A stretch of DNA of 64,000 nt, taken from assembly GCA_902774055.1 (NCBI GenBank), contig CACYGX010000004.1, forward strand, positions 1-64,000, given 5' to 3'. Of this stretch, positions 1 to 64,000 are shown one piece after another (position 1 is the stretch's first letter; each line of letters starts with the position of its first letter). The DNA is from an uncultured Bacteroidales bacterium. GTDB taxonomy: Bacteria > Bacteroidota > Bacteroidia > Bacteroidales > Muribaculaceae. A program made the translations under genes and the position numbers. The notes beneath the pieces were generated by a model. It was not told the DNA's origin. It ran no database searches and saw only the letters and a list, made by a program, of their open reading frames with translations.

Positions 1-19
1 TCAAATCACGGTTAAAAGG

Positions 20-48
20 AAAGAGCCCGGTGCAATACCGAACTCTTT
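20..48 (-). terminator. Candidate terminator hairpin after first DUF285 gene
   Basis: Nested inverted repeat: AAAGAG pairs with CTCTTT and CGGT with ACCG around a 5-nt loop. On the minus strand it is followed by CCTTTTAAC. It lies about 105 bases beyond the stop of the gene ending at 153. The T tract is short, so this is a moderate prediction. Confidence 0.5.
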
Positions 49-101
49 ACTCTTAAATCAATAATGTTTAACCCGTCCAACTTTTTGGGGTCACTTCAGG
101 A

Positions 102-143
102 GCGCGGATGCTAATATAGTACTTATTGTATTTATTGTTTTCC
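102..143. repeat. Half copy of dispersed palindromic repeat (IR-B right arm)
   Basis: GCGGATGC followed by a TATAGTACTTATTG-type stretch and GTTTTCC, directly 3' of the stop codon at 153. The same arm occurs before the stops at 6018, 8191 and 10836 and near 7800. Here the matching left arm is missing, so only half of the palindrome survives. Confidence 0.75.
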
Positions 144-152
144 TTTTAGAAA

Positions 153-1643
153 TTACCAGCTGCCGGTGAGCAGGTAGTCGATCAGGGCGCTGACGTCGGC
201 GATGCTGACCTCGCTATCGCCATTGCAATTAGCGGCTGCCAGGTTGACGCCTGTAGGATCGCCCGTCAACAGGTAGTCGATCAGGGCCGATACGTCGGCA
301 ATCGTCACATCGTTGTCGCCGTTTACATCGCCACGCAGGAAGGCGTTTTTGTCGGTGAGGTAGCCCGGGTTGCTCGTGCCGCCGTCGATGTGGGCATAAT
401 CGGCTCCCGTATGGGCGGGATCATAGGCCGTGCCCTGGCCACCCACCAGGCTCGTACAGCCAGTAAACGTACCTGAAGGATTTAACAATAACAACGATGC
501 TATGCTCCATTCATCACTCACATAGATGGTCTGCAGATGATCGCAGTCACTGAACATGCTGGCCATATTTTCTACCTTGGCAGTGTTGAAACTTCCCAAA
601 TCAAGGCGTTTCAGGCCATGGCAGTTTGAAAACATGTAGTACATGTCTTTCACATTGGCAGTGTTGAAACTACTCAAGTCAAGGCTCGGCAATATTTCGC
701 AGTAAGCGAACATACAATTCATGTCGGTCACCTCACTGGTGTTCAGGTATTTCATACCCTCGATGGCTTCGAGGTTGAGCATGCCTCCAAACCAATAGTA
801 TGTGCTTGTGGGTCGAACGCTGGCAAACGACGGGTCAAATACCACCTTCTTGACATCTTTGGATATGTCATCGATGCGCCAGCCGGGCCGGTTGCCGCCC
901 GTGTTCAGACTGTAGATCGTGCCTGGGCGGATTTCTCGCTGGCGGTCGTAATAGAACGTCAGCGTACTATTCTCCGGCGTGTAGCAGGCATAGGCCTTGG
1001 CTTCATGAAAATAGCCCGGGTTGCTGGGACCGCCGTCGATGTGGGCATAGGTCTTGTCCTTCGGGTTGGATTCGTTATAGGTCGTGCCCTGAGCGCCCAC
1101 TATACTAAGGAGGTAATGGAACATATGCATGGAATTCTCTACAGCCTCAGTTGTCCAGCCCTCGCCAACATAAATAGTATTTAGGCTGATGCAGTCGTAG
1201 AACATATCATTCATTTCGGTCACCTTGGATGTGTTGAAACCGCTCAGGTCAAGGCTTGTCAGAGCAATACAGTCATGGAACATATAGCCCATAATGGTCA
1301 CCTCGCTGGTATTCAGGTACTCAATGCCCTCGATGGTTTTAAGGCTTTCCATGTTATAGAACCAGCAGAAAGTGCTCGTCGGGCGGGCATCAGCGAACGA
1401 GGGATCAAAGACCACCTTGGTCACATTGTAATTGTTCCCGTCAGTTTCCCAACCAGTGTTATTGTGGTTCGTGTTCAGGTCGTAGGTGGTGCCCGGGCGA
1501 CTGCTGCGCTCGTTGTCGTAGTAGAAAGTGAACGTCGTGTTATCCGACGTGTACACAGCATAGGCCTCCTGGGCACTTGTGCCGAGGGCGCACATCATGG
1601 CCGTCACCAGGACGACCAGTCTGAAAAGTAGATTCTTACTCAT
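153..1643 (-). CDS. Secreted DUF285 (BspA-like) repeat protein with dockerin, two units
   Basis: A signal peptide (MSKNLLFRLVVLVTAMMCALG, cleavage near TSAQ) precedes two ~210-residue units. Each unit opens with AYAxYT and a TLTFYYD-type strand, then VFDPSFA.ARPTST, then DUF285 leucine-rich repeats (LNTSEVT.M..MF..C..L.SLDLS.FNT), and closes with AHIDGG.SNPGYF. The last ~60 residues are a dockerin type I doublet (GDVNGDNDVTIADVSALIDYLL, then a CNGDSEVSIADVS copy) ending in GSW. DUF285 repeats are known from BspA-like surface adhesins. I infer a cell-surface or secreted binding role. An ATG two codons upstream (1649) is possible, but I chose 1643 because paralogs and a relic at 13560 align there. 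Confidence 0.88.
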   Translation of the reverse strand: MSKNLLFRLVVLVTAMMCALGTSAQEAYAVYTSDNTTFTFYYDNERSSRPGTTYDLNTNHNNTGWETDGNNYNVTKVVFDPSFADARPTSTFCWFYNMESLKTIEGIEYLNTSEVTIMGYMFHDCIALTSLDLSGFNTSKVTEMNDMFYDCISLNTIYVGEGWTTEAVENSMHMFHYLLSIVGAQGTTYNESNPKDKTYAHIDGGPSNPGYFHEAKAYACYTPENSTLTFYYDRQREIRPGTIYSLNTGGNRPGWRIDDISKDVKKVVFDPSFASVRPTSTYYWFGGMLNLEAIEGMKYLNTSEVTDMNCMFAYCEILPSLDLSSFNTANVKDMYYMFSNCHGLKRLDLGSFNTAKVENMASMFSDCDHLQTIYVSDEWSIASLLLLNPSGTFTGCTSLVGGQGTAYDPAHTGADYAHIDGGTSNPGYLTDKNAFLRGDVNGDNDVTIADVSALIDYLLTGDPTGVNLAAANCNGDSEVSIADVSALIDYLLTGSW

Positions 1644-1714
1644 AGTCATATCAGGTTATATTGGTTAAGTAAAAAATTGTAGGCGGATTGGAGTATCTTG
1701 CGAGATGCTCACCA

Positions 1715-1722
1715 CAAAGGTA
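1715..1722 (-). promoter_or_regulatory. Bacteroidales -7 box TACCTTTG
   Basis: The minus strand reads TACCTTTG, matching the Bacteroidetes TAnnTTTG -7 consensus, about 70 bases upstream of the start at 1643. The same box with the same flanks is kept in the relic at 13632-13639. No clear TTTG -33 box is seen at normal spacing. Confidence 0.6.
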
Positions 1723-1888
1723 ATAAAGTTTTTCCAATTCTTATCATCTGTATGCCCATTTCAAGCTGTTCATGTTCAATATTCGCCCTGTAAAGCGATG
1801 GTGCAAGTCCCCCTTCAGGTATGATTGCCACAGCTACTGTCCGCATCACAAACAATGGTGCTGGACGGTTTTTTCCCGCTTCATGAAT

Positions 1889-1925
1889 AGAAAAATCCCT
1901 CACACCCGCGATGAGAGCATGAGGG
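1889..1925 (-). terminator. Rho-independent terminator of the five-unit DUF285 gene
   Basis: CCCTCA and TGAGGG enclose a loop with GC-rich inner pairs. On the minus strand the hairpin is followed by ATTTTTC. It lies 25 bases past the stop at 1950. A near copy occurs at 5605-5637 beside a dockerin relic. The rest of 1650-1949 holds only the upstream gene's leader and promoter; a 64-codon frame there looks spurious. Confidence 0.75.
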
Positions 1926-1949
1926 AAATATCTTAGGTTTTGATGAAGT

Positions 1950-4900
1950 TTAATTCCATGTGCCGAAGAGCAGGTAGTCGATGAGGGCGCTGACGTCGCT
2001 GATGTTCACGCTGCCGTCCTGGTTGCAGTCGGCCACGGGGTTGCTGATGGTGCCGCCACCCAGCAACAGGTCGATCAAGGCTGACACATCGCTAATGTCA
2101 ACATTGCCGTCGCCGTTCACGTCGCCCCGGTCAGGCTTCTTGGTGAAGTAGCCAGGGTTGTCGGGGCCGCCGTCGATGTGGGCATACTCCGACCTGATGT
2201 GGGCGGGATCGAAGGTCGTACCCATACCGCCAACGAGGCTGTTGCATTCCATGAACATCTGAAAGTCGTCACTCACCGACGCGGTGCTCCAACCATCGCC
2301 GACATAGATTGTTTGCAGTGCGTGACATAGAGCGAAAAGATTTCTCATGCCTCTCACCTTGGCCGTGTTGAAACTCCTCAAGTCAAGACTCTTAATTTTA
2401 TTGCAGTGAATGAACATACCTCCCATAAAGGTCACCTCTTCGGTGTTAAAGTGACTCAAGTCGAGGCTTGTCAATTCGTTGCAAGCAGAGAACATATATT
2501 CCATATTGGTCACCTCACTGGTGTTCAGGTACTCCAAGCCTGTGATAGACTCAAGTAACTCCATATCGAGAAACCAGCTGTAGGTGGTCGTCGGGCGGGC
2601 ATCGGCAAACGAGGGGTCAATGACCGCATACTTCACTTGCATACAGGTTTGATCATCATACCAATCGGGGTAGTTTCTTCCCGTGTTCAGGTTGTAGATC
2701 GTGCCCGAGCGGGTGCCGCGCAGGTGGTCGTAGTAGAACGTCAGCGTCTCGTCCTCAGCCGTGAACACTACATAAGCCTTACGTGCATAGGGATCGGTCA
2801 AGTAGCCGGGGTTGTCGGCACCGCCGTCGATGTGGGCATAGGAGGCAGTCACGTGGTTGGCATCGTAGGCCGTGCCCTCACCGCCAACGAGGCTGCTGCA
2901 GTCCATGAACATCAGATAGTCTTCGCTCAAGGCTGCGGTGCTCCAACCATCACTCACATAGATGGTCTCCAGACTGGAACATCCATTGAACATCTCGAGC
3001 ATGTTGGTCACATTGGAGGTGTTGAAACTGTACAGGTCCAGACTCGTTATTTTTGTACAGGAATTGAACATTCCTGCCATATATTCCACCTTATCGGTGT
3101 TGAAGTTGCTCACATCAATGCTCGTCAGTTCGCTGCAGTTACCGAACATGCGAATCATCGTGGTCACCTCGCTGGTGTTCAGATAATTCATGCCCGTGAT
3201 GGACTGAAGGCTATTCATGCCATCAAACCATGCGCAGGTGGTCGTCGGGCGGGCATCGGCGAACGAGGGGTCAAAGACGGCCTGCGTCACCTGTTGATAA
3301 GTGTTGTCATTTACCCAACCGGGAGGAATAATGCCCTCGTTCAGGTCGTATATCCTGCCTGAGCGGGAATCACGCTGGTCGTCGCAGTAGAACGTCAGCG
3401 TCGTGTTCTCCTCGGTGTACACAACATAGGCCTCTTTCCATTCAGTGAAGTAACCCGGGTTGCTCGGGCCGCCGTCGATGTGGGCATAGGTATCGTCCCT
3501 CGGGTTGGATTCACTATAGGTTGTGCCCTGACCGCCCACCAGACTGGTACAGCCATGGAACATTAATGTGGCGTTTATTACAGCCGCTGTGTTCCAATCA
3601 TTGCCCGCATAGATGGTGCGCAGACCATAGCAGTTAAAGAACATCCAGTGCATATCGGTCACATTGGACGTATTGAAACTGCTCAGGTTAGTGCTCCGCA
3701 AGTTGGTGCAGAAGTAGAACATCTCGCTCATGTCGGTCACATTGCGCGTGTCGAAACTGCGCAAGTCAAGGCTCGTCAGCCCATAGCAGGCAGTGAACAT
3801 ATTTTGCATATTGGTCACCTTGGACGTGTTGAAATGGCTCATATCAATGCTCGCCAATATTATACAGCCATAGAACATTTCACCCATATTGGTCACCTCG
3901 CTGGTGTTCAGGTAACTGAGTCCCGTAATGGACCTGAGATTTTCCATATCACGAAACCATGCAGATGTACTCGTGGGGCGGGCATCGGCGAACGAGGGGT
4001 CAAAGACCACGTTAGTCACTTGTTCGACGATTGGGTCATTTGAATCCGACCAAGCGGGAGTGTCATTACCCGTGTTCAGGTCATAGGTTGTGCCCGGGCG
4101 GCTATTGCTCAGGTCGTCGTAGTAGAACGTCAGCGTCGTGTTGTCCACCGTGTAGCAGGCATAGGGCCTGAGTATAGCATTCTTGTTGGTGAAGTAACCG
4201 GGATAGCTCAGGCCGCCGTCGATGTGGGCATAGTCGGCATCTACATGGGCGGCGTCATAGGCCGTGCCCTTGCCACCCACGAGACTGGTGCAGTCCTTGA
4301 ACACATTATGAGAGCCGGTGAGAGCCATGTCAGTCAGATTCCAGCCATCACCCACATAGATGGTCTGCAGAGCACTGCAGTTCCTGAACATCTCGCTCAT
4401 GTCGGTCACTTTGGCCGTGTTGAAATTGTCCAAGTCCAGGCTCGTCAACTTATAGCAGCGGTTGAACATGTTATCCATGCGCACCACCTCGCTGGTGTTC
4501 AGGTACTCCAGACCAGTGAAGGCTTCAAGGTTCCTCATTCCGGAGAACCAGTAGAAGGTGCTCGTCGGGCGGGCAGCCTCAAACGAGGGGTCAAAGACCA
4601 CCTGCTTCACATTGAGATTGGTGAAATCGGCAACCCAACCGGGATCGGTGGGGCCATCGTTCAGGTCGTAGGTCGTGCCCGTGCGGCTGCTGCGCTGGTT
4701 GTCGTAGTAGAACGACAGCGTCGTGTTGCCAGATGTGTACACAGCATAAGCCTCGGGAAGCTTCTCGGTGAAGTAGCCAGGGTTGCTGGGGCCACCATCG
4801 ATGTGGGCATAGGTCTTGTCCATCGGGTTGGACATGTCCCAGGTCGTGCCCTGGCCGCCCACCAAGCTGTTACAGTCTAGGAACATCCATCTAGATAATT

Positions 4901-5483
4901 CCACGGCAGTAGTGTTCCAGCCACTGCCCACATAGATGGTCTGCAGACTGGTACATTCTGAGAACATGTTTTCCATATCAGTCACCTTGGACGTGCTGAA
5001 AGTGCTCAAATCAAGACTCGTCAGTCCACTGCTGAATTCGAACATGTCATGCATAATGGTCACCTGGGACGTGTTAAAATGGCTCAAGTCAAGGCTCGTC
5101 AAATTTCCACAGTCGCTAAACATATAAGCCATATTGGTCACCTCGCTGGTGTTCAGGTACTCCATGCCCGTGATGGATTGAAGGCTCTTCATTTCATAAA
5201 ACCAGCCGTAGGTACTCGTCGGGCGGGCATCAGCAAACGAGGGGTCAAAGACAACTTTGGTCACATTGACATCGGTGCCGTCGGTGTCCCAACCGGTATC
5301 GGTGGCGCCCTCGTTCAAGTCGTAGGTCGTGCCGGTGCGGCTACTGCGATCGTTGTCGTAGTAGAACGTTAGCGTCGTGTTATCCGCCGTGTACACAGCA
5401 TAAGCCTCCTGGGCACTGGCGCCCAGGGCACACATCATGGCCGTCACCAGGACGATCAGACGAAAAAGTAACAAATTCTTCAT
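1950..5483 (-). CDS. Large secreted DUF285 repeat protein with dockerin, five units
   Basis: About 1177 residues. A signal peptide (MKNLLLFRLIVLVTAMMCALG, ASAQ cleavage) is followed by five tandem units of ~220 residues, each with a YxVYT/TLTFYYD opening, a VFDPSFADARPTST block, four to five DUF285 repeats, an LQTIYVGxGW motif, SLVGGxGT and AHIDGGxxNPGYFT. A dockerin doublet (GDVNGDGNVDISDVSALIDLLL, then CNQDGSVNISDVS) ends in GTWN. This dockerin differs from the other four in the array, which share near-identical ones. A frame extends 27 codons further upstream, but ATG at 5481-5483 directly precedes the signal peptide and aligns with paralogs. Likely surface-exposed; the ligand is unknown. 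Confidence 0.9.
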   Translation of the reverse strand: MKNLLLFRLIVLVTAMMCALGASAQEAYAVYTADNTTLTFYYDNDRSSRTGTTYDLNEGATDTGWDTDGTDVNVTKVVFDPSFADARPTSTYGWFYEMKSLQSITGMEYLNTSEVTNMAYMFSDCGNLTSLDLSHFNTSQVTIMHDMFEFSSGLTSLDLSTFSTSKVTDMENMFSECTSLQTIYVGSGWNTTAVELSRWMFLDCNSLVGGQGTTWDMSNPMDKTYAHIDGGPSNPGYFTEKLPEAYAVYTSGNTTLSFYYDNQRSSRTGTTYDLNDGPTDPGWVADFTNLNVKQVVFDPSFEAARPTSTFYWFSGMRNLEAFTGLEYLNTSEVVRMDNMFNRCYKLTSLDLDNFNTAKVTDMSEMFRNCSALQTIYVGDGWNLTDMALTGSHNVFKDCTSLVGGKGTAYDAAHVDADYAHIDGGLSYPGYFTNKNAILRPYACYTVDNTTLTFYYDDLSNSRPGTTYDLNTGNDTPAWSDSNDPIVEQVTNVVFDPSFADARPTSTSAWFRDMENLRSITGLSYLNTSEVTNMGEMFYGCIILASIDMSHFNTSKVTNMQNMFTACYGLTSLDLRSFDTRNVTDMSEMFYFCTNLRSTNLSSFNTSNVTDMHWMFFNCYGLRTIYAGNDWNTAAVINATLMFHGCTSLVGGQGTTYSESNPRDDTYAHIDGGPSNPGYFTEWKEAYVVYTEENTTLTFYCDDQRDSRSGRIYDLNEGIIPPGWVNDNTYQQVTQAVFDPSFADARPTTTCAWFDGMNSLQSITGMNYLNTSEVTTMIRMFGNCSELTSIDVSNFNTDKVEYMAGMFNSCTKITSLDLYSFNTSNVTNMLEMFNGCSSLETIYVSDGWSTAALSEDYLMFMDCSSLVGGEGTAYDANHVTASYAHIDGGADNPGYLTDPYARKAYVVFTAEDETLTFYYDHLRGTRSGTIYNLNTGRNYPDWYDDQTCMQVKYAVIDPSFADARPTTTYSWFLDMELLESITGLEYLNTSEVTNMEYMFSACNELTSLDLSHFNTEEVTFMGGMFIHCNKIKSLDLRSFNTAKVRGMRNLFALCHALQTIYVGDGWSTASVSDDFQMFMECNSLVGGMGTTFDPAHIRSEYAHIDGGPDNPGYFTKKPDRGDVNGDGNVDISDVSALIDLLLGGGTISNPVADCNQDGSVNISDVSALIDYLLFGTWN

Positions 5484-5521
5484 ATTATAGCAATTAAACA
5501 TGTGAATAATATATTTTGCTG

Positions 5522-5529
5522 CAAATTTA
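5522..5529 (-). promoter_or_regulatory. -7 box TAAATTTG
   Basis: The minus strand reads TAAATTTG (TAnnTTTG consensus), 39 bases upstream of the start at 5483. The sequence around it (GCAAATTTAGTAA on the plus strand) is repeated at 7541-7553 upstream of the next DUF285 gene, so the two promoters are homologous. Confidence 0.6.
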
Positions 5530-5604
5530 GTAAAATTTTTTAAAATTCCCCTATAGCGTATCATTTTATAGGAGTTTGTTCCAATCCTATTAGCCCTACG
5601 GGCA

Positions 5605-5637
5605 AAACAAATCCCTCACACCTGCGAGAGCATGAGG
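5605..5637 (-). terminator. Terminator belonging to a dockerin-gene relic
   Basis: An inverted repeat (CCTCA/TGAGG with inner GC pairs) is followed on the minus strand by ATTTGTTTTG. It is nearly the same sequence as the terminator at 1889-1925 and lies just past the stop of the dockerin remnant at 5663, as expected for the 3' end of a lost gene. Confidence 0.6.
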
Positions 5638-5662
5638 AATATTGCTTGACTTTATTAGTGTT

Positions 5663-5755
5663 TTAATTCCAGGTACTGCTCAAGAGGTAGTCGATCGGAG
5701 CCGACACGTCGGCAATCGTTACATCGTTGACGCCGTTCACGTCAGCACGAAGGGT
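5663..5755 (-). pseudogene. Relic of a dockerin 3' end (first copy)
   Basis: The minus strand encodes roughly RADVNGVNDVTIADVSAPID, then YLLSSTWN and a TAA stop. This is one dockerin half-repeat with an L-to-P change (SAPID against SALID), with no upstream coding region. It is joined at its 5' side to the palindromic repeat unit at GGCCGC. Two other relics (7830-7919 and 10521-10564) have the same junction. Confidence 0.75.
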
Positions 5756-6007
5756 GGCCGCGAGCGGCCAAAAATCAAAACAAATCTATAACAAATCAAG
5801 ACAAATTATAAAAAGATGATTTGTTTGAATTTGTTTGAGATTTGTCTCGATTTTTCCGAGCGTAGCGAGGAGCCGTCCACGGCAGGACGTGTACCCGAGG
5901 TTATACGCAACTATTTCAAAATGAAAACAATAAACACAATAGCATCCGCACCCCAAATGACAAGGATGCGGATGCCACTATAGTATTTATTGTATTTATT
6001 GTTTTCC
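5756..6007. repeat. Dispersed palindromic element, copy 1
   Basis: A ~250-bp unit with three parts. First is a GGCCGC-(GA)-GCGGCC hairpin (5756-5769). Second is IR-A (5770-5855), an imperfect palindrome with ~38-nt arms beginning AAAAATCAAAACAAATC and closing GAGATTTGTCTCGATTTTT. Third, after a spacer containing CCGAGCGTAGCGAGG, is IR-B (5923-6007), with arms GAAAACAATAAACACAATAG and ACTATAGTATTTATTG...GTTTTCC around CATCCGCA/TGCGGATG. It ends 10 bases before the stop codon at 6018. This copy lacks about 9 nt in the left IR-B arm. Copies 2 and 3 are at 7920-8180 and 10565-10825. Confidence 0.85.
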
Positions 6008-6017
6008 TTTTAGAAAA

Positions 6018-7502
6018 TTACCAAGTGCCAGTGAGGAGGTAGTCGATCAGGGCGCTGACGTCGGCGATGGTGACTCCGTCAATGCCGTTGCAGTCGGCGG
6101 CTGCCAGGTTGACGCCTGTAGGATCGCCGGTCAACAGGTAATCGATCAGGGCCGATACATCGGCAATCGTCACATCATTGTCACCGTTCACGTCGCCACG
6201 CTTGCCGGCGTTCTTGTCGGTGAAGTAGCCCGGGTTGCTGGGGCCACCATCGATGTGGGCATAGTCCTTGTCCACATGGTTGACATCGTAGGCCGTACCT
6301 TGACCGCCCACCAGGTTGGTGCAATTCTTGAACATGTCCCAAGTGTAGCGCATGGAAGCCGTCGTCCAGCCATCACCCACATAGATAGTCCGCAGGTTAT
6401 TGCAGTGGATGAACATATGTCGTATCTCGTAGACCTGAGACGTGTTGAAACTGCTCAAATCAAGACTCGTCAATTTATAACAACTATCGAACATGAAAGC
6501 CATAATGGTCACCTCGCTGGTGTTCAGATAAGTCAAGCCCTGGATCGATTCAAGATTCCACATTCTGTAAAACCAACCCCAGGTGGTGGTCGGGCGGGCA
6601 TCAGCAAACGAGGGGTCAAAGACCACCTTGGTCACCTCGTGGTTGGTTTCATCAATGTCCCAACCGGTATCGTATTCACCCTCGTTCATGTCGTAGGTCC
6701 TGCCTGGGCGGCCAATGCGCAAGCCGTCGTAGTAGAACGTCAATGTCGTGTTTTCAGGTGTGTAGCAGGCATAGGCTTCTTTCAGTTCGGTGAAGTAGCC
6801 CGGGTTGCTCGTGCCACCATCGATGTGGGCATAGCTGGCATTCACATGGCCTGAGTCGAAGGTCGTGCCTTGGCCACCCACCAGGCTGGTACAGTTATAG
6901 AACATATTTAAGGACCCGGTCACAGCCGCTGTGCTCCATCCGATGCTGACATAGATGGTTCTCAGATTGGTGCAGGCATTGAACATATACTCCATGTTGT
7001 CCACCGTGGCTGTGTTGAAATGCCTCAAGTCAAGGGTCATCAAACCAGAGCAGCGAGAGAACATGGCAGACATGCGTGTCACCTTGGCGGTGTTGAAATG
7101 ACTCAAGTCGAGGTTTGTCAATCTGTAGCAGTCATAGAACATATAATCCATACGGGTCACCTTACTGGTGTTCAGATGCTCGAAGCCCTCGACGGATTGA
7201 AGATTCGTCATGCCATAAAACCAGCCGTAGGTGGTCGTCGGGCGGGCATCAGCAAACGACGGGTCAAAGACCACTCGAGTCACATTGGCTTTGGTGCCAT
7301 CGGTGTCCCAACCGGCATCGTTGTTATCGGTATTCAGAAAGTAGGTTGTGCCCGTGCGGACATTGCGATCGTCGTCGTAGTAGAACGTCAACGTCGTGTT
7401 ATCTGACGTGTAGCAAGCGTAGGCCTCTTGAGCCCTGGTGCCGAGGGCGCACATCATGGCCGTCACGAGGACGACCATGTGAAAAAGTAATGATTTCTTC
7501 AT
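6018..7502 (-). CDS. Secreted DUF285 repeat protein with dockerin, two units
   Basis: 494 residues. A signal peptide (MKKSLLFHMVVLVTAMMCALG, TRAQ) precedes two DUF285 units with the same architecture as the neighbours (AYACYT, TLTFYYD, VFDPSFADARPTTT, LNTSEVT repeats, AHIDGG.SNPGYFT). The C-terminal dockerin doublet is GDVNGDNDVTIADVSALIDY plus CNGIDGVTIADVSALIDYLL, ending GTW. The dockerin is almost identical to those of the genes at 153 and 10836, although their repeat regions have diverged, which suggests gene conversion or 3'-end exchange. The 3' flank is palindromic element copy 1. Confidence 0.9.
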   Translation of the reverse strand: MKKSLLFHMVVLVTAMMCALGTRAQEAYACYTSDNTTLTFYYDDDRNVRTGTTYFLNTDNNDAGWDTDGTKANVTRVVFDPSFADARPTTTYGWFYGMTNLQSVEGFEHLNTSKVTRMDYMFYDCYRLTNLDLSHFNTAKVTRMSAMFSRCSGLMTLDLRHFNTATVDNMEYMFNACTNLRTIYVSIGWSTAAVTGSLNMFYNCTSLVGGQGTTFDSGHVNASYAHIDGGTSNPGYFTELKEAYACYTPENTTLTFYYDGLRIGRPGRTYDMNEGEYDTGWDIDETNHEVTKVVFDPSFADARPTTTWGWFYRMWNLESIQGLTYLNTSEVTIMAFMFDSCYKLTSLDLSSFNTSQVYEIRHMFIHCNNLRTIYVGDGWTTASMRYTWDMFKNCTNLVGGQGTAYDVNHVDKDYAHIDGGPSNPGYFTDKNAGKRGDVNGDNDVTIADVSALIDYLLTGDPTGVNLAAADCNGIDGVTIADVSALIDYLLTGTW

Positions 7503-7541
7503 ATTACAAGCCGTTTAACATGTGAATAATGCAATTTGCCG

Positions 7542-7549
7542 CAAATTTA
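7542..7549 (-). promoter_or_regulatory. -7 box TAAATTTG
   Basis: TAAATTTG on the minus strand, 39 bases upstream of the start at 7502, the same position and flanks as at 5522-5529. Confidence 0.6.
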
Positions 7550-7696
7550 GTAAGAATATTTGTTTTATCCTATCGGATTAACCAATTTCGGCACCGCTTG
7601 GGCAAAAAATCACACACATGCAAACCAATCGCGCTAAGACGCTATGTTTTTTGTCGGTGAATCTTTTGGTCGGCGAATTTAACGAATGAAACGAAG

Positions 7697-7829
7697 GCAT
7701 CCGAGCCCCTTTAAAACAAGGACAATAAGGACAATTTAAAATATATCATTGTATTTATTGTTGTTAAAACCAAGGGACGCGGATGCCTCTATAGTACTTA
7801 TTGTACTTATTGTTTTCCTTTTTAGAAGA
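7697..7829. repeat. Diverged IR-B type palindrome in the 7503-8190 gap
   Basis: GGCATCCGAGCCCC near 7699 pairs with GGGACGCGGATGCC near 7784. Inside lie CAATAAGGACAAT and ATTGTATTTATTG. It is followed by TATAGTACTTATTG and GTTTTCC up to the relic stop at 7830. It is the IR-B that belongs to the relic dockerin end, as the intact genes have. Between 7550 and 7696 I see nothing further. Confidence 0.6.
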
Positions 7830-7919
7830 TTACCAGGTGCCGGTGAGGAGGTAGTCGATGAGGGCGCTGACGTCGGCGATGGTCTCCTTGTCGCTGCCGT
7901 TCACGTCGCCACGAAGGAT
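7830..7919 (-). pseudogene. Relic of a dockerin 3' end (second copy)
   Basis: The minus strand reads LRGDVNGSDKETIADVSALI then DYLLTGTW and a TAA stop: a well-preserved half dockerin with no gene in front. Its 5' side is fused to GGCCGCTTGCGGCC of palindromic element copy 2, and its 3' side carries an IR-B arm like an intact gene. It looks like the 3' end of a gene lost or displaced when the element arrived. Confidence 0.75.
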
Positions 7920-8180
7920 GGCCGCAAGCGGCCAAAAATCAAAACAAATCTATAACAAATCATGACAAATTTAGAAAATGTGATTTTTTTGAATTTGTTT
8001 GAGATTTGTTATGATTTTTCCGAGCGCAGCGAGGACCCAGCCACAACAGAACGTGTACCCGAGGTTATCCGCAACTCTTTCAAAATGAAAACAATAAACA
8101 CAATAAAGACAATAGCATCCGCACCCCTAAATGACAGGATGCGGATGCTAATATAGTACTTATTGTATTTATTGTTTTCC
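7920..8180. repeat. Dispersed palindromic element, copy 2
   Basis: Same layout as copy 1: GGCCGCAAGCGGCC hairpin (7920-7933), IR-A (7934-8019), CCGAGCGCAGCGAGG spacer, IR-B (8087-8180) with full left arm GAAAACAATAAACACAATAA. It ends 10 bases before the stop codon at 8191. A plus-strand frame crosses the unit (FSERSE-type peptide) but contains no recognisable domain. Confidence 0.85.
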
Positions 8181-8190
8181 TTTTAGAAAA

Positions 8191-10344
8191 TTACCAGGAG
8201 CCGGTGAGCAGATAGTCGATCAGGGCGCTGACATCGGCGATGCTGACCTCGCTATCGCCATCGCAATTTGCGGCTGCCAGGTTGACGCCAGTAGAATCGC
8301 CTGTCAACAGGTAGTCGATCAGCGCCGATACGTCGGCAATCGTCACATCGTTGTCACCGTCAACATCACCACGCAGGCTGGCGTTCTTGTCGGTAAAGTA
8401 GCCCGGGTTGCTGGGACCGCCGTCGATGTGGGCATAGGCCGCATCCACATGGTTGGCATCATAGGTCGTGCCCTGGCCGCCCACCAATCTAGTGGAGTAA
8501 TTGAACATTTGTGAAGAGTACGTCACGGCCTCCGTGCTCCAGCCCTCGCCAGCATAGATGGTAGTCAGGTTGGAGCAGTCATAGAACATTATCCTCATAT
8601 CGGTCACGTTGGACGTGTTGAAACTGCTCAGGTCAAGGCACGTCAGACCAGAGCAACGATAGAACATGTATGCCATACTGGTCACCATAGACGTGTTGAA
8701 GTGACTCAGATCAAGACTCGTCAATTCACTACACCAACCAAACATCCTGTCCATATTGGTCACCTCGCTGGTATTCAGATACTCCATACCCTCGATGGCC
8801 TGAAGGTTTTGCATCCCAAAGAACCATTCGTAGTTGGTTGTCGGACGGGCGTTGGCAAACGAGGGGTCAAAGACCACCTGGGTCACATAATCTACGACGT
8901 CGTCAGTTTTCCAACCGGTATCGTTGACGCCCGTGTTCAGGTCGTAGGTTGTGCCCGTACGGGTGTTGCGCAGGTTGTCGTAGTAGAACGTCAACGTGGT
9001 GTTTGACGGTGTGTAGCAGGCATAGGCCTCGGTTTTAGCGGTGAAGTAGCCTGGGTTGCTCGTGCCGCCGTCGATGTGGGCGTAGGTCTTGTCCTTCGGG
9101 TTCGATGAACTGTAGGTCGTGCCCTGGCCACCCACCAGACTGGTGCAACCCGAGAACATATTCGCAGAGTTTGTCACGGCCGCCGTGCTCCAACCAGTGC
9201 CCACATAGATCGTTTGCAGATTCCTGCAGTCATAGAACATGCAATTCATAGCGGTCACCCTGGACGTGTTGAAACCACTCAAGTCAAGGCTCGTCAATCT
9301 ATAGCAGCTATTGAACATGTGACCCATATTGGTCACCTCACTGGTGTTCAAGTAGCTGATGCCCGTGATGGACTCCAGATTCTGCATCATGTAAAACCAA
9401 TCGAAGGTGGTCGTCGGGCGGGCACCAGCAAACGATGGATCAAAGACCACTTTGGTCACATGGGATTTGGTGCCGTCAGTGTCCCAGCCGGCATCGTTGG
9501 AGCCCGTGTTCAGGTCGTAGGTTGTGCCCGTGCGGGTGTTGCGCAGGTTGTCGTAGTAGAACGTCAACGTGGTGTTTGAGGGTGTGTAGCAGGCATAGGC
9601 CTCTTTTAACTCAGTGAAGTAGCCCGGGTTGCTCGTGCCGCCGTCGATGTGGGCATAGGCCAAATCCACATGGTTGGCATCATAGGTCGTGCCCTGGCCG
9701 CCCACCAGACTGTAGCAATTATAGAACATCTCTTCGGAATTGCTCACGGCAGCCGTACTCCATCCACTGCCGACATAGATGGTTTGCAGATAGCCGCAGT
9801 CATAGAACATGTTGTACATGTTTGTCACCTTGGACGTGTTGAAACGGCTCAAGTCAAGGCTCGTCAAACCATAGCAGCGACTGAACATACTACGCATATT
9901 AACCACCTTGGACGTGACGAAATTGCTCAAGTCAAGGTTCGTCAATTTTTCGCAATAGAAGAACATGTAAGCCATATTGGTCACCTCGCTAGTGTTAAGG
10001 TACTCCATACCCGTGATGGATTGAAGGTTCCGCATGCCATAGAACCAATCGTAAGTGGTCGTCGGGCGGGCATTGGCGAACGAGGGGTCAAACTCCACCA
10101 GGGTCACTTTGTCTTTGGTGCCGTCAGTGTCCCAAGCGACATCGTTGGATCCCTCGTTCAAGTCATAGGTCGTACCAGTGCACCAGTCGCGATGGCTGTT
10201 GTAGTAGAACGTGAGCGTCGTGTTAGACGGCGTGTAGTAGGCATAGGCCTCGGCAGCCCTTGCTGCCACCGATGTGAGCATCAACAGCAGCAACATCATG
10301 AGCCAGCGGCCCATGGATTGTTTGAAAAGTCCAGATTGTGCCAT
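8191..10344 (-). CDS. Secreted DUF285 repeat protein with dockerin, three units
   Basis: About 717 residues from the ATG at 10342-10344 (an in-frame TTG lies three codons upstream). The leader differs from its paralogs (GRWLMMLLLLMLTSVAARA). Three DUF285 units follow, each beginning EAYAxYTPSNTTLTFYY and ending AHIDGG.SNPGYFT. Units 2 and 3 share long near-identical DNA at their starts. A dockerin doublet (GDVDGDNDVTIADVSALIDY, CDGDSEVSIADVS) ends in GSW and is closest to that of the gene at 153, as is the 3' flank (GCTAATATAGTAC). Predicted secreted or surface binding protein. Confidence 0.9.
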   Translation of the reverse strand: MAQSGLFKQSMGRWLMMLLLLMLTSVAARAAEAYAYYTPSNTTLTFYYNSHRDWCTGTTYDLNEGSNDVAWDTDGTKDKVTLVEFDPSFANARPTTTYDWFYGMRNLQSITGMEYLNTSEVTNMAYMFFYCEKLTNLDLSNFVTSKVVNMRSMFSRCYGLTSLDLSRFNTSKVTNMYNMFYDCGYLQTIYVGSGWSTAAVSNSEEMFYNCYSLVGGQGTTYDANHVDLAYAHIDGGTSNPGYFTELKEAYACYTPSNTTLTFYYDNLRNTRTGTTYDLNTGSNDAGWDTDGTKSHVTKVVFDPSFAGARPTTTFDWFYMMQNLESITGISYLNTSEVTNMGHMFNSCYRLTSLDLSGFNTSRVTAMNCMFYDCRNLQTIYVGTGWSTAAVTNSANMFSGCTSLVGGQGTTYSSSNPKDKTYAHIDGGTSNPGYFTAKTEAYACYTPSNTTLTFYYDNLRNTRTGTTYDLNTGVNDTGWKTDDVVDYVTQVVFDPSFANARPTTNYEWFFGMQNLQAIEGMEYLNTSEVTNMDRMFGWCSELTSLDLSHFNTSMVTSMAYMFYRCSGLTCLDLSSFNTSNVTDMRIMFYDCSNLTTIYAGEGWSTEAVTYSSQMFNYSTRLVGGQGTTYDANHVDAAYAHIDGGPSNPGYFTDKNASLRGDVDGDNDVTIADVSALIDYLLTGDSTGVNLAAANCDGDSEVSIADVSALIDYLLTGSW

Positions 10345-10393
10345 AATAATCAAGATTTATCGTGGTTAATAAAAATTGCATGTTATTTGGCCC

Positions 10394-10401
10394 CAAATGT
10401 A
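10394..10401 (-). promoter_or_regulatory. -7 box TACATTTG
   Basis: TACATTTG on the minus strand, 50 bases upstream of the start at 10344, matches TAnnTTTG. Confidence 0.5.
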
Positions 10402-10520
10402 ACAAAATCTTCACAATAATCCAAAAATAACAAACATTTTTAGATGTCAGGTGTTAAGATAAAGGTATCAGGTAGCGTCCGCACACCATTTGACAAGTAT
10501 CCGAATGCATCTCTAACCTC

Positions 10521-10564
10521 AAATCACTAATCTCGTTGCTGCCGTTCACGTCAACACAAAGGTT
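10521..10564 (-). pseudogene. Relic of a dockerin 3' end (third, most decayed copy)
   Basis: The minus strand reads VDVNGSNEISD and then loses the pattern. The DVNGSNEISD core matches the calcium-loop part of a dockerin half (DVNGxxxxxxxD) but the helix and stop are gone. The join to GGCCGCTTGCGGCC is the same as in the other two relics. The gap 10345-10835 holds only a promoter, this relic and repeat copy 3. Confidence 0.55.
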
Positions 10565-10825
10565 GGCCGCAAGCGGCCAAAAATCAAAACAAATCTATAA
10601 CAAATCAAGACAAATTATAAAAAATATGATTTGTTTGAATTTATTTGAGATTTATCTCGATTTTTCCGAGCGTAGCGAGGAGCCGTCCACGGCTGGAAGT
10701 GTACCTGAGGTTATCCGCAACTCTTTCAAAATGAAAACAATAAACACAATAAAGACAACAGCATCCGCCCCCCAATTGACAGGGCGCGGATGCCACTATA
10801 GTACTTATTGTATTTATTGTTTTCC
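10565..10825. repeat. Dispersed palindromic element, copy 3
   Basis: Hairpin GGCCGCAAGCGGCC (10565-10578), IR-A (10579-10665), spacer with CCGAGCGTAGCGAGG, IR-B (10733-10825) with left arm GAAAACAATAAACACAATAA. It ends 10 bases before the stop codon at 10836. This copy lies behind an LRR gene rather than a DUF285 gene, so the element follows the shared dockerin 3' end, not the DUF285 repeats. Confidence 0.85.
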
Positions 10826-10835
10826 ATTTAGAGAA

Positions 10836-12437
10836 TTACCAAGTGCCGGTGAGCAGGTAGTCGATCAGGGCGCTGACGTCGGCGATAGTGACTCCGTCAG
10901 TGCCGTTGCAGTCGGCGGCTGCCAGGTTGACGCCAGTAGGATCGCCCGTCAACAGGTAGTCGATCAGGGCTGATACGTCGGCAATCGTCACCTCGTTGTT
11001 GCCGTTCACGTCACCGCGCGTCGAAGCCGTCATATCTACCCAGGCGCTGCCGTTGTACTTCTTGGGCAGCCAATACTTGTTGCGGGCAGTCGTGATCTGG
11101 GCTTCAGTCATCGAGCTGTTGACCAGGGTGGTCATGCCCGTGCCGCTGATCTTGTTCTGGTAGCATAACAGAGTTTTTAATGCGGTGCAACCCTCCACAC
11201 TGAGCGAGGTCAGCTGATTGCCATAGCAACTCATCCAAGTCATTGCTGAGCAAGAGGTTACATCTAATGAAGTCAAGGCGTTATTAAAGCACTTGAGTTT
11301 GGTCAGCGTCGTATTACCACTAACTCTCAGGTTTGTCAGTTGGCTCTTGTTGGTTACTTCAAGCGTGATCAACTTGTTGTTGCGGGCCAGCAGTGTAGCG
11401 ATGTTGGTCATGTTGTTCACGCCAGGCAGACTTGTGATGGCGCAGTCCTCGCAATCCAGATGGGTGATGGCCGTGCAATCAGCCAAGCCGGTGATGCTGG
11501 CCAGGTTAGCATTACTAAAACAATATAGAGCACTCAATGCAGTGCAACCTGTCACGTCAAGCGTGGTCAAGTCATTTGAATTACAATGAAGGACGGTCAG
11601 TGTCGTATTACCTCTGACGTTCAAGTTTGTCAGTGTGCTCTTGTAGGTTACTGAGAGCGCATTCAACTTGTTGTTGCGGGCCAGCAGTGTCGTGATGTTG
11701 GACATGTTGTTCACGCCAGGCAGGCTGGTGATGGAGCAGTCCTTGCAGTCCAGATGGGTGATGGCCCTGCAATCGGCCAAGCCCGTGATGGTTGCCAGGT
11801 TGGCGTTCTCGTAGCACTTGAGCGTTTTCAACGCCGTGCAACCCGTCACATCGAGCGAGATCAAGGCATTCTGGTGACAATAGAGTCTAGTTAGGGCTGT
11901 GCAATTCAAGCAGTTGAGCGTGTTAAGGCTCGACTTGTTGATTACCGATAGGAGCGTCAGATTGGGGCAATTGTGGCAGTTGAGCGTCTTGAGATTGGTG
12001 CAGTCGTCCACGCTGAGCGAGTAAATGTTGGTGTTATAACACAGGAGCGTCTCGAGGTTAGTGCAGCCCGACACATCGAGCGAGGTCAGTTTTGTGCCGG
12101 TGTAGCTGTCGGTCGGGGCGCAGTCCAGATAGGTGAGTGAGGTCATGCCCGACACATCGAGCGATGTCATCGGGTTGTTGTAGCAGATCAGTTGCTTCAG
12201 GGCAGTGAAGTACTTGATGCCCTGGAGATTGGAAATGCTCTTGCCGCTAACGTTCTCCGTTGTGCAGTTGTTGACATCGGTCTGGGTGATATAGCACTTG
12301 GGATAGAGGCCGAGCAAATAGTTGCGGAAATTGGCGTCGGGGAAGTTGGTGGCGTTGATGATGGCCACATAGTCGTCGCTGACATAAACATCCTGATTAT
12401 AGACCTTGTTACCGCTGGCAGTTTTGACAATAATCAA
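10836..12437 (-). CDS. LRR (BspA-like) protein with dockerin, 3' part of a frameshifted gene
   Basis: 533 codons with no signal peptide; its first possible start is a TTG. Residues ~30-75 (INATNFPDANFRNYLLG) form the N-cap typical of BspA-type LRR proteins. Then come ~20 short leucine-rich repeats of the CxxLxxLxCxxN type, including a tandem duplication of ~100 residues (ANLATITGLADC... and ANLASITGLADC...). A CAMT-like tail (ARNKYWLPKKYNGSAWVDM) leads to a dockerin doublet ending GTW. It overlaps the ORF at 12409-13089 by 29 bases in another frame. Together they read as one secreted protein interrupted by an indel. Confidence 0.75.
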   Translation of the reverse strand: MIIVKTASGNKVYNQDVYVSDDYVAIINATNFPDANFRNYLLGLYPKCYITQTDVNNCTTENVSGKSISNLQGIKYFTALKQLICYNNPMTSLDVSGMTSLTYLDCAPTDSYTGTKLTSLDVSGCTNLETLLCYNTNIYSLSVDDCTNLKTLNCHNCPNLTLLSVINKSSLNTLNCLNCTALTRLYCHQNALISLDVTGCTALKTLKCYENANLATITGLADCRAITHLDCKDCSITSLPGVNNMSNITTLLARNNKLNALSVTYKSTLTNLNVRGNTTLTVLHCNSNDLTTLDVTGCTALSALYCFSNANLASITGLADCTAITHLDCEDCAITSLPGVNNMTNIATLLARNNKLITLEVTNKSQLTNLRVSGNTTLTKLKCFNNALTSLDVTSCSAMTWMSCYGNQLTSLSVEGCTALKTLLCYQNKISGTGMTTLVNSSMTEAQITTARNKYWLPKKYNGSAWVDMTASTRGDVNGNNEVTIADVSALIDYLLTGDPTGVNLAAADCNGTDGVTIADVSALIDYLLTGTW

Positions 12438-13089
12438 TAACCGGATAACTGGAATTATTGGTGGCCTTGAATCTCACGCTACTGCCTGCTTTAAAATTGA
12501 GAAGCAAACGCTTGACGACACTGTTTCCTCCAGACGACAAAACGGCATTCACATTATCAAAATACACATTGTGCCATATATCCACATGGGAAGTCGAGCC
12601 ATTTTCCTCATCCTCGATAGCCGTATTATTGGTGGACGAGATATTGAATGTTCCGGGACCCTGAATAATAAGATCGAAAACATTCCTTGTTGCCAACCAG
12701 ATACCGTTCTCGTTGACACCGGTGATGTTGACGACAGTGCTTGCCGACGGGGCAGACAGCGTGGTAGTCCTCCTGATGCGGACCACGGCAGCGTCCCGAG
12801 CATACAGGTTGCAGGTGCCACTGAATTCGACTTTCAGATCCGAGCATTCCAGGTTGTTGATGACACGGTTGTAGTCGCCCGTCATGGTGATAGTGACATT
12901 GTTCATGTACAAGGTGTTGCTACTTGGCACGTAATACACCGTTCCGCTAGTGATGTAGTTGGTCACGATGTTGTTGCAGTTGGCACTGGTCACCGTGACT
13001 CCTGCCACCTCGAAGCCATAGTCGGTGGCGGCCTGTGCCGCCAGCGATGCCAGCAGCACCGTCAAGAAAGTAAAAAAGATCTTTTTCAT
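12409..13089 (-). CDS. Signal-peptide half of the frameshifted LRR gene
   Basis: A signal peptide (MKKIFFTFLTVLLASLAAQA) is followed by ~200 residues of a carbohydrate-binding or polymorphic-membrane-like module: EVAGVTVTSANCNNI, SGTVYYVPSSNTLYMNNVT, repeats of ITG/WLATRNVFDLIIQGPGTFNI. This resembles the repeat module that precedes LRRs in other Bacteroidales BspA proteins. The frame closes at TGA/TAA just as the LRR frame opens: ...NSSYPVI continues better as IIVKTASGNKVY in the other frame. The gene is therefore likely a pseudogene, or a phase-variable or misassembled single ORF spanning 10836-13089. Confidence 0.7.
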   Translation of the reverse strand: MKKIFFTFLTVLLASLAAQAATDYGFEVAGVTVTSANCNNIVTNYITSGTVYYVPSSNTLYMNNVTITMTGDYNRVINNLECSDLKVEFSGTCNLYARDAAVVRIRRTTTLSAPSASTVVNITGVNENGIWLATRNVFDLIIQGPGTFNISSTNNTAIEDEENGSTSHVDIWHNVYFDNVNAVLSSGGNSVVKRLLLNFKAGSSVRFKATNNSSYPVIDYCQNCQR

Positions 13090-13115
13090 TTTAGTATGTA
13101 ATTTATAGGGTTAAA

Positions 13116-13123
13116 CAAAAGTA
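13116..13123 (-). promoter_or_regulatory. -7 box TACTTTTG
   Basis: TACTTTTG on the minus strand, 27 bases upstream of the start at 13089. Confidence 0.55.
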
Positions 13124-13503
13124 ATAAACAATGAAAACGGCCTCCTTTGCCTGTTGGCAAGAAAAGCCTTAGATTACCCACCCGTGCGGGCGCGTCGGTA
13201 TAATGTCAGATTGGCTGTCAGTAAGAGAGAGTAACACATCTCGGGAATTATCCAAATTCCCAGACAATTCTTAACAATCTTTATGTTTCTCTCGCTTGTC
13301 ATAGGTGGGTTCAAGGATTATTTCGATGCAAATATAGCAAAAATAATAAAAATATCAAAAACAAACTGAATATATTTCAACCTTATAAATTTAACTACCA
13401 TTTTATTAATAATTAATTACAATAACGACATGATGAGACGACTTTTGAAAATTATTGACAACCTGGCGCGGCTTATCGCAGTTATCGACATCGGAAAAAC
13501 AGG

Positions 13504-13560
13504 CTAGCTCATCATGAACGCCACAAGGGCGACGAGTCTGAAAAGTAGTTTCTTGCTCAT
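13504..13560 (-). pseudogene. Orphan signal-peptide relic of a DUF285 gene
   Basis: The minus strand reads MSKKLLFRLVALVAFMMS and then a TAG stop. It matches the first 17 codons of the gene at 1643, and the DNA upstream also matches (ATAGTCGTATCAGG, then TTGGAGTATCTTGC, GGATGCTCACCACAAAGGTAA). Nothing resembling the mature protein follows. In the rest of 13090-13806 I see AT-rich sequence with no gene. Confidence 0.75.
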
Positions 13561-13631
13561 AGTCGTATCAGGTTTTATTGGTTAATTATTTTATTGTTGG
13601 CGGTTTGGAGTATCTTGCGGGATGCTCACCA

Positions 13632-13639
13632 CAAAGGTA
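13632..13639 (-). promoter_or_regulatory. Conserved -7 box TACCTTTG of the orphan leader
   Basis: TACCTTTG on the minus strand, 72 bases upstream of the relic start codon, with the same surrounding sequence as the promoter at 1715-1722. It may still fire. Confidence 0.55.
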
Positions 13640-13754
13640 ATCAATTATTTCCAATTTTCGTCATCAGTTTGCCTATTTCCCATCTCCCGTAGTTGCCTAA
13701 TATATATAACTGAGATTATTGTGTTTTTTGTGATGTAAAACGCTAGGGTGTTCG

Positions 13755-13794
13755 AAAAAACAGGTCGTGCCATATTGCTGTGACACGACCTGTT
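13755..13794 (-). terminator. Rho-independent terminator of the amylase gene
   Basis: AACAGGTCGTG pairs perfectly with CACGACCTGTT around a 14-nt loop, followed on the minus strand by TTTTTTC. It lies 13 bases past the stop at 13807. Confidence 0.9.
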
Positions 13795-13806
13795 TATCTG
13801 CTACTA

Positions 13807-16800
13807 TTATTTAGCGATTCCTAACAGGATATCAATCAGCGCTGACACATCAGCAATGGTGATTCCTCCGCCGTTAATATCAGCATTCACCTCATTGAAG
13901 GGTTCTGGATCCAAACCCAGCAAATAGTCTATGATTGTGGACACATCAGCAATACTTACCGTGCCATCGTCGTTCGCATCACCAACGTTGACGGGCGACA
14001 TGGACTCGGTAGCACTGATCACGTAGAGTTCCCACTTGTCGCTCACAGGCGAATGCTCTGCGCCATCGGGCTTGAAAGCCGTCAGCTGGGCAGGTACAAC
14101 GCTCCTGACGATGCCCGTCATCTGGTACCCATAATTCTTACGGATTGAACTCTCGGGATTGAATGATGAAATGTCCTCCCAGAAGCCATTCTTGACAGTG
14201 GCCAGGAAGGCGCCAGACAGGTTCTCGCTGTTGTAATCGCCATCGCTCATGGGCATCGCCATTACAAAGGTAGTGTCGTTAATCTGTTCACGGCAGACTG
14301 CCATCTGGATGTTGACATACTCCTGCGGCTTGGGCTCAACCATGAAATATTCGGGCTGTTCAACGAAATTAGCGGGGAGATAGGTGTTGGGCGTATAGGA
14401 CACCGCTGTCGTGGGAATGGGATGGGCACGAAGCGTTATCGTGGGATTGACACAATCGGTGAGTTCACCAATTATGGTGTGCCCCAACAGCAGATGCCCC
14501 TGGATGGATTCTGAACCATTGGCAGTCTCATCAAGAATCAACTGAACCCAGTTGCTCTGGTCATAGTCCCTGTCAACTGCAAATTCAGACACGGGTAATG
14601 ACTGCGTATTGTAACTGGGATTGACCGCATCGCCATTCTCATCTTTTGCCCACAGCCACTTGTCTTGACCATTCAGCCATACACCAGTCAAATCGTTGGC
14701 GACAACATATTCCTTGCCTACCTCGCCCTTGCTGACGATGTCGGCAAGCGACATGACATTGCTGTTAACAACACCCACGAGGCCGTTAGCATTATAATAG
14801 CCACCGTTGACAAAGTCAAAGTCGGGAGTTTGGGTTGCGGTATTGCCATTGTCGTTGAAAATCACCTTGGCCGGCATCGATGTGAGATTACCCGTATAAA
14901 TCCAGCGGTAGATGAGGTTTCCATTGGGAGCGGCTCCCACTAGTTCGGTAAGCGCCTCGCCAGGCCAACTGTAGCCAGAGAAAATGATATTCCCGTCATA
15001 TACCCAAGCAAAGGGATTGGCATAGGTTGCGCTATTCTCAAAATAACAATAAGTCACATCGTCACCCAGGCTGGTCACACATGACGGGAGTGTCGTTGTT
15101 TCTTCTACTGACACAACCGTGTATCCCGAGTTACCGTCATAGATGAAATAATGATCACCTGGCGTCAGGCCTTCGATATTGGCCGTCTGACCGCCATGGC
15201 CATTGTTAATGATGATGCTGAGCGACGGCGTCTCCTGTGAATAGTGGTACCACATCTGGTTATTATAACTGTGATCTTTCTCGGTGAGCAGCGTACCAGG
15301 CCAATCGCCAAAGTTTTCAGTTTCACTGATCCAGGCATAGACATAGGGGTCGGATTCAGCGCTCACATAGACATTCACCGTATTGTTGGGTGAGATTGTA
15401 TAAGACCTGGCGACCTGGTTGATGACTTCACCATTGTGAAGCACTGCTGCACGCAACGTGTAAGAACCTTCGGCCGAGAACGTGACAGTGCCTTGATAGG
15501 GAACCTGAATGCCATTGGTGGGCGAAGGCTCGGAACCATCGGTCGTATAGACGATCACCGCATCGCTGTTGCTGGCAGTGAGACGAGGCGAAATGGCCTC
15601 ATTATAACTGCCACTGGGCAGATCAATCGAGACGAAGGGGTTGTAAAGCGCCTGGATGTAAGATGCCGTGAGATCATAGGCCACATTGTCCCTGAAGTCA
15701 ATGAATATATCACTGGTCACGCCATTGATATCGGCCGTTTGAGAAGCACCGTTGCCATAACTCAAAATGAGATTCATCTTGTCTGCCTCAACAGTTGCAT
15801 GAACCCAATTCACGCCACCAACAATCACATGGTTCTCGGCAGAGAACTGCCAACCTGGGAAATCACTACTGATCGAATTACCTTGGTCATCAAATGCGTA
15901 CATATATGGTAGATTGCCGCCATCATATTTCACATAAACCCTAATCCTACCGTCATCGGCATTTCCATCGGCGACATAATCACGGCTTACGATGCTGCTG
16001 GGACGCACCTCTCCATTGGCCAGAACGCCCACCTTGAGTGTCGTGTTCTCGGTAAAAGAGAACTCCATGCCAGCAGGGTCGGTGATTTGAGGACTAGTGG
16101 CATTAGGCTCCTTGCCGTTGGTGGTATAAACCAGCACCGTGCCCTCGCTAGAAGGTTTCACAGTAACCTCGATTGGAGTATTATAATTACCGCTGCTCTT
16201 GCTTATCACAGGATAACCATAGACGAGATCTTGCTTGACATTGCTTTCTACTTGGTCGGCCAGCGATGACGAGATGCTCAAGCGGCAAGTGCTCTGGTCG
16301 TTGCACCACACCTGTGAGAATCCATCAGGCACACCCATGCCGACCGCTTCGTTACCCAATTGCAGATACAAATCGCCCTTCTCGCCCGTCACGCGCCACG
16401 AAATGCCATAAGCGCCAACCTCCTCTGCCGGCCAGACAGTGCTCTCGTTGGTGACGCCCGCCGTGCGACGAGCCTTAACAAATCGTGCAATAAGATCATG
16501 CCACACGGGGTGCATGAAGTGAGGATAAAACAGGCATGGTGTGCCCGGCATGGCCAAGATAAAGCAGTTGGCCTCGACAATCTGATTATTAACGCGATGC
16601 TGATAATTACTATTGCTGGCATCTGTCGGCAGGTCCTTGAACGTGTCGTGGTTATCGATGAATGTCACGGCATAACGCTTGAAGCGATAATCCCAGATGA
16701 GGCCATCGTATTGAAGCACGCGGAAGCTGTGCCCACTCACGTCGTTAAATGCCTGCCTAATCTGCTCCTGCAACGGGAAGTCAAAGGCCGCACTCTGGAA

Positions 16801-17823
16801 GCCGCCTTCGTCATAAACGCCCTTGATCCATGAAGTGATATCGGCCGTTGTTCCCCAAAACTCACCCACCGAGAATGTGGGTCTCACCATCGTGTTATAG
16901 TAAGCGAAATGCTTGGGTTCAAAGCCACGCGCATAGTCATAACGGAAACCGATGTAGCCCAACTCATCTTTGAGATAATTCAGGTAGGTGAGTATCTTTT
17001 GCTGGGTGGCGGGACTATGGTGGTCCAAATCGCGTGCCCACGGACCCTTGCCGGCATCGCCGCCGCAGTCCGTATTTCCACTACCCATACCGCACTCGTC
17101 ATCCCAACAGATGTCCTTACACTTACCATTCTCGTCCCATTCCCACTGGATGGTGTAGGTCTTACCCGTCGTGGGACCAATGACATTGACCTCGTCCACA
17201 AAGTCGGCGGCAAATTCCACCCCACTCCATGTGCTCAGTCCGCCCTTGTGGTTAGCCACCACATCCTCCATCGCGCCAGTGCCCGCTGCTTTGTAGGCAC
17301 TGATGAGATTGATGAGCTCTGCTTCGGTACCAAAGTAACTCTTAGGATTCCATGTCACACCGTTGATATTATAGGTCAGCCCACGGCCATGATCAAGGTA
17401 AAATACAGGAACGAAACCCATACAATCCGGGTTATTGATCATGTCCCCATAGCGGGTGCAGACCCAGGAGCCATTGTGACCAGCACGCCATGCCTCGCCC
17501 GTGGTGGTGAAGACACTTTGATCAGAGCACACTGTCGCACCACTCTGAGGCAACCACAACAGGTCAATATAGGGTGCGATGTTGTCTTTTTGATTCAATA
17601 ACTCGGCCCATGTCGTGACAGGGACATACCACTGGTCATTTTCGCCCCATCCAGCACCATACATGGTTGCCATTGCCTTATCAGGGTAGCCGTCGGCAGG
17701 CCGAAAACTATCCCAAAAGAAACCTTGAAGGGCCACGCCTCCATAACCGGCTGGCCACCCCTGCGACATCACGCTAAATTGCGCAAATAACGCTACGAAA
17801 AGAAATAATAAATACTTTTTCAT
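13807..17823 (-). CDS. Secreted GH13 alpha-amylase with starch-binding modules and dockerin
   Basis: About 1338 residues from ATG 17823 (signal peptide MKKYLLFLFVALFAQFSVMS). The GH13 catalytic region spans ~25-510 with all four conserved regions: DVVANH (187-192), GFRYDYA (R294, nucleophile D296), VGEFW (acid/base E321) and FIDNHD (H392, D393). Two chitobiase-type Fn3-associated segments (VYTTNGKEP, VYTTDGSEP) alternate with three CBM26-like starch-binding modules (for example VYVSAESDPYVYAW...WPG). A ~170-residue region of unknown fold and a dockerin doublet (GDANDDGTVSIADVSTIIDY, INGGGITIADVS) follow. It should cleave alpha-1,4-glucans outside the cell. It is monocistronic with its own terminator. 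The dockerin is unusual for a Bacteroidetes amylase outside a Sus locus; no susC/susD is in view. Confidence 0.93.
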   Translation of the reverse strand: MKKYLLFLFVALFAQFSVMSQGWPAGYGGVALQGFFWDSFRPADGYPDKAMATMYGAGWGENDQWYVPVTTWAELLNQKDNIAPYIDLLWLPQSGATVCSDQSVFTTTGEAWRAGHNGSWVCTRYGDMINNPDCMGFVPVFYLDHGRGLTYNINGVTWNPKSYFGTEAELINLISAYKAAGTGAMEDVVANHKGGLSTWSGVEFAADFVDEVNVIGPTTGKTYTIQWEWDENGKCKDICWDDECGMGSGNTDCGGDAGKGPWARDLDHHSPATQQKILTYLNYLKDELGYIGFRYDYARGFEPKHFAYYNTMVRPTFSVGEFWGTTADITSWIKGVYDEGGFQSAAFDFPLQEQIRQAFNDVSGHSFRVLQYDGLIWDYRFKRYAVTFIDNHDTFKDLPTDASNSNYQHRVNNQIVEANCFILAMPGTPCLFYPHFMHPVWHDLIARFVKARRTAGVTNESTVWPAEEVGAYGISWRVTGEKGDLYLQLGNEAVGMGVPDGFSQVWCNDQSTCRLSISSSLADQVESNVKQDLVYGYPVISKSSGNYNTPIEVTVKPSSEGTVLVYTTNGKEPNATSPQITDPAGMEFSFTENTTLKVGVLANGEVRPSSIVSRDYVADGNADDGRIRVYVKYDGGNLPYMYAFDDQGNSISSDFPGWQFSAENHVIVGGVNWVHATVEADKMNLILSYGNGASQTADINGVTSDIFIDFRDNVAYDLTASYIQALYNPFVSIDLPSGSYNEAISPRLTASNSDAVIVYTTDGSEPSPTNGIQVPYQGTVTFSAEGSYTLRAAVLHNGEVINQVARSYTISPNNTVNVYVSAESDPYVYAWISETENFGDWPGTLLTEKDHSYNNQMWYHYSQETPSLSIIINNGHGGQTANIEGLTPGDHYFIYDGNSGYTVVSVEETTTLPSCVTSLGDDVTYCYFENSATYANPFAWVYDGNIIFSGYSWPGEALTELVGAAPNGNLIYRWIYTGNLTSMPAKVIFNDNGNTATQTPDFDFVNGGYYNANGLVGVVNSNVMSLADIVSKGEVGKEYVVANDLTGVWLNGQDKWLWAKDENGDAVNPSYNTQSLPVSEFAVDRDYDQSNWVQLILDETANGSESIQGHLLLGHTIIGELTDCVNPTITLRAHPIPTTAVSYTPNTYLPANFVEQPEYFMVEPKPQEYVNIQMAVCREQINDTTFVMAMPMSDGDYNSENLSGAFLATVKNGFWEDISSFNPESSIRKNYGYQMTGIVRSVVPAQLTAFKPDGAEHSPVSDKWELYVISATESMSPVNVGDANDDGTVSIADVSTIIDYLLGLDPEPFNEVNADINGGGITIADVSALIDILLGIAK

Positions 17824-17956
17824 ATACCTTACAATCTTTAGTTGAACTAACATTCGTTGTATAATGGCATAGATAAAGGAAAACTGATCATACCCGTTGG
17901 CGGGATAAGAGTTAAACAAAAGGTAATGATAAAACCATCGATTAACTTGGAGATAT

Positions 17957-17964
17957 CAAAACTA
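17957..17964 (-). promoter_or_regulatory. Possible -7 box TAGTTTTG for the amylase
   Basis: TAGTTTTG on the minus strand, about 135 bases upstream of ATG 17823. Other candidate boxes nearer the gene do not fit the consensus. The stretch 17824-18092 holds no gene. Confidence 0.35.
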
Positions 17965-18092
17965 TGCAAATTTCGTAAGAATTCTTGTACAATGCAAAAA
18001 AAATCTAATAAAATTGGCCAGCAAAATTGGCAATTATTAATTATCGATGAATTTTGCAAGTAACATGGGTGCTTATTGCTTCATTGACAACA

Positions 18093-18132
18093 AGCCGACT
18101 GCATTAGGAGGTTTCTCCTAGAGCAGTCGGCT
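18093..18132. terminator. Strong hairpin, likely terminator of dapF
   Basis: AGCCGACTGC pairs with GCAGTCGGCT, with an inner TAGGAG/CTCCTA stem and a GTTT loop. On the minus strand it is followed by TGTTGTC rather than a pure T run. It lies 50 bases beyond the dapF stop and could also block transcription entering from the other side. Confidence 0.75.
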
Positions 18133-18183
18133 CAATTGTTAATTCTTTGAATGATTTATTTCAATATCGGGTAAGGATTGATT

Positions 18184-19002
18184 TTACGGGAGGGGGATGT
18201 CGCCTTCGTAGACCAGGGTGGCGGGGCCTGTGAGATAGACGTGGTTGTCATCCTCGCGCCACTCGATATCGAGGGTGCCTCCGTCCATGATGACACGTGA
18301 CTGGCGGCAACAGCGACCTGTCAAGGCAGCGGCGACAGCCGTAGCACAGGCGCCTGTTCCACAGGCCATCGTGATGCCGCTACCGCGTTCCCACACACGC
18401 ATGCGGATGCCGTCGGGGCGAATTTGGGCAAACTCGATGTTACAACGCTGCGGGAATCGGGGATGCCGTTCCAGAAGTGACCCATCGCGGGCGACGTCGA
18501 TGTCGTTGATGTCATTGACAAAGATGATGTAGTGTGGGTTGCCCATGGAAACGAACACGCCGTCGGGCAAAGGCTCACCTTCGGGCTGGAACAGGGATTT
18601 GTCATCCAGATTGGGGGCAAGCATATCGACGGTCACGGTCTCGACGATGCCATCGGCATTGACGGATAGTTGAAGTATCTTGATTCCCGAAGCGGTGAGC
18701 AGACGGATGGTCGTTTTGTCGGTCAGTCCCTTTTCATAGACATACTTGCCAATGCAGCGGCTAGCATTGCCGCACATCAACCCCTCGGAGCCATCAGCGT
18801 TGAAGATGCGCATGGTGAAATCGGCTTCGGGCACGGTTGAGCGCCCGATGAGCACTAAGCCGTCACTGCCGACGCCCATGTGAGGGCGGCTCCATACGAT
18901 AGAGACCGTTTGGGGGTCAGCAATGGGATAAAGGTCGGTGTCTACAAAGATATAATCATTGCCCACACCGTGCATTTTCATGAAGTGGATGATCTTGGTC
19001 AT
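18184..19002 (-). CDS. dapF: Diaminopimelate epimerase
   Basis: 272 residues, normal length. It interconverts LL- and meso-diaminopimelate for lysine and peptidoglycan synthesis, in the cytoplasm. Family signatures are present: N-terminal [13 protein letters not shown], the first catalytic cysteine in [10 protein letters not shown] (~75), GNPHYI, and the second in [10 protein letters not shown] (~220), which also binds the carboxylate. It is transcribed divergently from the PLP enzyme gene at 19181; its own terminator candidate follows. Confidence 0.95.
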
Positions 19003-19100
19003 AGTACAGATTATTTAATTGATGGCGCTAAGATAGTCATATTTGTGGAAAATATCTAATCAATTAACAGTAATTAGTGATTATCTTGAAGAAAAAGTAG

Positions 19101-19108
19101 TAATTTTG
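19101..19108 (+). promoter_or_regulatory. -7 box TAATTTTG for the PLP enzyme gene
   Basis: TAATTTTG matches TAnnTTTG, 72 bases upstream of ATG 19181, in the divergent gap with dapF. No clear -33 box is present. Confidence 0.5.
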
Positions 19109-19133
19109 TGGTCTTAAAGTCAACTCAAATTGG

Positions 19134-19180
19134 CCTTAAACCTTTACAATAAGAACATTAATCACCTTAAACCTTTACAA
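19134..19180 (+). repeat. 16-bp direct repeat abutting the patB start
   Basis: CCTTAAACCTTTACAA occurs at 19134-19149 and again at 19165-19180, a 31-base period. The second copy ends on the base before ATG 19181, so it lies in the ribosome-binding region of the leader. Confidence 0.8.
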
Positions 19181-20380
19181 ATGGCAAGATATGATTTTGA
19201 CCAATGCATTGACCGACATGGTACTCAATGCAAGAAAATCGAAGTACTCAAGCAGGACTACAACCGCGATGATCTGATACCACTATGGATCGCGGACATG
19301 GACTTTGCCGTATGTCCCGAGATCACCGAGACCATTGTACGCCGCATGGCTGATCATCCTATATATGGCTACACCTGCCTGTACGACGGTTATTGGCAGT
19401 CTATCATCGACTGGCAGCGCGAACGCAATGGCTTTGAGTTTACACAGGAAGAGGTCACCTTTGTGGCCGGTATTGTCACGGGCTTTGGCTTGACCGTGAA
19501 CTTCTTCACAAAGCCTGGCGAAAAAATCGTCATCCAGCAGCCCGTCTATTACCCCTTCAAGGACGTCATCGAGGGCAATGGCCGCATCTGTATCAACAAT
19601 GCGCTCCTCCCCACCCCTGACGGTCTCTACCGCATGAATCTCGAAGAGCTGGAGCGCATCATGGAGCAAGAGCGCCCCAAGATGATGGTCGTGTGCAACC
19701 CGCACAACCCCGGAGGTATCGCTTGGGAGCCTGACGTACTGCGTCAAGTGGCACACATGGCCCACAAGTATGGTGTCATTCTGTTCTCGGACGAGATTTT
19801 TGGCGACCTGGTGCTCTTTGGCCATCGTCACACACCGCTGGCAACAGTTAGCGAGGAAGCCGCTGCCATCACCGTGACCTGCGGTGCCCCGAGCAAGACG
19901 TTTAACATTGCGGGCTTGAAGAGTTCGTGGTGCGTTGTCAAGAATCCTGAGTTAAGGGAACCTTTCTTCAAGTGGATTGAGACCAATGAGCTGTGTAACG
20001 CTAACCTCGTGTCGATTATCGCCACCGAGGCAGCCTATCGCAATGGAGGCCAGTGGCTCGACGAGTGCCTGCGTTATATCGAGGGTAACGTTGAACTGGT
20101 TATTGACTATTGCCGTGAGCACATCCCTGGCGTTGTGGCTGTTAAGCCCGAGGCAGGATTCCTCTTGTGGCTGGACTTCTCGGAACTGGGCATCAGCCAC
20201 GAGGAGGTGGTCGCACTGTGTCGTGACCAGGCTGGTCTGGCAATGAACGAGGGTTCAATGTTTGGTGAAGCCGGACGTTGCCACATGCGTTGCAATATGG
20301 GTAGCCCCCGTAGCGTCATCCTTCAAGCCATGCACCAGCTAGAGGCCGCCGTGAAGAATTTGGCCAAAAGCGGGAAATGA
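19181..20380 (+). CDS. PatB/MalY-type PLP-dependent C-S lyase/aminotransferase
   Basis: 399 residues, fold type I aminotransferase of the MalY/PatB family, which acts as cystathionine beta-lyase. The N-terminus (DRHGTQCKK, IPLWIADMDF) is the family hallmark. NPHNPGG (173-179), SDEIFGDL (203-210) and APSKTFNIAGLK with the PLP lysine K239 are all intact, and the carboxylate-binding arginine lies in MRCNMGSPR near the C-terminus. ATG 19181 fits the family start. A frame from TTG 19130 adds 17 codons but lies in the repeat leader. It stands alone, between dapF and nhaC, with its own terminator. Substrate inferred as cystathionine or cysteine. Confidence 0.9.
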   Translation: MARYDFDQCIDRHGTQCKKIEVLKQDYNRDDLIPLWIADMDFAVCPEITETIVRRMADHPIYGYTCLYDGYWQSIIDWQRERNGFEFTQEEVTFVAGIVTGFGLTVNFFTKPGEKIVIQQPVYYPFKDVIEGNGRICINNALLPTPDGLYRMNLEELERIMEQERPKMMVVCNPHNPGGIAWEPDVLRQVAHMAHKYGVILFSDEIFGDLVLFGHRHTPLATVSEEAAAITVTCGAPSKTFNIAGLKSSWCVVKNPELREPFFKWIETNELCNANLVSIIATEAAYRNGGQWLDECLRYIEGNVELVIDYCREHIPGVVAVKPEAGFLLWLDFSELGISHEEVVALCRDQAGLAMNEGSMFGEAGRCHMRCNMGSPRSVILQAMHQLEAAVKNLAKSGK

Positions 20381-20420
20381 CAACTGAGTTAATTGCAATA
20401 TTTTTCACATTATAACTAGT

Positions 20421-20453
20421 AACAGGGCTTTTTTCAAGCGAAAAAGCCCTGTT
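20421..20453. terminator. Rho-independent terminator after the PLP enzyme
   Basis: AACAGGGCTTTTT pairs perfectly with AAAAAGCCCTGTT around a short loop. It is symmetrical, so the T run falls within the stem. It lies 40 bases past the stop at 20380. Confidence 0.85.
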
Positions 20454-20469
20454 AGTGGTTATTTATTAG

Positions 20470-20477
20470 TAAGTTTG
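20470..20477 (+). promoter_or_regulatory. -7 box TAAGTTTG for nhaC
   Basis: TAAGTTTG, 29 bases upstream of ATG 20507. The -33 box is not clear because the terminator stem occupies that position. Confidence 0.55.
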
Positions 20478-20506
20478 CAAGTTGAAAGTGAAAAATTGAT
20501 GAAGAT

Positions 20507-21958
20507 ATGACCGACCGTAAACTTCCAAATCCACTCATCGCCTGTATTCCGCTGGCAGTGCTCATTGGACTGCTGGCCATTGCCATCACACTATTCGGCA
20601 GTGACTCGTTGAGCGGCGGCAGCCAGATCGCCCTGCTCATGGGCATGGCCGTGTGCATGTTCATCTCGATGGCGTTCTATAGGGTACCCTGGAAGTCTTT
20701 TGAAAATCAAATGACAAAAACCATGGGCGGCATCTTCATCACCTTGCTCATCTTGCTCACGGTAGGCATGCTGTCGGGCTCATGGATGGTGAGCGGCATT
20801 GTCCCTACCCTCATCTACTATGGCGTCCAAATCATGTCGCCGCGATTCTTCCTGGTGAGCGCATGCGCCATTTGTGCCCTGGTCTCACTGCTATCGGGCA
20901 GTTCGTGGACAACCATTGCGACTATTGGTGTGGCGCTACTGGGCATCGGAGATGCACTTGGCATATCTGAGGCTTGGACGGCAGGAGCCATCATTTCAGG
21001 GGCCTACTTCGGCGACAAGATGTCTCCCTTGAGCGACACGACGATCCTGGCGTCGTCGGCCGTTGGGGTTGACATCTTTGAGCACATCCGCTACATGATG
21101 CACACCACAGTCCCCACCATCACCATCACATTGATTATCTTCTTGGTTGCAGGATTGGGGCACGGCAGTGGCGGAGAATTGCATGTCGAGGAATTTACTC
21201 ACGGACTGTCATCAACCTTCAACATCTCGGCATGGGTGCTGCTGGTGCCCGTGATTACAGGCGTCCTGATCGCCCGGAAAACGCCTTCGGTCATTGTGCT
21301 GTTTGTGTCATCACTTGCAGCAGGCATCGTGGCGCTGATTGCCCAGCCCCACTTGCTGCGCGAGATTGCTGCCGATGCTACCTTGACCACTCCTGCCGCA
21401 CTCACTAAGGGTCTTGCCATCACGTTCTATGGTTCCACTGCTATTCAGACGGGCAGCGACGCCCTGAATGATTTGGTATCAACAGGCGGTATGGCCGGCA
21501 TGTTGAACACCATCTGGCTCATCATCTGCGCCATGTGTTTCGGATCGGCGATGGTGGCCAGCGGAATGATCCAGAGCATTACGAGCGTTATCATTCGTTG
21601 GATACGCTCACGTTTCAGCCTGGTATCCTCGACTGTGGCAACAGGCATTCTCATGAACATCGCCACCGGTGACCAGTTCATCAGCATCGTTCTGTCGGCC
21701 GACATTTTCCGCGAGGTTTATGATCAAGAGGGTTATGAACCACGATTGTTGAGCCGCACAACAGAGGATGCCGTGACCGTGACCTCGGTACTCGTGCCAT
21801 GGAACACATGCGGTATGACCCAAGCCACCGTCCTGGGCGTTCCCACTCTCGTATATATTCCTTATTGCTTCTTCAATTTCCTCAGCCCGCTGATGACGAT
21901 GTTTATCGCCGCCATCGGATGGAGAATCAAACGAAAAATCATGCCGTCGGACAATTAA
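20507..21958 (+). CDS. nhaC: NhaC-family Na+/H+ antiporter
   Basis: 483 residues with about 11 hydrophobic spans, inner membrane. NhaC-type features include the SLLSGSSWTTIATIGVALLG segment (~125-145) and GAYFGDKMSPLSDTT (~165-180), plus a second-half VPWNTCGMTQATVLGVP. The family exchanges sodium (in some members malate/lactate) for protons. The stop overlaps the convergent aminopeptidase stop by four bases (TTAA), leaving no room for a terminator between them. Confidence 0.9.
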   Translation: MTDRKLPNPLIACIPLAVLIGLLAIAITLFGSDSLSGGSQIALLMGMAVCMFISMAFYRVPWKSFENQMTKTMGGIFITLLILLTVGMLSGSWMVSGIVPTLIYYGVQIMSPRFFLVSACAICALVSLLSGSSWTTIATIGVALLGIGDALGISEAWTAGAIISGAYFGDKMSPLSDTTILASSAVGVDIFEHIRYMMHTTVPTITITLIIFLVAGLGHGSGGELHVEEFTHGLSSTFNISAWVLLVPVITGVLIARKTPSVIVLFVSSLAAGIVALIAQPHLLREIAADATLTTPAALTKGLAITFYGSTAIQTGSDALNDLVSTGGMAGMLNTIWLIICAMCFGSAMVASGMIQSITSVIIRWIRSRFSLVSSTVATGILMNIATGDQFISIVLSADIFREVYDQEGYEPRLLSRTTEDAVTVTSVLVPWNTCGMTQATVLGVPTLVYIPYCFFNFLSPLMTMFIAAIGWRIKRKIMPSDN

Positions 21959-24411
21959 CGTTCCAATAGCCAATAGGCGGCTTCCTGAAGCTTATTCATC
22001 AACGCGGGCGGCAGCATGCGATGGCTATCAATCCATGACTTCACGATGTCTCTTGCCTCGGCACTACGATGGCCGCCCAGCAGGCTTGAAAGCCAGTAGC
22101 CCGGGAAGAAGATGTCGCCCGTCTGCTGAATTTCCTCCAATTCGTCCAAGCCAAGCAAGAGATACACATTGCTGTAAGGCTCACGAGTGGGGTCATTGAG
22201 CAAAGCGAGCATGGCACGCGCCCACGGCTCGACGCGGCGGTTCTCAACCTGCAGCAATTCGTCAAACAACCGTTGCTGCGCTGCCTTGTCGGGGTTACAT
22301 GCCCTTGAGACGAAATCAAACTCACGACGTTCATCTTCGGTCAACAACCTGGCGCGTTGTGTATTCAGGATCTGTTGCCACTCTGTGGGCCGCATAATGG
22401 CCAGGTGGTATGCCATGCGGGTATAGTCACGCATGTTTAATAACGAAGAGCCTTTTTGTTGCCAGATATCATACAATCGGTCAACTACCGATGGCGAGAT
22501 GGCGCTCGTTGCCAACTGCCTCGTCAGCGTCTGCCTGACAGACTGTAGCGGATGGGATTGAGCCATGTCAAACAGGCGCTCATCCATGATTATTTGGCTG
22601 GATTCCTCTAGTCGGCTGCACAGGGCCGCAATATCACTGCACAGGGTCGATGCAATCAGTTCGTTAGTCTCACCAGTCAAGAAGCCTATCAGCGTTTCCA
22701 ACAGCGGCTCGGCTGTAATATTGCCAAGATGATAATTCTCATACAGGTTCAAGACCACTGCATAGCGGTTCATCTCATCGTCCATGGTGTTCCAAGCAGC
22801 GGCCAAAGCATTCATGTCCCAATCGCCCATCACAAAGCGGCCATAGCCGTCGCCATTGGTATTCAAGATAGGGTGCGCTCCCTCGGGCACATCAACAGCC
22901 TGCTGATTATTGTACATGAGCACATAATCGGACCCCGTCAACTTACCACCTGAAAGATAGCCGATCTCGAAGGCCTGTTTCCATGAGAGTCCTCGTCCAT
23001 AGGGATCTTCTTGGGTAATCAGCAGGCTGCCATCAACCTGTCGCTCACAGGAGATGGTGGGCATGCCTTTTTGCTTCACCCACACGTCGCTGAAGGAACG
23101 CGCGCTGTGCTCAGGTGCATATTTGTCGAGTTCGGTTATGAGGTCATCCCATGTGGCATTGCGATAGGCATAACGGATCAGGTAACTGATAAGGCCCTGG
23201 CGAAGATTCTCGGCGCCCTTTTCCTGCTCCAGCTTTCTCATCATGATGGGGGCCTTGTGGTAGATGATGTTGCCATAGAGAAGACCCGCCTGGTTGAGGT
23301 TGTCGAGCGGCTGCTGGATGGGGTGTGTGCCACGGGTGCGATCGGTATTCATTGCCAGGGGATAATGGGTCTTGATAAACGCCAAGTCGTGGTTGATGTC
23401 GGGGAATTGTTGGCGGGAAATCTTGTCGGCCAAGAAATTGGCGAATACCTCCTTGGTCCACACATCGTCAAACCACCGCATGGTCACCATGTCGCCAAAC
23501 CACATGTGCGCCGTCTCGTGGGCAATCAGGTTGAGGCGGGTCATCTCCTCGTCGGCAGTGGGATTGGGTCCCAAGAAAATCTCATGGTCGGTAAACTGGA
23601 TGCACCCAGGATGCTCCATGCCCCCAAATTGGTAGCCAGGCAGAACGACGAAGCCATATTTCTCAAACGGGTATTCCAACTCGGTATAATGCTCCAGCCA
23701 GCGTAAGGACAAGGCCACTTGATTGAAAACGGTGGACATCTGGGCTACCTTTTCAGGGTCAGTCTCGCGGTACAAACCAGTGAGTGTGCGTCCGTCACGC
23801 ACTACTGTCTGTTCTTGGAACTTTCCAGCGGTGAACGAGAACAAGTAGGTGGGAATGGGCCTCTGGGTGTCATTGCTGATGCTGACCCACCCGTCAGGCA
23901 ACTCTAATTCGAGTTCAAAACGAGCCTTCAAGTCAGGCTGGTCAAAGCAAGGAAAAGCACTGCGGGCATGATCGGGGACGAAAAGCGTGTACATGTAATC
24001 CTCGTGCCTGTTCAATGCCTGATTACCACTATTTCCCCCGATGAGTATTTTGTTTTCGCCCAGTTTCAGGTATCGGCTAGGGACAATAATGTGTTCGTCA
24101 CGCAGGTCGGTCCTGACATTCTTGCCATTGACGATGATAGCACCATCGAGTTGACTGGCGTCACCTTGAAAATCTATCTGCAAGTCATCTTCACCTCTCC
24201 ACCTGAAATGCAGGGTCTCGAAGAAGGTCACGGGCTCTTCTATCTTGTCAGGCACCGAAAAAGTGAGTTGATAGACGACCTCTGAGATGTTGGTCGCCCG
24301 ATATTGAGCCAGCGTGCGTGACACGCCCTTTTCGACAGGCAAAGCCAGTAGATTGAGACAGCACAAAGCCATCATCAAGGCGGCTATAAGGAATTTAAGG
24401 TTTTTCTTCAT
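21955..24411 (-). CDS. Secreted M1-family zinc aminopeptidase
   Basis: 818 residues with a signal peptide (KFLIAALMMALCCLNLLA). The M1 domain has the exopeptidase motif as GGMEH (263-267; classical GxMEN), zinc motif HETAH (298-302) with the third ligand E321 (WTKEVFANFLADK), and a downstream tyrosine region (LLYGNIIYHKAP). A helical C-terminal domain follows. It should remove N-terminal amino acids from peptides in the periplasm or outside. It lies 27 bases downstream of the AMP ligase and may be read through from the pigment operon, though this is probably coincidental. The His in place of Asn in the GxMEN motif also occurs in other bacterial M1 enzymes. Confidence 0.92.
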   Translation of the reverse strand: MKKNLKFLIAALMMALCCLNLLALPVEKGVSRTLAQYRATNISEVVYQLTFSVPDKIEEPVTFFETLHFRWRGEDDLQIDFQGDASQLDGAIIVNGKNVRTDLRDEHIIVPSRYLKLGENKILIGGNSGNQALNRHEDYMYTLFVPDHARSAFPCFDQPDLKARFELELELPDGWVSISNDTQRPIPTYLFSFTAGKFQEQTVVRDGRTLTGLYRETDPEKVAQMSTVFNQVALSLRWLEHYTELEYPFEKYGFVVLPGYQFGGMEHPGCIQFTDHEIFLGPNPTADEEMTRLNLIAHETAHMWFGDMVTMRWFDDVWTKEVFANFLADKISRQQFPDINHDLAFIKTHYPLAMNTDRTRGTHPIQQPLDNLNQAGLLYGNIIYHKAPIMMRKLEQEKGAENLRQGLISYLIRYAYRNATWDDLITELDKYAPEHSARSFSDVWVKQKGMPTISCERQVDGSLLITQEDPYGRGLSWKQAFEIGYLSGGKLTGSDYVLMYNNQQAVDVPEGAHPILNTNGDGYGRFVMGDWDMNALAAAWNTMDDEMNRYAVVLNLYENYHLGNITAEPLLETLIGFLTGETNELIASTLCSDIAALCSRLEESSQIIMDERLFDMAQSHPLQSVRQTLTRQLATSAISPSVVDRLYDIWQQKGSSLLNMRDYTRMAYHLAIMRPTEWQQILNTQRARLLTEDERREFDFVSRACNPDKAAQQRLFDELLQVENRRVEPWARAMLALLNDPTREPYSNVYLLLGLDELEEIQQTGDIFFPGYWLSSLLGGHRSAEARDIVKSWIDSHRMLPPALMNKLQEAAYWLLER

Positions 24412-24438
24412 CTTCTACTCATTGTTTTTGCTACCGCG

Positions 24439-25770
24439 TTACTTGCGGTAGGATTTTCGATCCAATTTTCCATTAAAAGTACGGCGGATCGTGTCCACCA
24501 GTTCATAGAGTTGCGGCACCTTGTAGGATTCAAGCCTTGTGGCAATGTGACGTGCCAACTCTCTCGTAGTGAAATCCACATCAGGGCGCTTAACCACCAA
24601 TAGTTTAAGGCGGTTGCCCAACAGCGGCGATGGGTCACAAATGCAGATGCAATCCTCAACCCCATGAAAAGCAAGAGCAGCATCCTCGACCTCGGTGGGT
24701 GCCACTTTATAGCCTCCCACATTAATGACGTCGTCGTCGCGCCCCATCAGCCATAGTCTGCCTTTATCATCAATCCTGCCATTGTCGGCTGTAAAGACAG
24801 TATCGTCGCGCATGACAGTGGCCGTGAGTTCCTCGTCATCGGCATAACCTGACATCAGCGTGTCACCCTGGCAGGCCACATGACCCTCGTCGGTAATAAA
24901 AAAGCGGGAATGGCACATTGCGGTACCCAAGCAGCCCTCCCGGCAGTATCCATCACCAGGTTGGCTATAATCGTGAGTGGCGATGATGCCAGTCTCGGTA
25001 GATGCGTAGGTGTTGTATAGCCTGGTCGATGGCAGCAGGCGGCACAATGCTTCCATATCGCTGTGAGGCATGGGCGCAGCACCAGTCTCAATAAAATCCA
25101 TTCTTGGTGCCATCGCCGCCAGTTGCTTTGACGCCAACTGCAGCAGGATTCTGATGCTAGCCGGAACCAGGAAAGTTGCTACTCGAGCGAAATGCGGATT
25201 GGATAAAGCCTCAAAGAAGGCACCCAAGTCTTTTAATCCCTCCAGGATGTGGAGCGTCGCCCCCATCATGATGACGGGATAGACCTTTGACAGGCTGCCG
25301 ATGTGGTTGATAGGGCCACAAATGACAAACAGCAGGTCACGGGTAACACCCAAAGCATTCACCAGGTTATCGCCATCGGCGACAATGGTTCGGTGGCTGA
25401 CCATGACACCCTTTGAGCGGCCTGTGGTGCCTGTCGTGAACAGAATATCGGCCACCTCGTCGGGAGCGGTAAAGCGGGAATAGCGTTCAACGACTTGATC
25501 CATAGCCGACTGTGGAATATCCTGCTCGAGCGGTAACGCCACAGCATGAATCAGATGGAGTGCAAAATAGGAAACCAGGAAATCGATGGATTGAGCAGCA
25601 CGCATGACAACGACCTGGCCAGGACGGTATCTCCCGGCCAACTCGGTGGCACGGCGCTCAACCCGTTGCCATAAAGCGCGATAGGTCACCTGCTCATCAT
25701 TGCAAATGATGGCGACCTTGTCGGGGTACAACTCGGCGTCACGTCTCAGGTATTCCTCGATGCTGTTCAT
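24439..25770 (-). CDS. AMP-dependent acyl/aryl-ACP ligase of the pigment cluster
   Basis: 443 residues, compact for an ANL adenylating enzyme (usually ~500). The phosphate-binding loop is FTTGTTGRSKG (~111-121), followed by YASTETG (A5), LWLMGRDDDVINVGGYKV (A7/A8) and the C-terminal catalytic lysine in TFNGKLDRK (~K435). It should activate a carboxylic acid as acyl-AMP and load it on an ACP. The gene overlaps the ACP gene at 25767 by four bases (ATGA), so that ACP is the likely partner. In aryl polyene clusters the equivalent ligase loads the aromatic starter; here the acid is unknown. Confidence 0.88.
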   Translation of the reverse strand: MNSIEEYLRRDAELYPDKVAIICNDEQVTYRALWQRVERRATELAGRYRPGQVVVMRAAQSIDFLVSYFALHLIHAVALPLEQDIPQSAMDQVVERYSRFTAPDEVADILFTTGTTGRSKGVMVSHRTIVADGDNLVNALGVTRDLLFVICGPINHIGSLSKVYPVIMMGATLHILEGLKDLGAFFEALSNPHFARVATFLVPASIRILLQLASKQLAAMAPRMDFIETGAAPMPHSDMEALCRLLPSTRLYNTYASTETGIIATHDYSQPGDGYCREGCLGTAMCHSRFFITDEGHVACQGDTLMSGYADDEELTATVMRDDTVFTADNGRIDDKGRLWLMGRDDDVINVGGYKVAPTEVEDAALAFHGVEDCICICDPSPLLGNRLKLLVVKRPDVDFTTRELARHIATRLESYKVPQLYELVDTIRRTFNGKLDRKSYRK

Positions 25771-25991
25771 TTCTGCTTCAATTTGGCTTCGACCATCGCA
25801 ACAATGCTATCCAGGTTCTTGAGGTTGCGCGGTGTGGCATCCACAGCCTCCAGTTCGATGCCGAACTCATTGGACAAAACCATCATGATGGTGGTCACAC
25901 CCAAGGAGTCAAGTTCGGCGAACAGGAAATCTGAATCCAAATCAACAAGTGGCAACACGTCCTCCAACAACTGTTTAATCTTCTCTTTCAT
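25767..25991 (-). CDS. Acyl carrier protein (pigment cluster, first)
   Basis: 74 residues. The phosphopantetheine site is the serine of LDSLGVTT (~S29). The sequence is less acidic around helix II than FabAC-type ACPs. It is coupled by a 4-base overlap to the AMP ligase downstream and lies 13 bases after the MMPL stop in the opposite sense of order (MMPL is transcribed first). It is probably the carrier for the starter acid. Confidence 0.85.
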   Translation of the reverse strand: MKEKIKQLLEDVLPLVDLDSDFLFAELDSLGVTTIMMVLSNEFGIELEAVDATPRNLKNLDSIVAMVEAKLKQK

Positions 25992-26004
25992 ATTGTTTAT
26001 AATA

Positions 26005-28935
26005 TTATTTTCCTATTACTACAGGGTTTAAACGCTTATACTTCTCTATATCTTCTTGACTAGGCTCAATCAGATAGACACATGCACCCGGATGAGCAAC
26101 CATGAAATGTTCCAGCGATGTAGATGCTTCGTCCAAGACCTCGGCGCTTGCTAGCGGATTGTGTATCTCCAGGCGGCGCGCCATGACGGTGACCTTGTCA
26201 GGATCCTCATCGAGGGCGAGCAGTTCCATATCAGGCTTGACTAGCGAGAGCAACAGGGGCAACTCGCCCCAGCCGGCATGAATAACTACAGCAGCGTCTG
26301 CATCCTGACTGTTTTCCAGCCATTGCGCATATCCACCATAGCGGTTCATGCGTTTCTTGACCGCAGAGTAGATTTCTATACCGCAGTACTTGTAATTGTC
26401 CAAAACCAGACGGCAACGGCCCTTAAAACTGCTACTCTTATCACCAGTACTCAACAAAGAGCGCAAGGTGATGGGGCGCTTGCGATTCACGCCGTCGTGA
26501 GTTGTCAGCCACTTGAAAATCAAGGGAGGGAACAAGTAAGCCATCAGCACCACCGAGAACATGCCCACGATGGTCACTTGGGCCAACGAATGCAGAGCAG
26601 GGTGCTTAGCAAATATCAGGGTACCAATACCAATGAACATGATGAGCGCCGAGATAATGATGCTGCTCTTGTAGGATGCCAACATCTTGCGCCCATGGGC
26701 ATATTCGTACTGGCAACCCTCGGTCATGAAGATGGTGTAATCATCACCTTGACCGAAAATGAAAGTCGCAAGTATCACATTGACCACGTTAAAATGAATG
26801 CCCAATAGCGCCATAATGCCTAGGATCCACACCCAGCTCACCGCCATCGGCAGGAACGACAACATGGCCAATTCCAGACTTCCCAGCGAGAACCACAGGA
26901 AGAGGAACACTATGAGCGCACACGCCCAACCGATGTAGTTAAAGTCATCGGATAGGTTGGTGGCAATCGAGGAGTTCATGCTCGCCACATCAAATGCCAA
27001 CACGTCTGGGCAATCCTTTTCCAGTTGAGCCTCGACCTGCTTCAAGCGATCGGATGGCACGGCGACCTCTCGGATGACATGATAGCGCCGCTCAGTGCTA
27101 TCCATAACCATGCGCGAGGCTAGGGCGGTAGAAATCAGCGGATTGAAATAGGAAAGAGGCTGCTCGGCAAACGGCGTGTGCAGCAATTGGTAAAATCCGT
27201 CGAACGAAGTTGGGGCAAAGCCTAGCGACGCACCAGCCGCCCTGACGCTCTGCTCGATGCGGCCAGCGTGCTTAGAGACGAAGTCATTCCATCGCTCCAA
27301 TCGCTGCCGCTGCTGCGGTCCAGTAGCGAGAAAGAGTTCAACGGGGTCATTATTGTTCATTTCGCCTTGCAGTTCAAGACGTTTCAATGCAGGAGAAAGG
27401 GCGGCATTTTGGCTTACGGCACCCTCGAGCGTGGAATCGGACGAGACGATATAAATCGTCTGTTCTTCATCGCTTGCCTGGGAGGCTACACTCTGGAAAT
27501 AAGCCATATCCTGGTGTTGCTCAGGTGTCATGTAATTGATGTGGCTCATGTTAGCATCAAAAGTGGTCTTCATGCTAAAGAAGCCCAATATCAGCGTCAA
27601 CAATGCCACTATAGCAACAACCCAGCGCTGATTCTCAATCGAGAAATCGCTAATGCGATCCCACAAAGAATGCCGGGGGGGAACATGAGAGGCCCGAACC
27701 ATGTGGGGCAGCCATATCAACACAAAAACAATCGTACCAATGAGCAACAATGCCGCAAACGTGCCCAGGTCGCGCAGAGCGACCGAGCGCAGCGGCACAA
27801 GCGCCAGAAAGGCACCCACAGTGGTCACATTTCCGACAACCAGCGGCATGACAATCTCCTTGAGGGCATTCTTCATGTCGGGCGTGTGACGCAGGTGGGC
27901 GATCAGATGCAAGGGGTAATTAACCGCAATACCAAGAATAACCGACGATATGCCGATGACAATCACCGATACATTATCGTGGAAGACGGCTAGCATGCCC
28001 ATGGCAAAAAGCCATCCCCAAGCAATGGAGAGCACAATCAGCAACAGATTGCGCACATCGCGGAAGACCCACAACAACAGTCCCACAATCAAGACGATAG
28101 CCAACATAACGGACAGGAGGCTGTCACGCTTGATTTGGCTGGCATTCTCGACCGCGATGACGGGGCCGCCAATGAAGCGGACATCGATTTGCCCATGAGC
28201 CGCCATCGTCTTGTCGGCCGCCTGGCTGAGCAATTGCAGCAGGCGCGCATTATTCTCGGTCTCGCTGGAGCCATAGGGCGAACGCATCATGGCGAACGCA
28301 TATTGCCTGTCGGGCGAAAAAATGTACCCGTCATAAAGTTCATAATTCACATCGGGCTGTGAATGCTGGAGACGTGAAACGGCTGGAGTGAAAAGATTGA
28401 GGGGGTCTTTACTGAAATTCTCTGAAAACAAACCGGATACAGGTAGCATCAACAACTGCTTGTCGGCCACCAACTGATTGGTAACATAGTCATCGCTGGC
28501 TAACAGACTATCCATGCGGGCGTAATCTGCCTCGGTGAGGAAGTACGGAATGTTGGCATATACAAAATTGGCGACTCCTGACAGTTGTTCAGCATCGATT
28601 TGTGTTGTCAAATCTTGGCATAGCCCCGCAGAATCCATCGCTTCCAGGCACTGCTGAAAATCGGCTATCGTCACTGTCATCGAGTCAGGATCGGCCATCG
28701 TCGAATCCCTGAACTGGAACAAGACAATAATGCGGTCGGCACCTGAGAAATCCTGATAGACATCCAGCGCCTGTCGGTACTTGCTGTCCAGTGGCAAAAA
28801 ATCAGAGATGTCCTCCTTGTAAGTTTGTCCAAGGACTAACCCCGCTAGACACAAGGTGAGTAGCGACAACGAGAGCCAACGCAGCAATCGATGCCGTTTC
28901 AAGAACTCGAATATGTCAACTATCAGCGAGGTCAT
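26005..28935 (-). CDS. MMPL/RND-type exporter with C-terminal methyltransferase-like domain
   Basis: 976 residues. Residues ~1-830 form a double MMPL/RND unit: TM1 at ~18-36, a periplasmic loop, a five-helix bundle (~250-420), a second loop, and a second bundle with IFGQGDDYTIFMTEG. MMPL proteins of aryl polyene clusters move the lipid to the outer leaflet or outer membrane. The last ~140 residues are soluble: YKYCGIEIYSAVKKRM, then AVVIHAGWGELPLLLSLV and ELLALDEDPDKV, which look like motifs I and II of a Rossmann SAM-methyltransferase, although the glycine motif is loose. It may be degenerate. The fusion is the odd feature of this gene. Confidence 0.85.
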   Translation of the reverse strand: MTSLIVDIFEFLKRHRLLRWLSLSLLTLCLAGLVLGQTYKEDISDFLPLDSKYRQALDVYQDFSGADRIIVLFQFRDSTMADPDSMTVTIADFQQCLEAMDSAGLCQDLTTQIDAEQLSGVANFVYANIPYFLTEADYARMDSLLASDDYVTNQLVADKQLLMLPVSGLFSENFSKDPLNLFTPAVSRLQHSQPDVNYELYDGYIFSPDRQYAFAMMRSPYGSSETENNARLLQLLSQAADKTMAAHGQIDVRFIGGPVIAVENASQIKRDSLLSVMLAIVLIVGLLLWVFRDVRNLLLIVLSIAWGWLFAMGMLAVFHDNVSVIVIGISSVILGIAVNYPLHLIAHLRHTPDMKNALKEIVMPLVVGNVTTVGAFLALVPLRSVALRDLGTFAALLLIGTIVFVLIWLPHMVRASHVPPRHSLWDRISDFSIENQRWVVAIVALLTLILGFFSMKTTFDANMSHINYMTPEQHQDMAYFQSVASQASDEEQTIYIVSSDSTLEGAVSQNAALSPALKRLELQGEMNNNDPVELFLATGPQQRQRLERWNDFVSKHAGRIEQSVRAAGASLGFAPTSFDGFYQLLHTPFAEQPLSYFNPLISTALASRMVMDSTERRYHVIREVAVPSDRLKQVEAQLEKDCPDVLAFDVASMNSSIATNLSDDFNYIGWACALIVFLFLWFSLGSLELAMLSFLPMAVSWVWILGIMALLGIHFNVVNVILATFIFGQGDDYTIFMTEGCQYEYAHGRKMLASYKSSIIISALIMFIGIGTLIFAKHPALHSLAQVTIVGMFSVVLMAYLFPPLIFKWLTTHDGVNRKRPITLRSLLSTGDKSSSFKGRCRLVLDNYKYCGIEIYSAVKKRMNRYGGYAQWLENSQDADAAVVIHAGWGELPLLLSLVKPDMELLALDEDPDKVTVMARRLEIHNPLASAEVLDEASTSLEHFMVAHPGACVYLIEPSQEDIEKYKRLNPVVIGK

Positions 28936-28949
28936 TTAGCACGATATTC

Positions 28950-30080
28950 TTATATTCTGCTCCTGTTCTCTACAGGATTGGCATAGATGCCCAGGAATAT
29001 CTCTTTCAGGCGCTCTAAGTCGAATGAATCATAACGGTCCAATTTCTCCAATCGGGCAGTGAAGGCATCAAACTCTTCCTGGGTGTACATCTTCTGGTAA
29101 CGCCTGTTGCCATAGAGCAGATCGTGGGCTATATAATTATTGGGATACAGGCGGTAGGCCGTATTGATGCGACGATCTATCAGTTGGGCAACAGCCTTGT
29201 GGTACTCCACATTGGTCTGCCCTTCCAAAGCCATCAGTTCGGGCACCGACAAGGGCTCACACAGGGCCATGTGTACCCTACCCTTAGTCTGAGTAATGCC
29301 CGTGAGGATGCTGTTCAAGTCCTCGCCCGGCTTTTTGACATAGCGCATGAACTGCGACTGGTAGAGTTCCAACCCCTTGAGCACATCACAGGGCTCCCAC
29401 TCGTAGGAGATAGAGATGGGCACAATGTGCAGGTCGGCAATCGCTGCGATCTTGTCACGAGGCTCACTCAGGCAGAACATCTTAATGATTCCCTGATCGG
29501 TGGCATCAATACCGTCCTTGGTGCGGCCATTGCGTTGTGCAATCCACACCGACTGGTGCTTGTCGGTAATCACATGACGAATGTACTCGGACAAATGCAA
29601 GGAACTGCGATAGAAATCACGAATGCTGCCATCTGGCCGTTCGACACGGAACATCTTATTGGATTTGCCGACATCCACGACAACAGGATGGGTCATCAAG
29701 TTGGCACCGAAGGTTATCTCGGTCGTCTCAAAGCCCTTACTCACCAGGAAATATTGCAACAGGCTGGCGTCCAGCATGATGTCGCGATGGTTAGACACAA
29801 ACAAGTAGGACTCATTAGGGCTAAGGCGTTCAATACCCGAGCATGTGAAGCCATCGGTCGAGCGCAGAATGACCTGCTCATTGACCTTGTACATCGTGTC
29901 ATGCTGGAACTCGCGGGTAGTCTGGAACGACTCTACGCGCTTCCTCACGCTCTCCAACGGTTCGTCGGGATAAACAAATGACGCCAATAACGGGAAAACG
30001 TCACTGTGTGCAATGCGCTTCATCGCAGCTGGTATTTCCTCGTCATAATACGGCCGGATATCATCAAATTTGTTCTCCAT
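28950..30080 (-). CDS. PlsC-like 1-acylglycerol-3-phosphate acyltransferase
   Basis: 376 residues. It resembles a Bacteroidetes subgroup of the LPLAT superfamily: LFVSNHRDIMLDASLL (~93-108), where the catalytic His-Asp spacing is one longer than the classical HX4D, then IAQRNGRTKDG (~200) in place of the EGTR motif. No signal peptide and few hydrophobic stretches. It lies 14 bases before the MMPL gene and 6 bases after the esterase. I infer that it attaches the polyene acyl chain to a glycerolipid head. Confidence 0.8.
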   Translation of the reverse strand: MENKFDDIRPYYDEEIPAAMKRIAHSDVFPLLASFVYPDEPLESVRKRVESFQTTREFQHDTMYKVNEQVILRSTDGFTCSGIERLSPNESYLFVSNHRDIMLDASLLQYFLVSKGFETTEITFGANLMTHPVVVDVGKSNKMFRVERPDGSIRDFYRSSLHLSEYIRHVITDKHQSVWIAQRNGRTKDGIDATDQGIIKMFCLSEPRDKIAAIADLHIVPISISYEWEPCDVLKGLELYQSQFMRYVKKPGEDLNSILTGITQTKGRVHMALCEPLSVPELMALEGQTNVEYHKAVAQLIDRRINTAYRLYPNNYIAHDLLYGNRRYQKMYTQEEFDAFTARLEKLDRYDSFDLERLKEIFLGIYANPVENRSRI

Positions 30081-30086
30081 ATCTAT

Positions 30087-30932
30087 TCAATATATTGTTG
30101 TGATCCATTCTAGAAATTTCTCTTTCCACTGGCGGCACTCAGCGGTTCCTTTAGTATCGCTGGCGCCAAATCCATGTCCACCAGTGCGGTATTGCAAATA
30201 GACGTGTTTGACCCCCTGAGCCGTGAGCGCCGAGTCGAGCAAAACCGAATTGCGGTAATCCACAATGGGGTCATCCACACAGTTGACAAGGAACACTGGG
30301 GGGCAATCGGTCGGCACATGAAGTTCCAGCGAGAGCGTGTCGCGCAATGCCGCGTCACGAGTCTTGGAGTCACCCAATAGGCCACGGCGCGAGCGCTTGT
30401 GCACACTCTCGTGTGTCATTGTAACCACAGGATATATGGGCGCGACAAAAGCGGGACGCTCGTCCTGAGGGAACAATTCGGCTGCCGACATTACCAAATG
30501 CCCACCCGCCGAGAATCCCATCGCCCCGATGCGGGTCGGGTCAATGCCAAACTTGCCTGCATGGCTACGGACATACCGCAAAGCCTGCAACAAGTCGTCT
30601 TGAGGGTCTGGATATCGGTGGCCGCGCCACAGCAAGCGGTAATGTGAAACAAAAGCCCACACCCCACCAGCTCGATATTTTAAGACAAAGGCCGTGATAC
30701 CATTCTGCTGCAACCAACGCGCCACGTCATGCCCCTCGACATTGATGTCATGCCAAAAATAACTGCCGCCGGGACATACGATTACCGATACAGGCTTGAC
30801 ATCGCCTGTAGCGATATAAGGAGTCAACTCGACACGCTCATGACCGGGCGTTTCCTCCCAAATGTTGACAGCAGCCAATGCACTAACGGCTATCAGGACA
30901 GATATCAATATGAGCGTTAGTCTTCTTGGCAT
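30087..30932 (-). CDS. Secreted alpha/beta hydrolase (esterase)
   Basis: 281 residues. A signal peptide (LTLILISVLIAVSALAA) precedes an acetyl-xylan-esterase/BD-FAE-like hydrolase. It has an oxyanion-type VIVCPGGSYFWHD, nucleophile elbow GFSAGGH (~S144), acid in CVDDPIVDY and histidine in TGGHGFG. The start overlaps the upstream oxidoreductase gene by 16 bases, so it belongs to the operon. Its role is not established; it may remove or move an acyl group on the exported lipid in the periplasm. Confidence 0.82.
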   Translation of the reverse strand: MPRRLTLILISVLIAVSALAAVNIWEETPGHERVELTPYIATGDVKPVSVIVCPGGSYFWHDINVEGHDVARWLQQNGITAFVLKYRAGGVWAFVSHYRLLWRGHRYPDPQDDLLQALRYVRSHAGKFGIDPTRIGAMGFSAGGHLVMSAAELFPQDERPAFVAPIYPVVTMTHESVHKRSRRGLLGDSKTRDAALRDTLSLELHVPTDCPPVFLVNCVDDPIVDYRNSVLLDSALTAQGVKHVYLQYRTGGHGFGASDTKGTAECRQWKEKFLEWITTIY

Positions 30933-32434
30933 GAGTTGATCTTGTTAATCACATAATTGGGTTCCAAGAGCGCTTCGCTAGTGAGAATGGCCGTCAAGGG
31001 CACCCCACAGAATCCATGCAGGTTCACGTTCTGTCCTGTGAGAAATAGATTCTTCACCTTGGTCGCGACGGGCACTTGAGACAAAGCCATCTGGTTACAA
31101 TCCTTACTGAAACCGCTGATGCTGCCCCCCTTGACCCCGTAGAAGTCCCGAATGGTTAACGGCGACGAGGCAAGCATGCGATCAACACAGTTGCTAAAGC
31201 CAGGATGCATCTCCTCGATGGCATGAAGCAGTTCCTGGGAACGTTCTTCCTTCCAGCGCTCATAGTCGTCGCCACGATGTCCCACGGTGGTGTCTTCCCA
31301 CTGCCTTACCTTGTCAAACGACATGGGAGCCGTCAAGAGCACTCTGGAAGCATATTCGCCCTGATTGGCATCGGGTGGCGTCATGAACAGGAAGCCCAGG
31401 GGCCAAGGCTTGTCAGGGTTATCAAACTTCCAAATATCCTCATATCGACCCATATAATACTCCGAATGGTTGATATAGGGGAACGTACCAGGTTTGAGCT
31501 TAATATAGAGTGAAAAAGCCGAGAATGCGTTGGGTATCGAATCCAGACGGTTACGATAAGACTTAGGCAAGGCTTTCTCATCCATCAAGCGCAGCATGGT
31601 GCACGGATGTATGGAACTAATATAATAATCGGCTGTAAATTGCTTGCCGCTACGCGTCCTCACATAGTCAACATGATGGTCATTTACCTCAATCCACGAC
31701 ACACCGTCGCCAACGATAACACTGCCACCACGAGAAGTGATGACATCTGCCAGCAAATCGGCAAAGTGGCTGCTGCCATCTACAAAACGGCTCGTGCCGT
31801 TAATATACAGCACACTGATAATCGCGTGAATATAGGCTGGAGTGCACCCCTCGCGCCCACCGTATAGGGGATTCATATAGGAAAGAACACTGCGCAGGCG
31901 TTCATCCTGAATGAACTTAGCAATGTACTCATTGGCCGCCATCAGGAAATCAGGGTCCTGAGAAAAGAGCGACAAATAGCCCTGCGAAGGACGCAAGTTA
32001 AAGACGTCGACATGGCTGGTCATTGTGAAGATGGCATCGACATAGTTTTTCAGGTTCTCGCTCTCCTGTGGGAAATAGGCCGACAAGGAGTCCACAAACC
32101 CTTGCCTGCCACGAGCGATATTGTAATATTGCTTGTCCTGAGCAAAATAGAGCCTGTCGGAACACGACTCATCAACATCCATCAGTTGAACCTTGTCCAG
32201 AATGCCCAGGTAGCGACAAATCTTCCAGATATTGGCGCCAGGTTGCATGCCACCAATCACATGCATACCCGTGTCGAAACGTTCTCCAAACCGTGTAAAA
32301 GTTTGCAGACCGCCACCGATGTTGGCATTCTTCTCCAATACGGTCACGTGGAAGCCCTCCTTAGCCAGAATGGCTCCAGTGAAAAGGCCTCCAAGGCCTG
32401 CACCAATGATTACTACTGAGGGCTGCTGTTTCAT
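30917..32434 (-). CDS. CrtI/retinol-saturase-like FAD oxidoreductase, copy 1
   Basis: 505 residues. The N-terminal dinucleotide fold is VVIIGAGLGGLFTGAILAKEG, then LEKNANIGGGLQTF. The C-terminal FAD motif is LTGQNVNLHGFCGVP. The best family match by motif is phytoene desaturase/all-trans-retinol 13,14-reductase. ATG 32434 is chosen over TTG 32440; the gap to the upstream paralog stop is two bases. It is a paralog of 32437-33933 with the same layout. It is likely to alter the oxidation state of the conjugated chain, which I infer from family and context. Confidence 0.85.
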   Translation of the reverse strand: MKQQPSVVIIGAGLGGLFTGAILAKEGFHVTVLEKNANIGGGLQTFTRFGERFDTGMHVIGGMQPGANIWKICRYLGILDKVQLMDVDESCSDRLYFAQDKQYYNIARGRQGFVDSLSAYFPQESENLKNYVDAIFTMTSHVDVFNLRPSQGYLSLFSQDPDFLMAANEYIAKFIQDERLRSVLSYMNPLYGGREGCTPAYIHAIISVLYINGTSRFVDGSSHFADLLADVITSRGGSVIVGDGVSWIEVNDHHVDYVRTRSGKQFTADYYISSIHPCTMLRLMDEKALPKSYRNRLDSIPNAFSAFSLYIKLKPGTFPYINHSEYYMGRYEDIWKFDNPDKPWPLGFLFMTPPDANQGEYASRVLLTAPMSFDKVRQWEDTTVGHRGDDYERWKEERSQELLHAIEEMHPGFSNCVDRMLASSPLTIRDFYGVKGGSISGFSKDCNQMALSQVPVATKVKNLFLTGQNVNLHGFCGVPLTAILTSEALLEPNYVINKINSCQED

Positions 32435-32436
32435 TG

Positions 32437-33933
32437 TCAATTGGAATCTATGATTTGTTGGTAAATCTTCTTAGCGGTGAGGAATTCGCTGCATGTCACA
32501 ATCGTTCCCACCAGCACACCGAGCATGCCGTGGGAATTGATGTTTTGGCCCGTCTGATAGACGTTGGGGATGCGGGTGCGATGAGGCACGCGTTGACCGG
32601 CACCCAGTGTCACATCTTTGGCAATACCGTACATCGAGCCCTCTTGTGTGCCCGTGTAGTCAAGATAGGTGAGCGGCGTCGAGGTGTAGTAATGCTTGAT
32701 GCTATCTCTCAAGCGCGGGAAATAGCGTTCCAACGAGGAAATCAGGCGCTCAGCCTTATCCTGCTTGAATTGTTCATAATCTTCACCACGATGTCCCACA
32801 CGAGTCCCTTGCCACTGTTCCACATCGCGCATGTGCATGTAGGACAAAATCACACCCGTATGGGCAAAACGCGGCTGCGGCTTGTGGCAGAGGTGCATAT
32901 AGAGATAGCCACGGGGCCATGTCGTATCGTCATATTTCTCGCAATCCCATGGCGTGCCGTAGTTGTAGCCATAGAAGTTGGAATTCATGTAAGGAAGAAC
33001 GTCCTCCTTAAATTCCAGATAAACCGAGAAACCGCCAACCGTCTGGGCGATGGAGTTGATGCGATTGCGGAAGGCGGGTCTTATCAACTTGGAATCAATG
33101 AGTTCCAGCGTGCGCATGGGGTGCGCGTCAGAAATCACATAATCGGCTTGAAGCAACTCCGAGGCGTTTACCTCGACCCCCGTGGCATGTGTGTCGTCAC
33201 AGAGGATGCGCGTCGCCTTACTCATAGTGCGCACCTCGCCGCCATAACGCTCTATGGTTCGCCTCAACGAGATGGCGACAGTATCGCTGCCACCCGCAAA
33301 ACGGTAAGCGCTCTGGTTATAAAAGTCCATGATGAAGGCATGTGTCGAGAAAGGTGTTTTATCCTTCTCGGCAGCATAGAGGGGCAGATTACCGACCAAC
33401 ACACGTGCCAGCAAGGGATCAGTAATCAACTCATCAATCACCTCATTAATCGAACGCAATTGGTACTCAGTGTTAATTGCAGCATCACTCTCGGCATACT
33501 TGAGAGAGTGTAATGACGAGGCGCCAGAGACTTTCTCAATCAAGTCGTAATACTTGGCAAGATTATCGCGCTGGGCAGGGAATCGAGCTGACAACTGCTC
33601 CAGGAAGGCTTCACGGCCGTTGGCAAACGCAAACCGTTCTCCATCAATCGCTACCACATCATAACCCATCGGGTCCAACTGGGATAATACCACATCGGGC
33701 TTGATTTCCAAGTAATTCATCAAGCGATCAAGGGTCTGTCCAGGAGAAGCGCTACCGATGAAGTGCATGCCCGTTTCGAACTTGGCACCACGTCGGTTAA
33801 AGCACTGCAGACATCCTCCAATCTGGGGTGACTGTTCCAGCACCGTGACATGATAGCCGTTTTTAGCCAGAATCACGCCGCAGGACAAGCCGCCCAGGCC
33901 ACTGCCGATGATGATGACTCTCTCCTTACACAT
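32437..33933 (-). CDS. CrtI/retinol-saturase-like FAD oxidoreductase, copy 2
   Basis: 498 residues from ATG 33933, which places VIIIGSGLGGLSCGVILAKNG at residue 5, as in its paralog. A longer frame upstream overlaps the GT2/acyltransferase gene and lacks support. It has LEQSPQIGGCLQ, FETGMHFIGS and the C-terminal YQTGQNINSHGMLGV. It overlaps the preceding gene by 8 bases. Divergence from copy 1 is considerable, so they probably act on different substrates or steps, or as a heterodimer. Confidence 0.85.
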   Translation of the reverse strand: MCKERVIIIGSGLGGLSCGVILAKNGYHVTVLEQSPQIGGCLQCFNRRGAKFETGMHFIGSASPGQTLDRLMNYLEIKPDVVLSQLDPMGYDVVAIDGERFAFANGREAFLEQLSARFPAQRDNLAKYYDLIEKVSGASSLHSLKYAESDAAINTEYQLRSINEVIDELITDPLLARVLVGNLPLYAAEKDKTPFSTHAFIMDFYNQSAYRFAGGSDTVAISLRRTIERYGGEVRTMSKATRILCDDTHATGVEVNASELLQADYVISDAHPMRTLELIDSKLIRPAFRNRINSIAQTVGGFSVYLEFKEDVLPYMNSNFYGYNYGTPWDCEKYDDTTWPRGYLYMHLCHKPQPRFAHTGVILSYMHMRDVEQWQGTRVGHRGEDYEQFKQDKAERLISSLERYFPRLRDSIKHYYTSTPLTYLDYTGTQEGSMYGIAKDVTLGAGQRVPHRTRIPNVYQTGQNINSHGMLGVLVGTIVTCSEFLTAKKIYQQIIDSN

Positions 33934-35434
33934 CTTGCTCGATACGGTTTGCGATTTGCTGATATTTCTCGATATAGTGATGTCGCAGGGTTTTGGCCTG
34001 CTGCATGGAATCACCCATCGCGCTTAACTGTTCACGAGTAAAGGATTCACCGACCTCGATATAAATGGGGCTCTTGTGGAGCATGTGAGTCTTTTTGGGC
34101 AGCACCTTGCCCGTGCCATAGAGGTACATAGGCAGAATGTCCAAGCCCAGTTGCTCAGCGAGATAAAAAGCTCCCTGATGGAAACGCCCAATTTTACAAC
34201 TCCTAGAACGAGTTCCCTCGGGGAAAACGGCTATACTATAGCCATCATGGACGAGTTGGCGCAGTTTCGGCAATGACTCGTCAATGCCGTTAGAGACAGC
34301 CACATAATCGGCATTCCTGATGAGGAAACCGTAAAACGGATTGTTCCACACCCAGTCATTGGTGAGGAAGATGATATTTGGCGTGAAAATCAATTGGCAA
34401 GCCAGGTCCAAGTGGGATTGATGGTTGCAAATCACCACATGAGGCTTGTCAAAAGACTTTTCATCGGCTACTTTATAAGAGAACTTAGTGCCCGGAATGC
34501 CATGGTGAAGCATGATGGCACGTGTGAGCTTCTGGATAAGACGATGCAGATTGTGCTTCTTGTGGGGTGTCATTTTACCGATTTTCAGATACAACCACAC
34601 CATCGGCGTGACGACAATAACCGAGAAAAAGACAAACACGACAATTGAGTAGCCTGTGCGCAGGTATTTCATCACCCATCGCCATATCCTCAACGGCAAG
34701 CCATAGACGACTGCCAAAAAGCACAAAACAGTGTTGAGCACACTGATGCGGGCGAAATCCATTCCAGGTCTGAAATGGCTCACGCGTTCACCCTGAGGCG
34801 GATAATATACATCGATAGGAATAGATATCAACTCAACGCCATTCCACGAGGCAAACACCATTAATTCCAGTTCAGCCTCGTAACGAGAAGTGAGCAAGGA
34901 CAGTCCCTTGAGCTTTTTCAAGGGGTACAGTCGGTAGCCCGTCTGGGTATCCTGGAGTTTCTTTCCTGTCTGGACCCAAAACCAGAAATTAGAGAATTTG
35001 TTCGCAAAATCGCTGCCCTTAGAGCGTTTAACACCCTCTAGATTGCGTTGCCCCACAATCAAAGCGCCAGGATGCTCCATATTGGCCTTGAGGAATTTCG
35101 CGATATCGGCTGGAAAATGTTGCCCGTCGCCGTCCAGCGTGATGGCGTAAGCAAAGCCCATTTCCAATGCCTGCTTGAATCCACACTTCAGAGCGTGACC
35201 TTTACCCTTGTTGCTGGCATACTCGACAAGGGTGATGCCCTCTATATCATGAAGGATGTCGGTTGTGGCATCAGTGCTGCCGTCATTGACCACGATGACA
35301 TCGTCACACATCTGCAATGTCTCGCTAACGACACGCCCGATGGTCCCGCCGTTGTTATACGTCGGGATAATGACACAGATGCCGCGGTCATGCAGCAACT
35401 GTTTCTGCCTTATGACCTCATCGCTACTCGTCAC
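33926..35434 (-). CDS. GT2 glycosyltransferase-acyltransferase fusion
   Basis: 502 residues from a GTG start. Residues ~17-235 are a GT2 domain (ICVIIPTYNNGGTI, VVNDGSTD, TLDGDGQHFPAD as the DxD-type site). Hydrophobic segments at ~235-285 anchor it in the inner membrane. Residues ~300-480 are a PlsC/LpxL-like acyltransferase with NHQSHLD (H338, D343) and FPEGTRSR. The same GT2-acyltransferase fusion occurs in known aryl polyene clusters, where it is thought to build the glycolipid head that carries the polyene. The gene overlaps both neighbours (11 and 8 bases). Confidence 0.88.
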   Translation of the reverse strand: MTSSDEVIRQKQLLHDRGICVIIPTYNNGGTIGRVVSETLQMCDDVIVVNDGSTDATTDILHDIEGITLVEYASNKGKGHALKCGFKQALEMGFAYAITLDGDGQHFPADIAKFLKANMEHPGALIVGQRNLEGVKRSKGSDFANKFSNFWFWVQTGKKLQDTQTGYRLYPLKKLKGLSLLTSRYEAELELMVFASWNGVELISIPIDVYYPPQGERVSHFRPGMDFARISVLNTVLCFLAVVYGLPLRIWRWVMKYLRTGYSIVVFVFFSVIVVTPMVWLYLKIGKMTPHKKHNLHRLIQKLTRAIMLHHGIPGTKFSYKVADEKSFDKPHVVICNHQSHLDLACQLIFTPNIIFLTNDWVWNNPFYGFLIRNADYVAVSNGIDESLPKLRQLVHDGYSIAVFPEGTRSRSCKIGRFHQGAFYLAEQLGLDILPMYLYGTGKVLPKKTHMLHKSPIYIEVGESFTREQLSAMGDSMQQAKTLRHHYIEKYQQIANRIEQDV

Positions 35435-35804
35435 GTTTTTTACACTTAAATGACAATTTGGCTAACACTTGTCCGTCAGGAGCAGATAATTGGGTACGGC
35501 ACTCTACCCCACTCTCGCCCACAATGATATGGCTCATGGAGCAAGTTATCCGGGGCTGTTCCACCGGAGAGATGACTGACAGGAATTTCACATTCTTAAC
35601 CAGTGTGATTTCCAGCGGCAAACCCGTATGGTCCTCCAGGAGTCCTCTCGCCATCTGCATGAGACAAACGCCTGGCGTGATGGGCAATCCGGGAAAATGG
35701 GCCTTGTAAATCTCGTGCTCGGCATTGAGTTCGAGATCATATCGGGCCGTCCCCTCTTGGTTCTGCTGGCCAGTAACGGTATATAGATTATTGCGGAATG
35801 TCAT
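35424..35804 (-). CDS. Hotdog-fold 3-hydroxyacyl-ACP dehydratase-like protein
   Basis: 126 residues from ATG 35804, which puts the hotdog strand at the N-terminus; a longer frame to 35873 lies inside the upstream gene. AHFPGLPITPGVCLMQMA is the FabA/FabZ core, with the central-helix position taken by Q-M rather than E. It could be a dehydratase of the chain-extension cycle or a non-catalytic partner, like the paired dehydratases of aryl polyene systems. It overlaps the upstream gene by 17 bases. Confidence 0.78.
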   Translation of the reverse strand: MTFRNNLYTVTGQQNQEGTARYDLELNAEHEIYKAHFPGLPITPGVCLMQMARGLLEDHTGLPLEITLVKNVKFLSVISPVEQPRITCSMSHIIVGESGVECRTQLSAPDGQVLAKLSFKCKKRDE

Positions 35805-36276
35805 CGTAAATCGGTTCGTTTGGTTCGTGATAATCGGGTGCAGAGAGATTTCCATCATCGGCCATCGGGTCAAACTGGTAGATGATGTGGCGACGGCTGT
35901 TCTCGTAGGTGGTCTCGCCCCTTTCCAGCGCCTGAATCACTTTCTTGAGGTCGCCCTTGAGTGTGCGTTTGATATACCACTTGTCGAGCATGGGGAGCAC
36001 CGACAACAGTTTCACCTTCCCCTTCGTGGGGTTATAGGTAAAATCCATGGCAGTGATGCCAAACTCGTTGAAAATGCTACCCTTGAGCAAGTCTCCGTCG
36101 TGCAGAATCACGCACACACCGCTCACATACCCTTGAGGCATCTCAATCATCGCATTGAACTTCACACGTGAGCCCGCCTCCCGTGGCAGCAACGATTGTG
36201 CTGTGACAGAAAGCGACATCAGCGTGAGCATCAGCACGCTAATTAACGGCAAATGTGCTAGACGCAATCTGGCCAT
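35788..36276 (-). CDS. Secreted protein of unknown function (pigment cluster)
   Basis: 162 residues from ATG 36276 with a signal peptide (LPLISVLMLTLMSLSVTAQ). The mature part has KFNAMIEMPQGYVSGVCVIL, DFTYNPTKGKVKL and a C-terminal acidic tail (ADDGNLSAPDYHEPNEPIYDD). No lipobox. It starts inside the lolA gene (38-base overlap). By position it corresponds to the small periplasmic or lipoprotein component that accompanies LolA in aryl polyene clusters, but I see no sequence proof of that. Confidence 0.72.
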   Translation of the reverse strand: MARLRLAHLPLISVLMLTLMSLSVTAQSLLPREAGSRVKFNAMIEMPQGYVSGVCVILHDGDLLKGSIFNEFGITAMDFTYNPTKGKVKLLSVLPMLDKWYIKRTLKGDLKKVIQALERGETTYENSRRHIIYQFDPMADDGNLSAPDYHEPNEPIYDDIPQ

Positions 36277-36862
36277 TGGTCTTGACGTTCTTGAGTTCAA
36301 TAAAAGTTTTGTCACCGTTTTTCTCCACAAGTTCCACCATAGATACCATCGAGCTCTTCTTGTTGAAATAGAGCCTGATGCTACTGAACATCTGCTTCAT
36401 CTCCTTGCGTTGAGGAACCAGCGTAGCGACCCACGAGGTATTGCCATCGGTGATAGTCGTCTTGAAACTGCGTGTGTCGTTGAGGCAGTCGCCCACAACG
36501 CTGCTCATCATGATGCGCGCGATTTCCTTGAACAACTTGTTGCGTTCGACATCTATGACATCGGTCCGCTTGTCATTCTTAATCTGAACCTTATTGCCAT
36601 TGAGGATGAACGTGTACTTGTAGGGCGACACATACTCCCAACGCAGTTTGTCGCTCTGCTGATAGTACATCACACCACGCGACACGACTTTGTCACCCAA
36701 CATCTTGAGGTGCTTGGTCTGGACAAAGTCGCATTGCATCGACTTCACCGATGCAGCGGCTTGACCAATCATCTGCTTGACTTGTCCCTGCGTTACTTGG
36801 GCAACGGCAGGCTGATGGATTGCAAACAGCGACAATATAATGATAATCAACAGTTTCTTCAT
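36239..36862 (-). CDS. LolA-like outer-membrane lipoprotein carrier
   Basis: 207 residues with signal peptide (KKLLIIIILSLFAIHQPAVA). The LolA fold is shown by MQCDFVQTKHLKML, SRGVMYYQQSDKLRWEYVSPY and MVELVEKNGDKTFIELKNV. LolA paralogs in aryl polyene and flexirubin clusters are thought to carry the lipid through the periplasm to the outer membrane, so it should act with the MMPL exporter. It lies 7 bases before the SMR-like gene in the map and is read directly after it. Confidence 0.85.
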   Translation of the reverse strand: MKKLLIIIILSLFAIHQPAVAQVTQGQVKQMIGQAAASVKSMQCDFVQTKHLKMLGDKVVSRGVMYYQQSDKLRWEYVSPYKYTFILNGNKVQIKNDKRTDVIDVERNKLFKEIARIMMSSVVGDCLNDTRSFKTTITDGNTSWVATLVPQRKEMKQMFSSIRLYFNKKSSMVSMVELVEKNGDKTFIELKNVKTNGQIASSTFAVN

Positions 36863-36869
36863 CTTTCTA

Positions 36870-37223
36870 TCATTTTGCGATTAAACAACAGCCTAACATG
36901 ATGCAAAACACCCCCAACCAACGCGTGAGTGACACCTGCTCATGGAAAAAGACAATGGCTGCAACCATGCCCAGGACGTAGCTCAGGCTCACCATGGGAT
37001 AAGCCAGACTGAAGGGGAACACCTTGACGATATACATCCACAACAAGGAGGCGGCACCAAAGAGAAGCCCACTCATGGCAAACTGCCAGTTGACCAGCAT
37101 GCTTCCCCAGAACTCACGCGTCCACGCAAAAGCGGGCATCCGCATCAGGGCAAATTTCAAGAACACCTGGGCTGCAGCGAGCAGGGTGCTCTGGATTAGG
37201 GCGAGAGGTATTATCTTCCACAT
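36870..37223 (-). CDS. Small SMR/EamA-type membrane protein
   Basis: 117 residues with four hydrophobic helices (IIPLALIQSTLLAAAQVFLK, MSGLLFGAASLLWMYIV, YPMVSLSYVLGMVAAIVFF, WLGVFCIMLGCCLIA). YPMVSLSYVLGMVAAIVFFH is the EamA/SMR signature. Length and topology resemble ArnE/ArnF flippase subunits. Inferred role: flipping of a lipid intermediate. The start overlaps the ketosynthase stop by 13 bases. Confidence 0.78.
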   Translation of the reverse strand: MWKIIPLALIQSTLLAAAQVFLKFALMRMPAFAWTREFWGSMLVNWQFAMSGLLFGAASLLWMYIVKVFPFSLAYPMVSLSYVLGMVAAIVFFHEQVSLTRWLGVFCIMLGCCLIAK

Positions 37224-38995
37224 GTCAGTACTATTGCTCTAGAATAAATGGATGATGGTATCATTGGGATGCCTTCGCGCTCCAATAACGAGCGCAGGAG
37301 CGGTGTCATCTCATCGTGCAGGCCAACGAGTACCGAGTGGTAACGCCCGCTCTGCAAGAGAAGATGTGCGTCACGCAAGGCCCATTCTAGAGATGTCCCG
37401 ACGTGAGCATAGGTCACATTATAGCCATGACAGCCCAGGCGGATAGCAATGTTGCTGCCAATGGTATTGTGGGTGCTCTGCATGAAGTAGGTGGGCTTGA
37501 GTAAGACCTCACCTTCGTCACGCAGTTGTTCCAGCAATCGCTCGCTATAGTCCAGACAACCCCACATGGTCGTGGTGATGATGGCATCGGGTTTCTCGAT
37601 GCCTGCCTGTTCCAGGGCACGAAGCGATGACAGGAGCGAGCTCTTCATGATTCGACCCATTCGACGAGCCTCAAGGGGCTTAACGTAGTCACGAATGTCG
37701 GCAAGTTGAGCCTCATCGGTAATCTCGACTTCGGCCGCAACTGTCACGTCGATATCCTTGAAACTGATGTCGTTGCCGCCGCTTGTGGCCTGCCGTGAGA
37801 GAATGAGCGAACTGTCATTGCCGCCAAAACCGAAACTATTGCACAACACGTGGTTGATCTCACACTCCTCGGCACTCGTCGAGGGAGTGATGCCGTCAGC
37901 CATGGGATGCGACCAGCCCAGGTTGGTAGGGATAAAGCCGTGTCTCATCGCCAGCAAGCAAATAACGGCCTCGATGCTGCCCGAAGCACTGGTCGTGTGC
38001 CCCGTATAGCATTTTGTGCTGGAAACGGGCGGTAACTCATCACCGAACACGCGTTTCAAGGCCGCGCTCTCGCTCTGGTCGTTATTAGGTGTGCCCGTGC
38101 CGTGGGCGTTGATATACCGGATGTCGCTGGAGGCTAGTCCTGCCATATCAAGGGCTTGGGTCATCGCCAAGTAGGCGCCTTCGCCATCGGGCGAAGAGGC
38201 CGTCTGGTGGAAGGCGTCACAGGCGTTGCCGTATCCAGTGAGATAACCATAGATTTCAGCCCCGTGCGCGCTGGCGTGGTCTTCACGTTCCATCACGACA
38301 AACGCGGCACCCTCGCCCAGGTTTAGACCGGCTCGAGTGTCGTCAAACGGGCGGCAAATCTCCTTATCAAGAATCTGCAGCGAGTTAAAGCCGTTGAGAT
38401 GGAAGCGAGACAGCGCCTCGGTACCTCCGGCCACAACGATATCGGCAAGACCTGCCTTAAGCAGGTTGGCGCCAAGAATCAAAGCGTTGGCCGCCGAAGA
38501 GCAAGCAGTGGATATCGCAGTGTTGTCGTCAAACAGGCCATCGAAGTACCGTGCCATCAGCTCGGTGTTGGAACCGCAATCGTGCTGACGCAGGCAGTCA
38601 ATATTGGCATTCTCATCGGTAAAAGTGTTAAAGTGCTTCTCGGTAAGGTCCATGCCTCCAACAGTGGTTCCCGACACCAGTACAACACGCTTGCCAGGGT
38701 GAGTGCGCTTGAAAGTGATGAGGTCCGATTCATTGATTGCCTGACGCAAGGCCACCATGCCAAGCAGGGCAGTGCGGCTCAATTCGTGAGAGACATTAAT
38801 GCCGAGCAGGGTTTTCAACCCATCGTTAGAGAGTTTCACCTCGCCCACAGGCAACTCCTTGTGCTCCGATTCCAAGTGCTGCATCGTACCGATGCCCGTG
38901 CGTTGATGGCGCAGTGAATCGAGCACAGCCTCCTTATCATTGCCGATGGCGGAAATGATGCCTTGACCCGTTATGACGATGTTCGTTTTTTTCAT
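37211..38995 (-). CDS. Ketosynthase fused to a C-terminal KS-like (CLF-type) domain, copy 1
   Basis: 594 residues against ~410 for a plain FabF-type enzyme. Residues 1-402 are a complete KS with C165 (STACSS), H298 (NAHGTGTPNND) and H333 (YTGHTTSASG). Residues ~410-594 (VKPLEARRMGRIMKSSLLSS, ITTTMWGCLDYSERLL, FMQSTHNTIGSNIAIRLGCHG) resemble the N-terminal half-KS found as stand-alone 'chain length factor' proteins in aryl polyene clusters, with no Cys at the active-site position. It should elongate ACP-bound chains; the tail may set length or dimer partners. Confidence 0.85.
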   Translation of the reverse strand: MKKTNIVITGQGIISAIGNDKEAVLDSLRHQRTGIGTMQHLESEHKELPVGEVKLSNDGLKTLLGINVSHELSRTALLGMVALRQAINESDLITFKRTHPGKRVVLVSGTTVGGMDLTEKHFNTFTDENANIDCLRQHDCGSNTELMARYFDGLFDDNTAISTACSSAANALILGANLLKAGLADIVVAGGTEALSRFHLNGFNSLQILDKEICRPFDDTRAGLNLGEGAAFVVMEREDHASAHGAEIYGYLTGYGNACDAFHQTASSPDGEGAYLAMTQALDMAGLASSDIRYINAHGTGTPNNDQSESAALKRVFGDELPPVSSTKCYTGHTTSASGSIEAVICLLAMRHGFIPTNLGWSHPMADGITPSTSAEECEINHVLCNSFGFGGNDSSLILSRQATSGGNDISFKDIDVTVAAEVEITDEAQLADIRDYVKPLEARRMGRIMKSSLLSSLRALEQAGIEKPDAIITTTMWGCLDYSERLLEQLRDEGEVLLKPTYFMQSTHNTIGSNIAIRLGCHGYNVTYAHVGTSLEWALRDAHLLLQSGRYHSVLVGLHDEMTPLLRSLLEREGIPMIPSSIYSRAIVLTCGR

Positions 38996-39030
38996 TATCT
39001 CTAGAACGAGACTCGACGATCCTCTGATGG

Positions 39031-39288
39031 TTACTTGGTTCGGTGTTCACTCACATATTGGGCAATGCTCTCCACACTCTTGAAGATTTCCTTGCCCTCG
39101 GCCGGATTGGCGAGACGAATGCCATAATTCTTCTCCAGCAGCACAATCAGCTCCAAAGCGTCGATGGAGTCAAGTCCTAACCCCTCGCCGAACAAGGGCT
39201 CCTGGGCGTCGATCTCATCGGGCGTCATTTCCTCAAGGTTCAGCGCCTCAATAATGCGCTGCTTCAACTCTAAAATCAATTCTTCCAT
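39031..39288 (-). CDS. Acyl carrier protein (pigment cluster, second)
   Basis: 85 residues. LGLDSIDALELIVLLEKNYG carries the phosphopantetheine serine (~S40). It is typical of the DSxxxxEL type that carries growing chains. It is read 29 bases after the secreted-protein gene and 35 bases before the KS, and so is likely to serve that KS. Confidence 0.9.
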   Translation of the reverse strand: MEELILELKQRIIEALNLEEMTPDEIDAQEPLFGEGLGLDSIDALELIVLLEKNYGIRLANPAEGKEIFKSVESIAQYVSEHRTK

Positions 39289-39317
39289 ATATATCTTATT
39301 AAATGTTATTTTATCAA

Positions 39318-40109
39318 TTAATCAGCATAAGGCATTTTCCAATGACCATTGTTGTTAACTGCATTTGCATCAAGCGCCTCAGAATTGCGTTTGAAGAATT
39401 TCTTTGATTGTTTGTCATCCTTATTGGTGATAAGTTTCTTCATATGTTCAACCAAAGTAATAGCATTCTTGATATTATCATTAAGATTTTCGCTAGAATA
39501 AATCCAGTTAATGCAAACGCCTATCTGCGTTTGTTTCCAAATTCCCCCAGCCGAACGATTTACAATAGGGCACGAATCATAATACTTTCGAGGCCTTACA
39601 ATCAATACTGATATATCGTAGCCTGCTGTTTGTGTTGTGAATTGAAGGATAAAATGAGCTTGTTCAGGTTTGTTTACCACAGTCCAATATCCCCACTTTT
39701 TTACCATCTCTTTTACTTGTTGCTGTCCTGCCTGTTCGTAATCAGATGGGCTATCCGTTGGAATGTAAACACAGTTACCTTGAGCTATTAATGACCCCTG
39801 GATCGTGCTCTCATCAATTATTGGGAACAGTTCCTCTTGTTCAGCGTCATTAATCTTTGCTGTTTTTTGATTATCTATTGACAACACTGAACCATCAGCC
39901 TTGCGAACCATTAACACATCATTCTTTGCAATACGTAGAATTGGAGAATCTGAGTCTATATTCAGAGTATAAAACAAATAATCTTCACTTTGCTCCAAAT
40001 TATAGGCACTAATAGGATCACCGCTCTTGGGAACAATCAGATCTTGAGCTGATGCCATCAAAACACCCATTAAAACAAACACTAAATTGAGGATAGTTGT
40101 CTTAATCAT
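39318..40109 (-). CDS. Secreted protein of unknown function, AT-rich
   Basis: About 263 residues from ATG 40109 (a GTG lies two codons upstream) with a signal peptide (TTILNLVFVLMGVLMASAQ). The N-terminal mature part, DLIVPKSGDPISAYNLEQ... LRIAKNDVLMVRKADGSV, follows the pattern seen at the start of many Bacteroidetes envelope proteins (also in 48873 and 50212 here). The remainder is unrecognised (VKKWGYWTVVNKPEQAHFIL, NWIYSSENLNDNIKNAI). Base composition is visibly AT-richer than the flanking KS and ACP genes. It overlaps the KS stop by 8 bases, so it is in the operon. Confidence 0.75.
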   Translation of the reverse strand: MIKTTILNLVFVLMGVLMASAQDLIVPKSGDPISAYNLEQSEDYLFYTLNIDSDSPILRIAKNDVLMVRKADGSVLSIDNQKTAKINDAEQEELFPIIDESTIQGSLIAQGNCVYIPTDSPSDYEQAGQQQVKEMVKKWGYWTVVNKPEQAHFILQFTTQTAGYDISVLIVRPRKYYDSCPIVNRSAGGIWKQTQIGVCINWIYSSENLNDNIKNAITLVEHMKKLITNKDDKQSKKFFKRNSEALDANAVNNNGHWKMPYAD

Positions 40110-41826
40110 AATCACGAGTTGATAAATTTTGAATTATTGAAATATCGGCGATGAAGTGGTCATTATCTTCGTAGTCGAGCCAGCCCGTTATCATGCTATG
40201 GGTTGACTTGTCGAGCATTGACGCTTCCATCACCTGTTCCATTGTTTTCTCATCGCGGCACGGCAAGATATATAACGAGGTCTCACCGTGGAAAAGGTTG
40301 CGCATGGCAACTTCACTGGTCGCCATATTAGGCAGAGTATATACAAAAATCGACGGGCTCGGGAAGCACCCTTCTTTATCGGCAATCGTTGCCAAATAAG
40401 CCCGATCGGCCTGGATTGACGACGAATGGTTAAACAACACGACAGCCCGATTCTCGCTGGCGGTGAAACGCTCAGCGCCCTCGGCTTGCAGCAGTAACTC
40501 AGTAGCAACCAGAGCCAGACGGCTCAGCATGTCCATCTTGTATATTTTGGGATAATTCCCTATCATCTGCTTGTAGATGGCAGTAATGCGGTCACCCTCA
40601 GCAGGTTGTATCTCGCGCTGTTCACCATCGACCATGAGTTGGTCGGGCGTCAAGACGACATGATGAGTCCTGGTGTAGTCTGATGGCAATACGTCGTCAG
40701 GGGCCAGAACAGGTGTTTTGGATACCAGCAAGGCAGCATTGCTGCCACCGAACCCCGAAATCATCTTGACGAAACTCTCTTTATCGGTCTGTTGATTCTG
40801 GGAAGAGAGGCGGATCTTTCCCGAAACGCCACGTTCACTGAAGCCTCTGGTGCCCAGCACCATGTTGTCCTGGGCGGCACGTATCGAAATGACGGTCTCG
40901 AGCACGCCAGCAGCACCCATCGTGTGCCCATAGTATCCCTTGAGCGCATTGACGGGCACATCGTTCAGTCCGGCCCGTTCAATGGCTACCGACTCCATCT
41001 GGTCGTTGAACATCGTTGCCGTGCCGTGGGCATTGATGAAGGCCAGCTGCCCAACAACGCTATCGGCACGCGTGCCACACAATGCCAACCGTGCACCCTC
41101 GCCATTCTTGGACGGGGAACTCACATGGAAGGCATCGTTGCGAACAGCGCCGCTCTCGATGCACCAGTGGTCACCCTGTTGCGCAACGCGGTCGCTACTC
41201 AGCACCAACGTTGCCGCGGCCTCACCCAGATTGAGGCCGAGGCGTTCCAGGTCAAAGGGGCGGCAAGGCTCCTGCGAGACAGCTTTCAACGACTGGAAAC
41301 CCGATACCGTGAATTTGTTTTGCACATCGGCGCCACAGACCACAGCATAGTCATATGCGCCCTTCTCGAGCAGTCTCATAGCCAAAATAATGGCCGAAAC
41401 GCCCGAAATACAGGCATTGCAAGCCACAACAGGCGTTGTGGTAAAGCCTAGCTTTGAGGCAATACGTTGGGCTGTATCGCCGGGGTAGTAAATGCTGGGA
41501 ACGGGACGGTTGTCCTCGAGTTCTTCGATATTACCCTTTGTCGTCCCAAGAACAAACACCACATTAGGCGCCGAGACATTAATGCCACTCTGGTCTATCG
41601 CCTGGCTGGCTGAATGGATGACCAGCGACTCAAAGCGGGTCATATCGTCGATGGCCATCGCCAGATTCTGCTCAGCGGTAAACAATGCAGCCGTGAACGG
41701 TTCAGGCAATCCCCAATGGTTCTCATAATACCGCAGAGCGGAATTGCCCGACTTGACGGACAGGTAATTCTGCTCGGTCGTATTGCCAAGGGGAGATGTC
41801 ACATTATCGGCGATATGATAAACCAT
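40102..41826 (-). CDS. Ketosynthase fused to a C-terminal KS-like domain, copy 2
   Basis: 574 residues. KS domain ~1-372 with C139 (CNACISG), H267 (NAHGTATMFND) and H301 (YYGHTMGAAG), all intact. A linker leads to a C-terminal ~170-residue half-KS-like region (YKMDMLSRLALVATELLL, RAVVLFNHSSSIQADRAYLA, FVYTLPNMATSEVAMRN). The N-terminus is shorter than in FabF and copy 1. It probably pairs with the KS at 37211 or 46864 as in KS-CLF heterodimers, although both copies keep the triad. Confidence 0.83.
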   Translation of the reverse strand: MVYHIADNVTSPLGNTTEQNYLSVKSGNSALRYYENHWGLPEPFTAALFTAEQNLAMAIDDMTRFESLVIHSASQAIDQSGINVSAPNVVFVLGTTKGNIEELEDNRPVPSIYYPGDTAQRIASKLGFTTTPVVACNACISGVSAIILAMRLLEKGAYDYAVVCGADVQNKFTVSGFQSLKAVSQEPCRPFDLERLGLNLGEAAATLVLSSDRVAQQGDHWCIESGAVRNDAFHVSSPSKNGEGARLALCGTRADSVVGQLAFINAHGTATMFNDQMESVAIERAGLNDVPVNALKGYYGHTMGAAGVLETVISIRAAQDNMVLGTRGFSERGVSGKIRLSSQNQQTDKESFVKMISGFGGSNAALLVSKTPVLAPDDVLPSDYTRTHHVVLTPDQLMVDGEQREIQPAEGDRITAIYKQMIGNYPKIYKMDMLSRLALVATELLLQAEGAERFTASENRAVVLFNHSSSIQADRAYLATIADKEGCFPSPSIFVYTLPNMATSEVAMRNLFHGETSLYILPCRDEKTMEQVMEASMLDKSTHSMITGWLDYEDNDHFIADISIIQNLSTRDYD

Positions 41827-41852
41827 CGTATTCTTTTTCAGGTTATTATCAG

Positions 41853-42278
41853 TTATCCTTCATCACACACATGCCAGCGCTTTTTCCACTGCTGATAAAA
41901 CTCGGGATTTTCCCACATGAGTTGATAGTCCAAGTCAAGGAAAACCTGCACCGAGTGTGCCGTGGCGATGAGCGACTCGTCTTCCATGTCGCGTATCTCG
42001 TAGTCAAAGACGATTTTTGCCGCCTCGGTTGGCCGATAGATAATATCGACACGAGGGCGCATACCGTATTTGATGACCTTCTTGTACTGCATATTCAACT
42101 CGACAAGAGGTGCCGTGCACTGGTTGTCAAAAAAAGTCATGTATCCCAGGCCATACTTGGCACCGAAAGCCTCACGGGCGTCCTCGAAATAGACGGCATA
42201 GGATCCATGCCAAACTACTCCCATCGAGTCCACCTCGCTGAATCTCACTTCCAGTTCCTTAGATGCTTTTAGTTCCAT
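41853..42278 (-). CDS. YbgC-like hotdog acyl thioesterase
   Basis: 141 residues. EVRFSEVDSMGVVWHGSYAV is the 4HBT motif with the catalytic Asp; YFEDAREAFG follows. It should hydrolyse acyl-CoA or acyl-ACP. In related clusters a 4HBT thioesterase releases starter or finished chains. It lies 26 bases upstream of the KS in reading order and 15 bases after the dehydratase. Confidence 0.87.
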   Translation of the reverse strand: MELKASKELEVRFSEVDSMGVVWHGSYAVYFEDAREAFGAKYGLGYMTFFDNQCTAPLVELNMQYKKVIKYGMRPRVDIIYRPTEAAKIVFDYEIRDMEDESLIATAHSVQVFLDLDYQLMWENPEFYQQWKKRWHVCDEG

Positions 42279-42293
42279 CTCTTGTTTGTTGAT

Positions 42294-42752
42294 TTAATCT
42301 TCACTCTTAACGGCAATCTTAATCTCGGTGCTCGCCAATTCGGTACCATTACAGGTGACTATGGCGCTTGCCAAGGTCATACCGAAGACTTCTTCCTGAA
42401 CCTCGACAACAGTGGTTATCTTGTCACCCACACGGGGCAATGACGTGACTTCCATGTTGCGAACGGCGCCGATAAACCCAATCTGTATGCCTTTCTTCAA
42501 GATGAACTTATTCACATAGCCAATGCGCGCGGCACAGGTCTGTGCGATGTTTTCCATCAAGCCCTCGGCAGTGAAGCGCCCTTGCTCCACAAAGAGGTTG
42601 CCGGGCATCACCTCCAACTCGGTTATCGTCTTTCGTTCATCAAAGCCCACAAGGCTGGAAACCATCACAAACGGCTCCTGCTGCGGCAAGAGCTCGTGAA
42701 TGTCAAGGGCTCTGAGTTCCTTCTCGTTAGGGTGTAAGGAATCTGCTATCAT
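42294..42752 (-). CDS. FabZ-like dehydratase with altered active site
   Basis: 152 residues from ATG 42752 (4-base ATGA overlap with the acyltransferase; TTG 42761 rejected). The hotdog fold is ELLPQQEPFVMVSSLVGFD, then EGLMENIAQTCA (E67 at the catalytic-acid position). In FabZ the first motif is LPHRYPF; here the catalytic His is Gln (Q24). It is therefore either a specialised dehydratase, as in other Bacteroidetes clusters with LPQ, or a non-catalytic partner of the hotdog protein at 35424. Confidence 0.8.
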   Translation of the reverse strand: MIADSLHPNEKELRALDIHELLPQQEPFVMVSSLVGFDERKTITELEVMPGNLFVEQGRFTAEGLMENIAQTCAARIGYVNKFILKKGIQIGFIGAVRNMEVTSLPRVGDKITTVVEVQEEVFGMTLASAIVTCNGTELASTEIKIAVKSED

Positions 42753-43630
42753 GATTGCCAAAATTCATAGTAGTTATACCATTGGGCGGGATACATCTTG
42801 AGAATCCTTTCCAACTCGTTGACGAAGGCCGCGGCTAGTTGCCTCTCCTGTTCGCGACGTGGCGCCTGCTTGTCATAGTCGAGCGGCGTCACATAGACTT
42901 TGTAGCCCCTCAACGACGACTTCATGACGTGGACAGTAATCACATTGATGCCTCGGGCAGTAGCGACACTGAAGGGTCCTAGCGGGAAACGGGCCTCCGC
43001 GCCCAGGAAGGGCAAAGAAATGGATTTCTCTGAGCCGAAGAACCGATCGGCCGGCATACTGAGAATTTCGCCATTCTGCAGCACGCGGTTCATCTCGAAC
43101 ACATGACTCATGTCCTGAGTGACAGGAATCATGTGAATGTGATTGTCCACAAACAACTTGTCGCGGTTCTCCATGACAGTGGATTTCTCGCCGAAGTAAA
43201 CCAGGGCATTAAACTGCTTGTCATCGCTCAGCAGGGTGTAACCCGCCAGTTCGTAGTTGCCCACATGGGAACTGAGCTGCAAAAAGGCATCTTCGGCTTG
43301 GGAAAGGCGCTGAAAATGCTCGAATCCCTCCACCTCGATGTTGAACTTCTTGCCCGCATACATGGCGAAGCGGTCTATCACGACCTGCCCAAACAGGCAA
43401 TGGTTAGTGTAAGTCTTCCATGCTGATTTCAGGCGACCAAAGCCATGACGGTGGCGAAAGTAACGATAGGCCGTGACACGGCTGGCGTTGAGCACCAAGC
43501 AGACAGGGACGACAAAGACGGACGCAAAGGCATACAGCAGCCTGATGTCCATCCATCGCAGCACGGCAATAAGCCATCGATGCATCCATCCCGTGCCAAA
43601 GGTCGTTCCAGCCCACGCCCTGTCAGCCAT
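42749..43630 (-). CDS. LpxL/HtrB-like lipid acyltransferase
   Basis: 293 residues with an N-terminal membrane anchor (LLYAFASVFVVPVCLVL). The LpxL/HtrB family motif HX4E is at H122-E127 (LSSHVGNYELAG), followed by the DRFFGSEKSISLPFLG block. It should move an acyl chain from ACP to a lipid on the inner face of the inner membrane. It shares one base with the ACP stop (TGATG), suggesting translational coupling with that ACP. Confidence 0.87.
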   Translation of the reverse strand: MADRAWAGTTFGTGWMHRWLIAVLRWMDIRLLYAFASVFVVPVCLVLNASRVTAYRYFRHRHGFGRLKSAWKTYTNHCLFGQVVIDRFAMYAGKKFNIEVEGFEHFQRLSQAEDAFLQLSSHVGNYELAGYTLLSDDKQFNALVYFGEKSTVMENRDKLFVDNHIHMIPVTQDMSHVFEMNRVLQNGEILSMPADRFFGSEKSISLPFLGAEARFPLGPFSVATARGINVITVHVMKSSLRGYKVYVTPLDYDKQAPRREQERQLAAAFVNELERILKMYPAQWYNYYEFWQS

Positions 43631-43875
43631 CAGTCGTTCACTTTCTTCTCAATATAGTCACAGAACTCGCTCAGCGTGGTAACGCCCACCATATCCTCGG
43701 GCTTGATCTTGAAGCCGAAGTTCTTCTCAACAATCACAACGATATCGACAAAGTCGAGGCTATCGATGCCCATGTCGTCCTTTAACTTGGCGTCGTCAAA
43801 GATCTTGTCCTCGTCAATCTCGAGGTCATCGATCAGGAAAGCTTTTACTTTTTCTTCAATTTCTTGTCTAGACAT
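43630..43875 (-). CDS. Acyl carrier protein (pigment cluster, third)
   Basis: 81 residues. GIDSLDFVDIVVIVEKNFG has the phosphopantetheine serine (~S38); the rest is highly acidic, typical of a type II ACP. It is linked by TGATG to the LpxL-like acyltransferase and lies 29 bases after the O-methyltransferase. Confidence 0.9.
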   Translation of the reverse strand: MSRQEIEEKVKAFLIDDLEIDEDKIFDDAKLKDDMGIDSLDFVDIVVIVEKNFGFKIKPEDMVGVTTLSEFCDYIEKKVND

Positions 43876-43904
43876 AAAAAAATATATTGATTTACAAATG
43901 TTAA

Positions 43905-45008
43905 CTATTTTGGTTTACAAACGAGAATTGAGTGCCCTTGTCCCAGCTGGTCATAGATATGCTCAATCTCAAGTCCAGCGGCATGGATACAATGTTCCAT
44001 GTCCTCGGTGTTATACATCTTGGAGTTGCCGTTGGCCAGCGCCGTGAAATACAGGCTGGTGAGCGTCAAGCACATGGCGGCCGGCTCATAGCGCTGACGA
44101 TCCCACAGGGTCTCCATGATGTAGATGCGGGTCTGGTCGGTCATCACACGGGCTGCACGCTTGAGGATGTCCACGATCTGGTCCATGCTGAAGCAGTCCA
44201 GGAACTGGCTCATCCAGATGGCGTCCAAGCCTCCTTCGCGCTGCGGCAGCATCGCATCGGGGTTCAACAAGTCGATGCCGTGACCGCTGATGCGCTCGGC
44301 ACCCGGTTGCCCCTGTATGTTGTCCATCATCATGCCAATCTGCTGGGGCAGATCGAGCACAGTAACTTGCACCTGAGGGTCATGGGCAACGCATTGCAAC
44401 GCCCATTTGCCGGTATTGCCACCCACATCATAGAGCGACCTGACATGACGTTCGTCAAAGAGGATGCTCAACGCCTGGGGGAAGGAGGAATCGCTATAGA
44501 AGTGATCAAAGTTGAACCAGCTCTTCTTCACCTGCTCGGGCAGCGTGGATAGACCCTCATAGATAGTCGGCCAGTCACCGAAGTGTTTCAGGCCCTCGGG
44601 CTTGCCATTCGACAACGACTCCTCGAGGTGAAACAAGCCCTCGTAGTTCACGTCGTGGTTGAAATCGATGTTCACCCGCGTTGCGGGATCGTTCAAGAGG
44701 AACCAGCCCGTCTTGGACAGGGTAAACTTGTCGGTATCGACATCAACGAGCAGCGTGCCGATGCAGAGCGAAGCCTCCAGCAGGCACTTGACTGCATAGT
44801 CCGATAGACCCGTCTTGTCACAGATCTCTTGTCGTGTTAAGCCGTCGCTGGCATCCCTGATGAGATCCAGGATACCCCATTTAATCATTAAGCGTGAGGC
44901 CTGAAAGACCACAGGCCCCCACGCTATAAATTCAGCCAGCCGCTGCGCCTCGCGGGCGCTAAGCTGCTCTTGTGTATATTTCTTTCTTAATGAAGATGAA
45001 AGTTTCAT
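43905..45008 (-). CDS. SAM-dependent O-methyltransferase
   Basis: 367 residues. It has a winged-helix dimerisation domain (~15-105, WGILDLIRDASDGLTRQEIC) and a PF00891-like catalytic domain with motif I LYDVGGNTGKWAL (~190), VTVLDLPQQ and DAIWMSQFLDCF. The usual catalytic His position in this family is not obvious. In flexirubin and aryl polyene pathways a methyltransferase decorates the aromatic ring or its hydroxyl, so its presence suggests an aromatic head although no starter-making gene is seen. Confidence 0.87.
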   Translation of the reverse strand: MKLSSSLRKKYTQEQLSAREAQRLAEFIAWGPVVFQASRLMIKWGILDLIRDASDGLTRQEICDKTGLSDYAVKCLLEASLCIGTLLVDVDTDKFTLSKTGWFLLNDPATRVNIDFNHDVNYEGLFHLEESLSNGKPEGLKHFGDWPTIYEGLSTLPEQVKKSWFNFDHFYSDSSFPQALSILFDERHVRSLYDVGGNTGKWALQCVAHDPQVQVTVLDLPQQIGMMMDNIQGQPGAERISGHGIDLLNPDAMLPQREGGLDAIWMSQFLDCFSMDQIVDILKRAARVMTDQTRIYIMETLWDRQRYEPAAMCLTLTSLYFTALANGNSKMYNTEDMEHCIHAAGLEIEHIYDQLGQGHSILVCKPK

Positions 45009-45035
45009 CGTTCACATCAAGAGAAAATAGAACTC

Positions 45036-45593
45036 TTACTTTGCTTTAGAAACCAGCTTTGCCATATCCTCTGCCAAGTCCTTGTAAGCGAGCACTCTGC
45101 GCTCCTCATTGCTATAGGCCGACTTGCCAGCACAGTCAAATGCCACCTTGCAGACCACGGTCTTGGTAGCAGTATCAATAATTTCGGCAACGCCCTCAAT
45201 GCTTGCGCCACGAGCCCATCCGCCAAACACGATAGCAGCGCCCGTGCTACCATAGTGGAAATTGTTGACGTGGAAAACCATCTTGTACTGGGCAGCATCT
45301 TCATCGTCGGTGATGAGAGCGTATTTTTTATCCTTCTTGTTGAACTGAGTAGCAAATGCCGATTCACCGGCAGCTACCTCAGCGGGATAGTCGCGTACCC
45401 AATCCGGGCCCTTTTCCTTAAGGAAAGCATCGGGTTTCTGGTCTTCGATCAACATCTTGCTGTAGTCCCACACCACGAGAACACGTACATCACTATTCTT
45501 CAACGAGAGCATGGAGCCGCTCTGGATATCGGCATCGGCCCAGGTTGTAAGAGCGGTCAATAACACAAAAGATAATAAGATTAATTTTTTCAT
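45036..45593 (-). CDS. Secreted protein of unknown function (paralog A)
   Basis: 185 residues with signal peptide (KLILLSFVLLTALTTWA). The mature part starts SGSMLSLKNSDVRVLVVWDY and contains YKMVFHVNNFHYGSTGAAIVF and a C-terminal helix (LAEDMAKLVSKAK). It is similar in layout to the next gene (SGSLRLLKNS..., YKMIVQVKNLQLGPRSGYGG, LAEYLCDLIKHSK), so the two are a diverged tandem pair. No known domain recognised. It is read in the pigment operon just before the methyltransferase. Confidence 0.75.
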   Translation of the reverse strand: MKKLILLSFVLLTALTTWADADIQSGSMLSLKNSDVRVLVVWDYSKMLIEDQKPDAFLKEKGPDWVRDYPAEVAAGESAFATQFNKKDKKYALITDDEDAAQYKMVFHVNNFHYGSTGAAIVFGGWARGASIEGVAEIIDTATKTVVCKVAFDCAGKSAYSNEERRVLAYKDLAEDMAKLVSKAK

Positions 45594-45624
45594 TTTTTTA
45601 ATGATTTAATAGTTTATACAAAAA

Positions 45625-46182
45625 TTATTTGGAGTGTTTAATCAAGTCACAAAGGTATTCGGCCAGGTCGTTAAAGATCTGGATCATACCAGGATAGCCA
45701 GGAAGTGGAATCCTTAACTGGGTGCCTTCGAGTTTCAGGATCTCGACCTCGGCAAACGGGGTGCTCTCGCCCTTCTTGTAGAAGTTGACATAGCCACTGA
45801 TGGATGCACCACCATAGCCGCTCCGGGGACCAAGTTGTAGATTCTTGACCTGAACAATCATCTTGTAAGGAGCATCGGGGTTGGTAGTGTATCTAGGTCC
45901 TTTCTTGATGTCATCATCCCACCTGTCCGAGAACCATTCCTCCATCGTGGGGATTTTGGAATCGAACTCTTCCCTTGAGCTGCCGTAATCGTTCTCAAGA
46001 TACTCGTTAAGAGACTTTTTGTTGGCCTTGGTCTTTGAGAAATCAATCTCGCTATAAATGCTCTCTCCACTATTCTTCAATAGACGCAGGGAGCCCGATT
46101 TCATTCTCAACGGATTGTCGGCAGCGGCAGTCATAGCCACCAGCACAACCATCATGATTCCTATTAAATACCGTTTCATCAT
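45625..46182 (-). CDS. Secreted protein of unknown function (paralog B)
   Basis: 185 residues with signal peptide (MMKRYLIGIMMVVLVAMTAAA). Paralog of the gene at 45036. The middle is more charged (KTKANKKSLNEYLENDYGSS, RWDDDIKKGPRYTTNPDAP). It shares the motif SISGYVNFYKKGESTPFAEVEI with paralog A's SIEGVAEIIDTATKTVVCKV, suggesting a beta-sandwich. Unknown function. Confidence 0.75.
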   Translation of the reverse strand: MMKRYLIGIMMVVLVAMTAAADNPLRMKSGSLRLLKNSGESIYSEIDFSKTKANKKSLNEYLENDYGSSREEFDSKIPTMEEWFSDRWDDDIKKGPRYTTNPDAPYKMIVQVKNLQLGPRSGYGGASISGYVNFYKKGESTPFAEVEILKLEGTQLRIPLPGYPGMIQIFNDLAEYLCDLIKHSK

Positions 46183-46216
46183 ACCTTAAAAATAATAGTT
46201 ATACTTTTATTGAATC

Positions 46217-46843
46217 CTACTCTAAATTCGATCCGCTACTCATTATCATTTCTTGAGCTTGAAATATTAATCCTTCTATCCTTTGTATCTCTTCAATACT
46301 GGTTATAATAAGCCTCCAACCACTAACAGATAAGCCACTGCCTCCTTCACTCTTTGCAGCTTCTCCGGTATAGCACAAAAACAATTGACCTTCATCGTTC
46401 TTCTCGCAAGAGATATTGAAATCATTTCCAGACTCATATCCATAAGTACCATTACCTGTTATCTTATCGATCTCACAACGTTTCAAAAACAAATCAATAT
46501 CGCCATCACCTATTTTTTTGCGATAAAATGATTTTTTTTGTGCCACTTTTTGCGCTTTTGCAAAGTTTTCATATAAAGCATTATAGAATTTATCTGGATG
46601 CCATCTTGATATACTCAAGTAAGTATCAATTTTTGGATCATTACTTTCTACCTGCAAACAGATTTGCCATTTAAATAACTGTTCATCAGGAGTTTTTCCT
46701 TTAAACCTGTTTTCCATATCGTCAATAAGTACGACATAATCCTTGTCAGTAGCTGCTAGATGATAGGTTCCAACTACAACTTGTCCCCAAACTGATGCTT
46801 GAGACAAAAGAAAAAGAGAGATGAATACGAAAAATGTTCTCAT
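46217..46843 (-). CDS. Secreted protein of unknown function, AT-rich
   Basis: 208 residues with signal peptide (TFFVFISLFLLSQASVWG). The mature sequence (GTYHLAATDKDYVVLIDDME, WHPDKFYNALYENFAKAQKV) is not recognised and has no close paralog in the window. It is clearly AT-richer than the neighbouring KS gene and may be a late insertion in the operon. It ends 34 bases before paralog B starts and begins 20 bases after the KS stop. Confidence 0.72.
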   Translation of the reverse strand: MRTFFVFISLFLLSQASVWGQVVVGTYHLAATDKDYVVLIDDMENRFKGKTPDEQLFKWQICLQVESNDPKIDTYLSISRWHPDKFYNALYENFAKAQKVAQKKSFYRKKIGDGDIDLFLKRCEIDKITGNGTYGYESGNDFNISCEKNDEGQLFLCYTGEAAKSEGGSGLSVSGWRLIITSIEEIQRIEGLIFQAQEMIMSSGSNLE

Positions 46844-46863
46844 ACTTCGTAAGTTTTGTATAG

Positions 46864-48084
46864 TTATACTTTCTTGATTACTAATGCCGAATTGGTGCCG
46901 CCGAAACCAAAGCTGTTGCTGAGCACGAGGTTCAATTCGGCCGGAGTGGTTTTTGTCACCAGGTTGAGGTTGGCGCTATGCTCGTCAGGATTCTCAAAAT
47001 TGATGTTTGGAGCCACAAAGTTGTTCTGCATCATGATGATGGAATAGACAATCTCGCTGGCACCAGCCATCCAGCACTCATGGCCCGTCATCGACTTGGT
47101 GCTGCTGATCATGGCCCGCTTGCCGTTGAACAGTCGGTTCAAGGCTATAGCCTCATACATGTCGCCCTGCTGGGTTGACGTGGCGTGGGCGTTGATGTAG
47201 TCAATATCATCAGGGGTGACGCCCGCATCTTGCATGGCGCGGCTCATGGCAATCACACTGCCGTTGTCGCTGGGTTGTGAAATGCCGCCGCCATTGCTCG
47301 AGAAACCATAGCCAACGACCTCGGCAAGGATGGTGGCACCACGGGCGATGGCATGGTCATAGTCTTCAAGCACTAGTGCAGCAGCACCACCGCTGGGAAT
47401 CAGACCATCGCGATCGCGGTCAAACGGACGGCTGGCCTTGGTCGGCTCGTCCATGCGCACCGAGAATGCGCCCAGTGCGTCAAACGAAGCCATCGAGTAG
47501 TAATTGGTCTCTTGGGCACCGCCACACAGCACCATGTCCTGCAGGCCTTGCTTAATCATCATGTAACCCAAGCCAATGGAGTGACTGCCACTCGCACAGG
47601 CGGCACTGATGGTGAAATTAACCCCGCGCAGGTGGAAAATGGTGCTCAGATTCATGTTCACCGTCGAATTCATCGACTGGAAGATGAGGCCGTAGCCCAG
47701 CATGGCCGAGTCATGCTTTTCGTCCATGATTTTTGACGCCTCGATGACGGGCTTGGCCGACGAGTCGTTGCCAAAGATGCAACCCACCTCGTTTTCAAGG
47801 AGGTACTCTTCGCTGATACCAGCCTGTTCAAAGGCTTGGCGACTGGCCATGTAGGCATATCGGGCTTCCTCAGACATGCCGGCACGCGTGTGGCGGTCCA
47901 GCATCTGCTTGGTGATGACTGGTTCCTCAACAATGCCGGACAATCCCGAGCGATAGCCATATTCCAAACGCTCAGGATACAAGCCGATGCCCGACTTACC
48001 CTCAAATAATGACTGCTTGACAGTCTCTATATCTGTTCCCAGGCAGGACCAAATGCCCATACCCGTAATCACAACTCGTCTCAT
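46864..48084 (-). CDS. FabF-like 3-oxoacyl-ACP synthase (stand-alone)
   Basis: 406 residues, normal FabF length. Triad C163 (SAACASGSH), H300 (INAHATSTQQGD) and H335 (MTGHECWMAGA), and C-terminal NSFGFGGTNSALVIKK. No extra domain, in contrast to the two fused KS. It is read 42 bases after fabG. It should do the condensing steps of chain extension, perhaps the first one. Confidence 0.9.
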   Translation of the reverse strand: MRRVVITGMGIWSCLGTDIETVKQSLFEGKSGIGLYPERLEYGYRSGLSGIVEEPVITKQMLDRHTRAGMSEEARYAYMASRQAFEQAGISEEYLLENEVGCIFGNDSSAKPVIEASKIMDEKHDSAMLGYGLIFQSMNSTVNMNLSTIFHLRGVNFTISAACASGSHSIGLGYMMIKQGLQDMVLCGGAQETNYYSMASFDALGAFSVRMDEPTKASRPFDRDRDGLIPSGGAAALVLEDYDHAIARGATILAEVVGYGFSSNGGGISQPSDNGSVIAMSRAMQDAGVTPDDIDYINAHATSTQQGDMYEAIALNRLFNGKRAMISSTKSMTGHECWMAGASEIVYSIIMMQNNFVAPNINFENPDEHSANLNLVTKTTPAELNLVLSNSFGFGGTNSALVIKKV

Positions 48085-48126
48085 TGATTTAATCTAGTGT
48101 TCTCAAAAGGGGCAGTACAATGATCA

Positions 48127-48858
48127 TCATGTGTAAAGTCCTCCGTTTATGTTAATGACTTCGCCGGTGATGTAGGCGGCCTCGTCCGAAGCGAGGAAGG
48201 CCACTAGGGCGGCGACTTCTTCGGGTTTGCCGAAACGTCCCACGGGAACCAGCTGCTTGAGTTCATCTTGGGGCAGGTCTCGGGTCATGTCGGTCTCGAT
48301 GAAGCCTGGAGCGATGGCATTAACTGTCACTTGGCGTGCTCCAACTTCCTGAGCCAGGGCTTTTGTTGCCCCAATCAAGGCAGCCTTCGCAGCACTGTAA
48401 TTCGTCTGTCCTGGCATTCCCTTGACGCCAGACAATGATGCGATATTGATGATGCGACCACCACGCTTGCGCGGCATCATGTGCTTGAGCAGTCGGCGTG
48501 TGGTATAGAAAAAGCCGTTAAGGGTAGTATCCAGTACTTTGTGCCAGTCCTCGTCGGGCATCATAAACATGACGTTGTCACGACGAATGCCGGCATTGTT
48601 GACCAGGACCGAAATATAGTCTTCGGGGTGCGCCTGCTCCCAACTATCAATAGCGGCGTCAATCGCCGTCGGGTCAGACGCATCAAAAGGCAACAATTCA
48701 GCAGAGCCACCGAGACGTGTGACTTCGTTCAACGTCTCGGCAGCAGCAGCTTGATTATTAAGATAATTGATGATAACAGGAATTCCAGATTGTGCAAGCC
48801 TCAAAACGACTGCTCGTCCTATACCTCTGGAAGCACCTGTTACTAAAGCATATTTCAT
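48127..48858 (-). CDS. FabG-like 3-oxoacyl-ACP reductase
   Basis: 243 residues, short-chain dehydrogenase. Cofactor motif TGASRGIG (8-15), NNAG (87-90), catalytic S141/S143 region (NIASLSG), Y154 and K158 (YSAAK). It reduces the keto group during each extension cycle. It follows the outer-membrane protein gene by 14 bases. Its first eight codons have a close echo in the chimeric groEL fragment at 50195. Confidence 0.9.
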   Translation of the reverse strand: MKYALVTGASRGIGRAVVLRLAQSGIPVIINYLNNQAAAAETLNEVTRLGGSAELLPFDASDPTAIDAAIDSWEQAHPEDYISVLVNNAGIRRDNVMFMMPDEDWHKVLDTTLNGFFYTTRRLLKHMMPRKRGGRIINIASLSGVKGMPGQTNYSAAKAALIGATKALAQEVGARQVTVNAIAPGFIETDMTRDLPQDELKQLVPVGRFGKPEEVAALVAFLASDEAAYITGEVININGGLYT

Positions 48859-48872
48859 GTTAGAGTAATAAA

Positions 48873-49550
48873 TTAGAACTCAAATCCAAAACGGAAGGAG
48901 GCATAAGTAGATGTATTACCGTCCCTAGTGTAAACATCAGTACCCGCGCCAAGGTTGAACTTTCTCAACCTGACACCTACACCTCCATAAAAATACGCGG
49001 CACTGTATTCAGGATTATCTGTATTAATAGAGTAACCGGCACGGGCATTGATATAGGGACTTACTTTGTTTTTAAGGAAATCCAAACGAACAGCCGCGTA
49101 GATGGGTATCACACATATTGTTTGATCAAAATCATTAAAGTTAACTGTCGGAGCTACACCACCACCGACGAAGAGCATACCATTGATCTGGTATCCGCCA
49201 GTGAAACTAATTGAACCTTGATAGTTCTGTTTAGTATCTCCAAAACCAAGACTTCCTCCAAAGTCAACAAATCCACGGAAACCCCGTTTCAGATATACAT
49301 CACTATCGCCAGAACCGTTATTTCCAGAACTTGCATTGTTATCACGTTCAATGCGATCAACTTCGCTCATCTTATAAACGAACAAGCTGCCATCAGCAGT
49401 CTTAATCTTAAGAGACTCACTGGGTTTGATCTCCACAACTGATCCTTTAATCACACTTCCATTTTTCAGGTAAACAACGTCCTGTGCCATAGCAAAGTTA
49501 GCTGCAACAGCAATCAAGAGGACAAAAAGGCAAGTAAAAAATCTTTTCAT
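48873..49550 (-). CDS. Outer-membrane beta-barrel protein, copy 1
   Basis: 225 residues. Signal peptide (FFTCLFVLLIAVAANFAMA), a small N-terminal module (DVVYLKNGSVIKGSVVEIKP, LFVYKMSEVDRIERD), a low-complexity linker (NNASSGNNGSGDSD), then a ~150-residue barrel (YLKRGFRGFVDFGGSLGFGD, VSPYINARAGYSINTD) ending in Phe (FRFGFEF), typical of an outer-membrane beta-barrel. Its promoter has both boxes. Closely related to 50212-50952. By position it heads the pigment operon. Confidence 0.85.
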   Translation of the reverse strand: MKRFFTCLFVLLIAVAANFAMAQDVVYLKNGSVIKGSVVEIKPSESLKIKTADGSLFVYKMSEVDRIERDNNASSGNNGSGDSDVYLKRGFRGFVDFGGSLGFGDTKQNYQGSISFTGGYQINGMLFVGGGVAPTVNFNDFDQTICVIPIYAAVRLDFLKNKVSPYINARAGYSINTDNPEYSAAYFYGGVGVRLRKFNLGAGTDVYTRDGNTSTYASFRFGFEF

Positions 49551-49654
49551 TTCAATATTAAGTTTTTAAGTTTTTAAGTTTTTAAAATCTATCAGTATAA
49601 AACCGAAAACCGTTAGGAGGTCATCAGTTGAACAACGCTTTTATTTATAGGGTG

Positions 49655-49686
49655 CAAATTTATTTTATTTTTTTCATATCACCAAA
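49655..49686 (-). promoter_or_regulatory. Strong Bacteroidales promoter heading the pigment operon
   Basis: On the minus strand: TTTG (-33; 49683-49686), 20-bp spacer, TAAATTTG (-7; 49655-49662). It matches the TTTG-N19-21-TAnnTTTG consensus. It lies about 105 bases upstream of ATG 49550. Between 49551 and 49600 three tandem AAGTTTTT copies lie in the leader. No other promoter this good was found in 24,439-48,858. Confidence 0.75.
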
Positions 49687-49781
49687 TTCTATGGTATGTT
49701 TTTGTTCACGCCAAGGTCCTCATAAAGTATTAGTGTAGCATTCATTCTCTCAATTACAACACATGAATCTCAATACCATAT

Positions 49782-49820
49782 CAAAAATCCCCTATCCGAC
49801 ATATTCCAGTCAGATAGGGG
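49782..49820 (-). terminator. Terminator after the groEL fragment
   Basis: CCCCTATC pairs with GATAGGGG across ~15 nt, followed on the minus strand by ATTTTTGA. It lies 28 bases beyond the stop of the chimeric ORF at 49848. Confidence 0.8.
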
Positions 49821-49847
49821 AAAACTCTCTTAATTATGAAAAGTGGT

Positions 49848-50195
49848 TTACATCATGCCGCCCATGCCGCCACCCATACCGGGGCCACCAGCGGGCATTG
49901 CGGGCTCGGGCTCCTTCTTCTCGGCGATGACACACTCGGTGGTAAGGATCATGCCGGCGATGCTGGCTGCGTTCTCCAGAGCGATGCGTGCCACCTTGGC
50001 GGGATCGATGACGCCCGTCTCGAACAGGTTCTCGTAGTTCTCGGTGCGTGCGTTGTAACCGAAGTCACCCTTGCCTTCCTTGACGGGGTTGACCACAACG
50101 GCACCCTCGAGGCCAGCGTTAGCAACAATCTGGCGCAGCGGCTCCTCGATGGCGCGCTGGATGATATGGATACCAGTGACTAATACGTATTTCAT
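49848..50195 (-). pseudogene. Chimeric ORF: 5' fabG-like codons fused to groEL 3' end
   Basis: 115 codons. The first eight (MKYVLVTG) match fabG at 48858 (MKYALVTG; 19 of 24 bases the same, mostly third-position changes). From residue 7 on it matches GroEL residues ~438-546 up to the GGM tail. I count nine mismatches in about 330 aligned bases, of which at least two change the protein (R to P in VNPVKEG, F to I in GMILTTE). It lacks the apical domain and most of the ATP site, so it cannot act as a chaperonin. Probably a recombination product; whether it is translated is unknown. Confidence 0.85.
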
Positions 50196-50211
50196 TCAGT
50201 GTCTTGAGAAA

Positions 50212-50952
50212 TTAGAACTCAAGGCCTATTCTTACCCCTGCAAAACCAAAGTCAAGATAATCATCGTAAAAATATCTAAAATAATCTCCGTCGTAACCAA
50301 AACTGTAATCATGACCTAAGTATTCTTTGCGTTGGAAAGTATAGCCAGCAGAAAGGCTCAATTTCTTGATGCGACATCCTGCACCAATATAGGTGTATAA
50401 TCCTCTGCAATCATCGGTCACACTGTAGCCAACTCGAGTGTCAAGAAATGGAGACACCTTTGCATTAACGAAATCAAAGCGAATTGCACCATAGATAGGC
50501 AGAATGAAGCCTGTTTCAATTTCATCATTATACTCGTTGTCATAAAGAGCTAACGTTGGTGAGCAGCCTGCACCAATATAAAAGAATCGATTTATCTGAT
50601 AGCCCACAGTAAATGACGGCATGACCAACAGATTGTCTTCGGCATCACCAAACCCTGCATGGATTCCCAAGTCAACAAGACCTCTGAAACCTCGTTTCAA
50701 GTAATCCTCTGAAGAACCTCCCGTTTCTTGCTGTTTGTTTGCATCTCTTTGGATACGCTCAACCTCATTCATCTGATAAACGAAGATGCTACCATCACTT
50801 GTTTGAATCTTGAGGGATTGTTCGGGTACGATTTCCAGAACAGAGCCTTTAATGATACTGCCGTTCTTCAGGTAAACAACATCTTGGGCGACAGCCATGC
50901 TGGCCAAAGCACTAATGACTAACACAAATAAGCTAATTGCAATTCTTTTCAT
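50212..50952 (-). CDS. Outer-membrane beta-barrel protein, copy 2
   Basis: 246 residues, a paralog of 48873-49550: the same signal, N-terminal module (DVVYLKNGSIIKGSVLEIVP, IFVYQMNEVERIQRD), YLKRGFRGLVDLGIHAGFGD and terminal Phe (VRIGLEF). The stop region ATTAGAACTCAA is identical in both copies, and each is followed after 14-16 bases by ATGAAATA and a VTG codon run. It is therefore the upstream half of a tandem duplication. Probably an outer-membrane protein of unknown role. Confidence 0.85.
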   Translation of the reverse strand: MKRIAISLFVLVISALASMAVAQDVVYLKNGSIIKGSVLEIVPEQSLKIQTSDGSIFVYQMNEVERIQRDANKQQETGGSSEDYLKRGFRGLVDLGIHAGFGDAEDNLLVMPSFTVGYQINRFFYIGAGCSPTLALYDNEYNDEIETGFILPIYGAIRFDFVNAKVSPFLDTRVGYSVTDDCRGLYTYIGAGCRIKKLSLSAGYTFQRKEYLGHDYSFGYDGDYFRYFYDDYLDFGFAGVRIGLEF

Positions 50953-51051
50953 GTCAAATACTTATTAAACAGTCTAAAAAGACATTAATGTGTATTTCAT
51001 TATACAAAGACAAGTAATACGGCCGATAAATTGGCACGTTATTAAAACATG

Positions 51052-51083
51052 CAAAGATATAGTTTTTTATTCAACTACCCAAA
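51052..51083 (-). promoter_or_regulatory. Promoter of the second outer-membrane protein gene
   Basis: Minus strand TTTTG (-33, 51080-51084), 20-bp spacer, TATCTTTG (-7, 51052-51059), 100 bases upstream of ATG 50952. Same architecture and leader length as the promoter at 49655-49686. Confidence 0.7.
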
Positions 51084-51200
51084 AATAACGTCATGAGATT
51101 TATCAACAGCACAGTTTGATGAGTTGTTTGATGGAAAAATGCCTCATATGCACCACGCAAAAGCGCTAAGTTATGGTGACTGCTTCAAGAATGGTGCATC

Positions 51201-51258
51201 GTTGGGACGGGTCTCTTGATAGCGTCGCTTCGCTTTGGCATCAAGCAGAACCGTCCCA
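51201..51258. repeat. Long imperfect hairpin downstream of groEL
   Basis: TTGGGACGG (51202-51210) pairs with CCGTCCCAG, with an inner TCTTGAT/ATCAAG stem around a ~20-nt loop. It lies between the groEL terminator and the 50953 leader. No T tract follows. Function unknown. The rest of 51084-51322 holds nothing recognisable. Confidence 0.5.
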
Positions 51259-51322
51259 GCCGATGGCACCCGTGCTATCACTGGTGAAACGTATTATAAT
51301 TATTTGATGAGCGGGATTCATC

Positions 51323-51362
51323 ACAAAAAAAATCCCTGTCAAGCATCAAGCTCAACAGGGAA
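51323..51362 (-). terminator. Rho-independent terminator of groEL
   Basis: CCCTGT and ACAGGG (with TTGAGCTTGATGCTTGA between, itself partly paired) followed on the minus strand by ATTTTTTTTG. It lies 25 bases past the groEL stop at 51388. Confidence 0.92.
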
Positions 51363-51387
51363 ACGCTTACTAACAAAAGTGTTATTT

Positions 51388-53061
<1,674 letters not shown>

Positions 53062-53091
53062 TTAATGCGAATTACGCTAAGTGGGCCAAAT

Positions 53092-53116
53092 CACACTTTC
53101 TGTTCAAAACAGTGTG
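53092..53116 (-). other. Hairpin between groES and groEL
   Basis: CACACT pairs with AGTGTG around a loop rich in A/T in the 101-base groES-groEL gap. No T tract follows, so it is more likely an RNA processing or stabilising element than a terminator. Confidence 0.45.
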
Positions 53117-53129
53117 TTCCAGCCGTTTA

Positions 53130-53402
53130 TTAATCGATGACGATGGCCAGGATGTCGTTTTGGCGCATCATGAGCAATTTCTCGCCGTCAATCTCGATTT
53201 CGTTACCGGCATACTTGCCATAGAGCACGGTATCGCCGGGTTTTACAATCATTTCCTCGTCCTTAGTGCCGTTGCCAGCTGCACGAACCTTGCCCTTGAG
53301 AGGTTTTTCCTTTGCACTGTCAGGGATGATGATACCGCCGACAACTTCTTCTGCCTTAGCCGGTTCGATGAGAACGCGGTCATTTAATGGTTTAATAGTC
53401 AT
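53130..53402 (-). CDS. groES: Co-chaperonin GroES
   Basis: 90 residues. [20 protein letters not shown], the mobile loop (~17-33), [20 protein letters not shown] and [12 protein letters not shown] match the family throughout. It caps GroEL. It is the first gene of the groESL operon, read toward lower coordinates. No -7 box with the TAnnTTTG consensus is visible just upstream; the nearest is TACTTTTA on the minus strand near 53420. Confidence 0.98.
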
Positions 53403-53580
53403 GATTTCTAAAAATGGTTTAAAAGTAGTTTTTTATTTGAGTTATCTTACGCCCTGCTAGTATGCAACGAGTGTGCCAACAGACAAAAGGCGACACAAGT
53501 GCGCCATTTTGTCACCCCACCCTGCCATAAACGTCAACTCCATGAAAACAATAAGGCCGCGCGAAAAGGGAGATGACGCT

Positions 53581-53602
53581 TTTTTAATGCGAATTAGGCT
53601 AA
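53581..53602. repeat. 22-bp direct repeat flanking groES (second copy)
   Basis: TTTTTAATGCGAATTA(G)GCTAA; the other copy, with C in place of G, lies at 53059-53080 in the groES-groEL gap. One mismatch in 22 bases, same orientation. The rest of 53403-53709 holds only the promoter of the next gene. Confidence 0.7.
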
Positions 53603-53649
53603 TTGAAACGAATTTATTTTTTTGCATTGCTGTAAATAATGGTTTTTTC

Positions 53650-53680
53650 TTGGCATTGTCTTCGACTTGCACTACCTTTG
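53650..53680 (+). promoter_or_regulatory. Promoter of the WG-repeat lipoprotein gene
   Basis: TTGG at 53650-53653, 19-bp spacer, TACCTTTG at 53673-53680. It lies 29 bases upstream of ATG 53710. Confidence 0.7.
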
Positions 53681-53709
53681 TCCCCGCAATTAAAACAATA
53701 TTTCACATC

Positions 53710-55227
53710 ATGATCAAAAACTTTTTGAGAATCGCCTTCGCCGCAATTGTGGCCTTATTAATGACCGCTTGTGGCGGTAAGGACTCAGCCTACCAGTACA
53801 AGACGCAATACCTGCCCGTGCAACTCGTGGGCTCAGAGAAATGGAGCATCCTCGATATCAACAGTGGCGAGGTAGTGGCCAAAGACGCCTTTGAAAACGC
53901 GCCGTCGCCCATCGTGGATGGCATGTTCTATGTAATGAACAGCGAGGGCAGTTATGACTATTATGATGTGAGCGCTCCGACTCAACCCGTGGCAGGGCAC
54001 TTTGGCAGCGTGACATCCTTCAGCGACGATGGCGTGGCACTCGCCAGCCGCGTGGGTGGCGAGTTGTGCGTGATTAACCGCAAGGGTGAAGTCGTCAAGG
54101 AACTGCCTAAAGACATTTCACAGTGTTCGATGTTTGCCCGTGGAATGGCGGCATTCCAGAACGATAATGGCTCATGGGGATACATCAACGCCAATGGCGA
54201 CACAATAGTTCCCGCCAATTACAGGAGCGCCAACCTGTTCCTCTATGACGACTGCGCAGTGGTCATCGACGAGAACCAGCCCAACGACAGTACCCTGAGC
54301 TTCAGCGTCATCGACAAGGGCGGCAAAGTCCTGTTCACTGCCAACAGCAACGAGTACCAACCCGTGCAGCCCTACTACATCAACGGCGTCATGCCTGTGG
54401 TGAAAGGTGACACCATCGTGTGCCTGAACAAGGACGGCAAAGAGGTACCCAACCCCATTGATGACAAACAGAAGGTGGAAAAAGGCGGTTATGCCGACTT
54501 CTCTCGCACGCCATCGGGCGACTATATCGTCTTCAAGGACAAGAAGACCGGCCTGGTGGATAAGAACAATAATGTGCTGGTACCCATCGAGCATGACAAC
54601 CTCATCGACATCAACGGTGAGCGCCTTATCGCCGTCGATGGAGACGTTTACCACATCATCGACCGAACTGGTAAAGCAGTGGGCAACGTCAAGTTCAACA
54701 ACGCCCACGTGAGCGAAGACAACCCCTATGCCACCCGCGGGTTTATCGACACCGACCTGGCTGCGGCTGCCCTGATGATGATGTTTGACGAGACCTCGTG
54801 CTGCGGAGCCAATGCCTCAACAACCCTCATGGACATGAACGGCATGGTGGGCACCGACGCCCGAATGTATGCCGGCAACAACACCCTCATCATGCCCCAG
54901 GGTCCCTACATCGTCCAGTATGTGTTTGACCGTGAATTGGCAACGGCCAGCGCCGACAGCACCAGCGCCGAGTTCAACTATGACGCCCGTGTGAAGTGCG
55001 TCATCATGTCGCTCAACGTCAACCATTGCCCAACGAACACCGAGCCCGCCATCGTCAACAAGGTGGAGAGCCGCTTGGGCACCAAGGGGTTTGTCCTGGC
55101 CCGTGACGGCATCTTCTGCAGCGACTACATGACCGCCTTGACCCTTGGCTACGACAAGGGCATCGTTAACGGCATCTACTACATGCGCTTTAATGAATCG
55201 GTGCCTCAGGACAAGAAAAAGAGGTAA
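53710..55227 (+). CDS. WG-repeat lipoprotein
   Basis: 505 residues from ATG 53710, which gives a lipoprotein signal (FAAIVALLMTACGG, lipid Cys ~C21); the longer frame from 53473 has no signal and crosses the promoter. WG/KWG-type repeats: KWSILDINSGEVV, GELCVINRKGEVVKELP, WGYINANGDTIVPANY, TGLVDKNNNVLVPIEH and DGDVYHIIDRTGKAV. A C-terminal region (~370-505) contains DETSCCGANAST and LVPSV-type strands of unknown role. WG proteins are beta-propeller-like and often surface-bound. It is read 63 bases before queD with a GC-rich hairpin between, so it may be separate from that unit. Confidence 0.85.
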   Translation: MIKNFLRIAFAAIVALLMTACGGKDSAYQYKTQYLPVQLVGSEKWSILDINSGEVVAKDAFENAPSPIVDGMFYVMNSEGSYDYYDVSAPTQPVAGHFGSVTSFSDDGVALASRVGGELCVINRKGEVVKELPKDISQCSMFARGMAAFQNDNGSWGYINANGDTIVPANYRSANLFLYDDCAVVIDENQPNDSTLSFSVIDKGGKVLFTANSNEYQPVQPYYINGVMPVVKGDTIVCLNKDGKEVPNPIDDKQKVEKGGYADFSRTPSGDYIVFKDKKTGLVDKNNNVLVPIEHDNLIDINGERLIAVDGDVYHIIDRTGKAVGNVKFNNAHVSEDNPYATRGFIDTDLAAAALMMMFDETSCCGANASTTLMDMNGMVGTDARMYAGNNTLIMPQGPYIVQYVFDRELATASADSTSAEFNYDARVKCVIMSLNVNHCPTNTEPAIVNKVESRLGTKGFVLARDGIFCSDYMTALTLGYDKGIVNGIYYMRFNESVPQDKKKR

Positions 55228-55238
55228 TCAACAGAGGG

Positions 55239-55257
55239 CCGCGGCATAGCCACGGCA
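55239..55257 (+). other. GC-rich hairpin between WG gene and queD
   Basis: GCCGCGGC and GCCACGGC form a near-perfect stem with a 3-nt ATA loop. No T tract. It is too short for a preQ1 riboswitch, and I see no conserved core of one. Confidence 0.45.
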
Positions 55258-55290
55258 CAGAATAACATTGACAACAAACAATAGAACGAT

Positions 55291-55647
55291 ATGTATTACG
55301 TACAGAAGACATTAGAAATCTCATCGGCCCACATGCTGTATCTCGACCACAACAGCAAGTGCGAGAACCTGCACGGCCACAACTGGATCGTGAACGTGTA
55401 TTGCAAGGCCAAGGAACTGGACGATAACGGCATGGTCACCGACTTCACCATCATCAAGGAGATGGTGCACGGCAAACTCGACCACCGCAACCTCAACGAG
55501 GTGCTCGACTTCAACCCCACCGCCGAGAATATCGCCCGCTGGATTGTCGAGACCGTGCCCAACTGCTACCGCGCCGACGTGCGCGAGAGCGCCAACAACC
55601 TGGCCATCTACGTCAAGGACGAGGACAACGATGTGGAAGATAAATGA
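55291..55647 (+). CDS. queD: 6-carboxy-tetrahydropterin synthase
   Basis: 118 residues. It converts dihydroneopterin triphosphate to 6-carboxy-tetrahydropterin in queuosine synthesis. Zinc histidines in SSAHML and NLHGHNW, the catalytic Cys in SKCENLHGH, and DHRNLNE are all present. The stop lies 17 bases inside queE, so the two are coupled. Confidence 0.93.
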   Translation: MYYVQKTLEISSAHMLYLDHNSKCENLHGHNWIVNVYCKAKELDDNGMVTDFTIIKEMVHGKLDHRNLNEVLDFNPTAENIARWIVETVPNCYRADVRESANNLAIYVKDEDNDVEDK

Positions 55648-56221
55648 AATCTTCCACTCGCTGCAGGGCGAGGGCTACCACACCGGCACCGCCAGCGTGT
55701 TCATCAGGCTGAGCGGCTGCAATCTGCATTGCGCCTTCTGTGACACAAGACACGAGCAGGGCACATTGATGTCGCTGCCCGAAATCGTCGAGCAGGTGAT
55801 GCGTTACCCTAACGCACCACTCGTCGTGCTCACGGGGGGCGAGCCTTCGTTATGGATCGACGAGGATTTTGTGAACGGCCTCAAGGCCATGACGGGCAAA
55901 CGCATCGCCATCGAGACCAACGGCACCCGTCCCCTGCCCCACGGCATCGACTGGGTGACACTGTCGCCCAAAACCGGCCTTGGTGACAGCGGCGACTTGC
56001 CAGTGGTGCTTACCCGTTGTGATGAGCTCAAAGTGGTCTATCTGGGTCAAGACTTGACCCAATACAACAACATCGAGACCGACCACCGCTACCTGCAACC
56101 CTGCTGGGTGAGCGACCCTGAGCAATGCCGCCGCAACATGCAAGCCACCGTCCAAGCCGTGCTCGACAACCCACAATGGCGGCTATCGCTACAGACCCAC
56201 CGCATCCTGGGGATACAATAA
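55631..56221 (+). CDS. queE: 7-carboxy-7-deazaguanine synthase
   Basis: 196 residues from ATG 55631 (MWKINEIFHSLQGEGYHTG). Radical-SAM enzyme with the cluster motif CNLHCAFC (CxxxCxxC, three Cys), GGEPSL and the SLQGEG substrate loop, as in short QueE enzymes. It converts 6-carboxy-tetrahydropterin to CDG. A longer frame from 55544 lies inside queD and is not real. It overlaps queD by 17 bases. Confidence 0.93.
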   Translation: MWKINEIFHSLQGEGYHTGTASVFIRLSGCNLHCAFCDTRHEQGTLMSLPEIVEQVMRYPNAPLVVLTGGEPSLWIDEDFVNGLKAMTGKRIAIETNGTRPLPHGIDWVTLSPKTGLGDSGDLPVVLTRCDELKVVYLGQDLTQYNNIETDHRYLQPCWVSDPEQCRRNMQATVQAVLDNPQWRLSLQTHRILGIQ

Positions 56222-56236
56222 TTAAATTTAAGTTTC

Positions 56237-56307
56237 GAAAGTTGTTAACTTTCTCACTGGATAATGTTTAATGGTTAAAGTTTAAAGAACTCTCGGCCAT
56301 TAGGCCG
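56237..56307. terminator. Weak hairpins in the queE/regulator convergent gap
   Basis: GAAAGTT/AACTTTC (56237-56253) and CGGCC/GGCCG (56294-56307). The first may end queDE and the second the regulator on the minus strand; neither has a strong T tract. Confidence 0.4.
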
Positions 56308-56337
56308 ATTATCAACGTCGGGTGCGCGCGGGAGTGA

Positions 56338-58068
56338 TTACTGTTGCGGCATGGTGGAGCGAAGGAATTCGTCGAGGTCGGCGACGTGGAGTTTCTTGGC
56401 GATTTGCAGTTTCTTGTTATAGACTGTGCCGACGTTCTTGTAGCCCATGGTGACCATCACCACCGTGCGTGAAAAACCGCAGCAATACAACGCCAGCATG
56501 TTCAATTCGCTGTCGTTCAGCGTGCCGCCAGCCACTTCTTGCGCCTTGATGAGCACATTATCGTGCAGGTCATTGACCAGAGCTTGCAGATTAGACCAGT
56601 AGTTGCTGTCATCGCCCATTCCTCCCAAGGTCATCATTTCCCTGAATTTGGCGGCAAACTTGTCGCTGTCATATTGGTAGGACCATGACATCAACTGATG
56701 CACGGCGTCAATCTGCTGATTGATGATCGTTCGCAGTTCATCGTTCTGGGCTTTTTTGACATCATCGGCCTGCAGGTTTTGTTCACGGGAGTCAAGCCTT
56801 TTCTGCATCTGTTCCAGGCTCTCCAGCGAGGTGTTCAGGTCGGCCTTCAGCATCTCGATCTCGTTTTGTCTCATCTTCAGCTGGTTCCTGTATCTCCATA
56901 CCAGGAAGACCAGTGTCAACAAGGCCAAAGCCATCAATGCTGCCAAGAGTAAAGTTCCCCTCAATTTGGAGTCATTCTTGACCCAATTCAACTCTGCCAA
57001 CTGGACATCATATTTCTTCTCCACTTCCAGCAGGCGGTGGTTAAGGCTATTGATGGTCAGGGAGTCTGCTATGCCATGGGCCAGTTGGATATAGTTTTTA
57101 GACTTTTCCTCATTCTTGCGGTACCGGTGTTCCAAATCGGACAACAGTTCATAATATACTATACTGTCCATCGCACTTCTGGCAACAGGTGCTCTGTCAA
57201 GATAATAAACCGCCGAGTCAGGCTGTCCCAGAAACAAATAAGACGAAGCCAGCCGATAATGGGCACGGGGATGGTCAATAATGGCCGGATTGGCCGAAAT
57301 GGCCTGCAGCCCATATTTCTTACTTAACTGATAATTCTTTTCCCTCACCAGATAGTATTCTGACAGAATATATCGATTGGCAAAAACGCTGTACTGATCA
57401 CCTTCTTCCTGAGCCAGTTTGATAGCTTCGTCCAGATAGGACACCGCCGAATCGTGCTTTTCATCAATATTGCGGTAAATGCCGCCGATGCTCGAGAGAC
57501 ACACCTGCTCAAAATGCTTGTCCCCGAGGGCTTTGAACAAGGGCAATGCTTCCTGGTATTTCTGCAGGGCGATGGTGGTGGTCCCTATCACCTGAGACTG
57601 GTAAAGGGTGCCCAGCCTCACCTTGGCATAGGCAATCATTGAGCTATCGGTGGTTAACGGCAGCCCTTCGGCTTGATGATAGCTGTCAACCGCCTTTTCA
57701 AGATTGCCCATGTCCTCATTGACACAGCCCTGGGCGACAAGCGCTTTCAGGTACTTCAAGTCATCGCCAGAGTGCTTGAAGTAACTAACGGCCTCGTTGA
57801 TTGCCGAGTCGCTGGTGCATGGGATGTAGTTCTTATATAACGCCATCGATAACAACACCGCATGATAGGCGCGTTCCTCTTTGCTGAATTGTTCCGTGTT
57901 CATCTGCTGCAGCAAGGGCAATGCCTCCCGTTCCTGTTGATGATAGACCATCGAATCGATGCGGGAGAGCTCTAGCATGGTGGCGCTGTCGTGGTGGCAA
58001 CCGACCATCAGGAGGGTAAAGGCGGTGGCTGCCGCAAGTAGAATGGTGATGTTTTTGACGTGTATCAT
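56338..58068 (-). CDS. TPR-membrane-HTH regulator
   Basis: 576 residues. An N-terminal signal and lipobox-like site (LLMVGCHHD) are followed by ~8 TPR-like helical repeats (~40-330). Then come one membrane span (~350-370, LLLAALMALALLTLVFLVW), a coiled coil (RNEIEMLKADLNTSLESLEQ) and a LuxR-like HTH (NDSELNMLALYCCGFSRTVV...VGTVYNKKLQIAKKL). This architecture is common in Bacteroidetes for envelope-sensing regulators. The gene is monocistronic; its target is unknown. It is convergent with queE and divergent from 58329. Confidence 0.85.
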   Translation of the reverse strand: MIHVKNITILLAAATAFTLLMVGCHHDSATMLELSRIDSMVYHQQEREALPLLQQMNTEQFSKEERAYHAVLLSMALYKNYIPCTSDSAINEAVSYFKHSGDDLKYLKALVAQGCVNEDMGNLEKAVDSYHQAEGLPLTTDSSMIAYAKVRLGTLYQSQVIGTTTIALQKYQEALPLFKALGDKHFEQVCLSSIGGIYRNIDEKHDSAVSYLDEAIKLAQEEGDQYSVFANRYILSEYYLVREKNYQLSKKYGLQAISANPAIIDHPRAHYRLASSYLFLGQPDSAVYYLDRAPVARSAMDSIVYYELLSDLEHRYRKNEEKSKNYIQLAHGIADSLTINSLNHRLLEVEKKYDVQLAELNWVKNDSKLRGTLLLAALMALALLTLVFLVWRYRNQLKMRQNEIEMLKADLNTSLESLEQMQKRLDSREQNLQADDVKKAQNDELRTIINQQIDAVHQLMSWSYQYDSDKFAAKFREMMTLGGMGDDSNYWSNLQALVNDLHDNVLIKAQEVAGGTLNDSELNMLALYCCGFSRTVVMVTMGYKNVGTVYNKKLQIAKKLHVADLDEFLRSTMPQQ

Positions 58069-58131
58069 TAGATGCTTTATTGTGTAAAGTTTTCATGAGA
58101 TTCACTCAAAAAAAGGAGCAAATCTTTAGTG

Positions 58132-58139
58132 CAAAATTA
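58132..58139 (-). promoter_or_regulatory. -7 box TAATTTTG for the TPR/HTH regulator
   Basis: TAATTTTG on the minus strand, 64 bases upstream of ATG 58068. Confidence 0.45.
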
Positions 58140-58254
58140 GCAATTTCAGCCTCATTTTCTAACGCGATGAGTGAAAAATGAGATTTTTATTTTTTAGACG
58201 CTTGATTTCCAGATATTTACAATATCGAAAATGAGGTGTGAATGTGCCAGGATT

Positions 58255-58288
58255 TTTGCCGATTTAACAATAATCTGTAGTAACTTTG
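58255..58288 (+). promoter_or_regulatory. Promoter of the three-repeat dockerin protein
   Basis: TTTG (58255-58258), 22-bp spacer and TAACTTTG (58281-58288), 40 bases upstream of ATG 58329. Confidence 0.65.
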
Positions 58289-58328
58289 CAAGTGAAAAAA
58301 ATCTACATTCACTAAAACGAAACACATT

Positions 58329-60563
58329 ATGAAAACAACAAAAAAACTGATTACACTGCTATTGGCCCTGCTGGGCTTGACCCAGGCAGCAGCCCAGGAG
58401 TATGAGTACGTTCCGTTCGTTCGCGAAGGCGTAAAATGGGTATGTTACTATGGCGAAAATTATAATCCGGTGTACGATGACCCTAATAAATTAGACTATT
58501 TTAACCTTGAGTTCAAGGGTGATACGATAATCAATGGCAAGACCTATAAACTCATGCACAAATATCACGGAGATTCAATCAATACAGTGAATGACACTGT
58601 TGCCGTCTGCATGCGTGAGGAGGATAAGGTTGTGTATGCATTCGTTCCCGACGGAAAATTCTATTGCCCAATAGGAAATTACTATAGGGAAAGTGATTTT
58701 AAGGCTATACAAGAGGGTCGGGAATTCGTTCTCTATGATTTCAAAAACCCGATAGCCTACTGGTCAAATTTTGCAGATTCATGTCAGATGTCTTATTATG
58801 ACTTTATCGAAACCGATCTTATTTCTGTAGGCAATCATCTTGTTAAGGCATATTCTATGTATATGAGTGGTTTAGGTGGAGTGAATGTCATTGAAGGCAT
58901 AGGCTTGGAAGCCACCAATTCATATCCCCTTGCCTTTTTCCTGCCAAGTTGGCCTGGCGCTGTTGAACAGACTGTTGTTGGACTGAAGCATGTTATCGAG
59001 AATGGTGAAATCATCTACAATCGACATGATTATGATGGTGATAATCCCGACTGGTACGAGTATGAATACGTTCCGTTCGTTCGCGAAGGTGTCAAATGGG
59101 TATATGGCTACGACAATCCATTTTATGAAGATGTTTTGAATATGCCTGATGGATGTTGTTATTTCGCCTTTGAAATGAAGGGCGATACAGTATATGAGGG
59201 CAAACATTACAAGCCAGTGAAATTGTATTACATCAATTACGATGGCGAAGAAATAGAACAGGATTTTACACCTATTTGGTTGCGTGAGGAAGATAAGGTG
59301 GTATATGCCTGTCATCTAGATGGAATGTGTTATCCTCAATGCCCAGTGGGGTATTTCAATTTTGTGGCAGAAGATGATAAAGCTCATTCAACAAGTAAAA
59401 ATGAGTTTGTCCTCTATGATTTCAATAATCCTTTCACACTATATGATGAGTGGTGGAACTATATGGATTATGATTATTTAGGCACAGATTATGTTAAGGT
59501 TGGTTCCCACAATTGTAAACGTCACAAGTACATGGATAATTACGGATTCGAATTCTTTATTACCGAAGGTGTAGGTTGTGACGGTAAGGGTATGCCATTG
59601 TTTTATTTCCCAGCTCCGATTACAGGTATGCAGGTTGGTTATGGGTTGAGTCATGTGATTGAGAATGGTGAAATTGTTTATAAGGGTAAATGGTTTAATG
59701 ATGGGGATCTGTACATGCCTCTCTTGCGTGAGGGTGTCAAATGGGTTTACGAGAAAGTGATGGTCCATGAAGGTGACACCACTTGCTATTACTACACTTA
59801 TGAAATCAGTGGTATGCATCCCAATCACCCAAATTATTCGCCAGATTATCATGCTTGCCACTATTACATCGGCAATGGCTATACTGATATGAATCTGGAT
59901 AATGACAGTCTTATTGCGGCCGTTTATGAATTCTATAGCATCTTTGATTGTTATGAGAATCATGCTTTGATTGCAACTGTAAATGCTGGGAAAAATATGT
60001 TGAATTATAGGACACCAACATCTGGTTTGCAGGTTTTATATTGGGGGCTTGGGCAATATGATAGTATGATGGGATCTTTGAAAGATGATTTGATTGAAAA
60101 TCAACGGGAGCCTTACTTCTCTGATGAAAACCTAGTTATGGCCGACCCCATTGTTATTGAGAATTGTAAGTGCAGCCGTCTTGCTTATTTGAACGAGCAG
60201 GGTGACACTTTGGCCTATGTGGTTGAGGGCATCGGCTTTGACAGTTACGATATGGGTGACTTGTTGACGCCGTTCACGCGCAAGCCCGATCCTAATGCTG
60301 ATTATCAGGAGTATTGTGGCTTGAGTCATGTCATCAAGGACGGCAAGATCATCTATAAGGGCATGCGCTACCGCGAACTGTACGGTGATGTGGATGGCGA
60401 TGGCGAGGTCACCATTGCCGATGCCAATAGTGTGATTGATATCGTCATCATGGGCGGCAACTCAGCTCACACCCGCACACCCGCTGCCGACGTGAATAGT
60501 GACGGCGAAGTCAGCATCGCCGATGTAAACGCCATCATTGAAATAATCTTGGGCAAAAACTGA
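58329..60563 (+). CDS. Secreted three-repeat protein with dockerin
   Basis: 744 residues. A signal peptide (KLITLLLALLGLTQAAA, cleavage near AQEYEY) precedes three ~220-residue units, each starting YxPxxREGVKWVY and ending GLxHVIENGEIxY. Units 1 and 2 begin with near-identical DNA (TACGTTCCGTTCGTTCGCGAAGG). The dockerin doublet is GDVDGDGEVTIADANSVIDI plus VNSDGEVSIADVNAIIEIIL. I do not recognise the unit's family; the beta-rich pattern suggests an extracellular binding domain. It is followed by a rho-independent terminator at 60693-60733. Confidence 0.83.
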   Translation: MKTTKKLITLLLALLGLTQAAAQEYEYVPFVREGVKWVCYYGENYNPVYDDPNKLDYFNLEFKGDTIINGKTYKLMHKYHGDSINTVNDTVAVCMREEDKVVYAFVPDGKFYCPIGNYYRESDFKAIQEGREFVLYDFKNPIAYWSNFADSCQMSYYDFIETDLISVGNHLVKAYSMYMSGLGGVNVIEGIGLEATNSYPLAFFLPSWPGAVEQTVVGLKHVIENGEIIYNRHDYDGDNPDWYEYEYVPFVREGVKWVYGYDNPFYEDVLNMPDGCCYFAFEMKGDTVYEGKHYKPVKLYYINYDGEEIEQDFTPIWLREEDKVVYACHLDGMCYPQCPVGYFNFVAEDDKAHSTSKNEFVLYDFNNPFTLYDEWWNYMDYDYLGTDYVKVGSHNCKRHKYMDNYGFEFFITEGVGCDGKGMPLFYFPAPITGMQVGYGLSHVIENGEIVYKGKWFNDGDLYMPLLREGVKWVYEKVMVHEGDTTCYYYTYEISGMHPNHPNYSPDYHACHYYIGNGYTDMNLDNDSLIAAVYEFYSIFDCYENHALIATVNAGKNMLNYRTPTSGLQVLYWGLGQYDSMMGSLKDDLIENQREPYFSDENLVMADPIVIENCKCSRLAYLNEQGDTLAYVVEGIGFDSYDMGDLLTPFTRKPDPNADYQEYCGLSHVIKDGKIIYKGMRYRELYGDVDGDGEVTIADANSVIDIVIMGGNSAHTRTPAADVNSDGEVSIADVNAIIEIILGKN

Positions 60564-60692
60564 AAAAGATTAATTGACGCAATAGATTCCCCCCACGGAC
60601 AACAATAAAAGTATTTTTTTGATTTGGCTTCGCCTAGCTAAAGGTTCTCGCGCGTAGCGCGATCCTTGGTTCCGGACGAAACGGGAAAAGAG

Positions 60693-60733
60693 AAACGGTG
60701 CGGCTCGATTTGAGTCACACCGTTTATTTTTTG
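60693..60733 (+). terminator. Terminator between the dockerin protein and fabD
   Basis: AAACGGTG pairs with CACCGTTT, with an inner GGCTC/GAGTC stem, followed by ATTTTTTGG on the plus strand. A second GC-rich imperfect hairpin lies at ~60643-60670. Confidence 0.85.
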
Positions 60734-60757
60734 GATTCGCCCTAACGAGGCCGTAGA

Positions 60758-61636
60758 TTACTGGCGGCCGGAGAGGATGACGTCGCGGCTGGTCTTGCCG
60801 ATAAGGCCCTGGAGGACCTTACCGGGACCCAGTTCCTCGGCCTCGGTCATGCCGTCTGAGGTCATGTTGGCAACGATGTGGCTCCAGCGGACGGGAGCAG
60901 TCAGTTGTTGCAGCAGGTTGGCCTTGATTTCGGCAGGATCGGTGTGGGGCTTAGCGTCCACATCCTGGTAGATGGGGCAAACGGGGGCCGAGAAGTCGGC
61001 AGCCTCGATAGCCTCGGCCAACTCGGCACGGGCAGGCTCCATCAGGGGCGAGTGGAAGGCACCACCCACCTTGAGGGGCAACGCGCGGCGTGCGCCGGCC
61101 TCCTTGAATTTCTCACATGCGGCCTCGATGGCAGTGATCTCACCCGAGATGACCACCTGACCGGGGCAGTTATAGTTGGCGGGGACGCAGATGCCGTCGA
61201 TAGTAGCACAGATTTCCTCTACCTTCTCGTCGGGCAGGCCGATGATGGCAGCCATCGTCGAGGGGGCAGCCTCACAAGCCTTCTGCATAGCGAGTGCACG
61301 AGCCTCGACCAACTTCAGGCCCTGATCAAAGGGCAGTGCGCCAGCGGCAACCAGAGCCGAGAACTCGCCCAGCGAGTGACCGGCTACCATGTCGGGTTTG
61401 AACTCGTCGCCCATGGTGAGGGCGAGAATTACCGAGTGAAGGAATACGGCGGGTTGAGTAACTTTGGTCTGCTTGAGGTCGTCCTCGGTGCCTTCAAACA
61501 TCAGGTCGGTGATGCGAAAGCCCAGCACTTCATTGGCTTTTTCAAACAATTCTTTGGCCTGAGGGTTGTTGTCATACAGGTCCTTGCCCATACCGACAAA
61601 CTGCGCGCCCTGACCAGGGAATACGAATGCTTTCAT
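60758..61636 (-). CDS. fabD: Malonyl-CoA:ACP transacylase
   Basis: 292 residues. FPGQGAQ (6-12), catalytic GHSLGEFSAL (S88), R113-type region (LVEARALAMQ) and GGAFHSPLM (H195) are intact. It loads malonyl groups on ACP for fatty acid and probably for pigment-chain extension, as the pigment cluster lacks its own. Single gene with a -7 box at 61702. Confidence 0.95.
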   Translation of the reverse strand: MKAFVFPGQGAQFVGMGKDLYDNNPQAKELFEKANEVLGFRITDLMFEGTEDDLKQTKVTQPAVFLHSVILALTMGDEFKPDMVAGHSLGEFSALVAAGALPFDQGLKLVEARALAMQKACEAAPSTMAAIIGLPDEKVEEICATIDGICVPANYNCPGQVVISGEITAIEAACEKFKEAGARRALPLKVGGAFHSPLMEPARAELAEAIEAADFSAPVCPIYQDVDAKPHTDPAEIKANLLQQLTAPVRWSHIVANMTSDGMTEAEELGPGKVLQGLIGKTSRDVILSGRQ

Positions 61637-61701
61637 TGTTTCTTTATCTTTTATTTCTTGATATTAATGTTGATTACGGAATTTTTTCTGCAAATCGGCT
61701 G

Positions 61702-61709
61702 CAAAGGTA
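61702..61709 (-). promoter_or_regulatory. -7 box TACCTTTG for fabD
   Basis: TACCTTTG on the minus strand, 66 bases upstream of ATG 61636. Confidence 0.55.
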
Positions 61710-61794
61710 CAAATTAGTTTTTAGTTAACAGGTAATAGTTCATAGTTTTTTTCGCGCTTACGCGCTAAAGTACTAATTATCAACCAGGTATCAA

Positions 61795-62448
61795 CTAGGC
61801 GAGGTATTCGGTGGGGTCGTCGATGCCGGCTTCGCGCAGGGCTTGACGGCGCTCGTTGCACGTGCCGCAGGTGCCGCAGTGCTTTTCGCCGCCCTTGTAG
61901 CAGGAGTAGGTTTCACTGTAATCCAAGCCCAAGGCAGCGCCATGGCGTGCGATTTCGGCCTTGCTCAAGTCGGTGTAAGGTGCATATACCTTGACATTCT
62001 CGTAGGTACCCGTCATCATCGCCGTACTCATCGCCTCGATGAAGGGTGAGCGGCAGTCGGGATAGATGGAGTGGTCACCAGCATGGTTGGCAATCATGAC
62101 ACGCTTGAGGCCGTTGCTCTCGGCAATACCGCAGGCAATCGCCAGCATGATGCCGTTGCGGAAGGGCACCACCGTCGATTTCATGTTCTCGTCATTGTAA
62201 TTGCCGTCTGGGATGGCATCGGCACTCTCGAGCAAGGCGCTCTTAAAGTATTGGTGCATGAAATCCAAGGGAATGATCAGGTGCTTGATGCCCAATCGCT
62301 TGCAGTGCATGATAGCACAACGGCGCTCACGGCCGTTCTGAGTGCTGCCATAGTCAAAAGTAATGGCCATGGCAATCTGGTCCTTGTACTCATAGAGCAT
62401 GGTCGTCGAGTCCATGCCGCCTGAGGTAATAATCACCGCGTCCTTCAT
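61795..62448 (-). CDS. queC: 7-cyano-7-deazaguanine synthase
   Basis: 217 residues from ATG 62448, giving MKDAVIITSGGMDSTTMLYE with the PP-loop SGGMDS. The C-terminal zinc Cys cluster is CYKGGEKHCGTCGTCNERR. It converts CDG to preQ0. A longer frame lies inside the queF stop region. It follows queF by one base (TGA C ATG), so it is coupled. Confidence 0.95.
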   Translation of the reverse strand: MKDAVIITSGGMDSTTMLYEYKDQIAMAITFDYGSTQNGRERRCAIMHCKRLGIKHLIIPLDFMHQYFKSALLESADAIPDGNYNDENMKSTVVPFRNGIMLAIACGIAESNGLKRVMIANHAGDHSIYPDCRSPFIEAMSTAMMTGTYENVKVYAPYTDLSKAEIARHGAALGLDYSETYSCYKGGEKHCGTCGTCNERRQALREAGIDDPTEYLA

Positions 62449-62449
62449 G

Positions 62450-62920
62450 TCAATCGTTGTGGAAATTAGCAATCAGGCGGGCGCGCACCATGTCCTGGTG
62501 CTCGTCGTCGCCATAGTTGGCAAACGGCTTGATGCTGATACCGCCACGGGGATTAAACAAACCGATGACCTCGAGATACTTGGGATCCATCAACTTGACC
62601 AAGTCCTTCATGATAATGTTGACGCAATCCTCGTGGAAGTCACCATGATTGCGAAAGCTGAACAGGTAGAGCTTCAAGCTCTTGCTCTCGACCATGCGCT
62701 GGCGAGGAATGTAGTTGATGATAATGTGGCCAAAATCGGGCTGGCCCGTCTTGGGGCACAGCGAAGTGAATTCGGGGCAGTCGAGTGTCACCACGTAGTC
62801 GTTACCAGGGTGCATATTCTCGAACGTCTCGAGCACGTCGGGGCGGTAGTCAAACTCATAAGAAGTGCCCTGGTTGCCCAGCAGCGTCACCCCTTCCAGT
62901 TCCTTATCGTTTCTAGACAT
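62450..62920 (-). CDS. queF: NADPH-dependent 7-cyano-7-deazaguanine reductase
   Basis: 156 residues, type I (short) QueF. Catalytic Cys in [16 protein letters not shown] (~C55), the QueF motif [20 protein letters not shown] and NPRGGISI. It reduces preQ0 to preQ1. Read first in the queF-queC unit, with a -7 box at 62950-62957. Confidence 0.95.
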
Positions 62921-62949
62921 AAAACAGATGTATTTTGCGTTTAGGACTG

Positions 62950-62957
62950 CAAATGTA
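62950..62957 (-). promoter_or_regulatory. -7 box TACATTTG for queF-queC
   Basis: TACATTTG on the minus strand, 30 bases upstream of ATG 62920. The leader is too short to hold a preQ1 riboswitch. Confidence 0.55.
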
Positions 62958-63027
62958 CAAAAAAGTTTTTATAAAGATTTCCGTTCCTTGATTTACAAAT
63001 GCTATTGGAGCAGGATTTTCTGTAAGA

Positions 63028-63090
63028 CGGTTTTCGGTGGCTTGGCAGCGGCAGGCTGTCGCCTCGCTTGTGCCAAACCACCGAGAACCG
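63028..63090. terminator. Large inverted repeat downstream of the SUMF1 gene
   Basis: Twenty-base arms (CGGTTTTCGGTGGCTTGGCA and its complement, two mismatches that allow G-U pairs) around a 23-nt loop with an inner AGGC/GCCT stem. It lies 23 bases past the stop at 63113. No T tract follows in either direction, so termination is not certain. Confidence 0.55.
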
Positions 63091-63112
63091 ATGATCCTTC
63101 AAGGGAAAGGAC

Positions 63113-64000
63113 TTAGAGGGCTAGGCGGAAGCCTAAGCCATCGGCAGTTTGGTCAGCAGTAGTATGGTTACGGAACCAAACACGTTGGCCAGTTTCAGCA
63201 TTGAAGAATGCTCCACCACGGGCGACTCGTTCTGAGCCTGATGTGGGACCCGTGGGATTGGTTTGGGCAGCACTGCTGTAAGTATCATAATAATCGTTGC
63301 ACCATTCCCAGACATTACCGCTCATGTCATACAGGCCCAACTCGTTGGGCTCCTTTTGCCCCACAGGTTGGGTGGTACTCTCTGAAGAGTTATACCATGC
63401 TACATCATCAAGCATGTTGCTGCCGGCATACGTGAATCCATGGCTCATGTTGCCACCACGGGCTGCGAACTCCCATTCGGCCTCGGTGGGCAGGCGGAAA
63501 GTCATGCCCGTCATCTGGTTCAGTTGGGTGATGAACTGTTGACAGTCGTTCCAGGAGACACTCTCCACGGGCCTGTTCGCATCACCGGTGTAGTTACTCG
63601 GGTTGCTGCCCATCACAGCCACCCACAATGCCTGTGTCACCTCAGTCTCACCGATGCTGTATGACGACAGCGTCACTTGGTGAGCGGGCAAGGCGTTACT
63701 GTCATTGCTATCGGGAGTATCTCCAGTAAATCCCATTGTGAAGGTGCCTCCGGCAACAGGCACCATCTTGAATGTCACATCACCGACGGTTAAAGAAGTC
63801 CCAGGCCAACTGCCACTCAACAGGTAGTCGATCAGGACTGCCACGTCGCTGATAGACACATTGCCATTCTGATCACAGTCAGCATTGACGAGATTGATGC
63901 CCGAAGCATCTCCGCTCAGCAGGTAGTCGATCAGGGCTGCCACGTCGCTGATGGCCACGTCACCGTTGGCATCCACATCACCTCGCTTCTCAACATTGCG
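63113..64000 (-). CDS. Dockerin-SUMF1 (FGE-like) secreted protein, 5' end outside window
   Basis: The open frame continues to the window edge (RNVEKRGDVD...); a GTG at 63976 is not a real start. A dockerin doublet (GDVDANGDVAISDVAALIDY, CDQNGNVSISDVAVLIDYLL) is followed by a SUMF1/formylglycine-generating-enzyme fold: GGTFTMGFTGD, RPVESVSWNDC, RLPTEAEWEFAARGG, GNVWEWC and RVARGGAFF. The Cys pair that gives FGE activity is not present near the C-terminus (WFRNHTTADQTADGLGFRLAL). The dockerin thus lies inside the protein, not at its end. Confidence 0.88.
   Translation of the reverse strand, partial: RNVEKRGDVDANGDVAISDVAALIDYLLSGDASGINLVNADCDQNGNVSISDVAVLIDYLLSGSWPGTSLTVGDVTFKMVPVAGGTFTMGFTGDTPDSNDSNALPAHQVTLSSYSIGETEVTQALWVAVMGSNPSNYTGDANRPVESVSWNDCQQFITQLNQMTGMTFRLPTEAEWEFAARGGNMSHGFTYAGSNMLDDVAWYNSSESTTQPVGQKEPNELGLYDMSGNVWEWCNDYYDTYSSAAQTNPTGPTSGSERVARGGAFFNAETGQRVWFRNHTTADQTADGLGFRLAL

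What the first reader, a model, noticed from the sequence alone, without database searches (positions are those of the whole stretch)
24439..48858. Aryl polyene/flexirubin-class cluster without a visible starter-making gene
Sequence: about 25 co-directional minus-strand genes with overlaps include three ketosynthases, ketoreductase, two hotdog proteins, thioesterase, three ACPs, AMP ligase, O-methyltransferase, GT2-acyltransferase fusion, two further acyltransferases, LolA, an SMR-like protein and an MMPL exporter. Established: this gene set (KS/KR/DH/ACP/ligase/GT2-AT/LolA/MMPL) defines aryl polyene and flexirubin pathways. Inference: no tyrosine/histidine ammonia lyase, no DarA/DarB resorcinol genes and no chorismate-lyase-like gene is present, so the starter acid may be made elsewhere or be non-aromatic. 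The methyltransferase argues for an aromatic head. This may be a distinct product class.
Basis: partly seen in the sequence, partly recalled or inferred. Interest (0 to 1): 0.78.

Follow-up and report, generated by a model that had tools for sequence, protein, structure and literature searches.

The report
Pigment gene cluster with swapped starter
This is a flexirubin/aryl-polyene-type pigment gene cluster of a Bacteroidales bacterium with gut relatives, in which the usual two enzymes that make and activate the aromatic starting acid are replaced by a ligase and a carrier protein, so the pigment seems to start from an aromatic acid obtained in some other, still unknown, way.

Summary
The cluster is real: 26 minus-strand ORFs (24439-48858) form an aryl-polyene/flexirubin (flx) type II PKS pathway; its FlxJ-family methyltransferase and flexirubin-type LolA pass curated cut-offs. 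The missing starter gene is confirmed in the genome: the only ammonia lyase is a HutH, and UbiC, chorismatase, FlxY and DarB searches were negative. Relatives explain the gap. Of 55 clusters mapped, 32 carry a FlxA-like lyase and/or FlxY-like ligase; nine, the window included, carry instead a PF00501 ligase (LIG), eight of them with a third carrier protein (ACPa) seen; none has both sets; 14 were undetermined. LIG is in 9 of 198 family genomes, all among the 27 with the cluster. None of 49 LIG genomes searched has FlxA. The LIG type recurs in Prevotellaceae, Bacteroidaceae and Muribaculaceae, with several switches on trees. FlxJ is kept in 49 of 50 LIG genomes searched, so the head is very probably aromatic. 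Best reading: LIG loads a preformed aryl acid onto ACPa, much as ApeH does for aryl polyenes. The acid and its source are not shown; scavenging is the boldest untested reading. A new variant of a known kind, not a new product class.

The parts
24439..25770 (-). LIG: stand-alone adenylate-forming ligase (PF00501 + AMP-binding_C), half of the replacement starter module
   Evidence: Pfam; lysine K435 invariant in 50 of 50 aligned relatives; 22.7% to ApeH, E 2.8e-7
25767..25991 (-). ACPa: 74-aa carrier protein paired with LIG (overlaps it by 4 bases), other half of the module
   Evidence: PF00550; just before LIG in 77 of 80 named loci; best Ape match ApeE, E 0.06 only
26005..28935 (-). MMPL/RND exporter
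   Evidence: PF03176; ApeM homologue E 1.8e-10
28950..30080 (-). Acyltransferase (PF01553)
30087..30932 (-). Alpha/beta hydrolase, esterase-like (BD-FAE/Abhydrolase_3); also in many FlxA-type clusters
30917..32440 (-). FAD oxidoreductase, phytoene-desaturase/CrtD-like (below NCBIfam cut-offs)
32437..34014 (-). FAD oxidoreductase, phytoene-desaturase/carotenoid-isomerase-like (below NCBIfam cut-offs)
33926..35434 (-). GT2-acyltransferase fusion (ApeJ GT2 part plus ApeD-like acyltransferase)
35424..35873 (-). FabA-like hotdog dehydratase
   Evidence: PF07977 below cut-off; weak ApeI similarity E 0.019
35788..36330 (-). Cluster protein of unknown function, recurring in relatives
   Evidence: no Pfam hit
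36239..36862 (-). LolA2, flexirubin type
   Evidence: NF053544 231 bits, cut-off 125
36870..37223 (-). EamA/SMR-like membrane protein
37211..38995 (-). KS fused to a shortened CLF-like domain (ApeO + ApeC in one chain)
   Evidence: Pfam; ApeO 34%, ApeC 28% (E 7e-4)
39031..39288 (-). ACPb, ApeE-like
   Evidence: 49% to ApeE
39318..40115 (-). Protein of unknown function
   Evidence: no hit over cut-off
40102..41826 (-). KS with a C-terminal ~200-aa extension; in many relatives this part is a separate ORF
41853..42278 (-). 4HBT thioesterase (ApeK-like)
42294..42761 (-). FabZ-like hotdog dehydratase
   Evidence: weak FabZ hit below cut-off; no ApeP match by BLASTP
42749..43630 (-). LpxL-type acyltransferase
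   Evidence: PF03279; similar to the C-terminal part of ApeJ
43630..43875 (-). ACPc, ApeF-like
43905..45008 (-). FlxJ-family methyltransferase (predicted aryl head methylation)
   Evidence: NF053543 594.8 bits, cut-off 560; 45% to ApeB
45036..46843 (-). Three small proteins of unknown function (45036-45593, 45625-46182, 46217-46843)
   Evidence: no Pfam hit
46864..48084 (-). KS, ApeR-like
48127..48858 (-). KR, ApeQ-like; in many relatives the FlxA-like gene lies just upstream of it
48873..49550 (-). Outer-membrane-like protein (OMP_b-brl below cut-off), where many relatives have the FlxA-like gene
   Evidence: a similar protein lies between the lyase and KR in G255

Best explanation
A flexirubin-type (flx) aryl polyene cluster whose starter module has been exchanged. 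The standard module is FlxA (tyrosine to 4-coumarate) plus FlxY (4-coumaroyl-CoA). Here it is replaced by LIG plus ACPa: LIG adenylates a preformed aryl carboxylic acid and transfers it to ACPa; a KS-CLF type ketosynthase extends it with malonyl units; KR and dehydratases make the polyene; FlxJ methylates the aromatic head; the acyltransferases, GT2, LolA and MMPL anchor and export it to the outer membrane. Shown here: the gene set, the exchange, the loss of FlxA and FlxY, the co-occurrence. Inferred: that LIG acts on an aryl acid and loads ACPa, the order of steps, and that the acid comes from outside the cluster (a 4-hydroxyaryl acid such as 4-coumarate or 4-hydroxybenzoate, imported or made by an unrecognised enzyme).
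For: Of 55 mapped clusters: 21 with FlxA-like and FlxY-like, 7 FlxA-like only, 4 FlxY-like only, 9 LIG, 0 with LIG and either, 14 undetermined (two of the 14, G209 and G251, proved LIG-positive). Family: LIG in 9 of 198 genomes, all within the 27 with the cluster. Names: one class-A pair (G255) was scanned and passes NF053541 FlxA (811, cut-off 700) and NF053551 FlxY (684, cut-off 520); FlxY model over cut-off in 3 of 3 class-A and 0 of 18 LIG genomes. PF00221 in 49 LIG genomes: 33 none, 16 one each; the 15 that are not the own gene are 57-78% identical to the own HutH and 31-36% to FlxA, with a homologue of the own hutI in the same short locus. At what I take to be the Glu(HAL)/Gln(TAL, PAL) residue named in PMC3992019 (passages) 16 of 16 have Glu and 28 of 28 FlxA-like have Gln. 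FlxJ over cut-off in 49 of 50 LIG genomes searched. ACPa just before LIG in 77 of 80 loci, also where no other core gene lies in the held flank (11 of 80). LIG has Ile157 where the aligned NRPS domains have Asp, against an amino-acid substrate (role of that Asp recalled). Trees: fewest switches 3 (KS) and 7 (GT2).
Against: No substrate is demonstrated. LIG is only 23% identical to ApeH and its best PDB sequence matches are NRPS adenylation domains. No starter source was found, so the aryl acid is deduced mainly from FlxJ; and FlxJ is not universal in FlxA-type clusters (18 of 32 show it in the mapped stretch, 6 show a B12-type radical SAM gene instead). PaaK-family ligases below the FlxY cut-off (best 45-227 bits, cut-off 520) occur in 7 of 18 LIG genomes; in G055 one (28% to the FlxY-like reference) lies about 4.5 kb upstream of the KS gene, so a second ligase near the cluster is not excluded there. 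In G111 no ACPa was seen. Foldseek ranks malonyl, succinylbenzoate and 4-coumarate ligases together and does not choose a substrate. PF00221 was searched for 40 of the 80 named loci only.
Confidence: 0.66

Rival explanations
1. The starter acid is made inside the cell by an unrecognised or general-metabolism enzyme (as UbiC serves E. coli aryl polyenes), so nothing is scavenged. This is compatible with LIG/ACPa loading.
For: The E. coli CFT073 ape cluster has no annotated starter gene and uses 4-hydroxybenzoate from UbiC (PMC8253772, passages).
Against: UbiC 0 of 18 (control rang in E. coli) and chorismatase 0 of 18 over cut-off (no positive control) in LIG genomes; no FlxA in 49. Enzymes of other families were not searched.
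Confidence: 0.4
2. LIG loads a non-aromatic acid (for example a short or branched fatty acid), giving an unusual polyene without an aryl head, as the first reader suggested as one option.
For: NCBIfam best matches are fatty-acyl-CoA ligase models, all far below cut-off; no aromatic-acid source was found; FlxJ is absent from the mapped stretch of some FlxA-type clusters too.
Against: The FlxJ-family methyltransferase, whose E. coli counterpart ApeB probably methylates the head group (PMC8253772), is kept in 49 of 50 LIG genomes searched; the window's copy is 46-74% identical to the 18 FlxA/FlxY-type copies mapped.
Confidence: 0.12
3. LIG-ACPa has another job (for example tailoring of the lipid) and the loss of FlxA/FlxY merely coincides; the cluster may be inactive or primed by other means, e.g. 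by another PaaK-family ligase.
For: The pair can stand away from the cluster (11 of 80 loci show no other core gene in the held flank); sub-cut-off PaaK-family ligases occur in 7 of 18 LIG genomes.
Against: No cluster with LIG and FlxA or FlxY among 55; no LIG in the 171 cluster-less family genomes at E up to 1e-60; repeated exchange on trees.
Confidence: 0.13
4. Ordinary assembly gap: FlxA/FlxY exist but are missing from the draft genome.
For: Own genome is 94% complete in 54 contigs.
Against: The cluster is uninterrupted within one contig of 113,270 bases, and 48 other LIG genomes agree on FlxA.
Confidence: 0.03

Closest known systems
Flexirubin (flx) cluster of Chitinophaga pinensis / Flavobacterium johnsoniae (PMC3992019, passages)
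   Same: Type II PKS core with methyltransferase, LolA, GT2 and exporter as described there; FlxJ and LolA2 models over cut-off. Bacteroidales relatives of the window carry FlxA-like and FlxY-like genes towards the two ends of the same core.
   Different: No FlxA, no FlxY, no DarB found; LIG + ACPa instead; two KS genes have fused second domains. The C. pinensis genes themselves were not fetched.
Aryl polyene (ape) cluster of E. coli CFT073
   Same: BLASTP counterparts of ApeB, C, E, F, J, K, L, M, O, Q, R and of the ApeD acyltransferase; a ligase with ACPs and no annotated starter gene in the cluster.
   Different: LIG is a distant relative of ApeH (23%), ACPa has no clear Ape counterpart, no BLASTP counterpart of ApeA, G, N or P was seen, and UbiC was not found.
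Xanthomonadin/arcuflavin pathways (XanB2-type chorismatase; PMC3949708, seen as listing and start of abstract only)
   Same: AMP ligase and aryl starter acid.
   Different: No FkbO/Hyg5-type chorismatase domain over cut-off in 18 LIG genomes searched.

Membership tests
Flexirubin (flx) cluster | FlxA tyrosine ammonia-lyase | tested here: not met
   Only HutH in the own genome; 0 of 49 LIG genomes have FlxA
Flexirubin (flx) cluster | FlxY 4-coumarate-CoA ligase | tested here: not met
   0 of 18 LIG genomes over cut-off, 3 of 3 class-A controls over it; 7 of the 18 have weaker PaaK-family matches
Flexirubin (flx) cluster | FlxJ-family methyltransferase | tested here: met
   594.8 bits, cut-off 560
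Flexirubin (flx) cluster | Flexirubin-type LolA2 | tested here: met
   231 bits, cut-off 125
Flexirubin (flx) cluster | DarB for the dialkylresorcinol half | tested here: not met
   Own best 36 bits, cut-off 550; 1 of 18 LIG genomes over cut-off
Flexirubin (flx) cluster | DarA for the dialkylresorcinol half | not tested
   no DarA search was run
Aryl polyene (ape) cluster | ApeO-ApeC, ApeR, ApeQ, two ACPs, ApeB, GT2/AT, TE, LolA, MMPL | tested here: met
   BLASTP to E. coli CFT073 proteins
Aryl polyene (ape) cluster | ApeH-type ligase loading 4-hydroxybenzoate on an ACP | tested here: inconclusive
   LIG 22.7% to ApeH, E 2.8e-7; substrate not testable here
Aryl polyene (ape) cluster | UbiC as source of 4-hydroxybenzoate (E. 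coli) | tested here: not met
   0 of 18 LIG genomes
Xanthomonadin-type cluster | XanB2-like chorismatase | tested here: not met
   PF21168 0 of 18 over cut-off, two weak hits of 15-17 bits; no control genome rang. That this model covers XanB2 is recalled.
Any aryl polyene | Aryl-polyene product in the outer membrane | not testable with these tools
   needs extraction and MS

The most novel reading that the evidence does not exclude
Many gut and rumen Bacteroidales prime outer-membrane aryl polyenes with aromatic acids taken from their surroundings (plant hydroxycinnamates or microbial/host aryl acids) through a dedicated LIG-ACPa gate, so that the pigment depends on diet or neighbours; the gate has repeatedly displaced the tyrosine route.
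Probability: 0.3. Interest if true: 0.75.

Novelty: new variant of a known kind. Interest (0 to 1): 0.55.

Why it matters
[quoted passage not shown] In the Bacteroidales clusters seen here the starter module is an exchangeable part: tyrosine lyase plus CoA ligase in one set, ligase plus carrier protein in the other, never both. Either an unrecognised aryl-acid enzyme awaits discovery, or these common gut bacteria build a surface pigment from aromatic acids supplied by diet or neighbours. A LIG/ACPa loading assay with a panel of acids would decide much of this. It also warns that one class label can hide different precursor needs.

Tried and rejected
Feruloyl-esterase lead: an esterase gene (CE1-like by my reading of the letters; no family search was run on it) sits just upstream of ACPa-LIG in 9 of 89 LIG loci (G025, G287, G390, L158, L160, L167, L172, L195, L197), suggesting release of plant hydroxycinnamates; but a homologue follows MMPL in 3 of 32 FlxA/FlxY-type clusters (G310, G334, G378), so it is not tied to the LIG type. 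The cluster's own BD-FAE-like hydrolase is also present in many FlxA-type clusters, so it is not the missing starter source.

Neighbours of the LIG-ACPa pair: for 8 loci (L141, L148, L149, L150, L155, L169, L188, L189) I looked by eye at the ORFs printed up to about 2.5 kb upstream; housekeeping-looking genes (my reading of the letters), no recurring starter-making gene. Amino-acid loading by LIG was considered because NRPS domains are its top PDB sequence hits; judged less likely because Ile157 stands where the aligned domains have Asp (role of that Asp recalled). Structure prediction (mean pLDDT 89.9) and Foldseek did not discriminate the substrate. Literature: brought up no listing that describes the ligase/carrier replacement; only open-access PMC papers are held, five papers were seen as passages, the rest as listings.

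Not done: DarA search, antiSMASH, other aryl-acid enzyme families, PF00221 for the other 40 named LIG loci and for G209 and G251, mapping of 17 of the 46 other order genomes with a KS match.
Full report
Observation. The stretch 24439-48858 holds 26 minus-strand ORFs. Pfam and NCBIfam place them as a type II PKS of the aryl polyene/flexirubin kind. The methyltransferase passes the FlxJ model (594.8 bits, cut-off 560) and LolA the flexirubin LolA2 model (231, cut-off 125). By BLASTP against the E. coli CFT073 ape proteins (DNA; Ape letters follow the table in PMC8253772) there are counterparts of ApeB (45%), ApeE (49%), ApeF (37%), ApeQ (43%), ApeR (35%), ApeO (34%), ApeC (28%), of ApeJ, K, L and M, and of ApeD inside the GT2 fusion. 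The ligase is only 23% identical to ApeH, ACPa has no clear counterpart, and ApeA, G, N and P found none.

Organism. The order is taken to be Bacteroidales from the titles of near relatives. G290, of the window's genus, has a contig of 97,349 bases, the length of the record of locus L137, titled uncultured Bacteroidales bacterium RUG12202; other close LIG hits are titled Muribaculaceae. The habitat of the window's own genome is not known.

Is the starter gene really absent? In the own genome (3.17 Mb, 54 contigs, 94% complete) PF00221 has one match. It is over the HutH cut-off and far below the FlxA cut-off (367 bits against 700); its neighbours look like urocanase and HutI by my reading of the letters. 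UbiC, chorismatase N-domain PF21168 (no positive control rang) and FlxY have no match; the DarB model reaches 36 bits (cut-off 550), probably FabH. DarA was not searched.

Relatives explain the gap. A homologue of the KS gene 37211-38995 (E up to 1e-60) is in 47 of 198 genomes drawn from the order and 27 of 198 from the family. I fetched the surroundings in 54 other genomes (all 26 others of the family draw and 28 further order genomes; 17 other order genomes with a match were not fetched) and mapped genes by BLASTP. With the window that makes 55 clusters: 21 with a FlxA-like lyase and a FlxY-like ligase, 7 with the lyase only, 4 with the FlxY-like ligase only (several stretches are cut by contig ends), 9 with LIG, none with LIG and either of the others, 14 undetermined (FlxY-like means over 45% identity to the G003 protein). 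Two of the 14 (G209, G251) later proved LIG-positive. The lyase mostly lies just upstream of KR and the FlxY-like ligase towards the far end, as flxA and flxY bound the C. pinensis cluster (PMC3992019, passages). One such pair (G255) was scanned against NCBIfam and passes both Flx models; the other lyases rest on BLASTP, position and motif.

Exclusivity. LIG (E up to 1e-60) is in 9 of 198 family genomes, all 9 among the 27 with the cluster, none among the other 171 (the handles shown are those; at most 8 candidates per genome were scored). Of the 27, 9 have LIG, 15 FlxA-like and/or FlxY-like, 3 could not be judged (G282, G303, G307). Genus-mates differ: G290 has LIG, G255 and G368 have FlxA/FlxY. 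PF00221 was searched in 49 LIG genomes (own and 8 unnamed; 40 of the 80 named ones): 33 have none, 16 one each. Apart from the own gene, these are 57-78% identical to the own HutH against 31-36% to FlxA, with a homologue of the own hutI in the locus. At what I take to be the residue that PMC3992019 gives as Glu in HAL and Gln in TAL/PAL, 16 of 16 have Glu and 28 of 28 FlxA-like proteins Gln. The FlxY model is over cut-off in 3 of 3 class-A genomes and 0 of 18 LIG genomes; 7 of the 18 have weaker PaaK-family matches (best 45-227 bits, cut-off 520), in G055 one about 4.5 kb upstream of the KS gene. UbiC 0 of 18, chorismatase 0 of 18 over cut-off, DarB 1 of 18.

Distribution. A scan of GTDB genome contigs with the LIG alignment confirmed 322 stretches at E up to 1e-3 (any related ligase counts) and kept the best 80, at 52-66% identity. 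NCBI families: Prevotellaceae 45, Bacteroidaceae 15, Muribaculaceae 2, Porphyromonadaceae 1, Tannerellaceae 1, none given 16; 56 of 80 titles fit my pattern for ruminant-gut projects. ACPa lies just before LIG in 77 of 80. No lyase or FlxY-like gene (over 60 bits) shows in the held flanks of the 80, though flanks of at most 10 kb often do not reach the KR end. In 11 of 80 no other core gene lies in the held flank (L160 and L207 are short contig ends). The FlxJ model is over cut-off in 49 of 50 LIG genomes searched, including 8 of the 9 of those 11 that were searched (the miss, G437 with L189, is a MAG titled Bacillota).

Evolution. On a KS tree of 63 rows the window and 14 other LIG rows, with G209 and G251, form a set of 17 (SH-aLRT 95); over rows labelled A or B the fewest switches are 3. 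On a GT2 tree of 72 rows the fewest are 7, of which well-supported branches force at least 3. Both are quick trees with midpoint roots, so the direction (FlxA/FlxY ancestral) is likely, not proved.

How it probably works. LIG keeps the adenylation motifs (my reading) and an invariant C-terminal lysine. The model folds well and resembles 4-coumarate, 4-chlorobenzoate, succinylbenzoate and malonyl ligases alike. Ile157, conserved in at least 90% of 50 relatives, stands where aligned NRPS adenylation domains have Asp, which speaks against an amino acid (role recalled). ApeH of Xenorhabdus loads 4-hydroxybenzoate onto an ACP without a CoA ester (as reported in PMC8253772). By analogy LIG loads an aryl acid on ACPa, which feeds the KS. 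Retention of FlxJ, whose E. coli counterpart ApeB probably methylates the aromatic head, is the main reason to expect a hydroxyaryl head. The acid's identity and origin are not shown.

What weakens it. A cluster without a starter gene is normal for the E. coli aryl polyene, so absence alone is not remarkable. FlxJ is seen in 18 of 32 FlxA/FlxY-type clusters only; 6 others show a B12-type radical SAM gene, so FlxJ is a usual but not a universal mark. The plant-esterase idea did not survive its control. The substrate rests on inference.

Literature. Searches listed no account of this replacement in the open-access library. PMC9007364 (passages) reports a high share of aryl polyene clusters in Muribaculaceae genus CAG-486; PMC6469967 (passages) reports them in oral Bacteroidetes; the passages seen do not treat the starter.

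Noticed in passing
49847-50178 and 51387-51718: The last 332 bp of groEL (51388-53028) are repeated, 97.3% identical, between two outer-membrane-like genes just upstream of KR, near the place where relatives carry the FlxA-like gene; the two outer-membrane genes share 205 bp at 70%.
   Followed up: partly
153-12437, 58329-60563 and 63113-63976: Seven proteins carry a type I dockerin domain: five leucine-rich-repeat proteins (four of them with DUF285), one protein with no other hit and one FGE-sulfatase-like protein.
   Followed up: no
37211-38995 and relatives: In most LIG-type clusters with this gene in view the KS and its CLF-like partner are one chain of about 500-630 aa (G111 and L200 are split), while FlxA-type clusters mostly have a KS of about 400 aa and a separate partner of about 250-390 aa, or a fusion of 736-773 aa; this may bear on chain length.
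   Followed up: partly
G287:C1:2786132 and 2871022: One genome carries two LIG genes with the same score about 85 kb apart, perhaps a duplicated cluster or pair.
   Followed up: no
L142, L143, L165, L168: A KS similar to 40102-41826 lies just upstream of ACPa-LIG with no other core gene in the held flank, hinting that this KS takes the ACPa-bound starter.
   Followed up: partly
L189: A MAG titled Bacillota carries a LIG-ACPa region with the same neighbours as the Prevotella MAG locus L193; perhaps a binning error; the only one of 50 genomes without a FlxJ match.
   Followed up: no
L151, L153, L183: Some Prevotella-type LIG loci also carry a DarB gene (NF053539 over cut-off for L151 and L153; L183 by BLASTP only) and DarH-like genes (two in L151 over cut-off) near MMPL, so resorcinol-bearing LIG types seem to exist.
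   Followed up: partly
G106, G097, G178, G195, G140, G093: Six FlxA/FlxY-type clusters have a B12-type radical SAM gene (named from the letters) and no FlxJ in the mapped stretch, perhaps a second exchangeable part of these clusters.
   Followed up: no
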